A stretch of 64,000 nt of DNA from Pochonia chlamydosporia 170 (taxonomy: Eukaryota; Ascomycota; Sordariomycetes; Hypocreales; Clavicipitaceae): assembly GCF_001653235.2 (NCBI RefSeq), contig NC_035794.1, positions 4,216,001-4,280,000 of the forward strand, read 5' to 3'. Positions 1 to 64,000 of this stretch are shown piece by piece. Under the pieces are notes generated by a model. The model was not told the DNA's origin. It made no database searches and saw nothing but the letters and a program-made list of their open reading frames with translations. Each line of letters starts with the position of its first letter. The stretch's first letter is position 1. A program made the position numbers and the translations under genes.

Positions 1-185
1 ATGGCTCATTTTTCCTTACGCTGTGCATCGAAGTTCCTGTCACCGCCTCCTTGTGCAACTAGGGCCTCGATCTGAGAGTGGATGGTTTCAACTGAAGCAC
101 CGGGGTCGGTGGCACAAACTGCGCTGCCCCGGCAGTTAACAGATGCATAGACAACCGGAAGGAGAGCAAGGTGGAGGGCGAGCAT
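1..185 (-). CDS. KP4-like killer-toxin family protein, first exon (partial)
   Basis: The minus-strand frame opens with ATG at 185. It encodes a short hydrophobic leader of about 15 residues that looks like a signal peptide, followed at once by a VNCRGSAVC segment. An asparagine-cysteine-arginine-glycine-serine stretch right after the signal peptide, then a second cysteine and a helix-like segment, is how fungal KP4-like secreted proteins begin. The frame runs to position 20, where a GTAAGG donor (14-19) starts an intron that leaves the window, so the rest of the protein is not visible. KP4 family members are small secreted antifungal or calcium-channel-active proteins. Whether this copy is active cannot be judged from one exon. 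The family call rests on about 55 residues and is moderate. Confidence 0.5.
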
Positions 186-777
186 GACAGCTGGTGGACG
201 GGATTGACGTTGATGTGTTGAGAGCCCCTGGGATTATCACAGTTGTCGATGTGTAACACCAAAGTGTGAGCTGGGCGGAATGACCTTGGAATGCGGACAT
301 CAATGATGTTTATATATAATGACGGCACTCGTACCACCCTAACTCAACAGCATCTTAGCGAAATCGCATGCGCATTTAATCCACCAGCCACTTGCTCAGA
401 TGGCTTAGGGCCAGTGCAGAATAGAGACGATTAGACCGATTAGATGACGCTGATTCTAAACTTGGAGAGCTTACTGGCCGCGCTTTTGAGAGTTGCGGAT
501 CGGTGTTGCATCGTTCTAGTTTAGTCTGCTGAATCGTCGAAACTAATTTTTGTCCTTGTTGTCTTCATGACGCAACTCGGAGAAATCATAACGCGCCTGA
601 AAGCTTGAAACGGGTAAGGGATGGAACTGTATTAATTACTATATATGCAGATCTTCTATGTTCAAAGAAAAAGAGACGCATACGTCAAGCCGGTTTCATT
701 ATCCTCCCCAACTGACGGCCGGGGAGGTATCACATTGGATCTGACACCTTGGCAAGCGAGTTACCAAAAGAGATACC
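186..777. other. Intergenic gap
   Basis: This gap lies upstream of the KP4-like exon and downstream of the lipase stop. It contains an AT-rich tatatataat run at about 310-320, about 125 bp from the KP4-like ATG and a plausible core promoter for it. I see no convincing gene here. Confidence 0.5.
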
Positions 778-2151
778 TCACCAGCTCACCTCAGGCGGCG
801 CCTTTACATACTTGGCGTCAAATGGCTCTCTCGTGACTCTAGTGCAGTTTGATTTGCCGCCCTTGGCCTTCAAAAACTGATCGTCAATCCAACTCATAAA
901 CTCGGGTCCGCCTGCAGACGCCGCTGGCGAATGATCCATGCCTGAATAAAGACTCAAGTGAACTTCACTTCCGCTAGCACAAGTATTCCTCCAAGCTCTC
1001 TCAGTAACTTCGAGTGGAGCGGTGGTGTCGTTCAGGCCTTGAATTAAAAGAATCGGTGCCGGGGACTTATCGCCCTGAGCTGGGGAATTATCCTTAACCC
1101 ACTGCAGAAGGACTGGTTTGTCCTTCTCGAGCCCTTCTTTGGAGTATATATCCTCCAAGGCCAAGTCTAGAGACAGTCCAAGGACACTCAAAGCACATAC
1201 CTGGGCCTTGTTTGCAAGCTCCATCCGTTTTCGCATCTTGTCGGACAGCATATTTTCCTTGTATGAAGGGATTGCCGCCTTTATTGCCGGTGCCACCAAT
1301 GGCAAATGGCTCAGCATGTCTCGTTTCGCATTCTTATCCAACACCATGTCGAGAGATATCACTGGCCCGACTGCCACGGTTCCCAGATAGTTCTCGTCGT
1401 TCTTGACGTACTGGCTTTCGGCGAGTTTCCACGCGGCGCCACCGCCGTAGGAATAGCCAATGCTCATCCAATCTTTGGTGAGGCTTCCGCCGAATGCTTG
1501 ACGCGCTGCGACTACTGAGTAATATAGATCGCTGGCTTGAGCTCTGAAGCTAAGGTATTTGTGAGATGTGTAGTTGTTTCCAAGGCCGGCATAATCTGTG
1601 GCAACCACAGCGTAGCCTCGTTCCAGTAATGGTTTCCAAGTGTCATAGTCGAATAGACCTGGTCCGTTGGACGGCGCGCAGCCATATTGGGTGCCAATCG
1701 TACCGTGGGCGACGGCGACGACCCTGTATTTATCATGGTGGCGGGTGTCACCGCCGCGCTGCTTGAATGATGCGGTGTATGGAAAGGCGATGAATCCTGT
1801 CGCGGGGACAGTCGAGCCGTCCAGATCCTTGGAAGAATATTGCATGCGATATACCGTTGTCCCAGCCCTGTCATCCAGTGAATTGGGATCCAAGGGCGTC
1901 AGTTTCAGCAGGTCGCCGGCTTTCGAATGGGTAAAGTTGGCAGCCGTACTGTAGAAGTCGACATCAAAGTCTCTTCCAACAGTAGAGATGTCAATGGCCA
2001 AGGTCTTATTAAGAACTTTCTGACAGTCCTCCCCACAGCCGTATGATTCGGCTAGATCTTTTGTCACTGGAAAGTTGGCAACTTGTATAGCAGAAACAGG
2101 AGGTGCAATGATTGTTGCCACAAGGGCAGAGAAATACACAATGTGCCGCAT
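778..2151 (-). CDS. Secretory lipase (LIP family, alpha/beta hydrolase)
   Basis: A single open frame of 457 residues. It starts with a typical signal peptide (residues 1 to about 21, ending PPVSA), so the enzyme is probably secreted. The nucleophile elbow is GYSYGGG with Ser234. A candidate acid is Asp375 (QGLNDTTAP) and a candidate base is His407 (GMDHSPAA), in the right order for an alpha/beta hydrolase. Overall layout and length fit the fungal secretory lipase family (PF03583), whose members hydrolyse acylglycerols or short esters outside the cell. Several N-x-S/T sites (NKT, NFT, NYT, NDT, NCT) allow glycosylation. It stands alone and is not obviously part of a cluster. An esterase with another substrate is possible, but the family call is firm. 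Confidence 0.85.
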   Translation of the reverse strand: MRHIVYFSALVATIIAPPVSAIQVANFPVTKDLAESYGCGEDCQKVLNKTLAIDISTVGRDFDVDFYSTAANFTHSKAGDLLKLTPLDPNSLDDRAGTTVYRMQYSSKDLDGSTVPATGFIAFPYTASFKQRGGDTRHHDKYRVVAVAHGTIGTQYGCAPSNGPGLFDYDTWKPLLERGYAVVATDYAGLGNNYTSHKYLSFRAQASDLYYSVVAARQAFGGSLTKDWMSIGYSYGGGAAWKLAESQYVKNDENYLGTVAVGPVISLDMVLDKNAKRDMLSHLPLVAPAIKAAIPSYKENMLSDKMRKRMELANKAQVCALSVLGLSLDLALEDIYSKEGLEKDKPVLLQWVKDNSPAQGDKSPAPILLIQGLNDTTAPLEVTERAWRNTCASGSEVHLSLYSGMDHSPAASAGGPEFMSWIDDQFLKAKGGKSNCTRVTREPFDAKYVKAPPEVSW

Positions 2152-3107
2152 TATTAGAATTATAGATTAACTTGTTTGGTATGAATATGCTTTTTATCGT
2201 TATTCTCTGCGACAGCCTACATGAAACTCCCATTCGAGCTTTATATACATTTGAATCAGCTGAAGCCCGGCATCGTCGGATTCATTGCGATCCCGTCGGA
2301 CAAACCACAACAATCACGGAGCTCGCGTACAGTTCAAACCGACGATACATTTACAAGTAACACTTGAAGACAATCCAGAGGTCGTGCCGTTTGCTGCCCG
2401 GGCCCGGTGCAAGTGTTCCACCAGAAGATGGGCTGTGTTGAGGACGTCAGCTCAGCTCGGATGAGTCGTTGTGCGAATTTCCTATTCCTAACTAGAGTCA
2501 CGCTGAGCCTTCCAAACTGGTCCGCTATGTAAGCATAAAACAGAGTTACATCGGTTACATGCGCTGTTGGTGCATGAATCCTAAATTAGAGTGTTTGCAA
2601 CTTCGCGACGTCTTGTCTTGCAGTAACGCTGATGACGCACAATCGCCAGCCTCACACGGCGACTACGAAAAGAGGTAATGCGGTACAAATAGCCTTATGT
2701 AAGCTTCTTTGAGGATTTGTATTCAATGCAACACTGCAATTAGCGTAATACGCAATGCGATGGTAACGAATCTGGCTTGGCGGTATCGTGGTCAACCACG
2801 GGTGGTGGCCACTTCTCCCACCACGGCCATGCGACAAGAAAGGAGAGAACAAATATGCTGAACTGGGACAAACCAGCACGAAGACTAGTTATTCTAGAGA
2901 TGCCAAGCATCTAGCGGCATATTTGAAGCCTTTGAAAAGCTAGTGCGGCCGGACGAGTACTTCACAAGGCACAAAATCATCATGGAGCAGAGTCAACTAT
3001 GCTTAAGTAGTCTTAAGTAGTCTTATTCAACTCAAATTACACATATGCCAACTGATAACACGGAAGAGATACATTTATATATACACCGGACCTAAGTTCA
3101 ATGCGCT
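2152..3107. other. Intergenic gap with a short tandem repeat
   Basis: Promoter side of the lipase and 3' side of the permease. Positions 3002-3022 hold two perfect tandem copies of a ten-base unit (CTTAAGTAGT), and AT-rich steps lie near 3070-3085. No frame with recognisable protein motifs was found. Confidence 0.5.
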
Positions 3108-4783
3108 CTAAGGTTCTTCAAGTTTCGTCTCAGCATGATGAACCTCGACGACCAAGCTCTTCTTGTTTTTGTGGTCCTTCCATGACAGACCAACGGTCCA
3201 AATAATGAGCGCAATTGAGCACGCAATCATTGCCCACATACCTCGCTATAGTGTATGAGTTAGCCGAGATCGATTGTGAAGGTGAAGGGGTAGTTTGACG
3301 TACAATAAACCACGGAGCCATGGATACTCCATAGAAGATAATACTCCACCAGGCGTTGACGGCATTGTTTCCAAGGTTCATGCCAGCTAGAACAACACTG
3401 CGGAAAGTGGCTTGTTCATATCTCATGGCATCATTACACCAGGCAAAAAATGTAGCTTGGCAGGCGTAGACTATACAAGTGTTAACTCTCGACGATCATT
3501 GACGGTATGGGATGTCTAGAATCTCACCAGAACCTGCCCAGTAGTAGGCGGCCATTGTGACGGTTGTTGAGTGTGGGTTCGTAGGGTCACGCGAAGAGAC
3601 CAAGATCATGATGGAGGTTGCAATGCTTGTCAAGCCAATAAAATATCCAACCAGGTAACGCTTGCCGCCGAGGAAATCGGTCAAGGTCGCCCAGAATAGA
3701 GTCGACGCGATGCCGACTGCAGGTACACCAGTGGGATAGTTGTTCTTTTGCGCGGTAGTGTACTTGTGGACGGGGTGGTTTTCCAAAAAGAGTGCCAACA
3801 GGGAGTTTGTACTGAAGCTTTCTAGCTCGCCTGCGAGACACCACAGGCCGACAAACCCCCACCAATACCATGATGACAAGACCTTCTTGAGGAACTTGAG
3901 TGTTACAGGAGACTGCTCAGGCACCTCGGGGACGCGAGAGACAGCCAACTTCTTTTCCTCCTCTGTGAGGTAAAACGCGGTAGTCGTTTGCGGCGTATCG
4001 GGGAAGAAGATGACGCCGTAAATGGCCACAGGAACAGTGAGGAGACCGTCAATGATAAACAGCCACCGCCATCCTGCAAGGCCAAGCCGACCGTTGAGAC
4101 TCCTGTTGATGCCGGTCTGGATGAAACCACCAATGAGGGTGCCAGCCAATCCAGATGACGTAAATATGCCACTTCGCTTGCCCAACTCCCGCTCGGTATA
4201 CCATGCACCGAGAATGTAGTGGGTGCCGACAAAGGTGGAGGCTTCACAGATGCCTTGAAAAAATCGAATGGCCATGATGGACTGAGGGTTGTGAACAGAT
4301 GCGGTGACCATGGTGAGTGCTCCCCAGAGAATCATCATGGCCGGGAACCAGAATCGAGGTTTGACATAGTGAAGGGACAAGTTTGATGGCACTTGGCCAA
4401 TGACGTAGCTGTTGGGGTATTGTCAGTTACAGTCTTTTTTCTGCTTCTAATCTTTTTCTGATCCTCCCCCTCTGCCTTTTGGAATGGAATGTGGTCTTAC
4501 CCGACAGTGAAGCAAGTGTTGATTTCATTAAACTGGTTTCCGGTGAAACCAAGGTCAGTTTTCATTCCCGATACGTATGCATTGGCAAGATTGCTCCGGT
4601 CAAGCTATGGAGAGATCAGTCTTTCGTTTCGAACAATGGGCCTGGGTTGCAGCGACTCACGTAGTTGACCAAATAACTGAGGCAGCAAAAGGTAAGAATG
4701 AAGAAGTCAATCTTCTGGATGAGCTTCCGCTCTCCAGGCTGGTAATGCACAGAAAAGTACTCGCGAAAGCGTGATGAACCCAT
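3108..4783 (-). CDS. MFS permease, allantoate/pantothenate (Dal5/Liz1-type) anion:cation symporter
   Basis: Five exons can be joined: about 4783-4661, 4604-4501, 4408-3531, then two exons ending at the TAG at 3108. The ATG at 4783 gives a short charged cytosolic start followed by the first membrane segment (FFILTFCCLSYLVNY). Exon 2 supplies LDRSNLANAYVSGMK, which is diagnostic of this subfamily. Later come QVPSNLSLHYVKPRFWFP and GWRWLFIIDGLLT, both standard for the anion:cation symporter MFS family. About 12 membrane segments are expected. Family members import allantoate, pantothenate, nicotinate, biotin precursors or related small anions; the substrate here cannot be read off. The tail after the last segment is short and basic. 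The gene looks intact. Confidence 0.85.
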
Positions 4784-6285
4784 GATGATGACGATGATGT
4801 GCCACCGAGTGGATGGTCTGTGCCGTCAACTGGTCGTGTCTGACGTCTGGTGCTCGTGTGACACACAGGACAGGAAGTGAACAGAGCTGAGCTGAGCTGA
4901 ATTGGCAGCAATCACGATCAATGCCGGAGCAAAGGAATCGCGGTCGAGTGCATATCCAATTGATGACCAGGTGGAGAACCCCAGATTCGTGGTGGATGCG
5001 GCGATGAGAGAGTTTTTATGCTCATCCGTGAGAGAGGAGGATTGGGCTGGAGGTGCGATGTAGGAGTTTGGGGATTTGGGGTCAAGATTGGCGATGCGCA
5101 GGGATCCATGTCTCGGGTGACTTGCCAGTTGAAACTTGACGGCCAAGACTGGAGATTGACGCCAGGCGGTACGACAGCGGAGATTCATCAATGTCTGGTC
5201 CTGTCTGGTCTGTTGAAGTCTGCCCAGATGGGGCCACCGTCGGGACTTGGCCCGACCCAGCTGGCACTGGGACCAGTTGACATTTGATGGCCTGGAGGCT
5301 AGGCTGGGCACTGGGGCTCAATGTCAAATTTAGTGGGCTTCAGCGAGTACCGTCTTGTCGTCTTGGGGGACTGGACCAGACATCTGGTACTACTCAGGGG
5401 ACAGGTCGCTAAAATTGCCCCACACTTTACTGGAGTTGACGCTGGAGAGATGGCCGATGTCCAGTAAGCTGCTGGCAGAATGGCCGCGATGGAGCCATCA
5501 TTGATTTGATCCCATCTGAATATTGAATTGACTCAAGTTAACCCCAGATAAAAAATAATGCTGGCCAGCCGGTTGAATTCCGAACATTGATCCCATCCTC
5601 AAGATAGATACGGCTGCGTGATAGTCATCTTGGAATTTTGATAGCATGCCTTTTTCGGTTACAACGAAGCGCTGATTTAGGACCGCCACTTGACGCCAAT
5701 TGAACCGCCTCCCTCGGCGCCTCCAGCCTGGTCTCTTGTCGCTATCTCCATGTCCGGATGATTGCCGTCGCTTGTGGCAAGACTTAAGGATAGTTAACTA
5801 GTGAATTGTCCCGAATAGCAAAGTTAGCGCGCGTACGGAGTAGGTAGTGCGGAGTTATCTCTGGTGTGACTCGGACTGGGGTACCGACTTTCGGATCGCC
5901 GCGACTCCACGTTGCAATGGAACACTGGATTGAAGCTTTCAGAGTGGCAAGTGGCACCTCCGACTTGGCCCTGGTCCAGACATGGATCAATTAATGGACG
6001 TGGGCATTCTGGGGTAAAAACTAAAACAAAAAAAAACGTGGCCATGAACCAGGGGACCAAAACGTTTGATTGCATGGGCATGCGAGGCCAGCAAGACCAG
6101 TCACTTGGGGCATGTTTCTTCAACAAAGAAAGACAGACCGGACAGTTATTTAAGTATCAAATTGCGTTTGACTCTTCAATGCGATGGGCCAGGGTCTTGT
6201 TGTTGGTTTGAGTTGAGGTCAAAGCTGAGAGCTGAAAGAGGCCAATTCATTCATGTTGGCGGACCAACGGTGATGAAAAGTCTGT

Positions 6286-6310
6286 TCTGGTCTGGTCTGG
6301 TCTGGTCTGG
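6286..6310. repeat. Tandem (TCTGG)x5 microsatellite
   Basis: Five perfect head-to-tail copies of the pentamer TCTGG. The same word is dispersed through the gap on both sides, so this is the clearest local expansion of a more general motif. Confidence 0.95.
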
Positions 6311-6775
6311 TCCATGCCACTTGATGGCTTCGTCACCACTCATAAAGTCAAGCATGCATGTGCACCAACAAAACGGTCAAGGTAGTCATGAAGCCTGGTC
6401 AACATGCCAAACTCAGGTGCTGTCAACCTGTTGGCTGAAGCTGGCCAGGCACCGTTCCGATTGATGCTTGGTCCAGTCTGGTCTGGTCATATCAATCTGG
6501 TCTCCCTGCATGTCGTCCACCCATCACCCTTGACCCCGTCGTAAACCCGGTTCATGCATCCATTTCCCATTTCCCCGGATGATGATGTGTGGTTGCTCAT
6601 TCCATGACCACGGCCAACAGTGATGTTGGCACTCACTGGCTGCCGCCACTTTCAACCGTTAAAGTCTAGTGCGCACCGGCCAAGTTGGAAGTTGGCCTTT
6701 GGCTGTTGGACGCAGCAATTGACGTTTGTGCCCTTTCCCAGGAGTCTTTTTCCGTCCTGGTCCAGTCTGGTCACT

Positions 6776-6816
6776 CCAGTCAATCCAGTCAATCCAGTCA
6801 ACCCAGTCCAGTCCAG
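6776..6816. repeat. Imperfect tandem repeat of CAATCCAGT-like nonamers
   Basis: Successive copies of CAATCCAGT grade into CCCAGTCCAGTCCAG. It is related to the CCAGA/TCTGG words nearby and lies in the presumed promoter or 5' leader of the downstream regulator. Confidence 0.8.
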
Positions 6817-7359
6817 GTCAGCCCAGGCCAAGCTCAGGCTGGTCGGCTTGATTGATTTGAGGGTCCCCAGCCAGACTCCCAGACCACAACCAGACTTGAC
6901 CAGACCAGACGCGCATACGAACAAAGCCCAAGCCCAAGCCCTCAAGCCGTTATTATCCTTTATCTCTCACTGCTCCCTCTCCAGTCTCCATCTCTCCCTC
7001 ACTCCGGTCACTCCAGTCGCTCACTCTCAAGTGCTCTCTCCATATTTAACCGGTCCCGCGGCCGCTCTTTCCTGCCACAACCATTGTCCTCTTTCCCTTT
7101 CCAGTAACGAATCTATTCTCCCCCAGTGCCAGTGCCCGTCTCGCGCCCACCAAGCCAGACCACACCAAACCAGACTGGACTGGACTGGACCCTTCTCATC
7201 GCCAGGTTCCTCTCCCCATCCTCAAGTCATCAGCTCGCGTGCATGCGACCAAACTACTAGAGAGCATGGATATCGAATCTCGGCATTAGTCGTGTCCTCG
7301 TCAACTTCAGCCCTTCGCATCAATCATCAATATCCTCGAAACCCACCGGCGGTGCCCTG

Positions 7360-7401
7360 ATGCCCGTATTCCCTCAGGCATGGTGCCACCGGTGGAGGTG
7401 A
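7360..7401 (+). promoter_or_regulatory. Short upstream ORF overlapping the regulator start
   Basis: An ATG at 7360 opens a 13-codon frame that ends with TGA at 7399-7401. It passes through the main ATG at 7380 in another frame. If the transcript starts upstream, as the CT-rich leader suggests, this overlapping uORF would lower initiation at the main start. The sequence is clear; the regulatory effect is inference. Confidence 0.5.
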
Positions 7402-8828
7402 AGCAACGCGGCAAGCCGCGTGGGATGCGCCGAGACCGGGACTGTCACAGCTGCAAGCTGAGGAACATCAAATGCGACTTGAATCGCCCGTCATGCTCGC
7501 AGTGTCTTGAGGCCAAGATATCTTGCGGCGGCTATCCCCAGCGTGTCATATGGGCAGCTGACCGATTGGCGAGGGATACCCAGGCTGCACCCTCAACAGC
7601 GTCAGCGTCGGGTTCGGGTTCGGCTTCAGCTTCAGCTTCATCATCAAACAACTCCTCCAAGGTTCAAAAAAGGCAGCGGAGAGAGTCCCGATCAAAACTA
7701 CCTGATAACAAGAACACCTTGTCGCCAGAACAGGACGTCACAAAAACCCCGACTAGTGACGCCGCTACGGCAAAAAGTGAAAGCCCAGTCTTGGAGCTGC
7801 GCCGTCTTCCTGTGACGGATCAAAACAGTTTCATCACCAGTCTTGTCGCATTTTGCCAACACATCATATCATCGGACGGCTCAGTCGGCGACCACGGTCA
7901 TTATCTCTCCGCCGAGGCTGTTCGACTCATCTCAAGACTCCACGATCTAATGAAGGCCCGTATCGAGGGCCGGTCGACGGTGCCGCTGGCTGGTGGAGAG
8001 GGGTGGGACTCGATTGATACAGCTCGCCACCGACTTGCCGCCTTGGTTGGCCTCAACGAGGCTCTGGAGGCTGCCAATCCGTTTGCTTTTCTGGGAATCG
8101 CTGCGTTTGCCGTCCTGGAAGTATGCGACAGCCCGTTTGGTGAGTGGCAGCGGCACCTCCATGGTGCCAAATCCCTGCTGGATTTCCACTGCCCAGACCC
8201 GCCCGCACTGGAGAAGCTCTCCCACACGGTTACAGGCCTGACGGAGATTGTCGCTAGATTGGTCTGGTGGGATACCCTCGGGGCGATTGCGAGAGGGAGC
8301 AAGGGACTTATATTTGATGACTGGCATCGACAGACTCTTGACCAAAGACTGTTTCAGGTTGTAGGATGCTCAGCAGACACGCTGGACCTGTTCAGCAGGG
8401 TGGCAAAAGGCGAGGGTGCCAGCAATACATTAAGTTGCTGTGTCATGGCAATGGAACAGCTCGCCAAAATTGATGCGGATGAGTCTGCATGGAGCCTTTC
8501 GGCCAATGTCAACAGGTGCGCATCTGCAATTGCGATGCTGACCCAACTGGAGGGTACTACAGACAGGCATGTACAACGAGCGTTGGACTCGGCAGTTGAG
8601 CGAACGTGTCAACTGATTGCTCGTATGACGCCGTCTTCCATATATTATATTCACGTAGCTGTCTCGGCATACCTAGCTGGTATGCATGCTACCACTCTGC
8701 ATCAGTGCGAGATATTACGAGCCTATTGGCATCACTGCAACCATGCAGGTGTACAACGGTACCCCGATGGCTTGGCGAAATGCGAAGAGAGATGGAGAGC
8801 GAGGGGTTTGACTGGAAGCACAGAGTGA
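7380..8828 (+). CDS. Zn2Cys6 fungal transcription factor
   Basis: A single-exon frame of 482 residues. The N-terminus holds a complete zinc binuclear cluster: Cys22, 25, 32, 39, 42 and 49 with spacing C-x2-C-x6-C-x6-C-x2-C-x6-C, preceded by basic residues. A Ser/Ala/Gly-rich low-complexity linker (about residues 75-95, from GCTTCA/GGTTCG codon repeats) follows, then a basic stretch. The remaining 330 residues are helical and resemble the shorter fungal regulatory domain (Fungal_trans_2 type). Such proteins act in the nucleus as pathway regulators. The start at 7380 is chosen because the Zn cluster follows directly and the upstream ATG at 7360 is out of frame. Its target is unknown; it sits outside the terpenoid block, next to an amidase. 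Confidence 0.85.
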   Translation: MVPPVEVKQRGKPRGMRRDRDCHSCKLRNIKCDLNRPSCSQCLEAKISCGGYPQRVIWAADRLARDTQAAPSTASASGSGSASASASSSNNSSKVQKRQRRESRSKLPDNKNTLSPEQDVTKTPTSDAATAKSESPVLELRRLPVTDQNSFITSLVAFCQHIISSDGSVGDHGHYLSAEAVRLISRLHDLMKARIEGRSTVPLAGGEGWDSIDTARHRLAALVGLNEALEAANPFAFLGIAAFAVLEVCDSPFGEWQRHLHGAKSLLDFHCPDPPALEKLSHTVTGLTEIVARLVWWDTLGAIARGSKGLIFDDWHRQTLDQRLFQVVGCSADTLDLFSRVAKGEGASNTLSCCVMAMEQLAKIDADESAWSLSANVNRCASAIAMLTQLEGTTDRHVQRALDSAVERTCQLIARMTPSSIYYIHVAVSAYLAGMHATTLHQCEILRAYWHHCNHAGVQRYPDGLAKCEERWRARGLTGSTE

Positions 8829-10036
8829 AGTCTGGTTGGATACCCGCGGTGTTTACTTTGGTATAAATCTTGGTATTGGTGGGCATAGACGGGCGGTGTT
8901 GGATGAAATAAAATGGCTCCTGATCTTCTTTTTTTTCTTTTTTTTTTTTTTTCTTTTACTCTCCGGTTCTTCATCTCAGCGATAGTGGTAGGAAGTAAAG
9001 CCAACATCAAAGCTGTCTCAGGCATGGGAACCGTCTGGGCATCTTTGCACTACAACCATATCAGGACTTGACATCACCACCACAACAATGACCATGTTAG
9101 CGTTACATTCATCAAATAACCAAGACATCACAACTACATGCGGCAGCGAACTACTGCCGGTACCCGCTGCAAGCCACCAAACACGAGTCTAGTTTGCTAG
9201 TCTGGTCAGGGTCTCGCCAAGTCAGACTCTCAGTCGCCCGCCCATAACTTCTGGGCGTTTTTTCGGCTTCGAAACCAGTATGGTCTGGCTTGTTTGCTAT
9301 GCACATCACACCCTGACATGTCCGGGGACAAACATTGGACCTCATGGAACGCCATTCTTTTGAACCAGAACGCCATACCCGTCGCTTCCTCCAGCCCATT
9401 TTCACATTTGAAGCTAGGCAGAACTTCCAAAAGATTGCCATAATAGGAAACCATTCTATTTGAACAAGATTTTGTTTGTTTGCTTCATGAAACTCTCTTG
9501 GCGCCCTCCACTTCCGCCATTTTACCCCAGCCCCCGGAGCCAGTAGTTTAAATTAGATGAGTTGTACTGTACTTATTACTGTGCTCCGTAATGCAGTGCA
9601 AGCTATTTGGAGAGGTCTGGTACAGTATCAGATGTCGTCACGTTATTTTACCGCTCGGAAGCTGCATCTCACCCCCGCACGCGCCCACAGAAAATACAAT
9701 GGACGGACATGTCGGGGTGGCAATTCCTGTATGTGTGTGTATTTACGGAGTACGCCGCATGGAGTCTGGTCCAGTTCTTGTCTCGTTCTGGTAAAGATGC
9801 ATGTACATACCTAGTACAGAGTTTGCAGGCGACTGGTCTTCTTCGGCTGCGATGCAAGCCTGCAAGATGCGGAGACTTTGACCTTGACGAGATGGACATG
9901 GAGAGACAGACATGGAGACGAGACGGGGGTCCGAGACTCCCCACAGCCAGACAACATTCAATGGGGCTGTCCATGGGCACGCGGACCAGACCAGACTTGA
10001 CCAGACTCTAGTCGACTTGACATGGAACTGATGTCT

Positions 10037-10063
10037 GGTCCAGTCGGTCCAGTCGGTCCAGTC
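10037..10063. repeat. Three tandem copies of the nonamer GGTCCAGTC
   Basis: Three perfect direct copies, flanked by further TCTGG words. They lie about 310 bp upstream of the amidase start. Confidence 0.9.
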
Positions 10064-10217
10064 TGGTGTTGTGCCATTCCCAGCCAATGCGCCGACAACG
10101 GAAAATAGCCCATACCTAGTTCATATAAATGTATTCCGCCTTGTTTTTTAGGTTCTTTTCTATTTAGTTGATTCGCATGGACATTTGACCCAACCAACTT
10201 CCCCCAAAGATTATGGG

Positions 10218-10242
10218 CTGACCTGACCTGACCTGACCTGAC
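10218..10242. repeat. Tandem (CTGAC)x5 microsatellite
   Basis: Five perfect copies of CTGAC about 135 bp upstream of the amidase ATG, possibly in its promoter or 5' leader. Confidence 0.9.
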
Positions 10243-10376
10243 TGAAGAAGATAAAGCGAATAATAGTCTTCTTATCTCTTCCCTTCTGACAGACTTGCTG
10301 AATCTGAGCGTTTTGAGTAACAACTCCTTGTGCTTCCGTACATTCTCAATAGACGGCCTCGTTCCTCTCCTTCAAA

Positions 10377-12374
10377 ATGACGTCAGCTTCCTTGATCGCC
10401 GTAAATGGTGTAAAAGGGACAAAGGGCTCAGCCAGCACAAAGGCTTCAAATGGTACAAATGGTACAAATGGCACACATGGCACACATGGCACAAATGGCA
10501 GCTCCTCCTGGGAGCAAATAGGCGCCAGGAAGCGACAGGAGCTCTTGGCCTCTATCCCAGAAGAATGGCGCATCCCGACACACCTACTACCTGCTGAGAC
10601 TGAAGACGACGTGACTTCGTGGCCTGAGACGTGCGGATGGTTCACTCCTGAGGAACTGGCCATCACCAACTCATCTGCCTCCGAGTTGGTTCCTCAGCTC
10701 GTCTCTGGTCAGTTGTCCTCCGAGACAGTCACGAGAGCGTTCTGCAAGAGAGCCGCTGCTGCTCATCAATTGGTGTGTATTAGTTTGTTTTGGTATAAGC
10801 AAAAAGTCGGAAGAATCATGAGCATTTACTAACAACTACTACCTTACACCACTTAGACAAACTGCCTGTCCGAAACCTGCTTTGACCGCGCCATCAAGGC
10901 CGCAAAGGAGAGGGACCTGCACCTCAAGCAGACTGGCAAGCCCGTCGGTCCCTTGCATGGACTGCCCATCTCGCTCAAGGACAACTTCAACCTGCAGGGT
11001 CTGGATGCGACTGTTGGCTTCGTCTCTCACGTTGGCGACGCAGCCAAGGCGGATTCCACCCTGGCACAGCTCCTGGAAACTGCCGGTGCTGTCTTTTACG
11101 TCAAGACCAACACACCAACTGCCATGATGATTGCAGAGAGTGTGAACAACGTCTTCGGCCGCACCGTCAACCCCCTCAACAGAAAGACCACCAGCGGAGG
11201 TAGCTCCGGGGGTGAGTCGGCGCTACTCACCATGAAGGGAAGCCCGCTGGGCGTTGGTTCTGACATTGGAGGCTCGCTCCGGATTCCCGCCGCTTGCACG
11301 GGCATCTTCACACTCCGTCCATCCTCTGGACGCTTCCCCGTGAGGAACACCAGGTCCGGCATGCCGGGACAGGAAGCCGTGCAGTCGGTGAACGGGCCAA
11401 TGGCACGCACTCTCGACGATATTACCATGTACACAGAGAACGTGGTGAATGGTCAACCGTGGCTTCTGGACCCACGATGTTTGCCTATTCCTTGGAGGGA
11501 CGTGCAGCTGCCCAACAAGTTGAAGATTGCAGTGATGTGGCATGACAACATGGTCCGTCCCACCCCGCCGGTGACCCGTGCTCTTCGCGATGTCGTGTCC
11601 AAGCTCAAGGCTGCCGGGCACGATGTCGTTGAATGGGACCCTGTTGATCAGAAGGAAGGCCTCACCTTGCTGGGCCGAATGTTTGTGGCGGATGGAGGCA
11701 CCGCCATCCGAAAGCAGTTGGAACGAACTGGTGAACCGTGGAGACCCGAGATGGAACAGTACAGGATCGCAAAGGAGCTGTCTACATATGAAATGTGGAA
11801 CTTGCAACTGGAAAGAGTCGACTTTCAGAATCGCTACCTGGACCGCTGGAACAAGGCCGGCATTGATGCCATCTTGTGCCCTACGATTCCCTTCAACACT
11901 GTCAAGAATGGAACCTTTAAGCATGGTGAGTTGAGTTACCCCTAGCCCCTTTTTTACAAATGGGAGTTAGTTGGCCCCCTGCTGGTATCAACACCTGGCT
12001 AACGATGGGAAATGTATCTGTACCCGCAGTTGGCTACACGGGTGTTTACAATGTGCTCGACTACTCCTGTCTTTCGTTCCCAACTGGAATGACTGTGGAT
12101 AAAAATCTTGACATTATTGAGGAAAGGTATCAGCCACTGGGCTCGGACTGCGAGGCGATCAATGCGGACTGTAAGTGACTGGGTTGGTTTCATTTGGAGG
12201 CTCCAATAAGACATTTTGCGAAATGGATACAGTAAAATTTGCTGACAGATATTTATAGATGATGCTGAGACTATGCACGGTCTGCCGATTAGTCTTCAGC
12301 TAGTAGCGCGAAGGTTAGAGGAGGAAAAGGTCCTGGCCATGGGCAGGAAGGTCTTGGATGTGCTGGGCTCTTAG
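10377..12374 (+). CDS. Amidase signature family enzyme (acetamidase-type)
   Basis: Four exons (10377-10772, 10857-11925, 12030-12170, 12259-12374) join to 573 residues, the usual length of fungal general amidases. The catalytic triad is visible: Lys173 in ISLKDN, the cis-serine in TSGGSSGGE (about 248) and the nucleophile Ser272 in GSDIGGSLRIPA. The 24-residue gap between the two serines is the spacing in this family. The enzyme should hydrolyse carboxylic amides to acid and ammonia in the cytosol; acetamide or a similar small amide is possible but the substrate is not determined. Residues about 24-42 are a low-complexity run of Asn-Gly-Thr/His-Gly-Thr units encoded by a hexanucleotide-like repeat, ahead of the conserved domain and probably disordered. 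All splice sites are GT-AG and in phase. Confidence 0.9.
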
Positions 12375-13298
12375 GATAATAGCTAATATGCATGAATTTT
12401 TGGAGAGTAGCGCTCACGCACTATGTTATGTATGACACAGAATTGAAGATAGATTGCTTGCATACAGAGTATCCAAAGTAACGCTTATTGCTCTTTGGTC
12501 TAATGTAAAAGTGTGTAAATGCCAACGTACCCTGTACCCCGAGCTGGTTTCATATTCAGATACAATTTTTCTCTCGTGACCCAAGAGAGTAGCTAAACAA
12601 AAAGTCCAATCAATAATTTCACCAATTTGATACACCCGTAGCACATTTTTTGATGCTCTTATACCGTCTTGTTGTGAGGCAATCCATAAACTTGTGGTTC
12701 CTGTGTAAGCTGCCATTCTGGGTGCTTGGACGACGTGGATGCAATACGTTCACCTGATCGCTTGTGCAGCGCTTTATTCAACTTACCCCGCGAGGAAAGC
12801 CGTGTTACAGAGACAAGAGCCAATCAGGTTAGAAATATCCGAGTCATCATTTACCAATCGCCGTCATAGCCCTGAATCAACGCGTTGACGCGTTTCTAAA
12901 CTCTGGACGTACCAAAGACACGGAGTTGCGCAAATCGACTTGGAATGATCCAGTTCATCGGACTAGCGCTAAGCCGCACCCGGTTTGACAGCCAAAGTCC
13001 TGGGTTGGGTCAGTTGCGGCTCTGGTCTTGGTCGTCAATGTTGGACAAGTTAGAAAAGTGGACAACTCATGAGGCAACTCGATCTTTTGAGTTACACCGT
13101 CCCGGAATTGTGTTTGCGGTGCCTTTGAGTGGGTTTCGTTTTATTAGCATCAGGCTTCCTCTCCGAGAGCTGGATCCCATCCATTTAACTCTGCAAGTTG
13201 TAGTTGTGCCTTCTCTCTCGTCATCGTTGATCCCCAGGCTACGTCCTGGTACTCAATCCTTTCCACCTCTAATCACGCCTCTATAGCTTTGGCATACC
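12375..13298. other. Intergenic gap
   Basis: Lies between the amidase and the SDR gene and marks the left edge of the terpenoid block. I see no conserved frame. The last 120 bases are CT-rich and likely hold the SDR promoter. Confidence 0.5.
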
Positions 13299-14392
13299 AT
13301 GGTTCAACTGCAGGATATCAAAGCCTCCAATGCTCGACTAGCCTCTACCCTCCCTGGCCTGGTTGCCGTCTTTGTTGGTGCGACGAGCGGCATTGGGGAG
13401 TTCACGCTCAAAGAGTTGGCACGTCATGCACGCTCGCCGCGTGTATATTTTACTGGCCGCTCACAAGAAGCCGGCGACCGCATTGCAGCTGAGTGCAGCG
13501 CGTTAAACCCCGATGGAATATTCACGTTTATCAAGGCAGATACGAGCCTTCTTCGTAACGTGGATGCCGTGTGTTGCGATATCAAGACCAAGGAAGAGTG
13601 TATCAACCTGCTTTTTCTGAGTGCAGGAACGCTCGTCCAAGGCGAATGTATGACCCCAACATCTCGAAGAAGTAGCAGAGCTGATAACTCCTTGATTGCC
13701 ACATATAAATAGACACGGCAGAAGGGCTCGACTTGGATCTTGCCTTGAAATACTACTGCCGCACACGCTTCATTTCCAATCTGCTCCCTCTCCTGAAAAA
13801 GGCAACGTCTCTCCGCCGAGTGGTCTCTGTCGCTGCCGGCACGAAAGAAGGACCTGTTGACCGATCCGATCTCTCTGCTGCCAAGAATTTGGGCATGCTC
13901 GCTCGTCGAGCTCATTTCACCACCTTCATTACCCTGTCACATACCATCTTTGCTGAGAAAGCACCAGAAGTCTCTTTTGTGCATGACTATCCCGGTGCCG
14001 TCAAATCTGGTATATTTCGTGGCAACACAGGTGTAGCCATGTTGCTAGTTAGAGCGGCCCTCAAAGTTATCGGCCCCTTCGTTTACATTCCCTCTGAAGA
14101 GTCCGGCCAACGCCATGTATACCTCTCCACAAGCGCTGCATTTCCTGCAGCAGCAGAGAGTAGAAACACTGGTACAGCACGTGGCCTTCCATTGGCAGCT
14201 AATGGACATGTTGCAAGAGGGATTGATGGCAACAAGGGCAGCGGTGTTTACTCAGTTGATCAAAACTGTGAGAGTGCGGGACAGGCTGTCGAGGAACTGC
14301 TTGCTAATCTGAAGAATGATGGAGTGCGCGACGAAATTTGGGAGCATACACAGAAGGTTTTTGATGGAATCACTGAGGCTAGAAAAGTCTAG
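13299..14392 (+). CDS. Atypical short-chain dehydrogenase/reductase
   Basis: Two exons (13299-13647 and 13713-14392) join to 342 residues. The cofactor loop is VGATSGIG (Gly27, Gly31, Gly33), so NAD(P) binding is likely. The usual NNAG is replaced by LFLSAG. After the strand RVVSVAAG there is no clear Tyr-x-x-x-Lys; the segment reads AHFTTFITLSHTIF instead. Splicing restores GEYTAEGLDLDLALKYYCRTRF-like sequence, which is well conserved in a fungal SDR subgroup found in many biosynthetic clusters. It probably oxidises or reduces an alcohol or ketone of the pathway product, but the missing tyrosine motif makes the chemistry uncertain. It ends 132 bp from the convergent P450. Confidence 0.75.
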
Positions 14393-14524
14393 AACCACCA
14401 TGTTGTCTGCTGAGCAGGTGGGAATGACGAAGGTTGGGGTATTGTGCTGTGCAGTTTGTGCAAGTTCAGAAACAAAAGGAGAATTGAGAACGTGGGGTCA
14501 TTATGGGCCAGAGACTTTTATTAT

Positions 14525-16279
14525 CTACACGAGCTTCTTGAACAGCACCGGAACGGTAGGGTCGGCCAAGACGTTGACCTCGAACATGATGTTCCTTGGT
14601 CGACCGGTCCCTTCTTTGAGCTTGATATCGTAGTTTTGCAAAATATGCACAAGAATGATCTTGATCTGATTGCTGGCAAAGAATCGGCCAGGGCAAGCAT
14701 CGTTACCAAATCCGAATTGCATGCTGTCGTAACTGGTGCTCGCGAACTGGTATTTGTTTGCCGCCTCTGGTGTGCTACGCAACTTGTAAAAGCGAAAACC
14801 GTCAAACTCGTTTGGATCACCCCATTCCGCAGGCGACTCGTCGAAAATGTTGGTATTGCATTGCACAATGGTCCCTGACGGGATGTTAAACCCGTTAGAA
14901 AGCTCAATAGGAACCAACGCTTTTCGCTGGAATGTGGCTGGTTCGACAACAAACGTTAGTTAGAGGATGGACGCCGCCAGTGATCTACAACTTACCGACG
15001 GATGCAGGACTGTGCCGCATCGACTCTTTCATAAAGCTGTCCAACTTCTTGAGATGTGTGAGGTCTTGCTTTTGGAGAAGCCCTTGGCGGTCCTTGGTCA
15101 CTTCCCTGATTTCCTGTCGAAGTGGCTCTAGATATTCTGGCCTGGCTGCCAAATCCAGCAATGTATGAGTGATGGCAAGTCTTGTTGTGTGGATGGCCGC
15201 AGTAGCTGTCAGCATTTGTATCTTGGCAAGTTCTTTAGAGTCGAACGATGTCTCCCCAATCTTCTTCGCCCTCTTCTGCATCCATTCGATGGTGTCGTAG
15301 TATGGGCGCTTTGTAGACATTTCTGCTTCCGCATCACGCCTTGCCAGCTCGGGTAGCAGCAGGTCATGGGCGTGCTTGTGGTCACCTTTGATGCGATTTA
15401 TTTCTGGGACGAAGAATTGCGCAATTGGACGAAGCCAAGGGTGCCAGAGCTTGAGCCTCTCAGCTCCTACCATAACGTCTGTGGCGAATTTGACGCTACT
15501 CTCTAGCCAGTCTTCACTTCGGCAAAGAGGGAGTCCAACAAAGATGCGAGCTGAAGCTTGTGCAACAACTCGATTCAGCTTTTCTTGGAGGTCAATTGGT
15601 GTCCAGTCTGGATGCGCTAGTTAGCTCTGGGGGTATACGACCTGAGAGTTGAAGAGTGAAGGTACCTTCGCATGGCGGAAAGATGGTGTTAAAACACCAA
15701 TCTACCTCTTGTTGAACATCCTCAACGAAATTGCCCAAGTTTCGGTTCAAGTCAATCTTGATAGCTCCCAGCATTACGTCACTCTCATGATCTATGGTGG
15801 TGTAGTGACCGATAAGCCGCTGTGAGTGGTTATTAGCTACCTTACTCCGGAGTGGTATTTGGGAAACTCTGTGGTAGGCAGACTTACATCGGCCAATGCC
15901 TTCATGCCACTGGCTTGGCGACGATTGTACGGTTTGAGGTCGACGGCATACTTCCTGGGCAGAAATAGTCTTGGTCCATCGGGTGTCAAGACCTGGAATA
16001 TACTGTCCTTGAACTGTGCATTGCAAATACAAATTAGAAACACAGCTGGAGAAGGGGAGGGCCAGTGGGCATGCAAACCTTTCGATACCCTTCACGTAAT
16101 ATGGCATCAGCTTCTTGTACATATCGTAGTTTTAGAGTGCTACTGTCTGCTTCGTCCAAGCCAACAGTGGGAACATTAAAAGCTTTTGGTCTCTTCCAGT
16201 ATACCGACAAGACCGAGATCAGTATCACAACAGCACCCAACACCGATGAAAATATTGTATATGACTCCACGCCCGCCAT
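14525..16279 (-). CDS. Cytochrome P450 monooxygenase (ent-kaurene-oxidase-like fungal group)
   Basis: Multi-exon gene starting at ATG 16279, with a single N-terminal membrane anchor (SVLGAVVILISVLSVYW) that places it on the ER. After removing short GT-AG introns the P450 landmarks follow in order: an I-helix with AIHTT in place of AGxDT, the K-helix ExxR in KESMRH, and the haem loop FGFGNDACPGRFFA near the C-terminus, whose cysteine is the iron ligand. AIHTT together with that haem loop is typical of the fungal CYP503-like/ent-kaurene-oxidase-type enzymes that hydroxylate terpenoids. Next to a terpene synthase 3.4 kb away, oxidation of the terpene product is the natural inference. The gene appears intact, about 500 residues. 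It is divergently placed to the glycosyltransferase-like gene. Confidence 0.85.
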
Positions 16280-17156
16280 AACTGTGATTCTGTATTTCAG
16301 TATCAAAAGGCAGGATTCCTTATTCCACCATCACAACAGGATTAATTGCAATGCCTTTAATGTTTGGTTCTGCAACTTCTGCATGCACCCCACCAAACCC
16401 CCACGGATCATGCATGTAAGAGAGCTTATGGTTACCTTGCGTGCCGTGTCATCTTATTATTACGAGATACACTCTTAGCGTTTAATGTTGCCTTGGCTAC
16501 ATGCTCAGTTTCCTCACTACTTTTCGCGGAATATACTCTGGGCTATAGCGGTCGCTGCCTTTGGAACCAGCACTCTTCTGGTATCATTCTGCGGTGCTGC
16601 TGGATGGCTTCAGTACTGGTTAGGATGTGGGGAGCTTCAGATGTTACTCTGCCAGACACTTTGCCGCCTTTCCATACTTGTGAAACGATCATTCCACGAC
16701 CAGAAGGTTGCATTGTTGCGCTTACTCTGCCACGATAAGCGGGGACTGGCCTTGCAAGCCACCGGTTGCATACGAACTGCAACGTCGAGTCGCCGTCGAA
16801 CCGACTCAATCTGGGATAAGGGAACGGTCAATAGCCGATAGGACGCCCATGTCAAGCACCTCGTGCTTCGTGCAAGGACATGCATGGACTCGGAATCGTG
16901 AATGGTTAGGCGCGTTCTGATTCCCACAGAAACGAATCGTCAAGGTGTGGGAGGAAGGAGGAATGTACGGGATGCGATAGAAGGTACCTTGAACAGCATC
17001 ACTTCGCGTTCTTACATCATATAACCACCCTCCTTGGTATCCTGTTGCCGTGACTCTGCCTGTTATCAGAAACCGCAAGCCTTGCCTACAGTCCCCTTCT
17101 ACACATCTATAACCCCCTTTTTGAGTCTTTCGAGCCAACAACTACACCAAGTCATC
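16280..17156. promoter_or_regulatory. Shared divergent promoter region, P450 and glycosyltransferase-like gene
   Basis: About 880 bp separate the start codons of the two divergent genes, so regulatory sites are probably shared. I did not find a repeated operator I would trust. The two frames of about 120 residues here lack protein-like motifs. Confidence 0.4.
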
Positions 17157-18386
17157 ATGGTGCCTTCAGCAGTGGATCAATGCGAAAATCGGGTGCCCGT
17201 TGGTCTCAAACTCATCCCGTCTGATAAGCTGGACGTCCGTTCAGACGAGAAGATTGCAGCGTGGCTTCAACAAAGACACCCCGTCACTTCAGATAAAAAC
17301 GTTTGGGCATTCTGGAACAAGGGGTATAGTCAGATGCCCCCTTGGGTTCAGCGCAATGTGATTAATTGGGTTCGACGTCTCGGCTCTGACTGGACAGTCC
17401 ACCTCCTCGACCTTGTCCCAGGCTCCGAGACAAATGTTTATCATTATCTGGATAAGCAGTTCTTTCCAAACGCCTTTAATGATAACACCATGGATGGACC
17501 GCATGTTGGTGCACATCAAGGAGACATTGTCCGACTTCCTCTGCTGTGGAAATATGGTGGCGTATGGATGGATGTAGGAACATTTCTCTTTCGCCACGTT
17601 GAAGACATCTGCTGGAAACTGATTGAAGATCCCGAGTCGCCTTATGAAATGTCCGGCTTTACCATCGAACTGCGTCCGGAATGCGATTCCATGTTGAATG
17701 GATTTATTGCTGCCAAGCGCAACAATCCATTTATAAAACGTTGGCTTGATATCTATCTTGCGCTCTGGACAGGCGCGACCAACTCTCATGACTTCCACAA
17801 GCACCCCCTCCTCAAGCATTTACCTCTTCTCTGTCCCGCAGTAGACAAGATGAACTGCCCTAATCTCAACGTTATGATGGAGAACTTCAGCGATTATCTG
17901 TCACAAACCATGTGTTACGAACGACTGCGCAAGCTGATTGACCCAGCAGATGGGTTCAATGGACCAGAGTATTTTTCCAAGCACATGTTTCTCACCCCAG
18001 CACTACAGGAGACGTTTTATTTTCAGCAGGTAACGGGTTGGTCTGGTACTCGACAGTTTGAGCTACTGACAACTCAGCGATCGGGCGAGGGTGTGGTGAA
18101 GGACGATAAGTGGCAGGATGCTGAGGACTTTGTGCATAAGGCATTGGCCAACACATCTACGATGAAGTTATCTCATGGACCTGCTGGCGCTCTTGAGTCG
18201 TTTCTGGCAGATCTATGGGACTCCAAAGAGCATTGCGATGCGGACAACGTAGAGGGTACTTTTGCAGCATACTTGAGATATGGAAGTGTACACTTTGACC
18301 AAACTAGAGAGTTGGTGCCTATCAAGTATGAACTCACTAAAGAGGAAGTGCTACATTGTGGTATTTTGGATCCCAAGGCAGCCTAG
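17157..18386 (+). CDS. Capsule-synthesis-type glycosyltransferase-like protein (Caps_synth/GT32-like)
   Basis: A single exon of 409 residues from ATG 17157. The N-terminal third has VWAFWNKGYSQMPPWVQ followed by VINWVRR, the pattern of the capsular polysaccharide synthesis family (PF05704) and related GT32-like sugar transferases. The nucleotide-sugar site is expected at GDIVRLPLLWKYGG then VWMDVGTF. Here the usual DxD is reduced to D139-V-G141, so metal or donor binding may be altered. There is no signal peptide or membrane segment, suggesting a cytosolic protein. Such genes occur in fungal secondary-metabolite clusters, where their role is often undefined. It could glycosylate the terpenoid or catalyse a different transfer. 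The family call is good; the function is open. Confidence 0.7.
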   Translation: MVPSAVDQCENRVPVGLKLIPSDKLDVRSDEKIAAWLQQRHPVTSDKNVWAFWNKGYSQMPPWVQRNVINWVRRLGSDWTVHLLDLVPGSETNVYHYLDKQFFPNAFNDNTMDGPHVGAHQGDIVRLPLLWKYGGVWMDVGTFLFRHVEDICWKLIEDPESPYEMSGFTIELRPECDSMLNGFIAAKRNNPFIKRWLDIYLALWTGATNSHDFHKHPLLKHLPLLCPAVDKMNCPNLNVMMENFSDYLSQTMCYERLRKLIDPADGFNGPEYFSKHMFLTPALQETFYFQQVTGWSGTRQFELLTTQRSGEGVVKDDKWQDAEDFVHKALANTSTMKLSHGPAGALESFLADLWDSKEHCDADNVEGTFAAYLRYGSVHFDQTRELVPIKYELTKEEVLHCGILDPKAA

Positions 18387-19728
18387 CTATGCAGAGAGTA
18401 TATTGAATTATGTATTTGACCGAACGTCTTACCAGTCACACAAAATGAACTAGTGAATGGAGTTCCTAGCAAATAGGTGATGACGCATTAGTAACGACTC
18501 ACTATTGAGGGTGCCATCAATGCGAGATGCTCCAGAAGTGACTCTTTCGCATGCAAGAGCCAAGTTGGCCTTCAAATCATCACCTTGATACCGTGAACCA
18601 GGCTGGTGGCAACATCTTGCAGTCTTTCTCACGCATCTGTTGTAGTGGTGCAGGTGCAGGGCGAGGTTTCCGGGATTACTCCCCAGCCTACTCATCAATA
18701 ATCCACTCCCATGCATGGCCAAGAACTAGTATACTTTGAGATATGCAGTCGTCATCTCGGTTAATGGGTTGCGATTTGACTTTCTCGATGGTGAAGGATT
18801 GGATACCTGGTCAGCCTGCCAAGATTTCGCCCGACATCGAGAAATCTAGACTTGACTCGACAGTGACGCGACGAACGTTACATCGAATATCAAAGTTAGC
18901 CGGTCTCACACAACATGGTAAGAGCCAATAACGAGATGGATAAGCCACTCGGGATATACTCACTTTGTCGATAGGGCGGGAACGACTAATTAGACATGTC
19001 GCCGCTAATAATAGCTGTTCATGCTTTGAGTGAAGCAGAAGTCCTTGGCGGGATACCAAACCCTGCACTCAGGCTGCTAATGCGGCAATGAGTTACTCTA
19101 CCGCTTCGCAATGGAATGATGCCCATATGTGAGATCTCAGGGGTGATACTAGTACACTACCAACTTTCAGGTAGTTTTGCTCTATTTTGAGTCGCTGAGA
19201 CCGCGGTTTTGCAAGGGATCAAGCGGCTATTATACAACTTCACCGAAGTAACAACGGCCCACCCTTCAAATCGCCATGCTGAATCCGGCTATATCTTTGA
19301 CTTCTCTCTTAACTTTGGTACCGATGACCTTCGTGCTTACTCTCGCCAGTAAGCACAACTCTACTAACTCGAAACTACAATGACCTACACATCGATGAGG
19401 AGTAACGTAATATCAGAACAGCATCGTGAGACAAGGTGGGCACTCGGCCTTTGAACTGACTGGACGCTTGCCTGGCGTGCTCCGTGTAAGAAGTTACCGG
19501 ATAAATGGTCAATATGAGTTCCCTTGTACCTCGCCACCTTGACTGTGATACGAGGGCTGGGCAGAGTGTATGGCGTAATCTATCAGCTACCATATATAGA
19601 TTCCCTTACATCCTGGCCAGGTTTGGACAAGATTCTTAATGTACCTAAGTGCTGCTCTTGTATACCTCCTAGCCTCCTTCTAGACACACACACATACACA
19701 CACACACTCACAAAAGAGACTTGTCAAA
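18387..19728. other. Intergenic region upstream of terpene synthase
   Basis: A 1.3 kb gap with no convincing frame. Just before the terpene synthase ATG, positions about 19684-19711 carry a (CA)n-rich run that probably lies in the 5' leader. Confidence 0.5.
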
Positions 19729-21181
<1,453 letters not shown>

Positions 21182-21661
21182 AGATCATGGCATGAGGTAA
21201 TATTTTCGTCGATATAGAGCACACAATATACGTATCCGTTTGTACCAGATACTTGGCGAGATCTGAATAGCATGATTGCAAGTAGCTTTGCACAGTATCT
21301 TTGCACAACTACAGCCAAACAAATGATGAGCTAGCACCAAGCAACTCTATTACAACAATTTTGCTTGAATGGTCAAAAATGATCACGAAGAAGCTGGTCG
21401 TGGATAAGAGCAGCTCTTGGTATGCATGATCCGAATCTCTTTCCGAATACATTTAAAAGTCCCGAAATATATGAAATCCCGCTTTATATTAATAAAAGAT
21501 AGAAATATTAGACAGGGTTCAATGTAAGAGAGAGGCCATGCGCGCCAATACAAAGACAGTGAATGTCTCAATGCGGCCAACCAAATGTCAAATCATATAG
21601 CAGGTCGCATGTATGCCCCCGTTCAGTCTAAGTCTCTTCACTCGCGAGGTACGGGATCCGT
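21182..21661. other. Convergent intergenic spacer
   Basis: 480 bp between the terpene synthase and copper amine oxidase stops. AT-rich, probably holding both 3' ends. No gene seen. Confidence 0.5.
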
Positions 21662-24016
21662 TTACAGCTTGGGTGAGCCCATCTGGTTGTTTGTAGTGTT
21701 CAAAATTTGACTCGCTGTGGTGGCTCGTTGCGGTGGTACATCCATGACCGGGTTATTGCTAAAGAAGTTGCGTGGCCGCAGCAGCAATGTCATAGGTTCC
21801 ACCGGCATGATGGGGAAATCTTCTGGGGAAGGGAAATGCACGACTCCAAAAGTGTGCCACAAGACAATATCCTCGTTGTCAATGCTCTCTGAGCCGTCGC
21901 CAATCCACTCGGTGAGACCGACGTCAGTCTCACCAGAGGTTTGTGGAACGTGTCTGCCGGCGGGCCAGAATTGATCGTCACGGTCTGTATAATGATCAGT
22001 GTTAATAGCAGTGACTTGAAGCTCGGGGCTGTTGCATCTGAAGCATGCTTGAGAATACGAAAGGTGCGACACTTACACTTGGTGACGTGAACTGCATGCC
22101 GGGCAAACCCAGCTCGTTTCCACACGAGCGAGCCTGGTTTCGGTAGCAGACGAGGAACCTCACGGCTCACAAGTTTGTAGCTGGCTGGCTTTTTGCTGAA
22201 TGGATGGATCTTGCTGGTGTTGCAAATGTCCCAGGATCTGACTGTCGCGCCGTCGTAGTCGGTCATTGCTTGTCCAGTGGTAGCCAGCTTTGTCTTTTTG
22301 GCATAAAATGCATTGCCATATGGGTTCATAGGGCTTCCAACAGGCTCATCAGAGGCGACAGCGTCAGTCATGAAGACAGTATTCCGTGGTCCGTCCACAT
22401 TTGCGTTGATTCGGAGGCAAAACAGGTGTTGATGGTTATGTGCATTGACGCCTTTCATTCCCAGTTGTCAGTCGTAATCGTAGGTTTTACGTCGTAAACA
22501 ACTTACCGGGATACACCTCAGTGCCCCATCCATCGGTGTCTTCACCAGGATTGATCGAATACGTGTTCAAGATGCCCGTCAGCTTAATTTCTGGCTGAAT
22601 GGTACCATCTTGCTAGATGATTGTTAGTTGTTGCTGTTTTAGATGAACACCATGATGACCTACATGGAAAATCCACTAAAAGAGCCAAGGTTAGCTTGCT
22701 TTAAATTAATCCTAATTGGAGTTGGCACCTACTTGGATAGCATACTCGTAGTTGGCTGCGGTAAAAACTTGCTGAATAATGAGCTTGCGAGCCCTAGTGA
22801 CGATGCCTGACTCATCTCTAAAGTCGGTGTGCTTAAACAGAATGCCATTATCCTCTTCATGGATGCAGATGGCATTCTTGATGTGCCTGATGTTGCCGTC
22901 TCTGGTGGGAAACTCCGCGTCTAGGTAACGAATGTATCCTTTACAGTCACAGCCAAGTCTGAGGCTGTTGGTCATGTACCCAGCACCATACTCACCAAGA
23001 TCAAAGGCATGCTTTCTCTGATGAGGGCGATCAGGATTGCCACTGGATATGGTCAGATACTCTTATCTCAATGTCTCAATACTGTGGCTCATCGATTCAA
23101 CTTACTAAGGTACAACCATTTCCACCAGGGACATTCGGTAGAAAATTGGACGTTCAGTGCCTTTGTCGTTGTATCGTATGTCACTGAGAACGATACCTTC
23201 TCGGTAATTGAATCCGATGTGGAATCTCCAATTCTGCCACTCCATCTCTCTGCCGTTCAGCTTAAACGACGGACCTTCAGGTTGAGTGATTTCCAGCGGT
23301 TTCAAGTCAGTGCGATAACCACCCTTGGCATTGATGTCAGCTGGATAGTAATTTATTGTCGCTTCCCTTCTCAGAGGACGTCGCGTCTTTGGAATATCGA
23401 TGTGAATAATTTTATCCTTGTCACTATCGTAAATAGGACAAAAGTCCAATGGATACTGATACTGGCAGTCATCGATGTTTGGCCTGAAGTACATGAGCGC
23501 TTGTTGGAGGCGAACATTGCTGCCGAAGCGTTCATCGTAGCCAATGGTCCAAGGGTCGCAATAGACTTTGTGCATTTCATCTCTGGCGATGCCACTGATT
23601 TCGCATTGTTTGATGACACTGGAATCAGTGCGAATGACTTGCTCAACTCTCTGCAACTCCTCCACGGTAATCTAAGAAAATGTGCGTGAGTTTCCAATTC
23701 ATCAAGATGTCATTGTAATACTTACAATTGGTTGTCTGCCATTGACCCATTCCCACTGAACAATTTGGCTCTTCCCAAGGTCGACTAGACCATCGCCAAC
23801 TTTGCCGCCAGGTGCAATGACTGAGACGTCAGCAACACGAGGTGGTTTAGTTGCATTGGATCGTTCCGCCAGCCATTTCGTCATGCCCGCTTTGCGAGGC
23901 TCATGGAGGGAGACAACATGGAAGTTTACATTTTTGTGTGTCTTTCTCACAATGGAAATGACATTCTGTATTTCCGTCGCTGAGAGGGGGTCTAAAGGAT
24001 GCTGTGTCGGCGCCAT
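21662..24016 (-). CDS. Copper amine oxidase (primary amine oxidase)
   Basis: Several exons join to about 680-700 residues, the normal fungal length, from ATG 24016. The N-terminal N2/N3-like domains are present. The catalytic aspartate lies in KHAFDLGEYGAGYMTN. The tyrosine converted to topaquinone lies in AANYEYAIQ. Two copper histidines are in NAHNHQHLF and the third in VVHFPSPEDFPIMP. All active-site parts are therefore present and the enzyme should oxidise a primary amine to aldehyde, ammonia and hydrogen peroxide. The last four residues end in PKL, close to a PTS1-like peroxisomal tail (SPKL*), so peroxisomal location is possible but weak. It faces the terpene synthase tail to tail. It could supply nitrogen from amines or act on an aminated pathway intermediate; the latter is inference. 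Confidence 0.9.
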
Positions 24017-24964
24017 GCTGCAAGAGTGAAAGCAGACTGATTGTGCAATTTGGGAAGACAGATTGTGCCGAAATCTCAGTGTTAAGCCAGCGGTTGGTAA
24101 TGTAAATAAGTGTTTTGCCTTTGACAAAGGACCAGTAGGAAAGTCCCAAACGGATGAAAGGAAAGCTCAATATTCTCCGAGTATCCTTTGCCACAACTGG
24201 AAGCAGCCTGGTCGGCAACCAGGTGGCTTTATTCAATGTCACTATGTCCATTGCCCAACCATACTAATTCAGGCAATTTTACCCGGCATTATCTCTCGGC
24301 CCAGGGCGGGTAGCCAGCCAGCCATGGAGTTATGGATCAATGGCATGGTGGTCTGAAACCGCGACCAAGTCCAACACTGCAATGACATTCTTGTGGCTTG
24401 CTGTTTCCCCTCTCTACGTATCGGAGGTCTCACACGATAGCGGTCACAGCGAGCATAGTCGATGACAATTGAAGGTTACTACAGAAGTCCTTGATTCCTT
24501 GCAAATGAGACTAGCGGTGAAAACCGCCTTTTTTATGCTCGGGCTCCCTGCCCCTGAGCTAGGAAGCGCTGCATCACATCAATTTTCCGAGCTCAGCCTC
24601 GCGGCCCTCCTGCTCGGTCGCGGCGCCTGTGTGCAACAGGAGGCATTCAATGTCTCCCCCGCAAGCCACCAGACTGGCTATCTGCGAGGTCCAGTGACAA
24701 TCGGGGGTACCATGGGTGCTATGATGGGCCGAAGATTGCTCTGAAGGTTGTCTCTGTAGGTGTTCTTGAGACAGGTACAAAGTCGGTGTAAACATTATGT
24801 CTGATTTTTGAGACACAGGACGAGTGTTGCATCCAACGGTGGCTTTGGTGGTTGAATGCGATAGAGGTTCAAATTTTGTGTTTGTAATTGCATCTACATA
24901 CTTTAAAGCGCGCAATAGTAAAAGAAAATATAATGTGCAATCTAATGCCAAGGAATCGCTGCCA
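24017..24964. other. Intergenic region between two amine-related oxidases
   Basis: About 950 bp upstream of the copper amine oxidase start and downstream of the HODM-like stop. A 91-codon plus-strand frame at 24469-24744 has no recognisable features. One copy of a 16-bp direct repeat lies at 24867-24882. Confidence 0.5.
24867..24882 (+). repeat. 16-bp direct repeat, copy 1 (flanks HODM-like gene)
   Basis: GTTCAAATTTTGTGTT, identical to 26207-26222. The match extends to 19 of 20 bases if AGA[G/A] upstream is included. It lies 82 bp beyond the stop codon of the enclosed gene. Confidence 0.85.
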
Positions 24965-26185
24965 TTACCAAGGATACTGCCGGACCTCGTCCTCACGACT
25001 CAAGTCTAACCCGTCCTGCATTTGCTCCTCATGCTTCTTGTCCAGGTATTCAAGAAGAACAGCTCCATACTTCTCTCTCCCTTTATAGTTGGAAACATCA
25101 TGATCCCAGCTGCGTACAGCACTGGCTAATCTGCCAGGTACATATTCTTCCTGGGCAATTTCCGTTATTGGGAGGAAGTACGTACGAATGGTGAAACAAA
25201 TGGCTCCGGTTTTGGGTAGCCGTCGTAGAGATTGCCTCTCAGACCGAAACCAATGGTTTTCAATAATTTTGTCCTTCTCAGCTGTGCTCCAACTTACCAC
25301 CGGGTCGTCCTCCCCGCCGATGCTGTGACTCCATGGGAGTGAATCATCCACCTGAATGAAGTAGTTGTTGCGGCCATGGAGCGTATCCGTCTTCATACGC
25401 TGGAAAAACTTCATCATGCCTCTTTCGAGCTTTTCTCTGAATGACGGTACATTCCCAGATGTGTGAATATCTGACAATGACATGCCAAATTTATCGGAGA
25501 GCCTCCAGAACCCAGCTAAGAGAATGCATCCAGCCAGAAGACGGTATGAGCCGTCTGGTTGTTCCAATAGCAAGGCAAGATCATCCTGAACCAATCGCGC
25601 ACACATTGCCATCGGGTCTTCTCGAAGAGGGCGCTCAGTGATGTCGAAAGACTCACCCGACCAAAGATTATCAATCCCGACCGAAGTTCTTTTGTAGAGA
25701 CTAGGATAGCGAGCCGGAAGATAACCCACGAGTTCCTCTAGCAGTTCGACGGCGGCAGGATAGGCATCTGGGTGAGTTTTGACGCATTTGCTGCCCCGTT
25801 CTTGAATCCGCGTAGCTTTGTCCGCGTGGTATTTTGGAAAGTGGTTATCAAGTTCAATCCATTCATCTCGCTCGATGGTTCGTAGACCCATCGTGATGTT
25901 ATACTTTGGGCCATATCGAAACGCCCTGTAAGGGAGAGGCTTGGTGTGATGAATCGACCACTGCGAATACGATCGAGGTCTTTGTTGTTTATAGCATATT
26001 GGATTAATGGGCTTCTCAAGTTGCTCCCCGTGTTTTTCCGTAACAGAGCGTGGCGTCTGTCCGTCAAAGGCCCCTTGCTTCGAACGTCGTTCAATCGCGA
26101 CGTACCACAATGCTATGCCAGCAACGGCCAAGAGTACGAAGACTCTGAACCCGCCGTAGGGATCAAGAAATACTGGGACCGACAT
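24965..26185 (-). CDS. HODM/DUF3445 family haem-dependent oxidative demethylase-like protein, membrane anchored
   Basis: A single-exon frame. The true ATG is at 26185, giving 406 residues. Residues about 10-30 form one hydrophobic segment (VFVLLAVAGIALWYVAI) followed by basic residues, so it is probably anchored with the domain in the cytosol. The soluble part matches DUF3445 (PF11927): MGLRTIERDEWIELDNHFPKY near the start, then SLPWSHSIGGEDDP, and the most conserved block RSERQSLRRLPKTGAICFTIRTY. Bacterial members are haem-dependent oxidative N-demethylases acting on dimethylamine-like groups. Fungal members, some called HRQ proteins, are mostly uncharacterised. Position next to a copper amine oxidase and a terpene synthase suggests oxidation of an N-substituent or another tailoring step. 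It is flanked by a 16-bp direct repeat. Confidence 0.75.
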   Translation of the reverse strand: MSVPVFLDPYGGFRVFVLLAVAGIALWYVAIERRSKQGAFDGQTPRSVTEKHGEQLEKPINPICYKQQRPRSYSQWSIHHTKPLPYRAFRYGPKYNITMGLRTIERDEWIELDNHFPKYHADKATRIQERGSKCVKTHPDAYPAAVELLEELVGYLPARYPSLYKRTSVGIDNLWSGESFDITERPLREDPMAMCARLVQDDLALLLEQPDGSYRLLAGCILLAGFWRLSDKFGMSLSDIHTSGNVPSFREKLERGMMKFFQRMKTDTLHGRNNYFIQVDDSLPWSHSIGGEDDPVVSWSTAEKDKIIENHWFRSERQSLRRLPKTGAICFTIRTYFLPITEIAQEEYVPGRLASAVRSWDHDVSNYKGREKYGAVLLEYLDKKHEEQMQDGLDLSREDEVRQYPW

Positions 26186-26864
26186 CACTGCTCTTAGAAG
26201 GCAGAAGTTCAAATTTTGTGTTGGTTAGATGTAGTGCTTCTGGACTTGGTGGTCAAGGTTGAGCACAACACGAGAAGCAAGGTCAAGTATACCAAGTGGC
26301 CCAATGGCGGCGATATGTTGCTGTGCCTCAGCTTTTTAGTATGATGCGATTTCTGTGGCCAATCCTCGAACTGCTCGTTTAATGCCCCATGGAGATGCAT
26401 AACTATCCTTGAGGCCCAATCGCTAGACGGACTGATCATCATGTTTCATAAGGTGCGGTGAAAGTGACAACTGGTGCCAATGCCCGCCGGAAACATTTTC
26501 CTAATCAGGAAATCAGCTGCCATCACACATCTCCAACACGGCACCTATGCAACTCTGACGCCAGAGCAGGACGCAATGCACAACCATTGACGGTCCGGAA
26601 TTTGTAGACGAATGGCGTTAGCATATTCCAAGAATTCGGATGATTCGCCAAACACTATGATCATTCTTAGCTATCTCGGCATTGCGCGATCTAGACTCGG
26701 AAATTCGACAGGAGAGTACTTACATGCGACAAGTGAATTGCCTGGGCGTTCCAAACTATTAAAGTCTGCATATTCCAAAGAGACTGTATTTTGCTTTCCT
26801 TTCTTTCTCCCCTGTACGTAATACTCGCCCTGAACAACAAAGCTACCACAATTTTATAGCAAAC
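26186..26864. promoter_or_regulatory. Divergent promoter region, HODM-like gene and cupin
   Basis: 680 bp between two divergent start codons, likely holding both promoters. The second copy of the 16-bp direct repeat (26207-26222) lies within 40 bp of the HODM-like ATG. Confidence 0.4.
26207..26222 (+). repeat. 16-bp direct repeat, copy 2 (flanks HODM-like gene)
   Basis: GTTCAAATTTTGTGTT in the same orientation as copy 1 at 24867-24882, 1340 bp away, with the HODM-like gene between them. Confidence 0.85.
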
Positions 26865-27230
26865 ATGGGTTCCAATTCACCATCATTCCAATTCTATCCC
26901 CAGGCGCAATCCAAGTTCCAGATTCCGCTCCTCGCAAGCGACAATGCCTTCTTAGGAGATGTCTTCTCCAGTGAACAAACATCAGACACGCCGATTTCGT
27001 CAGGCTTCTTTAGGCTGAAGAAGGGAGAGCCCTTAACATACACGTACAAGTACGATGAGATGAAAATCTTCCTTGAGGGAGACTACACCATTACCGACGC
27101 CGGGGGTCAAACAACTACTGCTCGACCAGGTGACGTGGTATTCTTTCCAAAAGGTGCCACAATTACTTTCACGACATCCGACCACGGTCTAGCCTTCTAT
27201 GTCGGCCAACGAAAGAAGAACGACTTTTAG
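26865..27230 (+). CDS. Small cupin protein, EutQ-like
   Basis: A single exon of 121 residues, one cupin barrel. The second half shows the cupin pattern: TYKYDEMKIFLEGDYTI, then RPGDVVFFPKGATITF (the PGD turn), then the last strand. Overall it resembles the ethanolamine-utilisation EutQ-like cupins that fungi also carry as single-domain proteins. The usual two-histidine metal motif is not obvious (YDEMKIFLEG contains Glu but no His), so metal binding and catalysis are doubtful; it may bind a ligand or guide a reaction. In the cluster it is divergent to the HODM-like gene, and the amine theme (ethanolamine-type cupin, amine oxidase) recurs. There is no signal peptide. Confidence 0.75.
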   Translation: MGSNSPSFQFYPQAQSKFQIPLLASDNAFLGDVFSSEQTSDTPISSGFFRLKKGEPLTYTYKYDEMKIFLEGDYTITDAGGQTTTARPGDVVFFPKGATITFTTSDHGLAFYVGQRKKNDF

Positions 27231-27651
27231 GGTGGGCAGTCTTGGAGAAGTGGGCAGGTGTAGCCTTGACGTCTTTGGAGATTGGTACGAATGCATTTAA
27301 AGTTGGCTTACAGAAGCATTTTGCAAAGCATAAGACTACTTTCTAAACTGCCCTCGCAATGTGTTCCATTTTCGTACAGTCAAAGCCAATGTCTGAACGA
27401 TGTTCAGGTCTAAAACAAGCCAGCTATCATGGTGACATCCTTCGTCAAATGACCGAAACTCCCTTTAGTGTGAGAGCTACGCTCTAATCTTTTTGAGGAT
27501 ATGTGAATACGAGTGCCCGTACCTCGATACTCTCTCGTGGCGAACATTGAGGAGGAATAGTATGATGCTGAAAAGAGATATGGCTGCAGACGTCAACCAC
27601 TACGAGCACAGCTCGAATGACTGAAATCAGCCTACACTTCGCCGGGACGCC
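27231..27651. other. Intergenic gap
   Basis: 3' side of the cupin and of the remnant that follows. No recognisable gene. Confidence 0.5.
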
Positions 27652-27779
27652 TTAAAGAGAGTCGAAGATCTTGATCATAAAGCCCTCGTTCTCATGTTGA
27701 TTGCTCAAGTAATGCCACTCCAGTCCAGGTCTGTGCAAGAGCATCAATGTTTCGCCATGGCGGTTCCGCATAATGTAGT
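27652..27779 (-). pseudogene. C-terminal remnant of a CmcJ/AsaB-type hydroxylase/methyltransferase family gene
   Basis: A 42-codon minus-strand piece behind a plausible acceptor (GGTAG at about 27780) ends in EWHYLSNQHENEGFMIKIFDSL and stops at 27652. The pattern W-x-Y/F-L/P-x-Q/M-x-x-x-E-x-x-x-x-K-x-F/Y-D-S is the C-terminal signature of the CmcJ/AsaB-like (GA4-desaturase-like) oxygenase family in fungal clusters. I could not find the upstream domain: the preceding 200 bases have stops in all likely frames. It is therefore called a remnant. The match is short, so the family call is only moderate. Confidence 0.4.
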
Positions 27780-27966
27780 CTACCGTCAAAAAAATTGGCA
27801 TCAGTAACCCTCCCATCCTCTCGCTACTTGATGGGTTGGCGACTTAGCTGGGGAAGCGGTTGGAGGACTGGTGTTGAATTTCTTGCATGCCCTGTGAGGC
27901 GACATCTCTATAGTGGGCCTTGTTTTGAGTATTGGAAAATTCGGTATTATTCTTTATGCTATTAAA

Positions 27967-28835
27967 TTAAGCATTGGTACTAGCAACTCCAACTTCTGGT
28001 CCATGTGTGACTCCGCGCTCTGTCTCCCAAGCCTCAAATCCGTTGAGGTATTTTTCGGTAAGGTATCTCATTGTGTTCATGGCACTAATTTTATAAGTAC
28101 GAATCTGTTTGCTGGACGTGTTGAGCAGCTTACCCTCTCCTGAAACGTAATGATGAGCTATATGCAATTGAGGAATGCAAGTCATATCGGCTGCGACAGG
28201 TCAGTGGTTCGCATCTACTGTATTTTATGTCACTTACATTGAGTACAGTGCATTGCGATCATCGTGATCCTCTTCTGGAATGGAGATAGGAAAATGCTTC
28301 TGATATGCTTTAATGTAGGACTTTCCAAAGCGATATCGAAGCGCCCTCCACGTTCCTATCTCGTCTTTTTGGCGCTGAGACTTCGGGACCCCCAAAATGC
28401 ATTTTGTTTTTAATATTTTCGGGACTACTTACACTCATTATGCGCCCAGAAGACACAGGCGTCAAAGACAATAGGCTTGCCGGTTGCATTGTCAGTGCAG
28501 CAGTTGCCATACCAAAGATCCCCGTGAATCAAGACGGGAGTGATGGAATTGAGGACACTAAGTGGCTGTAGGAGGCGCGGTATTACTTTTTCATACAACT
28601 GCTCACAGAGGGCACTCATTTCTGCGTTTGGGCCATGGACATCTTGCTCGCGCGCAAGCATCCGCACCACGCCTTGTCGAAAGAAATCCTCCCATGTATC
28701 GCACCAGCTATTATCCTGTGCTGCGAAACCCATGTGGGTAGGCACAGGAAAACCATACCTGCCCGGTGACAGTGGCAACGAGGTTTTGTGAAGCCTTGCG
28801 ACGGCCGAAGTGAAACAGTGACCCTGGATGGGCAA
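27967..28835 (-). pseudogene. 5'-truncated fructosamine/ketosamine-3-kinase family gene
   Basis: Four minus-strand exon pieces splice cleanly into the C-terminal two thirds of a fructosamine-kinase (PF03881) protein. Piece one contains AVARLHKTS, SWCDTWEDFF and the catalytic loop VLIHGDLWYGN followed by IVFDACVFWAHNE. A GTAAGT intron then gives HNEYEIGTWR, the next gives ALYSIRYDLHSS and SLRF, and the last encodes LTEKYLNGFEAWE before TAA at 27967. The first 110 or so residues, holding the ATP-binding N-lobe, are absent. Just upstream is a stop, and 100 bp further is the 3' end of a Zn2Cys6 gene. It cannot make a complete kinase. The conserved exon borders suggest recent truncation. Confidence 0.65.
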
Positions 28836-28943
28836 ACAGCGCCTCCCAGGCTACGAAAGTAAAAGGAGTTCAAAATAAGTAAATAAACAATAAGGCAATT
28901 CGGGATTTTGTACAACTTTGTCTGGTATTACAAATCATGAGTC

Positions 28944-31031
28944 TCATCCAAAAAGCGACCGTAAATCGTGAGCTTCCATAACATCCAGCCAATGCACGTT
29001 GATGCAGCCAGCAGGCTCCGTGTCATAAGCTGTCCAGATGGCCTTGACAAGTTCTTTGGCCACAACGATTGGCCTCGGTTGCAAAGTGTTCTCGAGTATG
29101 TTGAGTCGCCTGATGATGAATTCGCGCGATGTACTAATATCCAGGGCTCTTTTCCGTGGCAGGCAGACATCCGTCTGGGCATGCCCCGAGTTACCAATTT
29201 CATCCACATACTCCAAAATACTTGTGCTATTGCAGTCTAATGGGGAGTGTTGATTACTTCCTCTTCTCTGCGGGGAGTTGGTTGATGGGTTGGGAGGCGG
29301 CGATGTTGCAGCATTCGATGAGTTGTATCGCAGGCCAGTGCTGGCACAGATGTACAGGACAGGCTGGATAACTCGACTACCAGAGTCTGGGGGGATCTTC
29401 TCCAAAACCTTGATGAGGTCAAGCGTCAAGGGAATGATGAATTTGTCCCAAGACTCACAGTCGTCAGATGGCATGGAACTGTCCGCTTGAAGTCGCATCG
29501 ACACAAGATCCGGGAAGGTGACATATAGCTGCAGCAAAGCAGAAAGTTGATATGCTTCAGCGGCGCTCGCGAGGTGTAGCCACGGCGTCTTTTGGTCTCC
29601 AGTTTCGTTTATTTTGGACATTGAAGAGTAATCCAGCTCAAGAAGCTGCTGCTCTAGTTGTCGGGCCTCCTGAAAGGAATCCATCGCTGCGGAGAGAGTA
29701 ATGACTCTCCCAGTTGGTTTAGTGAGTATTCGACGGTATTCTCGACACAAAGTAACGGACCTCAAGAATAGGCGAGACGTCCGGCTTGAAATACCTGTCC
29801 AGGGATGTGGTGACAAATCTGTGCTTGTTTCACAGCTACTCTTCTCACATCGTTGCAGGTTTGAGTTCGCTGAGACAGAGTCCCCCAGAGTGCCCACTAC
29901 ATCACTGTCGGCAACAACAGCCAGTAGCATCTCCCAATATACGAGGCTATTCTTGAAAAACAGAAAATTTTCCAATTCGTCTTCTCCAATGGCAAGATCC
30001 TGGTCTCTTAAACGCCGAAGTAAAGCTCTAGCTTCTTTGAGGTACGGTAAACCAAGAAGCCGGGCGTCAAGCCAGCATACTGACGTCCCCAAGCAGAGTA
30101 AGGAGAAGAGTAGGCCCGTAGGGAAGACATCAATACGGGGCTTGCTCTTCAGTTCGTCAATCTCAGCCTGGACACAGACGCTGGCGGTCTTGAAGAGACT
30201 CAGCGCTTGGCGGCGCAGGTGTGGAAGTCGGGCGGATAGAAAGCCCGCCGACATGCTCTGAAGAGAGTTGAACACGGAAGCAGAGTGATGCCACAGCGAG
30301 TTCGCCAATTTGCGATTTAGATTGACAGTAGAGTCAAACGCGGACCATGCAGGGCAGACTTGGTCGAACCAGCTATTTATCAGAGCCAAAGTTGCGTCTG
30401 GACCTTCGGTCCAGCAAGGTGTTTGCGGGATCGTTGGGATTGGGGCAGCGGCGGAGAGCGAAATTTGGTTCCATATGGTCGGTTCTTGGGACGAGATACT
30501 TGTTATGCTAGTCCTCGGTGATAGCGACAGGGTGGGAGATGCAGAAAACTCCATGTCTGGTAGTAGACTGGTGGTTTGGAGAGAGCTGGGAGATGTGACA
30601 CACATGTCGGCGTCCCATAGTTGGCTGCTTCCATCGTCGAATACATCGAATGGCAACAGGGACAAGGAGACGAAATCATCAGTCCCTGGTGTAGCTTCTG
30701 TGATATCGACCTGTGGTGGCGACTGTACGATGGGATCTACATCAGATTCGACCTGTTTTGTTTTCTTACTTTGTGAGTTTTGCCTTTCGTTAGGCTTGTG
30801 ACGACGAGTTGGTTGGTGTTTGTATGACCACACAAGACCACGGGCGTAACCACCGCAAGCCAGGCCCTTTTGAAGGCATTTTTGGCAATTGGGCCTTGCC
30901 TCGTCACATTTTACCTGTGCTGAAGTCAGCACATATCCTCGAGTGTCATCATAATTAATGTTGCCACTTACGTGTTTCTGCTTGCAAGTCAGGCAGCCAG
31001 CACGAGACCTGTGTCTGGGACGGTCTGACAT
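28944..31031 (-). CDS. Zn2Cys6 transcription factor with frame-preserving intron inside the zinc cluster
   Basis: The open frame runs 695 codons from ATG 31031. The zinc cluster is only correct if a 57-bp intron (30915-30971, GTAAGT...CAG) is removed: CLTCKQKH joins VKCDEARPNC, giving C13-x2-C16-x6-C, then C-x2-C-x6-C. The spliced product is 676 residues. If the intron is kept, the frame stays open but 19 residues enter the DNA-binding loop. The C-terminal 400 residues are helical and of the Fungal_trans_2 type, with a Ser/Thr/Pro-rich linker before them. This is the best candidate pathway regulator for the terpenoid block, since it lies between the last metabolic gene and the permease. GATA sites lie upstream of its start. 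Confidence 0.85.
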   Translation of the reverse strand: MSDRPRHRSRAGCLTCKQKHVSGNINYDDTRGYVLTSAQVKCDEARPNCQKCLQKGLACGGYARGLVWSYKHQPTRRHKPNERQNSQSKKTKQVESDVDPIVQSPPQVDITEATPGTDDFVSLSLLPFDVFDDGSSQLWDADMCVTSPSSLQTTSLLPDMEFSASPTLSLSPRTSITSISSQEPTIWNQISLSAAAPIPTIPQTPCWTEGPDATLALINSWFDQVCPAWSAFDSTVNLNRKLANSLWHHSASVFNSLQSMSAGFLSARLPHLRRQALSLFKTASVCVQAEIDELKSKPRIDVFPTGLLFSLLCLGTSVCWLDARLLGLPYLKEARALLRRLRDQDLAIGEDELENFLFFKNSLVYWEMLLAVVADSDVVGTLGDSVSANSNLQRCEKSSCETSTDLSPHPWTGISSRTSRLFLRSVTLCREYRRILTKPTGRVITLSAAMDSFQEARQLEQQLLELDYSSMSKINETGDQKTPWLHLASAAEAYQLSALLQLYVTFPDLVSMRLQADSSMPSDDCESWDKFIIPLTLDLIKVLEKIPPDSGSRVIQPVLYICASTGLRYNSSNAATSPPPNPSTNSPQRRGSNQHSPLDCNSTSILEYVDEIGNSGHAQTDVCLPRKRALDISTSREFIIRRLNILENTLQPRPIVVAKELVKAIWTAYDTEPAGCINVHWLDVMEAHDLRSLFG

Positions 31032-33731
31032 GACGGTTGTTGATCTCTACCGTCTGAACTGGGAAGTCGTTTCGCTGGCAGCTGTTTGCTGGTTTCCTTC
31101 AGCTCCCATAGACAGCTGGCGGATTCTGCTCTCGAGAGTTCCAGCCAGTGTGTAAGTGTTGGTCGATTGTCGCGATGTTGGTGGAGTGGCGACGGACAAT
31201 GCGAGCGGGGAGGGTTGTAATGTGGCGTCGATGTCACTTCAAAGTTTAGTTATCTCTGCTATCTTTTGATACCGCATGCAATGATATCGTAGGTGTTCCG
31301 TCAGATACGGAGATAACGCATGATAGATAGGACGAGATAGCCAAGCAGATAGGCAGATAGATGGATACCTGGACAGAGAGGATCCTTTGAGATGCTGGAA
31401 CTGGGTCTGGCGGATAAAGCTTAGAGTCTTTCCCCCGTCAAGTTCAACTTGACTTGTCAAGCTTCATCTCACCCCGCATTTCGGGATGGATGTGACATGC
31501 TAGTCAATACCAAGTTGTTCAGAACCAAGAGATGGGGATCCACCATCCAAGTTCTGGATTCTGGGGTAACACAGGACTAGCAAGGGAGTATTTGTGGCGG
31601 GTCATGCGGACCCTGATCGAACTGGTAGGTCCAAATGTTCAGCCGTATGAAATTGGCTTGCCCATTATATTAAGCCAGAATCCAGCTTCTTCCCAGCTCC
31701 GACTCTCCAGTTCTGGGGCCGGGCGGATGCCTTGTGGACAAGCGGACCACATCTTGCAATTACATTCACTAGCAATCGAAGTTGGAACCCATAAAGAATT
31801 GATCATGACTGCTTCTTTATCATCTATTCTACCTGAACCGGATACTCCCCAAGGGAGCAAACGCCAATAACCGCTGAGCTGCTAGCTTGACAACTATGGG
31901 CCTTACTGCCGCAACCCTTTTAAGGGTAAAATCTGGTCTTTACGTCCTCTCCGGATGACGTTGTTGTTGCTGAATGTAAATTTCGCCGAAATGAAACAGA
32001 CTGATGCTCCTCGCCGATCATTGACGACGCACTCGAATATATATGCGTCAACCGACAGTGCCCGCTGCCGCAGCATCACTCTGAACTGCGCCGCTAATTG
32101 AACCGACTCGCCATTCTACATCTAATCAATGAACCGGCAACATCAACATGCCAAGTTTTTGAACATTATTCCATTGGGCTCATCTTCTGCATTGGGTAGG
32201 GGAAGAGAATCGTGACAGAACGGCACCGCCAGTGCGTGCTCAATGATGAGCTTCTGCCTCCTCATGGTATTATAACCAGAGTCGCAAAACATCGTCCGGG
32301 AGGTGATTGACCGTAATTTTGGCGACCGTAAGACAACATTGAATGCTCCACTTAGATGTCGTTACAGTGCGTCGATGGCAGTCTCTCTTGTACCTGTCCT
32401 AACGCTCTGTTAGTTTACCATGGCACTGCAATATCACCAACAGTTAGCTCTCGTTAGAGTAGTCAACTGATGTTGACCTGAGCCTTTTGTAACACCAAAT
32501 CACGTACCAGATCACTAACCCTGACCACACGTGCTTTGCCCGGAGAGAACCCAAGGGAGCTTACTGTGGCTAGACGGTGATGAAATAACAAATGAAGTAG
32601 GTTATAAGGGCGGACAAGCAAGATCCGAGTTTACTTGCATGTGGCGGCCAAATTCTTCATCGGTATTTGGCGAGGTTTAACACATCTTGTACCACCAAGC
32701 CAATAATACAGCAAGGAGATTCCTCACTGCTTACATGACTGGTCGTTGGCACCATTGGGCCAGACCCCTCCTTCCTTTACGTGACATCGAACTCAATTAT
32801 TTAGATAGGCCGTGGGCGGCATAAAGGTCACAGAATCGCACCAATGCCCTCATCCGACAAGTTCACGGGATTTACTACAACTTCCAAAGTAGAGTATTAG
32901 AGAGACATGGCCGTTCTGTCCAGATTAGCAGCTTCCTAAGCGCTGCACTGTTCCAAGGGTGGCTGCTGCTGCAAGTCTAGCCCTGGAAGCTGGCTCGCAC
33001 TGAGCCCACAGCTGAATGCTAGTCCGGACTCTGCATATGTACTCCGTAGAGCCTCGGAATTCTACACAACAGTCCGTCTTCCCCTTGTTCCAGCGTCCTT
33101 GCTGGGAGAGGGCAGTGCAGTGTCGGCTAAATATTGTTGACATGGAGCAAGCTTTGCGGAGGGAGCAGTCTTGATACAAAGGCCGACTTCCTTACCAGGT
33201 ACATTATACAACATCCCAGCCACGAAGTGCCGTAGAGGGGGACCGACCTTACCGCATTGGGTCCGATTATCCGGCAGGGTGGCTTTCTCCTCAGTGCTCT
33301 CAGACTCCTCACCTTGCCAATGCCTGGTCCCAAACTGTCCTGCTGTTGTTGGGTATCTACCAGCTCGGCTCTGCGTTCTTCTTGTTTCTCAGCCTACTGT
33401 TTTCCGAGGATAAAATTTCTACATCTGGAAATGATGGCTGCTATCTTCATATCCTCACCACTACATGCTCACCACGGCAATGACGACTCCAGTACCCTCT
33501 GGGCAACACGGAGAGACAGAGCGCCCGCGTTCCAAAATTAACGGATAACGAAGTTGGAGATATCTGTGATATCTTTAGCCCCAATACAGAAGAACCTTGT
33601 GATACATCTATCAGCGGGATGGCTGATTTATATCTATCTCTAGCCTGCTGTCAATATATCACGCTCACACGAGCCACTGGCCTTGTTGTTATTATCAGTT
33701 CTTAATAGGTTTTTTATGTACTGTTTACAAT
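31032..33731. other. Long divergent intergenic region
   Basis: 2.7 kb between the divergent Zn2Cys6 gene and the permease. It contains a GATA cluster (31322-31367), a TACTCCGTA word near 33040 and several short frames (for example 31532-31870, 33257-33541) with no protein-like pattern. No gene or transposon could be supported. Confidence 0.5.
31322..31367 (+). promoter_or_regulatory. GATA-site cluster (possible AreA/NIT2-type binding region)
   Basis: Six GATA tetramers within 46 bases on the plus strand, several matching HGATAR, about 300 bp upstream of the Zn2Cys6 start. Fungal nitrogen regulators bind paired GATA sites. Neighbouring amine oxidase and permease genes make nitrogen control plausible, but binding is not shown. 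Confidence 0.4.
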
Positions 33732-35678
33732 ATGACTGAATCGCCTGAAAAAGCGCTTTCCAACAGTAGCGATGGGGTCGATCATCTCGAACATGCTTCG
33801 CGCACCCATGGAAACGATGTAGATGACCTCAACACGCTGGGCTACAAGCCCGAGCTACAGCGCAACCGTTCCATGTTTACACTATTATTCCAGTCTCTTG
33901 CCATAGCGGCGGTTAGTCTTCTTCAGCTATGGAACTTGGCTACTTATTGCCAAATTGCTGACCGCTACAGATTCCCTATGGCTTTGGTGCACCGCTCATC
34001 AATGCAGTCTATGGCGGTGGTAAGTCAACTGGCACAATGCAGATAGGGGAATGTGCTCAATACTGACTGTGATCGTATTTGGCTTTCAGGACAATTGGCC
34101 ATGTTCGTTGGGTGGATCATGGTCTGCATATTGGACGAATGCATAGCTCTGTCTCTCGCAGAGCTGGCAGCAAAATACCCTACCTCAGCAGGACCTTACT
34201 ACTGGTCTTTTCAGATTGCTAGCCCTCGATATCGGACCGTTCTGTCATTTATAACGGGTTGGACTTGGCTGGTAGGCAACTGGACCATAACACTATCAGT
34301 CAACTTCGGATTTGCATCCCTTCTTGCCGCGACTATTGCGATTTTCTACCCCGAGTATGAGTGGCAGCCTTGGAAACTCTTGTTGGTCTTCTACGCTCTA
34401 ACCCTTGTAACGTTTTTTATCGTTGCATTTGGAAACAAATTTCTGCCAAGCGTAGACACCTTTTGTGCTGCATTCACAGCTTTGACGATCTTCATCACTC
34501 TCATCTGCCTGTCTGTCAAAGCCGAGGATGGCAGACATTCTGTAGCAGATACACTAGTGAGTTTTCACCTTGCTCGGTATGGCGCAACAACCTTTTAACA
34601 ATCGCTCTTCTCGCATAGGCCCATTATGACACTACACTCTCCGGGTGGGGAGATTTCTCATACTTGATCGGGATTCTGCCACCAGCCTACACGTGAGTAA
34701 CTCTCCCTTCTTGAGCCTTGAAACTCTTGGTCTGGTGCGCCCTGCTGACCTTTCTCAGATTTTCTGCCATTGGCATGATAACGTCCATGGCTGAAGAGTG
34801 CGGTGATGCTACCACCAAGCTTCCCAAGGCATTGTCACTCTGTGTGCCCGTTGGATGCATAGCCGGGTTATTCTTCGTGAGTTTCCTTTACAACCAGCTC
34901 GAAGCTTCTTGGGTGGTGCATTCAATTTAACGGTGCCTAGGTCATCCCAATTTGTGCAACTTTGCCCGATTTGCAGCTTCTCTTGGAGGCGCCCCTCGGC
35001 CAAGTCCTTCCCTACCTCTATCTTCGCGTAATGGGAAGTTCCGGCGGCGCCTTGGCTTTGACCATTCTAATTCTTGCCATCACGCTTCTCTGCTCGATAT
35101 CCATTACTGTGGCTGCTTCGAGAACAACTTGGGCATTCGCTCGGGACGAAGCTATTCCTGGTGCCAAGTTGTGGTCGAAGATTCATGGCCGCCATGGCAC
35201 TCCAATCTGGGCCCTTACACTGACGACAGTGATCCAAATGTTGCTAGGTTTGATCTATCTCGGATCTAGCTCAGCCTTCAACGCCTTTGTCGCTGTTGGG
35301 GTGATTGCACTAGCAGTCTCCTACGGTGTCCCGATCGCTTTGTCAATGCTAACTGCACGAAGCGGCGTGAATACTGCGCCGTGGAACTGCGGCAAAGCGC
35401 TCGGTTGGGTAGTCAATGGTGTTGCGGTCTGTTGGATCGCGCTTGAGCTCGTATTATTCTCGATGCCGCCCGCTATTCCGGTAACCGCCGTGACGATGAA
35501 CTATGCCATCGTCGTCTTTGTAGGGTTCATGGCCATAAGCGCCGTATGGTACTTTGTTCATGCCCGCCATGGTGTGTTCTATACCTTCCATCAGGTGGTC
35601 AACGTTGAGGCTAACTTTGTGTTTGCAGTTTATCAAGGACCTCCCGCTTCGGATGGATTAACCATTGCAACTAGATAG
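33732..35678 (+). CDS. APC-family amino acid/GABA/choline permease
   Basis: Six exons (33732-33911, 33971-34019, 34090-34556, 34619-34692, 34759-34876, 34941-35678) join in phase to 541 residues, a typical length. The N-terminus is hydrophilic. The protein then shows about 12 membrane segments. Family blocks include IPYGFGAPLINAVYGGGQ, AELAAKYPTSAGPYYW and SMAEECGDATTKLPKAL, the last two being strong marks of the fungal GABA/choline/amino-acid (Uga4/Hnm1-type) APC group. It likely sits in the plasma or vacuolar membrane and imports an amine or amino acid. Beside a copper amine oxidase and HODM-like enzyme it could supply an amine precursor, which is inference. All splice sites are GT-AG and no damage is visible. 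Confidence 0.85.
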
Positions 35679-36627
35679 GAGGGTGTGGATTTACGAGTGA
35701 TAAAGAGTAAAGAGTAGCTTTTCAAGCGAACGGACAGTGAGATGGTCTAGTAATATATTTTCAGTTCCATTCAACACGTTGATAAAACATCCTTTCGCAG
35801 TCCACATCATGGGTCGTTGTTCCTCCAGACCCTTAACTTCCAATATATGGTAGCCATTTGTCCTAATCAGCAAAACGTCGAGCCTTGAAATCAAGCCAAC
35901 GCCACTTTTATGATCATATATGCGTCAAGGTTTACATTCATCGACTCGTGCCTTTCAGTAATTCTCCAAAAATTCTTTTCCCCCTTGCTCCCGCTACCGA
36001 GAATATGACTACAACTACTATTCACTACCTGTATTCTAACTCATTAATGCCGTAGCAGCAGCAAGTTAGAGTGAAGAGTGAGAACGAGCTGCAAACAGTA
36101 GCGGACAAGAGCCATACGGCCTGTGATGGGACAAACACAAATGATCAATGCAAACCATTTGTCGGAAACGTCCTCATCGGCCAACAGTCAATTATTCTGG
36201 AAGCGAAAAGGCGAACCGGCAAGTTTTATTTGCCCAGTCAAGTAGTCGAGCCGTGGCCAATGCTGTCGCCAACTCGCGCACGAAGTCTTCTCGTATCTTA
36301 GCGCAGTGGTGTGTTGGTACTGCGGTGGATTATTCTCTTGTTCATCAAATCAATAGCGGGCGAAAGCCAGCGACATGCGTAGACATGCAGGAAGTACCGT
36401 TTAAAGCATCTTAGTTTGCGAAAAATAACAGACAGCTGAGAAGTGATAAAAGATATTTACATTTGATGCCGTAGTTTCAAGATGGGAGATATACCAAACA
36501 CCACCGTTTTTGGCGGTTATCGAGATAAACCGACAAATATAAATAAGCTGTTCCACCTGGTACAGGTACGGTCTCAGCTAAGAGAGATAAAAAAAGTCTG
36601 AGATTGATAGTCGTAACTCTACTAACC
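35679..36627. other. Intergenic gap
   Basis: Between the permease and a small secreted protein candidate. AT-rich, no gene recognised. Confidence 0.5.
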
Positions 36628-37480
36628 ATGCTGGTTACTCAGTTCCTTGCATATCCGCCGCTCCTGGCGTGCCAGGTAAGTCGTCTTGATGACCCTTTCC
36701 ACCTATGGATGTGAGAAGACTAATGTTGTTTTGTTCTTTTACATTAGGCGCTGGCGTCCCCTATAGGAGTGGTAGAAGATGAAGCACCACGGGGCCTTGA
36801 GAAACGGGTGACGTATGTGCGAAAGAATATTGTGTGTGGTCCAGGTCCTTATCGGTGGCCGAATTGCAAAGTTGAGAAGATCCCTGGGTTACCATTAACT
36901 GTCCCTGTGCCGCATCCAAGATTGTGCCAAGTATTTCAATGTCATGAAACCGCTCATTATTGCCTCTGCAACGATGTAGGTCCTATGTTCCACCGATCGC
37001 CTACACCGGCTATCAAATATACATACATATCCACCCAAACGTCTGGTCAAAACAGTCTCGGTGTGATAGCTCTTGGCTAACTGGTACTAGAACCCGGTAG
37101 GCGTAGTAGTCGACGGTAGGCATGCCAGGATTGCGGCAGAAGACTTTGTAAGAGAGTGCTTCAAAGAGAAGAGTATTGGTATCGGCCAGGTGTTTTCGGG
37201 TGGTGGATGGAATCTGATTATTAGAGGAGGCATACGCCGCCAGGTGGTCAAGGTGTACGTACCTTCAACCGTATCATCGGGTGTTCAGCCGACCGCTCTT
37301 GTAAACGGAGCATCTCCGAGCTCTGGGTGCATTGTGCTGCGAGGAGGCAGTTGCGGGCCATGGAATAAAACAGTTGTACATTGCAGTCTGGTGTGGCATA
37401 GTTTAAATACAGCAACTAATCTTGTCTTGCGGTTTCCATTTGCACCAGGTGGTCTACGAACTAGGCGCCTGACCGGGTAA
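36628..37480 (+). CDS. Candidate small secreted cysteine-rich protein
   Basis: Three exons (36628-36675, 36748-36975, 37091-37480) join in phase to about 221 residues. The start encodes a short hydrophobic leader ending near LACQALAS, a plausible signal peptide. A dibasic KR follows at residues 35-36, like a Kex2 site. The mature part has ten cysteines, six of them in exon 2. There is no match I recognise. Small size, secretion signal and cysteine richness fit fungal effector or defence proteins. The third exon is less certain: other donors exist near 37250 and its last 60 residues look less protein-like. It could be a shorter protein or a decayed gene. Confidence 0.4.
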
Positions 37481-37808
37481 AACAAAACAAAACCTACATC
37501 CAGAGAGAGTCGGAGACATCTCGTTTGGTTTGGCTGACATTTTTGCCTCTTTGGGGTTAGCAAAGTTCTGCAAGAGTAAGCAGACCTGATCGGCGGTAGA
37601 CCATGAACTCCGGAACGTCCGCCTGGCCGTTGACTGTATTCCCTTCTTCAACAGCAAGGTTTCCACATCAGTGAACAAAGAATTTGTCTTCACCGATCGC
37701 GGGCCCCAAGTCTGAACCACCTCACCTTTTCCTTCCAAGTGCGCGGACATCGATTTCGCAATAGAGTGCTGCAAAAGGTGGTTGCCAGCGTCTTGGAGTG
37801 GCGAAACG

Positions 37809-38820
37809 ATGGCACGACCAACTATTGATGAGAGACAAGCCCGCAAGAAAATTCAGAATCGTCTGAATCAGAGAGCTCACAGTACGTGTCAATAATTTTC
37901 TGCCGCACGAAATACTCTGGGTCGGGACTAATAGGAGAGTAGGAGATCGTAAGAAGACGAATTTGGGTCGGCCACTGAAGTCTGGTTGCAGTCCTTACCA
38001 GGTGAAGCGCTGGAGACTTGATGAGACAAATATCACATATCTGGAAAGCAAAAGATCAGCATGTAAATTTGTGGCTGGTAATCGCAACGACGACGTCCAT
38101 GCGCATCTACGCGAAACGATCCCTTGTCCCGCTGAACTACACTCTTACGGCCAAAAACTACACTACGATGTGTCGTCGCTCCAAAGGAAATTAGGGAGAG
38201 GAGATGTTTTAAATGCTTTGGCAGACAATATTCTAAATTTGGTGACGTACAACGCATTTCGGGGGCTATTTGCAAACAAAAAGATGCTATCACAACTTGT
38301 TAAGCACGTAATTCCTCATCAAAAAACGGCGGAACAAATTGACATTATGGACCGTTTTCCCGACCCGGCAATTATGCTGCCATCAAAGCCCAATATCCCA
38401 CCTTGTCTGATGCCGACTCGTCTGCAAATGCAGGTGCCGCACGCGACTTGGATTGATCTCATTCCATTCCCCTTAATGAGAGACAACCTCATCATGGGAC
38501 ATGATCAATTTAACCATAGCGAGTTAATCGCAGACGTAATAGGGAACTTGCTGGCCCACGTTGTCTTTGAAGACAACAAGTTTCATCCGAAATCCCAGTT
38601 GTCATTGAAAATAGTCAATCGGGCGAAGTATCGGGAAGACTCTGATGACCGCAGAGGGTTGATATTATGGGGGGAGCCATATCAACCGGGGAGCTGGGAG
38701 GTGACACCAGGCTTCTTGGAGAACTGGGGATGGACCGTCTTAGGATGTACAGAACTCATGGAGGCAACCAACAAATGGAGAGTTCTGAGAGGCGAAGAGC
38801 CCATTTCTAATAATGCATGA
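37809..38820 (+). CDS. bZIP-type transcription factor with DUF3425 domain
   Basis: Two exons (37809-37881 and 37943-38820) join to about 316 residues. The first exon ends in the basic region ERQARKKIQNRLNQRAH; removing the 61-bp intron completes it as NQRAHRDRKK. The leucine zipper is short or weak, as usual in this group. The second half carries the DUF3425 (PF11905) pattern, with IPPCLMPTRLQMQVPHATWID then LIPFPLMRDNLI and a C-terminal GSWEVTPGFLENWGW. Such bZIP/DUF3425 proteins are common nuclear regulators in filamentous ascomycetes and often lie in secondary-metabolite clusters. It lies between blocks A and B, so it may control either. Exon 1 is short and would be missed by a plain open-frame search. 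Confidence 0.8.
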
Positions 38821-41388
38821 TTATTCGAGGCAGAAGCCCAGCAGTCAATCTGGGCGTTATTTGTGGTTCGCGTTGGACATGCCTTGAAATCTTGAAAGAA
38901 TCCCTAGTGCCTCATGAGTCATGACTAGCAGATGTTCTGTGTTGAAGTGCCTCGGGTGAATACAAGGAGATTATCTTGTGGTCAAAGATGGACGACGAGA
39001 CACGAAGCGAAGGAGATGTGACAGGTAACGAAACTCTAGCGCAGCACGGATCATGGAATCTCACTAGTCATACCTAAAAGGCTTTGCACCTGAAATAATC
39101 TCGGCTGAGCAGTTGCACGTACCAGACAACGCCCAGGTTCTCACTGGCTGGTTGGAATTGGCCAGCATATCGTGCGTACTAGAGACCACTAGGCGGCCAC
39201 ATTTTCCATGCAGAGACGCAACCATGTTCCGCCTCATATCACGAAACACTGGTGCAATAATTACATCATGGTCTACGCTCGCAAGTCCGTGTAAGTCGGT
39301 CGTAAATGCAAGTTGATTCCCGAGTCGTTAAGTTGGCAGCGAATTGACAAAGATGATTAGTCTAGGTAGGGACTGTTACTCTTGATGCTACTCCTGCTCG
39401 TGGTGATGCAGCCACGGAGCCGAGCATGATTGAAGTGAGACCCGATCGTGGTCGGCCGAGGAAGAGACTATTTCACGGCTCGCAAAGCATTTGGTGTCTT
39501 ACAAGAAGAGTCGCCTCGGACGCAGGGAAGCCAACCATCGGCCTCGGATCTCTCTCCCATTCGCGGACGATGTCGATCAACCAATTCTCGGCTTATACAT
39601 TTCCCGCTATCACGACATTGGGGCAGATGCTGGGCTTCAGGTCCGTCCTTAGCGCATACTCTTATGCCTGGTAGACCATAGAAGCATCCCGGATTGATGA
39701 CGATAGAGTGCTTTAAGTAGAGCTGGCGATTAATACCGAGGACATTACGGTGACCGCGGAGTTCACGTGTAAGTCTGTTGTGAAAGCCCAGTGAATAAAT
39801 CCAAGGTCCATTTTATTGCACCCTTCCCTCCTTTCCGGCGTTGATCGTTATTCCTCCAATGTTTTGTTCAATGTGACTCATGCCAGACATGTCCATCATT
39901 CGCAAAAGTCCGACTCAGCTGAAGTCAGCACAGCAATGCGCCAGAAAGAACGCCAGCACCCAGTAGGTTTCAGGCATCGCTTGACGTTTGAAACGTGCTG
40001 TTTGGACCCTCATCGCATTTGGAAATGTCTGTAGTCAAGACTGGAACTACGCGAGCTCTGAAATGATGTCTAAAATATAATGCCTCGAGCTGAAGTATAC
40101 GTCTCGGATGGATCAACGGACGATGTCCGAAGATATGCAGAACAGTAATGGTCGCATTTGGCAAGCATAATACAAGTAAACCACCTGTCTAAGCCTACCA
40201 TCGGCTTCCGAGAAGCCGTAGCTCGTAGGGATCAGCAAATCTCTTTTTTGCCATTGGTGGCCGATTCCTGGGTGCGAAGAGGTCGAAACGAAGCAACGTC
40301 ACGGTCATGCGCATCTTACTTCCGACAACAAAGATCGCTACCAATCCCGCGTGTGCTCAATTCCGTGTCTGAATGTGATGCATGGGCCCGAGGAGTTCAA
40401 AAATACAGACGGTTTCACAAACATTCGTGTTGCAGAAGACAATTTGCAAGCGGCAGTGCAGATGTTGCAAAAGGAAGCAGGGTCAAGCTGGTTTTCGTCT
40501 GATATTTGCGCCAAACCATAACTCGCCTTGGAGACAGAGATGCCGCTCGCTTCGGGCATGTACTATCAGATCGTTTAACAAGCCAGAGAAGGACGGAGAA
40601 TGCTGGACATCTGGTGTGATGGCTGCTGCGCCAAGCCGGAGGAAGTTGCCGAAGCGACTTTGCCGGCCGCAGCCGCAAACTGCTCCCATTCGAGCGTTGA
40701 TGGCGAGCAGTGCAGGGAGCTGGCTTTAGCTGGCTTTCTGATACCACCTTCTTGAGTGTGTGTTATCAGATTATGGACTAGGGGCTGTGTGAGACCTCTC
40801 TCGGCCGGCAGATTCATCCCCAGCCCTCCCCCTCCATCTAAAACCAGGTCGACAAGGCATCGGGTGCACACAATCAGATCCTCAAGTGTCCGATTTTAGT
40901 CGACCGGGCGGGTGCTAAATAAGCCACGCCCGCCTGGGGGCTGAAAAAGTTGAGCCGTCTTACATGCAGTTCCCTGGTCTGGTGTAATCGTTCGTACAAG
41001 ACAGCCATTATACGATGCAGAGAAAACCGAATTCCACGCCGTCTATGGAAGCCTATCTCAATGTCCTATCCGAACCCGACCGTATAGAGCAATCATTGAT
41101 ACATTGTCTCCGCACACTTACAACACTCTCCCCAGTGCGCCTCATGCAGCTTACTCGCGATGATGGCGTATATCTATCGTCTCGAACGCCATATCACATG
41201 TGGCTGCTGTCAAGGGCCCCCGAAAAGCTTTATACGCATCCATGGCCCTGTTGCCAAGACCTGTTGTGCTCAGCTTGTGATACCATACGCTACCAAGCTC
41301 CCCTCCAAGAGTCTAACTTTATATTATTCGCCTTCACTTTGTCGTTGTGGCGTATGCAAAAAAAAAAAATTCCGGACCAACCGCGTAA
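38821..41388. other. Long intergenic region, no supported gene
   Basis: 2.5 kb with many short frames and none I can name. Around 40350-40500 a plus-strand frame reads protein-like (MHGPEEFKNTDGF, then AAVQMLQKEAGSSW) but has no visible start or homology and may be a relic. An ATG frame of 137 codons at 41015-41428 overlaps the start of the next regulator in another frame and could be a uORF. Neither is counted as a gene. Confidence 0.45.
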
Positions 41389-43446
41389 ATGCCAAATACA
41401 ACAGAAGACTTACAAACGGCCGTGTTGAGCAGCCCTCAACAGCCACAGGCTGTTCGCGGCAAACAACGGCCAGCATGCGAAGAATGCCGGCGACGCAAGT
41501 TGCGCTGTGATGGCAAGCAGCCTCGGTGCAGTATTTGTGAGCAAGTTGGCATAGAATGCGAAGTAAATACGAATAGGCAGCCCCGAGGTCCGAAGAAAGG
41601 CTACATCAAAGCTCTTCGGAGCAAAGTTGGTAAGATTTGAGTTACTGATAGCTCAGTTTTTCTCCTCCCCAAACTGTGTATTGCAGTTTCTAAACACTGC
41701 TATTATTCCTTCCGCGAAATTTCGTGTCAATACGTCCTTGTACTGACTGAGTTTCTTCAGCAATGCTGGAGAGTCAACTTTCATCTCAAGAGCAGGGTAA
41801 CGAGGCCGTGTTGGCAGAACCCGTGGCACCGCCTGTATCCCTGCCGCCAGAAACAGCCACCAGCCAGGTCACCATGGACTCTGTGGAATCTGTTGCTGGC
41901 CTTTTCTCAATGAGAAGAGACTCAATCTCAGACTCTGACGTCTTCTTCCCAACTCCTCTTGTCGACTTCACCGGATTTCCCGACTTGAGTTTGGTTCCCG
42001 AACCACCCATCACGCCACCGACAACGTGTTCCAGCACTCAGTCTTTCAGTATTCCCGAGCTGACTCAATCTGAGCTGTAGGTCATGCCTCACCCCCATTA
42101 CTAGCCATTTGCTGATAACATTCATGCAGAGACCAGTTGTATTTCGATAGAATACATGCTTCAATTCCCATTCTCCACCAACGACGATACCTGTCGTGGT
42201 CCAAAGCCATGACCAAGACCAAGTCACGCATTGCACTGCAATACTCAATGTGGGCGCTGGCAGCAATGCTGTCGGCCCAGTTCAAACACTTGGCTGAGGG
42301 CTTCTATCAGAACGCAAAGCAGACACTCGACGGAGCGAACTTGACTTACATGGGGCAAGCCGTAACAGTTGACGTTGAGCTTACACAATCCTGGATTCTA
42401 GTCGCCACTTACGAGTCCATGCGAACATGCTACAACGAGGCTTGGGAAAGCGCTGGTCGTGCGTTCCGGCTCGTGCAACTGATGGGATTTCACGAATTGG
42501 ACGGACCTGGTACAACTACTGCAATCGACAACGATGCCGTGTTAACAGAGGAAAAGCGAAAAGCATTCTGGATGGCGTATTTTCTCGACTACTTGTTTTG
42601 CATGAGAAATAATCTCCCGGTTACTATAACTGAGCACGCTGTAAGCCTTTTCTCACCAATTTGATGACCTTCAGATCCCAAGGTGGCTGACACACATCAT
42701 GTAGATTTGTACTCGCCTCCCGGGGCCGGATGCTGACTTTCAGAGTGGTCAGCCTGTTGAGGCAGGATATCTCTCTGAATCAATTGTTGACCGCAACCCT
42801 CGCGTCAAGTCACCATTCAACGAATGCGTCATCTTAGCCGCTATCTGCGGACGCACCTTATTTCATATTCAGCAGTGTAATACACGGTCCGTAAACCGTG
42901 ATTTGGACTTTTCATGGCCTGACTGGCACGGCTGGCTCGACAATGTTCTGGCTTTGAGGCTGCAAATTCTCTCCCAGAATTACCCATCCCCGGCTAGTTC
43001 TTACGACTCAATGCTGTTATTTGTCAATATCATGGCTAATGCATTTATTGTATGCCTCTACCGGAGCATCGGCTCGATGGACTGGCCCAGCACACAGAGT
43101 ACATCAATGCAAATGGAGTATCGACAATGTGCACTATCGTCTGTGGAGAAGGTCATTACCCTTTCACAAGCTCTGACAGACTTCCACTTTTCCAAGGTAG
43201 GGCTATTTTAACTGTGCAATCAATACTTTTGAGTCCCAAGCTGATAATGTGGTATAGGTTCATCCATTAATGCCCATACCGCTGCTCTTGAGTGCCGAGT
43301 ATTTGTATTCCAACCACGCATCCTCCGCAGCCTCCTCCTTGCTACGGAAACTATTCAAAACCTTCCGGCACTTAAAAAATGTCAATAATCCTGAAGAGAG
43401 TTATAATGACTTGCTCAATCTCACATATGTATTCCCCACCATTTAA
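41389..43446 (+). CDS. Zn2Cys6 transcription factor with Fungal_trans domain
   Basis: Five exons (41389-41629, 41761-42076, 42130-42640, 42705-43196, 43258-43446) join in phase to 582 residues. The zinc cluster is complete in exon 1: Cys30, 33, 40, 47, 50 and 57, with the basic linker RRRKLR. GPKKGYIKAL after it is typical of XlnR/sugar-type and cluster regulators. The middle homology region follows (FDRIHASIPILHQRRYL, WALAAMLSAQ, ATYESMRTCYNEAWESAGRAFRLVQLMGFHELD), as in the PF04082 domain. It acts in the nucleus. Its place at the start of block B, ahead of the transporter and flavoenzymes, makes it the likely regulator of that set. It appears intact. Confidence 0.88.
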
Positions 43447-43738
43447 GACATTTGTCAACACTCAGTTTAAGGGGCTACTTGCTTTTCTAATGGGGGATGA
43501 GAGGAGTTTTATGATTTCAGAAGTGGCGTAGAATGGTATAGATCCAGGCTCATATCTAAATGGTGCAATGTTACTAGTCAACAAAACTGTTGTTCAAAAA
43601 TGTCCCAGGCCAGAGTGAAGAGCGATGCCAGTAGACTCGGAGAACTACCCAAAACAGAAGAAGCTTTTCGGCACATTGTGTCACCAACCAATGTTAGAGA
43701 ATAGGCGGTTGTTCTAATTTCTCGTTCATCTTCCTGCG
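43447..43738. other. Spacer between regulator and broken oxygenase
   Basis: Just under 300 bp. No features recognised. Confidence 0.5.
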
Positions 43739-44929
43739 CTAAGCATCCACTCGCTTGCTTCTATGGTCATGTCGCGGTATTCTCTTCTGATCCCTTTGAC
43801 AAATCTCTCTCCTGGCCTTCCCGATGTTCCAATAACTCTCTGCCAAAGGTGCGCGCCAATCAGGAATTCTTAGACGGAGTTTGTCAAAACCCGCGGTATT
43901 GAGCTTCATGTTGCCACCGAAGGAGGAGGCCTTTCTATAACCCTTCCGTATCGGAGGTATTAAGTCCATGACGAGCGCTTCTAGAGTAGCCATTGGTGAA
44001 TTTGTCGATGATATCACCCATGTTGATAACATATGAACTCTCTTTGGGTTGGCCATGCATCTGGTCTTTGTTAGAAAGTACCACACCTCCAGGACCCTGG
44101 TGCCCACCACTTGCAGTAGGATCGCGACGCATCCGAAATCGGTGTGATCCGCAACTGGTAGCCAGAATTAGCATTCCTTTGGGAAGCACATGCATACAGA
44201 GAAACAAAAAGGATCGAGATATGTTCACCTCCGAATTAGTCATCTTCCAGTACTTCTTGCGGACCGTACTGCCGTACCATCATGGATGGATGCATTATCA
44301 GCAAGGATACGCGGGAAGACATCCATCCCCAAGACTTAGGAGGGCCACGAGGCGAAATTATCAGGAAGCTTTTGGCCAAGGCAACCGCTTGCACACAGTG
44401 CTCTATTGTGGGAGCCCGGAATACCGCATCTAGACGAGATTTAGGTCAGGTAATTGACATGTTGAGAAGCTACCAGCATCCAGGTAATCCGAGGGGATCT
44501 TCACGCCAACAATACAGGGCTGCCAAGCTGTTCAAAAGTTGACCATGACGGCAATGTAGCATCAAATGTTTTCTCAGGGTCAGAGGTTCCCGTACCTCTT
44601 TGCATCTGGCAACAAGTCAGCAGGGTGTTTTGGCATCAGTAATCGCCTCCAATTTCCAAGTAGTTTGTCCATTAAAGTTATGAATCGGGACTTCCAGTCG
44701 GTTTTTCGGTGGCAATGTAAAGAAGGGCTTTGTAATGTCGAGCACGGCGTTTTGTGTATCCTGGGTAACTCACAACACCGACGAAGCCATGCGTTCTGCA
44801 TGCGTGGCGAATTTGACGAATGTCCCTGTTTTCCTTCTTCAGTAGAGCCTGCAGACATTCCTGGCTAGTGTCAATTGTCGGAATAGTCTCCGGGACTTTG
44901 GTCGTCCGGTTTTGAGCTGCAAAAGTCAA
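43739..44929 (-). pseudogene. Frameshifted isopenicillin-N-synthase-like 2OG-Fe(II) oxygenase
   Basis: Pieces of one oxygenase lie in order on the minus strand but in different frames. At about 44929-44760 is the N-terminal DIOX_N-like part (VPETIPTIDTS, then IRQIRHACRTHGF). Just after HGFVGV the frame shifts, and LDITKPFFTLPPKNRLEVP continues one frame over. Around 44150-44130 is VADHTDFG, holding the metal HxD. Its neighbour SYVINMGDIIDKFTNGYSRS (about 44040-43980) is in another frame, and the C-terminal piece ending at 43739 shifts again. Stops interrupt every frame. No GT-AG introns repair these breaks, so the gene is non-functional as read. It probably once hydroxylated or desaturated a pathway intermediate of block B. 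Confidence 0.7.
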
Positions 44930-46599
44930 TCACGACCACCAGACACCAGTAAAATGCAACACTGTCAGATTCGGCCAGCCTGTCCGAACAGCGTCGCCAA
45001 TATCTTCATATTCAGGCATGATAAACTCTGTATCGAACCTATAAGTACGCTCAAAGCCTTGTACTCTAAAACGGTACTAAAACAAAGTACAAAAACGCCC
45101 TCAAAAAGTGTTTCGTAGCTGGTAAGAATGGCCCATTTCCCCTCAAGCCGTGTTCGGCGGCCCCTTGTACGTGGTGCCCCAAATTGTGATGTGGACTACA
45201 GTTGAAGGGGTTATATCACTCGGTGATCTCGCTGCAAAACAAAATTTGCCTACGAGACACTGGCGAATTTATTGCGGGATAATGTTTCTCTGTTGTAGAC
45301 AACGGCCACCGAGTCACTCCCGCAAGTGCAGCCCGGACTTTCGGGGGAGGACTGGAGGAAACATTTGATCGGAGTAAAGTTTTTCTGTTGCAAGAGGAGT
45401 TCGTACCAAGCGGCACCTCGGATTGTCTTGCCGGCCGGCATCGTCGTGTTGGTCGCATTGTGAGAGCTGATCTGGATCCCTGGAGCATTGAGACGCTAAG
45501 CGGTGGCCACATGTGCCCTACAAATGCATGAACAAGGATCGATCTCCCAGCGGACATAGCATTACCGAAGTAGGCAATTTATATCTCCAAATTCCATGCC
45601 GAGGGCCACCAGTGGCGGCGGCAGGGGCTGGCCAACCCGGCAAGTGTGGCATGGGCTTATCAATCGGCCCCCATCGGAGGTACGATGGGTGGTCTGTCTT
45701 TCGACTTGGGACGATCGATGGGCCAGATGATGTATGCTCGTCGTGACAACTAACAAATTTACAACGCGGCACACCGGCTATGGAATTGGCGCATCTGGTA
45801 AAAGCAACTTCAGCCTAAGGAAACAGCCAGCACTTTACTCTCAGAGGGGGGGCGTTTAGATAAACAATACACAACATTGAGTGGTCCAGGAGGCGTAAAA
45901 ACTGTTGAACACATTGCAACTTGACAGATCGGTACTCGATAGAGCTCTAATGTCAAGGCCCTCGGTGAGTGGGCTATCCGCCCTTTGATTCACCACAAGG
46001 TGTTTCAAGCAGCAGATGGGAAATTGGCAGGTCTTGCATTGGGAGCGTCACTGATCAAGGCCCCATGACATTTTCGGATGTGCTGCTGTCTTTGGCACTG
46101 TTTAGTTTCGCATTCTGCCTCACGATCCAACTGGTTCAAGGTACTATAACCTCGACTGATGGCGCCGGGAAAGATGCGAGCAACAGTTGCCTAGCAATTT
46201 GCCTTGTGGATAGATACTTTTACGTCCTTAACTTCACTCAACCCAGTGCGACTCGCCCAGAAACCAGTGACCTCGTGTTGTCTCATTCCAGCACACTGCC
46301 GTGGCTCGGTCGGATGCTCGGAAATGCAACACCAGAGGTCAGCGGCCCTTGATCAACCCCTACGGCGTTAAAAATGTTGCTGAAAGGCATGCAAACTTCT
46401 CCTTTCGTCAATCCTACTCTACATTTTGTTCTTGAATTCTTGTGTATCCGATACAGTGACACTGCTGTCAAATTGTGGCAGCAGCAGCATCAAATTGTGA
46501 CAGCCGAGATTGGTTCGCCGCATTCAAACTCAATCGTTAGGAACTGGCCCGCTCTCAGCAATATGTTATAAGTTCGGTTTTAATTGTGTTGCAGACATC
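44930..46599. other. Intergenic region with unidentified coding-like fragments
   Basis: Between the broken oxygenase and the MFS gene. Some fragments read like protein: on the plus strand around 45640-45748 (AYQSAPIGGTMGGLSFDLGR, then stop after MMYARRDN), and on the minus strand around 45510-45390 (NAPGIQISSHNATNTT). They overlap or alternate in strand and have no clear start, so at most they are relics of unknown genes. Confidence 0.4.
46066..46352 (+). CDS. Possible small secreted or membrane peptide (hypothetical)
   Basis: A 95-codon frame from ATG 46066. The first 26 residues are strongly hydrophobic (LLSLALFSFAFCLTIQLVQG), like a signal peptide or membrane anchor, followed by a Ser/Thr-rich segment with two glycosylation sites. 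No domain is recognised. It lies 250 bp upstream of the MFS gene. It may be chance, since the frame is short and codon use is not distinctive. Confidence 0.25.
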
Positions 46600-48366
46600 A
46601 TGTTGCGAGGACATCAAATCCCACAGTCGAATGACAGCAGCATACAGCCGTCACTGGCAGACACCTCGCACGATGACGGCATAGCATCTTTGAATGCTGA
46701 TCCTTCAGTTGCGCGTCAAACCCCTTGCCCTGCAGCCAATGCAGAGGGTGACGAAATTCGATATTCATCGACTCAGCCAGTCGTTGAGCCTTTAGAAGCA
46801 ACGACACACAGTCTGATAATTGTGCCACGTTCTCAGAGACGCGGCCTGTTGGGACAACTATCGTTCGTGCCGGAGGTTGAGAGGCCATACCAGTACAGTA
46901 ACCTAACGAAATGGGGAATTACGGCCACTGTATCAATTGCTGCTTCTACCGTCCCATTTGGATCAACAATCTTCTTTCGTAAGTGTCAATATCGTCAGGG
47001 ATATCCGTATTCTAACAACGTTTTGAACAGCTGCTCTTGGAGACCTCTCTAAAGATTTTCGTACACAACCCACAATTGCAAACCTCTCCGTCGCCTTATA
47101 CATGGTCGCAATGTCCGTATTCCCACTCTGGTGGTCCTCGTTCTCTGAAGAGTTTGGCCGGCGGTCCATTTACCTCATCTCATTTTTTCTCTTTATTATT
47201 GCCTGCATTCTTTGTGCTGTAAGCACCAATATTGCCATGCTCATTACGTTTCGTGTCATGGCAGGCGGATGTGCGGCCAGTGTCCAGGCCGTTGGCGCAG
47301 GGACGATTGCAGATGTTTGGGAATCGAAAGAACGCGGCCGTGCCATGAGCTTGTTCTATCTTGGGCCGCTGCTTGGTCCTCTACTTGCGCCTATTATAGG
47401 TGGCGTGCTATCCCAAAGTTTAGGTTGGCGATCAACAATGTGGTTCTTGTCCATTTTTGGCCTTGTTGCATTTTTGTTGCTGCTCTTTATGCTCCCCGAA
47501 ACCTTGGTATCGTCGAGACATGTTGACCGGCGTCTCCAGAGCACGCGCCCCAAGACATTCCTTAAACAGCTGCAGCGAATCTTTGTTGAACCTTTGGGAG
47601 TTTTGCTATTTTTGAGATTCCCGCCTATTCTCATAACTGTTATTCTAGCTGCTATAGCTTTTGGTGCACTATTTATTGTCAACATTGCCATACAGCAGAA
47701 GTATGCAGATGCCCCATACAGCTTCAAGCAGACAATCGTCGGGCTCCTGTATCTTCCAACAGGAATTGGTTCAACTTTCGCATCGTTTCTGGGTGGAAAA
47801 TGGCTTGACTACATTATGGCACGAGAAGCAAAGAAGAAAAAACGGTACGATGTAAATGGGCAGCTTCTCTACTTGCCGGAAGACAGAATGAAGGAGAATA
47901 TGTGGTTGGCGAATGCAGTCTACCCTCTCGGATTACTCTTATTTGGATGGACCCTGGAGTATGGCATCTTTTGGTTTGTCCCGTCTATCGGTTCGTTTCT
48001 ATTCGGGCTTTCATCCATGCTAGTATTTGTAAGTCCATCCATCCAGGCTCCATCACCCTGAGCGAACATTATGAATCATCCCGCGACTGACACAACATAC
48101 TCAAGTCTGCTGCAACAACGATGCTCACGGAATTTGTTCGGAAAAGAAGCTCAGCCGGTGTTGCGGTTAATAACTTTGTTCGAAATATACTCAGCTGTAT
48201 TGGAACCGTGGTGGCATCGCCGTGGATTGACGCCATAGGAGTGGGCTACGTCTCAACGGCTGTTGCGCTGTTCTGCTTAATAGTTGGATATAGTGCTATA
48301 TGGCTGCTCAGACGCAATGCTGAAAAGTGGCGGGACCAAATGGACCAGGCTTTAGAAGAAAGGTAA
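46600..48366 (+). CDS. MFS drug:H+ antiporter-1 family transporter (Qdr/Dtr/Tpo-like)
   Basis: Three exons join to about 540 residues. The long N-terminal tail (about 110 residues, Ser/Pro-rich) is cytosolic. The MFS core includes NLSVALYMVAMSVFPLWWSS, the inter-segment motif EEFGRRSIYLISF, the motif-C-like GPLLGPLLAPIIGG and the central loop. These are typical of the 12-segment DHA1 polyamine/drug exporters. The last exon restores SAATTMLTEFVRKRSSAGVAVNN, well conserved in this family. It would export the block product or related toxic intermediates across the plasma membrane. It lies 1.5 kb downstream of the broken oxygenase and converges with the BBE oxidase gene. It looks complete. Confidence 0.87.
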
Positions 48367-48619
48367 ACCTGTGGATCTCGGATGAGGATAGACATCTGAT
48401 AATAGAGCCACGATTGTCATTTGCAACAAACATCTTTTTCTTATATCATGTGCACCGTTTTGACATCAGGTTATGATCTTTTCTGTCTGAGGTAGCCTTA
48501 TGCAGTTTCCCTTTAATTGCCAGTATCAGCTTGCCTTTGTCAGTTGATGATTGCAGGAACAGTATGCAGCATACTCTATCACTATATTTTGTCTAGTAAC
48601 GCCATGTCCGAGCATCAAA

Positions 48620-50345
48620 CTAAACAAGTGGTTCATTGAACCTAAAAAGATTTTTGGCATCCCATTTCTTCTTCAACGCCCGGAGACGAGGCAGCTTTTC
48701 GGATCCATACAAAGACTGCACCGCTTCATCTCCATGACCATAGCTGACGTACACAGAGAGCTGACTATAACCGCTAACTCTGGTTAAATCATTTCGGCAC
48801 TTGACGGCAAAGTCATTCACCTTCCGCTCAAGGGAACTATTGCCAGTCGGATACTCAAAGTTAAAGAGTCTAGTAAAGAGGAACTATGTCAGAACCGGTC
48901 CTGTCACTATTGATGTTGTTGTTGAATCCGCTTCACTTACAAATGAGCATTTGCATCACGGTGCGGATAAGCAGTTGCGTCGTCGGCCACTGCTCTAATT
49001 CCCTGTGTTGGAAACGCTTCGATGTAAAAGACACTTTTCTGAGTCTCTGGGTTTGCTTGCACAAACTTGTTCCAGTTATCAAACATGCTCACATAGGTGT
49101 CGACATCAAACGTTTTCACTGCCAGCCCGTACAGATTGGCATTTAGTCCCTTCGGACACCCCATGCCCAGCACTCCCCAGAAGGGCGCATTGAGAAATGT
49201 GTTCCAAGGCACTTCAGAGACATTTTGCCTTATGTGATCAGCCGTCAGCAGCGGCCGAAGCAGCGACTCAGCCTGTTTTTTAGGGCCGATGTACACCACA
49301 TTCAGGGTAAATGTTGCCTATAACCGTCAGTCTGCTTCTCTGCGCATTTGTGTATCTCTGGGGACATGATCTCACACACCTCTTTCCTTTCGGTGGAATA
49401 ACCGATGAGAAGGGTTGGCGACAAGCCAATGGGCATGGTGGTTTCATGATCTTTCAGCCAGTTCATAAGAGTTCGACTTTGGCTCAAGGGAAAGTCAATG
49501 TCTACATTGGTGACATGAGACACTGTTTGATCATGGACCCTGTATGTGGCCGAAAGTATTATGCCGTAGTTCATGCCGGCACCCCGAACGGCCCAAAACA
49601 AATCCGAATTCTGCTTTTGTGATGCAAGCGTAACTCTCCCATCCGCAGTAACAATCCGGACGGACAAAAGCGAATCTATGATCATACCATGATAACCGCT
49701 GTAACGGCCAACACCCCCGCCTAATGTAGCTCCTAGCATCCCAATGCAGGGACAAGAGCCAGTCTCTGCCGGCAGGGTCAGTAACAGCATTCTGATAAGG
49801 AATAAAAGGCAAGACACTCACGGATTTCTTTGCCTTCTTTGAACAGTGGATCGAACACATCCTGGAAATGAGTGCCACCACCAATGGTCATCGTGTTTGC
49901 GGTAGCATCCACGGATACGCTTCTGAAAAATCCAAGATCAATCTCAATGCCGTTTTTCAGGTTTCTGAAGGTCGTAGCAAATCCATGGCCGCCACCAGTT
50001 GCAAGAAACGGAATATCTAAATCTGAACAAAATTTCACCTGAGTGACGTTAGTGCCACCATTACCCACGAAGACATGAGCGGTGCCTCACAATCTTTTGC
50101 ACATCAGATTCTGTGGCAGGTTTAATAGAGGCGATATAAGTGGGTGAACCGTGGATGGTGTACCGCTGGGTAGTTTCTGTCGTCCAATTTTTATCGCTGG
50201 GGAAAAAGAGCTGAGTGTGAGGAGACAGTTCATTGCGGAAGTTGTTCAGCTTCTGAGACAAGTCTTCCAAATGGTCAAAGGTGGCAAAAGCCCATGAACA
50301 GTTTGCGGCAGTAGACAATACCGCTACGAGGGAAAATAAGCGCAT
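48620..50345 (-). CDS. Secreted FAD-linked oxidase of the BBE-like family
   Basis: Five exons join to about 470 residues. Signal peptide at residues 1-19 (LVAVLSTAANCSWA). The PCMH-type FAD domain shows ATGGGHGF, whose His is the usual covalent FAD anchor. TGSCPCIGMLGATLGGGVGR follows, where a Cys in the G-x-CP-x-x-G position could give the second covalent bond. Later blocks are FWAVRGAGMNYGI, PTQGIRAVADDATAYPHRD and the BBE C-terminus LRALKKKWDAKNLFRFN. These enzymes oxidise alcohols, sugars or C-N/C-C bonds of secondary metabolites using oxygen. Export or vacuolar/ER passage is implied. The gene is convergent with the DHA1 exporter and divergent with the next MFS. It appears intact. Confidence 0.88.
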
Positions 50346-51135
50346 CTTTCTGGTTAGCAGTTTAGGAAAAGGTGAAACAAGCCAACAGGGTTGAAGTTAG
50401 CCTACGTGCTGATGCTTCAAAGGGAAAATCGCCCTTTTGTAAATGTTAGTTCCACGTTGACGTCCACACTCATTTCTATTCCGAAGAGAACCGACCTGCC
50501 TGCCGCAAGGTACAGGGCAATTTCATTTGCAATTCCACAACTACCTACATCCTTTCCCAAACCTGCAGCATTGCGCAGGGTACAACGACAGTGGCGGGTT
50601 AAATAAATATCTCGGGATATCGTTTCTCACTGTCCCCACTCCCACTGAAACTAGCCTCCTGTGAGTAGGTGATGTCTGAAATGCCCTTGAGAGGTCCTGC
50701 CGTCCGGACATTTCTGCGCGTACGTATTTGAATTCGCCCCATGCGACTTACCGTACGGACAGGGAGGTGTTTTGATGTTTCGCAAATCTTTAACCCGAGC
50801 CCAACTTCAAGAATCGCGACGCCGCAAGAGCAATGTGCACATGGACTTTCAAGGAGCTCAAGCTGGCTTAGAAGAACGGTTGCCGCCTCACGTATGTATC
50901 TTGCTTTCTCGATTTTTCCAACCCTTTCAACTCTGCAAAATCAGATCTAATTACTTGAAAACTTGCAGTTTCTATTCATTGCACCAAGTGCAAATAATCC
51001 CTGTCCTCTGAGCGTGCACACTATCCATACCAAACGATCTTTGCCAGCCTCAACCGCTGCCGCACTGGCTAGTTTACAGATAGCCCTGCAAGACACGAAC
51101 GTTGGCCAAAAAATCCGATACATCAGCAATTCAGA
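50346..51135. promoter_or_regulatory. Divergent promoter region, FAD oxidase and MFS
   Basis: 790 bp between two start codons. It carries two near-identical palindromic words, CCGTCCGGACA at 50700-50710 and CCGTACGGACA at 50751-50761, 51 bp apart, of a form bound by Zn2Cys6 dimers. Confidence 0.4.
50700..50761 (+). promoter_or_regulatory. Paired CCGTnCGGACA sites (candidate Zn2Cys6 operator)
   Basis: CCGTCCGGACA and CCGTACGGACA differ in one base. Each contains inverted CCG/CGG half-sites, as recognised by Zn2Cys6 dimers. They sit mid-way in the divergent promoter. The Zn2Cys6 gene at 41389 is a possible binder; this is inference. Confidence 0.35.
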
Positions 51136-52500
51136 ATGAGCAATTACGAGAAGTCTCCAACAATTGACTGCGGCAATGAATCACACGCCAGCGGCAGCAC
51201 AATATTGGAGCCGCGTCGACCTCCTCAAACCGGTGCTCCGAGCAACCTGCCAGGAAACATAATCCAATCAAATTCAGCCGACGAAAAGTCAAAAGGACCT
51301 CCAAATGGAGGTTTAGTTGCTTGGACTCAGGTTCTTTGTGGATTTATGCTGTTTTTCAACACCTTTGGCCTCCTCACATCCTTTGGTGTCTTCCAGACTT
51401 ACTACGAATCAGAGGCTATTTTCAACCATTCATCTTCAGACATATCGTGGATCGGATCCGTGCAGGCATTTCTCGTTCAGTTCTGTGGGCTCATTTCAGG
51501 TCCAGTCTATGATAGAGGTTATCTCCGTTCTCTCCTCTGCGCTGGATGTTTTCTCCTCGTCTTTGGACACATGATGCTCAGTCTAGCCAACACCTATTGG
51601 CAAATTATACTCTCCCAGGGAATATGTATAGGTATTGGAATGGGGTGCCTATATGTCCCTTCAATATCAATACTGCCATCTTACTTCAGCACCAGGTTGG
51701 GCTTGGCAATCGGTGTTGCCTCGTCTGGCAGCTCTTTAGGCGGTGTCATATATCCCATCGTTATGCACCGGCTATTAGAAAACATTGGCTTCCCATGGGC
51801 AGTTCGTGTTATGGGATTTATTGCTCTCGCTACCATGACAATTCCCATATCCTTAATGAGGATACGTCTTAAGCCAGCAAAGGCGCGAGCCCTAATTGAC
51901 CCAGCTGCGTTCACAGACTGGCCATATATTTGGTTTACAGTGGCGACCATGATTGGCTTTATGGGTATAACAGCTTTTCAGTTTTACTTCTCTTTCTATG
52001 CCAAAGCAAATAAGCTTACCAGCTCTGATCTCGCATTTGATCTCGTACCAATTTATAACGCCGTATCTGCGATCGGGCGCATCGTGCCAAATGCCATCTC
52101 GGATAAGACTGGCCTCTTCAATATCTTGGCCCCTGGTGTCTTGCTCACCGGTGTCGTATACTACTGTTCCATGGCTGTTCATGAGAAGGGCCCTATGATT
52201 GGTGTTACTATATTGGGAGGATTTTTCCTCGGCCTTCTCACAGCTCTGCCGCCAGTCTGTTTTGCAGCTCTAGTGAAAGACAAGTCCAAGATAGGAACCA
52301 GAATTGGAATGGGTACCGCAACCATTGCATTCGGCCTTTTAGTGGGTGGTCCTGGCGCAGGCGGCATTCTACGTGGTCAAGAGCCTTTGAATTGGAGTGG
52401 TTTGTGGAGTTTTGCTGGTACAGCCATGGTGATATCAGGCATCATGTATGTGCTACTCAGAATACATAGATCTGGTTTCAAGCTCCTTGTCAAAGCCTGA
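51136..52500 (+). CDS. MFS monocarboxylate-type (MCT/MCH) transporter
   Basis: A single-exon frame of 454 residues. A hydrophilic start of about 55 residues leads into PPNGGLVAWTQVLCGFMLFFNTFGL, the classic opening of fungal monocarboxylate-permease homologues. Then come SFGVFQTYYES, SDISWIGSVQAFLVQF and PSYFSTRLGLAIGVASSGSS, all standard for the MCT family. About 12 membrane segments are visible. Fungal MCT homologues in clusters move small acids, metabolites or siderophore-related molecules. It shares a promoter with the FAD oxidase and converges with the FAD monooxygenase, so joint regulation is likely. The substrate is unknown. Confidence 0.88.
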   Translation: MSNYEKSPTIDCGNESHASGSTILEPRRPPQTGAPSNLPGNIIQSNSADEKSKGPPNGGLVAWTQVLCGFMLFFNTFGLLTSFGVFQTYYESEAIFNHSSSDISWIGSVQAFLVQFCGLISGPVYDRGYLRSLLCAGCFLLVFGHMMLSLANTYWQIILSQGICIGIGMGCLYVPSISILPSYFSTRLGLAIGVASSGSSLGGVIYPIVMHRLLENIGFPWAVRVMGFIALATMTIPISLMRIRLKPAKARALIDPAAFTDWPYIWFTVATMIGFMGITAFQFYFSFYAKANKLTSSDLAFDLVPIYNAVSAIGRIVPNAISDKTGLFNILAPGVLLTGVVYYCSMAVHEKGPMIGVTILGGFFLGLLTALPPVCFAALVKDKSKIGTRIGMGTATIAFGLLVGGPGAGGILRGQEPLNWSGLWSFAGTAMVISGIMYVLLRIHRSGFKLLVKA

Positions 52501-52791
52501 AACTTTTTTAATAAATTGTAGCGTATTCTCTGCGCATCAATCTTCGTGACTTGTTAGTGATTTCGGGGGTTCATATTGCTGTCAGCGTTGCCACCTCCTA
52601 CTTTGGCATAGAAATGTACATCTTATCACAAACTATACAGGATGGTAAACCCATGTGTCAAGATTTTGAGGCGAGAAAAGAAGGCCACATCGGAACACGA
52701 AGCTGTTTTATCCATGACCATGACATCAACAACACAATGGGCTCTAGTTCCGAGTATAGCTATCATGACATGTTTTTTTATTGCTTACATA
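52501..52791. other. Convergent spacer
   Basis: About 290 bp between the MCT-type MFS stop and the FAD monooxygenase stop. No gene. Confidence 0.5.
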
Positions 52792-54287
52792 TCAAGCTCT
52801 TACCCCATTCATATGTCCATTGCCTTTACAATCCGTGTTGGTAGCCAGACCATTCCTGCGCAAGCTGTTGATCGCTCTGCCATATTTCTCGATTGACTCT
52901 TTAATCATGCCGTTGGAGTCAAAATTCCAAATCTTGTATGTACGGTCCGTGATTTCCTCAAAGCACGTCTCAGCCTTGACCAACTTTGCTGGATCAGCCC
53001 AGTCATGATGTTGCTGCAAGTCACAAAGCCGTCGACTGCTATTGACGAGCCACTGACTACGACGGCGCCTAATACTGTCGTAAACTTGAAATGCCACAGG
53101 TATCGCATCCCGCCGTGACGCACCTTCTAGTCGGATTGAACTGGACACTTCATCCAGGAGCACCGACAAACACAGTGCGTCTTCAATGCCCATTCCTGCC
53201 CCAGCCCCATGATGCGGACTGCTGGCATGAGCGGCATCTCCAGCTACGCAGATTCGCCCCCGATTATAGTATGGCATAGGATGCTCCCACAAGTCGAATA
53301 CTGCCCATACGGGAAGGGTGTCAGGGAACAAGTCAATCAGACCACGCACCACCGGACTCCAGCCAACGAGTTTCTCCTGAATATGCTTTCGGAACCCAAT
53401 GGAAGTCGGAGATTTTTCTGCAGGCCACTCGTTGGCGTCGTGAACAAAGGCAGAAACATTGCAAAGAGTTCCATTTGCAACTGGGTAGTGGAGGACATTT
53501 GCCCCAGGCCCAATGTGGTTATGGAATACACTCGCTTTGAACTTTCCCAGTATGTCGACAGCTTTGTTCATTGGAATCAATGAGCTGTAGAAATTGACGT
53601 GGGTGTATGACGGCTTAGATGCGACCGACGCTTCACTGAGGACAATTTCTCTTATTCTGGATTTGATACCGTCACACCCTACAACTTTTGCACAAGTTAG
53701 ATCAGATAGTCTTTGCACGAATTAGTTGAACGATAGATCGCGGTGACAGAGGACCTACTTGCATCAGCTTCAGCTATTGTCCCATCTTCGAAATGAAGCT
53801 GCAGTTTGCAATCATCACCGCCTTCTTCAACCGTTCTCAATCGTTTCTTGAATTCGACCATTCCCTCGGGTAAGTCTTTGGCCAATTCTTCTAGAAACCG
53901 GTCCCGCCGCGTACCCTCGATGCTTTTGTATCCCGCATCGACTTTGCAGTACAGCTTTTGATCATGCAAGTGTTGAACGTTGCCGCGATCGAAGCCATCG
54001 ATCCATCGCAGGTAGTCATGAGGGTCATCTTCGTCGGCTGCAGATACGGCGACTCCTCCGCCTCGATGTAAAGCCGTAATCACTCCTGGGTCAATCATTT
54101 GCATACAAGCCTTAGCAGCACCATTGAACCCAATACCAGCTCCAATATCCCGAAAACCTTGCGATTGCTCATATACTTTGACTTTTATTTGTCGGCGTGT
54201 CAAGCCAGCAGCCAGTACTAGACCAACGATGCCACCGCCGATCACCGCAACTTCAACAGATTCAGTGTCCTTGTTGTAGGATGGCAT
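52792..54287 (-). CDS. FAD-dependent aromatic-hydroxylase-like monooxygenase (salicylate hydroxylase type)
   Basis: ATG at 54287. Two exons, with one short intron at about 53697-53750, give about 480 residues. The FAD Rossmann loop is VIGGGIVGL (Gly17, 19, 22). Removing the intron yields ADAIVGCDGIKSRIRE, the DG motif shared by class A flavin monooxygenases. The GD motif is GRICVAGDAAHASSPHHGAG, and MGIEDALCLS follows. Length and pattern fit salicylate-hydroxylase-like enzymes, which in fungal clusters hydroxylate aromatic rings or epoxidise or dearomatise polyketide and meroterpenoid intermediates with NAD(P)H and oxygen. No membrane anchor is seen. Divergent to the FSH hydrolase across 560 bp. 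It appears intact. Confidence 0.88.
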
Positions 54288-54844
54288 GGTTGTGGTGAGT
54301 AACTCACAACCTGTAATGGTGATGCTTTGACTAAACCCCAATCAAAAATTTTGCAATAGTGTCCCATATTTTGCGTTGACTGAAGGCCTGGGGGACTACA
54401 AGTATTGTTTGTCTGCTTTGGAAGGGCTTCTTCTGAGCTCGGCATTTTGTTTTCGCTCCAGTTGCTTGTTGTCAGTTGTTGATCCGCGTACGAGCACAGC
54501 CCGGACTTTTGTTTCCCGACAACGATAACTGCATCTCAATGAGCCTCCCCGGGCGAAGGGAGCGTGATGCTTCGCTGGTTGTATTGTCATCTTAATCATG
54601 TTCGTGCAACTCTGCACCCAGTCGAATTTAAGAGCTGCTCGTGTCCGAAGTGCATGCCTCTAATGCCTGGCTACCCTCCCGCAGACCAAACAAGGGAACA
54701 AAAGAAGTACAATTGCTCGTATAAAGCCTTGTCTTAGTATCGAGAGACACTCTTTTCAGCGACTTACAGTTATCTTCACTTAGTACGCTTTTGCATTTGT
54801 TTCTGTCTTACACAAAAACCACTACCGATTTACTCTCGGCCTTC
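54288..54844. promoter_or_regulatory. Divergent promoter region, FAD monooxygenase and FSH hydrolase
   Basis: 560 bp between the two start codons, so the pair may be co-regulated. No repeated operator found. Confidence 0.4.
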
Positions 54845-55681
54845 ATGACAGACCAAACTTTGCATCTGCCCCGAATTCTATGTCTGCACGGTGGTGGGAC
54901 AAACGCACGCATCTTCAAGGCGCAATGCCGAAAACTCATTGCCCATCTCTCAGCAGACTTTCGCCTGGTCTTTGCAGAAGCGGCTTATGCATCACAAGCA
55001 GGGCCAGATGTAATGAGTGTCTACAGCACTTGGGGTCCCTTTAAGCGATGGCTGAGATGGTTGCCTATACACCCTGAAGTCAGGCCAGAAGAAGTCGTCG
55101 AGGAACTGGATCTCTCGTTGAAGACTGCAATGACAGAAGACGATGCACTCGGTGCCACGGGCGAGTTTGTTGGTTTGCTGGGATTCAGCCAAGGAGCAAA
55201 AGTGTGCGCGAGTATCCTCTATCGACAGCAGGAAAGCCGGGAGGAGTGTCAAAGTCGGAATCGATTATACAACTTTCGATTCGGGATCTTGTTCGCAGGC
55301 AGAGCGCCCTTGATATGTCTTAGTCCAGAAGCTCCTATTGGGATTTCTCTTCCAGACGCTTCCCAAATCACCGACGTGAAAGAGTTCACCCGGCCAGACC
55401 CAGGCGTGCACAATACAAGTCATGTTTTACGAATTCCTACCCTACATGTTCACGGGAAACAAGATCCAGGTCTGCATCTCCACAGACAGCTATTTGAGCA
55501 GTTTTGCGATCCAATGACCAGAAGATTGGTCGTATGGGATGGGAATCATCGTTTGCCGTTGAAATTTAGTGATGTAGCTCCAATTATTCATGAGCTTCGT
55601 GAGCTTGTTGAAGAGGCGAACAGTTTCTTTGATGAGACGCATCACAAGGAGAGGTTATGGATGGGGAGAACGTGTCTTTAG
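54845..55681 (+). CDS. FSH-family serine hydrolase (LovG-like)
   Basis: The ATG at 54845 places RILCLHGGGTNARIF, the conserved FSH opening, at residue 10. The protein is 278 residues, the usual length. The nucleophile is Ser115 in LGFSQGAKV. A later Asp lies in HVHGKQDPGLH and the His in VWDGNHRLP, completing a catalytic triad. FSH1 (PF03959) proteins are cytosolic alpha/beta hydrolases. In biosynthetic clusters, LovG-like members release polyketide chains or hydrolyse esters. No polyketide synthase is present here, so its partner may lie elsewhere or it may cleave an ester of another product. Single exon, intact. Confidence 0.85.
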   Translation: MTDQTLHLPRILCLHGGGTNARIFKAQCRKLIAHLSADFRLVFAEAAYASQAGPDVMSVYSTWGPFKRWLRWLPIHPEVRPEEVVEELDLSLKTAMTEDDALGATGEFVGLLGFSQGAKVCASILYRQQESREECQSRNRLYNFRFGILFAGRAPLICLSPEAPIGISLPDASQITDVKEFTRPDPGVHNTSHVLRIPTLHVHGKQDPGLHLHRQLFEQFCDPMTRRLVVWDGNHRLPLKFSDVAPIIHELRELVEEANSFFDETHHKERLWMGRTCL

Positions 55682-56861
55682 CAGATTAAGTTTGAAATTG
55701 TACATAAAAGCTGGACTATACTACGGAACGAGATTTGAGACCTGGGATTTTCTTGGGGTTCTCCGAAAGTCAATTGGATCTGGAATATGGCCACTTAATG
55801 CACCAGGCAGCTTGAGTCGGCAATGTTGTCGGTGGCTATATTCTTGAACCACCAACGTTTCCCCGAAAACGATTAACCATGCTCCCAAACTCTTCCGGCA
55901 TTAATTTGCTCGTTTCGGACTAATTTTGGTATTCCACATACATGCATGTAGTGGGAGACAAAGAATGGCTCAACTCAGCAACGTCCCCGGACTGGACTAA
56001 GCAGCCGAGGCAAAGCGCTGTATGACCATTGACCACTGTCAAACTCTCCTCATATTGCCCCAGCCGTGTTGTTCTTAGTAGTGAAAGTCAACCTGACGAA
56101 ATGTCTGATGGGTGACATTGCTCGCGCATGTTATAGCGCCCGGCAGCGTACTGTTGCCAGCTTTGTCTTCATGGTATGGACCTCTGGGAGAATCGAGATC
56201 CCCGGCGTGTCATCAATCTTGTGCAAAACCAAACTTGCAAAGGTGTTTGAACGTGTTGGGAATTGGTCGCCATCTTGATGGGGAATGGCGGATTTCTGTC
56301 CACTTTAGCTGCTGCTCCCCCATTAACACAGTGGTCAGATGATCTTCGTCCGGGGTAAAGCTTGCTCTAGTTTTGCTGCATTAATTGGTCGTTCGGCAGG
56401 GTCTCAGCCGCCGGGCGAATTTCGCGTCTTCGGAAATGCCCAGTCAAGCTGGAGACACTTGGCGCATAAATTCCAGCCAAACTGCAACCTAGTTCTTAGC
56501 CGTGGCATAGATGTGGCTGGCTCAGTTCGTGTCGTATCTTCTGTTGAGCAGTAGCGGCTTCTACTTGACCGACCTTCTTCATCGCAACCTGGCTGTCCGG
56601 TTTAGTTAATTGCTGACACACCTGACATGGTGGATAAGTCTTGTTGGTCTTGGAACAGATATTGTACCAGTTGACCTCCAACAACTTTGGAAGGCTAGGC
56701 AGTCAGCACATGGCGTCACTCTACGAGCAACCTGGCTAAATCGCTTTGAATTGTCACCCACTTTGCTCGTGAATGTTTCGTGCCACCCACCACTCTGCGA
56801 CGTTCATCCCAATCTGAAATCATAGCTCGCCAAGGAGTTCATCCCTACCCATCTAGAAAAA
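55682..56861. other. Intergenic gap
   Basis: 1.2 kb between two plus-strand genes. Several short frames lack protein-like features. The promoter of the next gene probably lies in the last 200 bp. Confidence 0.5.
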
Positions 56862-58154
56862 ATGTCTAACATCGGAGAGGTACGTGGCTAAGCGTCTATG
56901 CAATATGAGAATACAAGATGGTTAACATACTACTCGTAGTTGGCTGTGAAAATTCACAATTGGCGCGCGGGAGTTGGAAAACACAAAAGCACACAGCAAA
57001 AGAGCGCAAACCCCCTACGGGCCGGAGCCATTTCAGCTGCCGCTATCAATTGGACTGCATTCTTTGATCCCATTGACACTCATCCGGATATTGTCCTCGC
57101 AGGGGTTGCTGCTCGGTCCTTGGCCAAGGCCGAGGCACAGATTGCACACTACAATCTGAAAGATGTGAAGGCGTACGGCTCATACGAAGAGCTTCTGGCG
57201 GATCCCAACATTGACGTCGTCTATACCGCACTGCCGAATGGCTTACACGCCGAGTGGGCCATCAAGGCGATGGAAGCAGGGAAACATATACTTGTCGAAA
57301 AGCCCATAGCATCCAATGCGAGTGACGTCGAGAAGATCAAGCAGTGCTCCATAAGAACAGGCAAAGTTGTCCTTGAAGCCATGCATTGGCAGTTCCATCC
57401 TGTTGCGCATGCCGTCAGGGAGGAGATTGAAAGCGGCAAGCATGGAAAGATCCTATCTTTCCGTGCGAGGATGACTCTTCCACGAGGCACGCTCTCTGCC
57501 GACGACATTCGACTGAAGTACGACCTCAGTGGTGGAGCAACGATGGACCTTAGCTATGTGCTCTCGGCGGCATCTTATTTCTGTGGCCTCGATTCAACTA
57601 CGTCTATTGACATACAGAAAGCGGTGCCGCGCCTCAGCCCCGGGGATCCAAAAATCGACGAAGCCATGGATGTCGAATTTGTTCTGACAGACCATGAAAC
57701 TGGCGTGGAAGCTTTCTGTACTACTCACGGTGATTTACTGGAGCCCAAACTGCTGGGTATTGTCCCTAGATATTGGAACATGATGCCGTCCTGTGCTATT
57801 GAGCTTGAGAAGAGTCAAATCAGCTTGGACAACTTTGTTGGGCCGCATATGAGCCATTCAATCGACATTATAGAAAAGGATAGCAAAGGAAATGCAACCG
57901 GTAAAAAGAGGTCACTACACTTCTACAAAGGCGGCCCCAAGTGGGGAGACAGAGGAGAAGCTTGGTGGACAACATATCGGTATCAGTTGGAGGCGTTTGT
58001 CGAGATGGTCAGAAACGTACAACAGGGAAAGAACCACACCATGCCACCGTGTTGGCTAAGTCTAGATGAAAGCCAGTTGGTAATGTCGGTTATTGATGCT
58101 GTTTACGAAAACGCAGGGCTCCCCAAGCGAGAGTCGCGTGGTCTGGTTGCGTAG
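56862..58154 (+). CDS. Gfo/Idh/MocA-family NAD(P)-dependent oxidoreductase (dihydrodiol-dehydrogenase-like)
   Basis: A short first exon (ATG 56862, six codons) is followed by an intron with two in-frame acceptors, at 56940 or 56997. The latter removes a 19-residue stretch and gives MSNIGE joined to QKSANPLRAGA, closer to family members. The Rossmann start reads RAGAISAAAINW, where a serine stands at a usually glycine position. Other blocks fit well: VVYTALPNGLHAEWAIKAMEAG, HILVEKPIASNA (the EKP motif) and EAMHWQFHP. The C-terminal domain is complete. Dihydrodiol-dehydrogenase-like members oxidise trans-dihydrodiols or sugars with NADP. As the last gene of block B it could be a tailoring enzyme or an unrelated neighbour. 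Confidence 0.85.
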
Positions 58155-58715
58155 CTACTCAAAAGTATGAGGTTTTGTTGATGGCACAGAGCGGCACCAT
58201 TTACAAGATGTGCAAATGTGGAGGATTTTGCGGATTGAAGTTTAGCTAGCCGGAGCCTTTGACGTGATTCAAGTTTAAGTGTATTGCTGTGGTGGCTGCC
58301 AGATAACATTGTGCCGACATTTAAATTAGAAACAGAAGAAAACAAAAAAGACGAAACCGAACCCAGTACCCAAAACTCCACGCTTCGCAAACCGTATGTG
58401 TGTATCGCTCCCTATATGACATGAAATGACTTTTGAAAGATGGTGTAAATGTACTAAATAAACAAATCGTAACGCATTGCAGTGTATACGCACTAGCACT
58501 GTTCAATATGCTCGGCTCGAAAATAGTCTGTGTGATGACTGTGGTCGCTCTGCTCACTTGGGTCGCTACCTTGACTATTCAGACTATGAACAGTGGCAGT
58601 ACGGCTTTCCGCTCGAGGTTTGTTGCCACGCACCGATGGAAGGGTATGCCCAGAGCAAAGGGGCGGCTCTGGTTCGCGAGGGGTGGGTGACTTGAGAGGT
58701 ATTCTAACAAGTTTA
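58155..58715. other. Convergent spacer
   Basis: About 560 bp between two stop codons, AT-rich. The final exon of the receptor could extend into its right part. Confidence 0.4.
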
Positions 58716-60078
58716 TCACGAGGGATTAGTTTTGACCAATTTGATGGCTTTCCGACTAGCCCAGGAGTTCAGGAGTGCATACCTGTGAGCCATGGATTCA
58801 GATCCAAATACCTGCGGTGCAATGCGAAGCAACAGGAGCCGCAGCGCAGGCAAGCATGTACATATCAACCCGGAACACACTTCAATGACGGACCACAGCA
58901 CAATACCCCAGAGATCCCAGGTGGGATTTGCTGTTGATGCATATCGAGCAATGGACCTCAACCGCAGTACTGATACAATGGTGATACTACCACAGAAGCG
59001 TCTCGTTAGCACAGGGATCTCTCGAGCCGCCGTCACTTCAAATAGGGTAGAGGCGATTGCCTCTCTGCCGCTCACTTACATTGCACCTGTTAGAAACATG
59101 AGAGCAACGCCGACCTTCTTCTTCCAGTGAAGCTTCAGTTGTCTGATTTGACTCAAGGGGATCGCCAGGAGCCAAATATCCGAGGCTACACTGATTGCGC
59201 CGTTTGCCCACCCAGCGGCATTGATGTTGATGCAATGGCCACCGCGCAGAGGACCATTTGTAAAGTCGTACTTGTCCCATTGGTAGCGAATAGGTGTGCA
59301 TTGAAAGATGATTCCTATAACGAACGCCATCGTAAATGCCACATGGAATGCCACTGTGCCCCAGAGCAAGTAACGGATCCTTGTTCCCGAGAAAATGCTC
59401 AAGTAGAACAGACACAGTGTCACCTTGATCTGCGCCATAAGCACAATGTAAAGGATTTGCATGATGTAGAAATAAATTCCGAATTGCTTCAAGTCAGACT
59501 GACTTATGCCCCATAGGTCCTGCCCGAGTCCATGGGCTGTGAGGCCGGCGATTGTGAGGACAATACTGGTGACACCCAGGGGAACCGCAGTTAGAATCGT
59601 CCAGTCGTCGCATCCTAGGCGTTGTCGGCTACTGCAAAACTGCTTGAAAATAAGGCGAATGCCAACCGTTGATGCTGCAATTGTCCCAAGAACTAATATG
59701 GTAATATTGAACTTGGCCGACCTGTCTCGCACAGGAACTTTGCACGCAGTTTTGGTCAAGTTGTTCGTAACTGTGTCGGAATAAGTCAGCAGAAGTGACG
59801 CATCGGGATGCACATGTGGCTATTTAAAGACAAAAAGTTCAGATGTTCTTACATAGAGCCTCTGGCAGGGTGCAGCTGTCCAATACGCAGTGATCATTGC
59901 GGCCCTGTGCTTCGTTTTCGCAAATACAAGTAATGTTAGATAACTGGCAAGTTTCTGCTAAACAAGACAGCTAGATCGGCACAGTCGCAAATTGTTAGTG
60001 TTTAGATTCTGAGTATTCTTGACAGTCGGCCCAAAGGCTACTCACGGCGCATTCTGGCAACTTCCCGAAAGTATCCAT
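58716..60078 (-). CDS. CFEM-domain Pth11-like integral membrane protein (GPCR-like)
   Basis: Exons can be joined from at least 60078. KLPECA joins, across an intron, LSCLAETCQLSNITCICENEA, then VLDSCTLPEAL: the eight-cysteine CFEM pattern. A rhodopsin-like membrane domain follows: STVGIRLIFKQF, CDDWTILTAVPLG, AHGLGQDLWG, YIVLMAQIKVTLCLFYLSIF, QCTPIRYQWDKY, CININAAGWANGAISVASDIWLLAIP, and SIARYASTANPTWDLWGIVLWSVIE after the last intron. This order is that of Pth11-type receptors, which sense surfaces or host cues in plant- and insect-associated fungi. The true N-terminus with its signal peptide is not settled: the ATG at 60078 may be internal, and an upstream exon near 60366 is possible. The last exon end is also uncertain. 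Confidence 0.75.
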
Positions 60079-60835
60079 TGGCGTCAAGTTCAAGTTGACG
60101 GCTAACCGGGCACAGGATTAGCCTGGCGGCGGGAGTGCCAGGCTGCAAATAAAAAGAGGTCCTGGTCCCAATATGGAGAATAACGAGGCGCGAATGAAGC
60201 ATGCCACATGCAGTACGGCGAGATGCGGTGCGGTGAGCACCAGGAATCTGGCTTTCAAAGATGACGTCGAGTTTGAACGTGACGATGGAGATGGACCTCC
60301 AGATTCTTCGTACGCGTGAGTTGTTTAGCCGCGGGTGAGACAAAAGAGTCTCGCCAAGCACAACATCAGTTCAGGAAAGAGTGTCGCGATCGAGGGTCAG
60401 TCTCTCTTATCGCGAACCAGAACAGGGCGCATTAGTCTTATCCTACCTCCGCCGGGAACCAAGATCTTTCAAAGTGGTGCCTGAGAAACGAGATCTTGGG
60501 AGGCGGGTTGAGAAAATCAAGGCGTCGGAGGTTGGTGAGATTTTGAGTGTGGCGCGATTTCTGTCAGGGGAAAATGCCAGAAGGCGCCAGGCCAGTACGC
60601 AAGGTGATTGATTGACCTGACCAACAGGCCAGACTTGACTTTAGCCAGATTAAGTCAACCAGAACGTAATCATACTCGGGGCCAGGCCACATGCAGTCAG
60701 CTTCAGCTTCAGGGGACTCTCAAGTTTTGTGGTTTGATTGCTCCGTGCTCGGTGTGTGTATCAACGACGATTCAAAAGAGGCAGGAAGCATCTGGGCGAT
60801 GTTAATTAAAAAGCGAAAAACTCGGAATCAAGCTC

Positions 60836-60858
60836 ATCAACGGCAACGGCAACGGCAA
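60836..60858 (+). repeat. Tandem (AACGGC)n hexanucleotide run
   Basis: More than three consecutive copies of the unit AACGGC. Short microsatellite in an intergenic region. Confidence 0.85.
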
Positions 60859-62859
60859 AGGTAATGGTCACTACCGGCTTCCATGCACTCCATACCATAT
60901 CCCATCAACCCATGCAGAGGGCAGAGACTTCAACATGGTCAAAGCGTAGATGAAGAGCAGCGAGTCAGTTGATCGGCAACGGGACGAGCCTTTTTCAGAC
61001 CGGAAGAAGTAACCGTGACTCCAGTTGGGCGCTAAAAGAGGACTAAAAGGGACTAAACCTGGGGGCATTGGGCTTTTGGCTTTTGGGGGACAGACCAGAC
61101 ACATTCAAGACTTTCAAAATTGACCCATTAGATGCGAGTTGAGTCCATGTCTGGTGACTCTGGTCCATTCAATTTGATATCCATGCCCACATCTCCACCT
61201 CCAAGAACCTTGAATGCAAAAATCACAATTGCCGTTCCCCAAGCTCCACGATGTTGCGCCTCGATCGGACGCCAGAGCGCCCCAGATACCAATTCTGTGC
61301 ATACAATCTATCTACCAGACTGCACATTTGCTCCGTCCTTCGTACATGTATGTAATTATGTCCGTCCAGTCCACTACATGTGCCCTCCAACGGCGCCACC
61401 CCACAAGTGGCACGCCCAAAACAGATCAGACTCAGGCTGTCATGCCAGATACAATCCAACCGACTCATCACAACAAACGACTGGCTTGGCCATGGACCAT
61501 GGCGGCCAATGGGAACCCAAAGGGTGGTACGAAGTGCCTGCCGAGTCACGGCCACATTGCCACAAAACAAACTCCAGTACGACCTAAACGAACAACGATT
61601 CATCACCTCTGGGCGTTGGTGGCATCGCTGTGCTTAATGGGGGAATATCAACGAGGCTAACCCTGGAGGTGAGACATTTCAAACGGTTTCTGGTATCCCC
61701 GCGTCAGTTGAACCCAGAACTTTGTGCCACATTCATGATGCAAGCCTTGACGCAATGTAACCAGACACCATGTGGTAACTTGTGCATGGGCAAGTACACG
61801 GAATAACTCAAATATCTTTTTTTCGTCGCCCAGCCTGACAGGGACCGGCGCAATCAAGACGACCAAACGTCCATGTTAGTAGTACTGACTCCTTGCATGT
61901 CACCAGCTACATCCGACACTGGGAGGGTAATTGCTGTTTAAAGGCGACAGTGTCACTATTTTGACTGTATGTGAACCCAATGAAGCCGATGCGAGTAGAA
62001 ATATTGACAGTCTGGGAGTCAACTCGTGCGATATTTTGTTGTTCCTGGCTACGTGCCGCCAGACCTCGCCGGTTTGCAAATCTTTCAAGTCTAGGTGTGA
62101 CTCGTAACTAATCTCAACAAAAAGACCAAGTCGGGGAGTGGACTTGGTGCTATTGTCAGCAAAGTCGTGTGAGCTGGATTTCTGAGCATTCATTTGAGAA
62201 GCATCACGGAAACGATTCTACAGCGACACAAAAGTATGACGTGGGCTACGTATAATGAATGCTCAGGTGAGTAGGGCTGCGGCAGAGGAAGACGAGCTGC
62301 TCTACAAAACGCTTACTTGGCTTGGTTGCGACATGGAGCAGCCATATCCAGCATCACCGCTTTAATACTGGGAGTTAGGGGTCTGGCAGAGATGGTCACG
62401 CAAAAGAGCACTCCGTCCAACTTGTTTACGCAAGGCCATCCCCGCTTGTGTGACGTTGGCATCACCCGTCACCCGTTTTTCATGATAGTAATCGAAGTTT
62501 TAGCCATTTGTCTCGGCACTTAGGTCTCCATAGGTGCAATCCAGCCGGTCCTTGACGGCCTCGTACGGTTCGCGAGGCGCGAGTATGTCGGTGCAGTGTT
62601 TCCAGTCGCAAAGAGGAGACTGCGCATCTCAAAAAGATGGTACGTAATAAGCTCCGTCACGTTGCAGGAGCCTATTAAACGTTAAGAGAGTCAGAATTTG
62701 TCGTTCGATTAGGTTTGTTCCAGCTGCGTAAGTGATGTTCCGTAGTCTTCTCTGCTGAGGAGAAGACGACGGGAATTCGTGTCAATCTAGATCGGCTACC
62801 AGAACAAAGACTCCGGGCTTTAATCGTGAGCAGCCGTATTGCGTCGCGCCGCGCTGAGG

Positions 62860-63294
62860 CATTGAACTTGAAGGTTCCAGCATCATATGGTGAATGATTG
62901 AAGTGTTAAAACCCAAACGACATGGACATGGAGGCTTGAGAGTCGGAACCTGCCATTGATCAACATTGAACCCCACACCACACGTCCACGGCTGGTCTGG
63001 CAGCTTGAACAAACAACATTGAAAAATGCCAACATTGAAAACAGCCGAGAGCCTCGGTCCCCCGCACCAGGCACACCGACCAGACATTGATACCCCAGAG
63101 TCTGTGCTGCCCGTACGGAGTACTTGGCATGTCAGGGCTCGGCACAACATTGAAGACTTGCCATCAATGGAAAACAGTGGAGTTTCGGGCTTGGCAGCAT
63201 CAAACGGTTGGCGACTGGTGTAACTGGAATGGACCAGACGGACAGGGGATATTGACACTCACATTGTCCCACTAATTACAGGTGTAGCATTGAA
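62860..63294 (+). repeat. Cluster of six CATTGAA heptamers
   Basis: CATTGAA occurs at 62860, 62964, 63017, 63033, 63148 and 63288, all on the plus strand, four of them as AACATTGAA, with CATTGAT variants near 62953 and 63084. A random heptamer is expected about once per 16 kb. The function is unknown. Confidence 0.8.
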
Positions 63295-63462
63295 GTTGAG
63301 CGAAATTGGCCGTGTTGCTGAAATCTGCACATCAACAAGGCTGGGTTTGATATGAAGGAATTGTGATGCGCAGTTTCGCAGCCATTAGTAGAGCCCCATG
63401 GCTATGAGGATGTAATTAGTGGTAGTCTGGTATCCTAGAAACAACCAGATGGTCGAATATTA

Positions 63463-64000
63463 TTACAGCTTTGATGGCACAAATTCAGGTTTCGACTTTG
63501 TAACAAACGCCATGAGTCCAATCCGCAGATTTTCACCCTCTAGAAGTCCTTTGGCATATCTGTCTTGCACAAGCTGAGCAGCTCGTTCCACGCTTGCTGT
63601 CTCCCAAGCTTCCCTCAATCCAGCGCGGCTCACAATAATGGCGTCGGGAGACATGGCAGCAACCTCCTTTGCGAGTCCCACAGCCTCAGCAACCACATCA
63701 TCTGGCGAGGCGGCTACACGACAGAAGCCCAAATCTTTTGCTTCTGCGGCCGAGAGTACTCGACCAGCAAGAATAATCTCAGAGGCTAACTGCATTCCAA
63801 ATGTTCTGACAGCCCGAGGTATGCCACCAGCTGCGGCCCAAAGACCTCTCTTGGCCTCTGGAAGACCAAAAGTCGCAGAAGGCGATGCAACAATCATATC
63901 ACTATAGATTAGATGCCGTGTTAGCGACAGTAGCCAGCCAATATGGGTCATCAAGTAGCTACACTTGATCGACCCATTTCATACGCCATTCATCTCAGGT
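63463..64000 (-). CDS. Enoyl-CoA hydratase/isomerase (crotonase) family protein, 5' end beyond window
   Basis: The last exon (63901-63463) encodes about 146 residues of a crotonase fold: SDMIVASPSATFGLPEAKRG followed by LWAAAGGIPR, where the Glu of LPE matches a catalytic glutamate. Then come GRVLSAAEAKDLGFCRV and a C-terminal helix LRIGLMAFVTKSKPEF. It ends with SKL, a canonical PTS1 peroxisomal signal, so it likely works in peroxisomal beta-oxidation or a related CoA pathway. An acceptor (ATCTATAG) precedes the exon; the earlier exons lie at the extreme edge or outside. The oxyanion-hole half is therefore not visible. Confidence 0.85.

Follow-up and report, generated by a model that had tools for sequence, protein, structure and literature searches.

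In the nematode-egg-parasitic fungus Pochonia chlamydosporia, a predicted sesquiterpene synthase gene is found beside genes for a copper amine oxidase and for a protein resembling the haem-dependent oxidative N-demethylase (HODM), and this raises the question of whether all these genes serve one terpenoid pathway or belong to two gene sets lying side by side. A sequence-only reading of the locus had proposed a single pathway of undescribed type, leading to a nitrogen-bearing sesquiterpenoid processed by the amine-oxidizing enzymes. In our study, the window, that is the whole stretch of 64,000 nucleotides at C5:4216001-4280000 of the sequenced genome (44,215,803 bases, 49 contigs), has been analyzed computationally, and the locus is probably composed of two adjacent gene sets, a cluster of the bra type and a group of amine-catabolism neighbours.

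The gene models came from a basic home-made finder, the splice sites of which were then corrected by eye, the exon borders being our own calls from the sequence. The genes named by the sequence-only reading were found close to where it had placed them and were open from start to stop once spliced, and their Pfam scores were far above chance with the exception of the SDR. The gap between the P450 and glycosyltransferase genes was 877 bases and that between the glycosyltransferase and synthase genes 1342 bases, while 480 bases separated the synthase from the amine oxidase and 948 bases the amine oxidase from the HODM-like gene. No clear boundary was marked by GC content across the locus. Promoter words (HGATAR, CGG-type sites and common 9-mers) gave no clear split between the two gene sets, the common words coming mostly from bidirectional promoters, and scans of the window with Rfam at gathering thresholds and for tRNA genes were empty.

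Table. Predicted genes of the locus, with positions counted in the window and names assigned from domain families and alignments.
Feature	Position	Strand	Details
SDR-like protein	13299..14392	+	2 exons, 342 aa; PF00106 28.1 bits
Cytochrome P450, candidate BraC-type oxidase	14525..16279	-	5 exons, 501 aa; PF00067 E 5e-47
Glycosyltransferase, candidate BraB-type N-acetylglucosamine transferase	17157..18386	+	single exon, 409 aa; Caps_synth PF05704
Predicted sesquiterpene synthase, brasilane-type (BraA/TaTC6-like)	19729..21181	+	6 exons, 392 aa; PF19086 119 bits
Predicted copper amine oxidase, peroxisomal methylamine-oxidase type	21662..24016	-	7 exons, 660 aa; PF01179 545 bits
HODM alpha-subunit-like protein	24965..26185	-	single exon, 406 aa; PF11927 312 bits
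EutQ-like cupin	26865..27230	+	121 aa; PF05899, PF06249
Fructosamine-kinase-like fragment	28425..28850	-	PF03881 79 bits, profile positions 105-222 of 288
Zn2Cys6 regulator	28944..31031	-	2 exons, 676 aa; PF00172, PF11951
Amino-acid/amine permease	33732..35678	+	6 exons, 541 aa; PF13520 160 bits

Some further features of the window were observed. The fructosamine-kinase-like fragment was absent from the sequence-only reading; its N-terminal part was not seen in the window, and other matches to this family exist elsewhere in the genome. The stretch from 36000 to 64000 holds genes for a DUF3425 protein (37809), MFS transporters (47111 and 51136), a GFO/IDH oxidoreductase (56862) and, as read by eye, an FAD-monooxygenase-like protein near 52800.

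The synthase was found to keep its metal-binding and C-terminal motifs, which confirms the complete motif set noticed earlier. Comparison with solved structures placed it very close to Terpene cyclase 6 (PDB 7w5f), with 670 bits over residues 29-389 and the same metal-binding segments; the next solved cyclases, guaiadiene synthase and presilphiperfolanol synthase, gave 102 and 83 bits. We take the protein in PDB 7w5f to be TaTC6 of Trichoderma atroviride. Judging from this alignment, the window synthase is close kin of the solved terpene cyclase 6 and is predicted to be a brasilane-type terpene cyclase. A protein search gave 83 matches at E <= 0.001, and those with names belonged mostly to Xylariales or Trichoderma, the remainder being Talaromyces, Pseudogymnoascus and a handful of further taxa; the identity was 65-77% to the six named Trichoderma matches and reached 79% for Xylariales, in alignments spanning about 90% of the length. 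Most of the named matches come from taxa for which the available text of PMC8403587 reports the bra cluster. A Fusarium sesquiterpene cluster was also considered and was rejected, as no Fusarium was named among the 83 matches. In a tree of 30 of these matches, no well-supported small group held the window synthase; the nearest rows by path were three Trichoderma, and long-branch warnings make parts of the tree unsure. The window row falls among the 28 rows of a 28/3 split, and hence the tree was not used as support for the kinship. At least seven terpene synthase loci, including that of the window, were counted in the genome from exon matches grouped by hand.

The bra cluster, as published, is built on a core of three genes, which code for a terpene cyclase, a P450 and an N-acetylglucosamine transferase (available text of PMC8403587), and that of Annulohypoxylon truncatum produces brasilanes A, D and E (Feng et al. 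2020, as cited in PMC8403587, PMC7732752 and PMC12299000). The functions of its genes were assessed through expression in Aspergillus oryzae, and brasilanes bear N-acetylglucosamine, according to the available part of PMC7732752. In the excerpt of PMC12299000, BraB is named an N-acetylglucosaminidase, a label which we have taken for a slip. In the window, as in A. truncatum, a cyclase of the same kind, a P450 and a glycosyltransferase lie side by side; they are contiguous at 14525-21181, and the home-made gene finder placed no gene between them. Since these three genes correspond to the published gene set, this segment reads as a bra-type cluster, in which the P450 is the candidate BraC and the glycosyltransferase the candidate BraB by family and neighbourhood. 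In contrast to the A. truncatum cluster, the window adds an adjoining SDR-like gene and then the amine oxidase, HODM-like and cupin genes. TaTC6 itself has been described as a trichobrasilenol synthase that is not clustered in T. atroviride (available text of PMC7687074), whereas the window synthase has the neighbours of the bra set. The terpenoid cluster with a cyclase, a P450 and a sugar transferase is present, but the proposal that the combination is undescribed is not supported, because the kinds of gene in its core are those already described for bra (PMC8403587 and PMC7732752, as far as their available text goes). The cluster is real and of a known kind; searches of the open-licence literature found no report that connects Pochonia with brasilanes and, for brasilane glycosyltransferase with Metarhizium, nothing beyond the survey already cited.

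The assignment of the tailoring genes is less direct. The P450 carries the ExxR motif as ESMR and the haem loop FGFGNDACPG. The glycosyltransferase was assigned at the family level (PF05704 67.5 bits, PF04488 24.7 bits) and found no match among solved structures (best E 0.1); its AlphaFold models, alone and with one paralog, had a mean pLDDT of 35 and 36 and were not used. The segment GGVWMDVG is conserved between it and a paralog in the same genome, a second Caps_synth-type glycosyltransferase at C3:4776583-4777086 with 51% identity. In the SDR-like protein, the Pfam match is weak (28.1 bits against a cut-off of 26.6) and a motif check showed the YxxxK motif to be absent, so that its catalysis is doubtful and may be atypical; it is possibly an accessory gene of the terpenoid cluster. 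Directly upstream of this gene lies an amidase gene, from 10377 to about 12375 on the + strand (PF01425, 289 bits on one exon), the last exons of which are uncertain. With the glycosyltransferase placed as Caps_synth alone and an SDR gene outside the three bra core genes (available text of PMC8403587), the locus might resemble the bra cluster in its cyclase step and no further, the P450, SDR and glycosyltransferase making a different glycoside with another sugar or oxidation pattern. We consider this unlikely, given that the core holds exactly the kinds of gene known from bra and that the match of the cyclase to terpene cyclase 6 is so strong.

The copper amine oxidase is intact, as had been stated, with the full three domains of the family (PF02727, PF02728 and PF01179) and the NYEY cofactor site, the TPQ precursor motif, at residue 383. 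Among PDB entries, the peroxisomal copper amine oxidases/methylamine oxidases (3sx1, 2oov and 1a2v, all presumably of yeast origin) aligned with it at about 845 bits over residues 4-649 of 660, and the next group at 386 bits. The window enzyme is like them in this alignment and in NYEY. It differs from peroxisomal enzymes having the standard signal in its tail, as this signal was not found at the C-terminus, where the tripeptide is PKL. Among the best 120 of 7320 homologs, NYEY was kept in all 120 and the standard peroxisomal signal ended 22; the identity in these 120 ranged from 71 to 89%, with 88-89% to Metarhizium proteins and 74% to that of N. crassa. From these comparisons, the enzyme is predicted to be of the peroxisomal methylamine-oxidase type, and it is judged a neighbour outside the terpenoid cluster. 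Exon matches grouped by hand gave at least nine amine oxidase loci in the genome, the one in the window included.

The HODM-like protein matched the haem-dependent oxidative N-demethylase of PDB 5lte, which we take to be bacterial, at E 3e-14, and the two are alike in the alpha-subunit family PF11927; unlike the 5lte protein, the window protein bears an N-terminal hydrophobic stretch, as read by eye. The family is widespread (1449 matches). In the best 120 of these, the top match was unnamed with 99% identity, and the best named ones were a P. chlamydosporia paralog, Metarhizium and Conoideocrella. Fusarium and Colletotrichum were also present in these 120, and a single Colletotrichum was the only representative of the two among the synthase matches. 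A tree of 21 of the 120 united the window protein with Metarhizium, Conoideocrella and the Pochonia paralog in a group of five rows (100/99), where its sister, at weak support (82/75), was this paralog, which lies on chromosome C1 (C1:1777228-1778067) and is about 76% identical to it. The C1 paralog itself showed 100% identity over 412 aa to a protein of P. chlamydosporia 170. An initial assignment from pairwise identity, which made the window protein the only Metarhizium ortholog in the genome, was dropped because the tree pairs it with the C1 paralog. As this pairing is weak, common ancestry alone is claimed, and the two copies are perhaps derived from a duplication in the Pochonia lineage. 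In all, at least five HODM loci, that of the window among them, were counted in the genome by hand-grouping of exon matches. The HODM-like protein, too, is judged to be a neighbour outside the terpenoid cluster. Searches of the open-licence literature for DUF3445 in gene clusters gave nothing of use, and those for heme-dependent oxidative N-demethylase and methylamine found nothing. The cupin gene is divergent from the HODM gene, a 679-base intergenic stretch being common to both, and it was the sole EutQ-family match found in the genome.

Linkage of these genes in other species was approached through a proxy, in which contigs of equal size holding both genes in species of the same name suggest one contig and not adjacency. 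The input comprised 75 synthase, 55 HODM and 76 amine-oxidase species names from the matches listed, and as species were paired by name, some pairs compare different assemblies, apparently including the synthase-amine oxidase pair of Daldinia eschscholtzii. HODM and amine oxidase were on equal-sized contigs in 3/17 species (M. rileyi, P. takamizusanense and C. gorgonifer), which belong to three families with contigs of 0.34-2.0 Mb; the sizes differed in the others, including Geosmithia, Clonostachys and Stachybotrys. HODM and synthase shared such contigs in none of five species. None of the three species is named among the 83 synthase matches, and the best named relatives of both proteins outside Pochonia, among the matches listed, are in Metarhizium; both observations speak against the earlier claim that the two enzymes take part in the terpenoid pathway. 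A name missing from the synthase list says little about whether the gene is missing, since P. chlamydosporia is itself unnamed there though its genome has the gene. For synthase and amine oxidase, equal-sized contigs were found in 5/18 species, all of them Xylariales (Whalleya, Annulohypoxylon maeteangense, Hypoxylon FL1284, Parahypoxylon and H. trugodes), and the sizes differed in 13/18. We take A. maeteangense, Hypoxylon FL1284 and H. trugodes to be Hypoxylaceae. The contigs of the four Hypoxylaceae in this set measure 2.8-4.3 Mb and that of Whalleya 749 kb.

Under a rough model of a 40 Mb genome, 0.76 equal-sized contigs were expected for HODM and amine oxidase against 3 seen (P ~0.03), and 0.59 against 5 for synthase and amine oxidase (P ~0.0001). 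For contigs under 2 Mb, the former pair was seen in 3/12 species with 0.20 expected (P ~0.0007) and the latter in 1/13 with 0.13 expected (P ~0.13). It could be argued from the low count for HODM and amine oxidase, and from their different contigs in Geosmithia, Clonostachys and Stachybotrys, that the amine oxidase, HODM and cupin genes are mutually unrelated and the whole right half of the locus is a chance order. This is regarded as rather unlikely, because the three matching species come from different families and the excess holds for contigs under 2 Mb. The excess of synthase-amine oxidase pairs over chance, for its part, speaks against the two sets being cleanly separated on the chromosome, although it may reflect one inherited chromosomal event, as four of the five species are Hypoxylaceae on megabase contigs.

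This linkage and the tight spacing from the synthase through the amine oxidase to the HODM-like gene are the main support for one extended pathway, in which the amine oxidase and the HODM-like protein would tailor a nitrogen-bearing sesquiterpenoid; the predicted product class, moreover, bears an amino sugar (PMC8403587, PMC7732752 and PMC10488430, in their available text). We nevertheless consider such a pathway very improbable. The amine oxidase belongs to the peroxisomal type and has close kin, among the matches listed, in N. crassa and Metarhizium, neither of them named among the synthase matches; HODM relatives are widespread; and most of the synthase-amine oxidase pairs lie on different contigs, with the reservation given above for D. 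eschscholtzii. An even slimmer chance is given to an extension of the bra core in which the amidase would deacetylate the N-acetylglucosamine, whose freed or methylated amine would then be oxidized by the amine oxidase or by the HODM-like protein; if true, it would lead to a new sugar-modified brasilane, but copper amine oxidases normally require a CH2-NH2 amine, which makes it unlikely. Against one extended pathway it also counts that three core genes are given for the bra cluster and that the extra neighbours at the H. fragiforme bra locus were judged unlikely to be co-regulated (available text of PMC8403587).

In the preferred reading of two gene sets, the first comprises the synthase, the P450, the glycosyltransferase and perhaps the SDR. 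The synthase would cyclize farnesyl diphosphate to a trichobrasilenol-type brasilane alcohol, the glycosyltransferase would attach a sugar, presumably N-acetylglucosamine, and the P450 would oxidize the brasilane skeleton, presumably in this order. The nitrogen-bearing sesquiterpenoid suggested earlier is thus still likely, as the predicted brasilane N-acetylglucosaminides carry nitrogen, but the nitrogen would be supplied by the sugar and not by the amine enzymes, since the gene set matches the cluster that makes such compounds. The second set comprises the peroxisomal-type copper amine oxidase and the HODM-like haem protein, perhaps with the cupin, permease and regulator, and from family membership it may serve to draw nitrogen from methylated or primary amines. 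The amine-oxidizing genes are most likely nitrogen-catabolic neighbours, which explains them better than a role in the terpenoid pathway.

As to the activity of this class, brasilane A has been reported to act on Gaeumannomyces graminis, a pathogen of wheat (available text of PMC10488430), whereas the brasilanes of Feng et al. are described as inactive in antibacterial, antifungal and cytotoxic respects (available text of PMC8403587). The bra cluster is known from Hypoxylaceae, Xylariaceae, Trichoderma, Talaromyces, Monosporascus and Pseudogymnoascus, and Clavicipitaceae, the family of P. chlamydosporia, are not in the groups given in that available text. Our study therefore predicts a specific class of compounds, the brasilane amino-sugar glycosides, for a fungus parasitic on nematode eggs, and it carries a warning that conserved catabolic neighbours should not be added to a predicted biosynthetic pathway.
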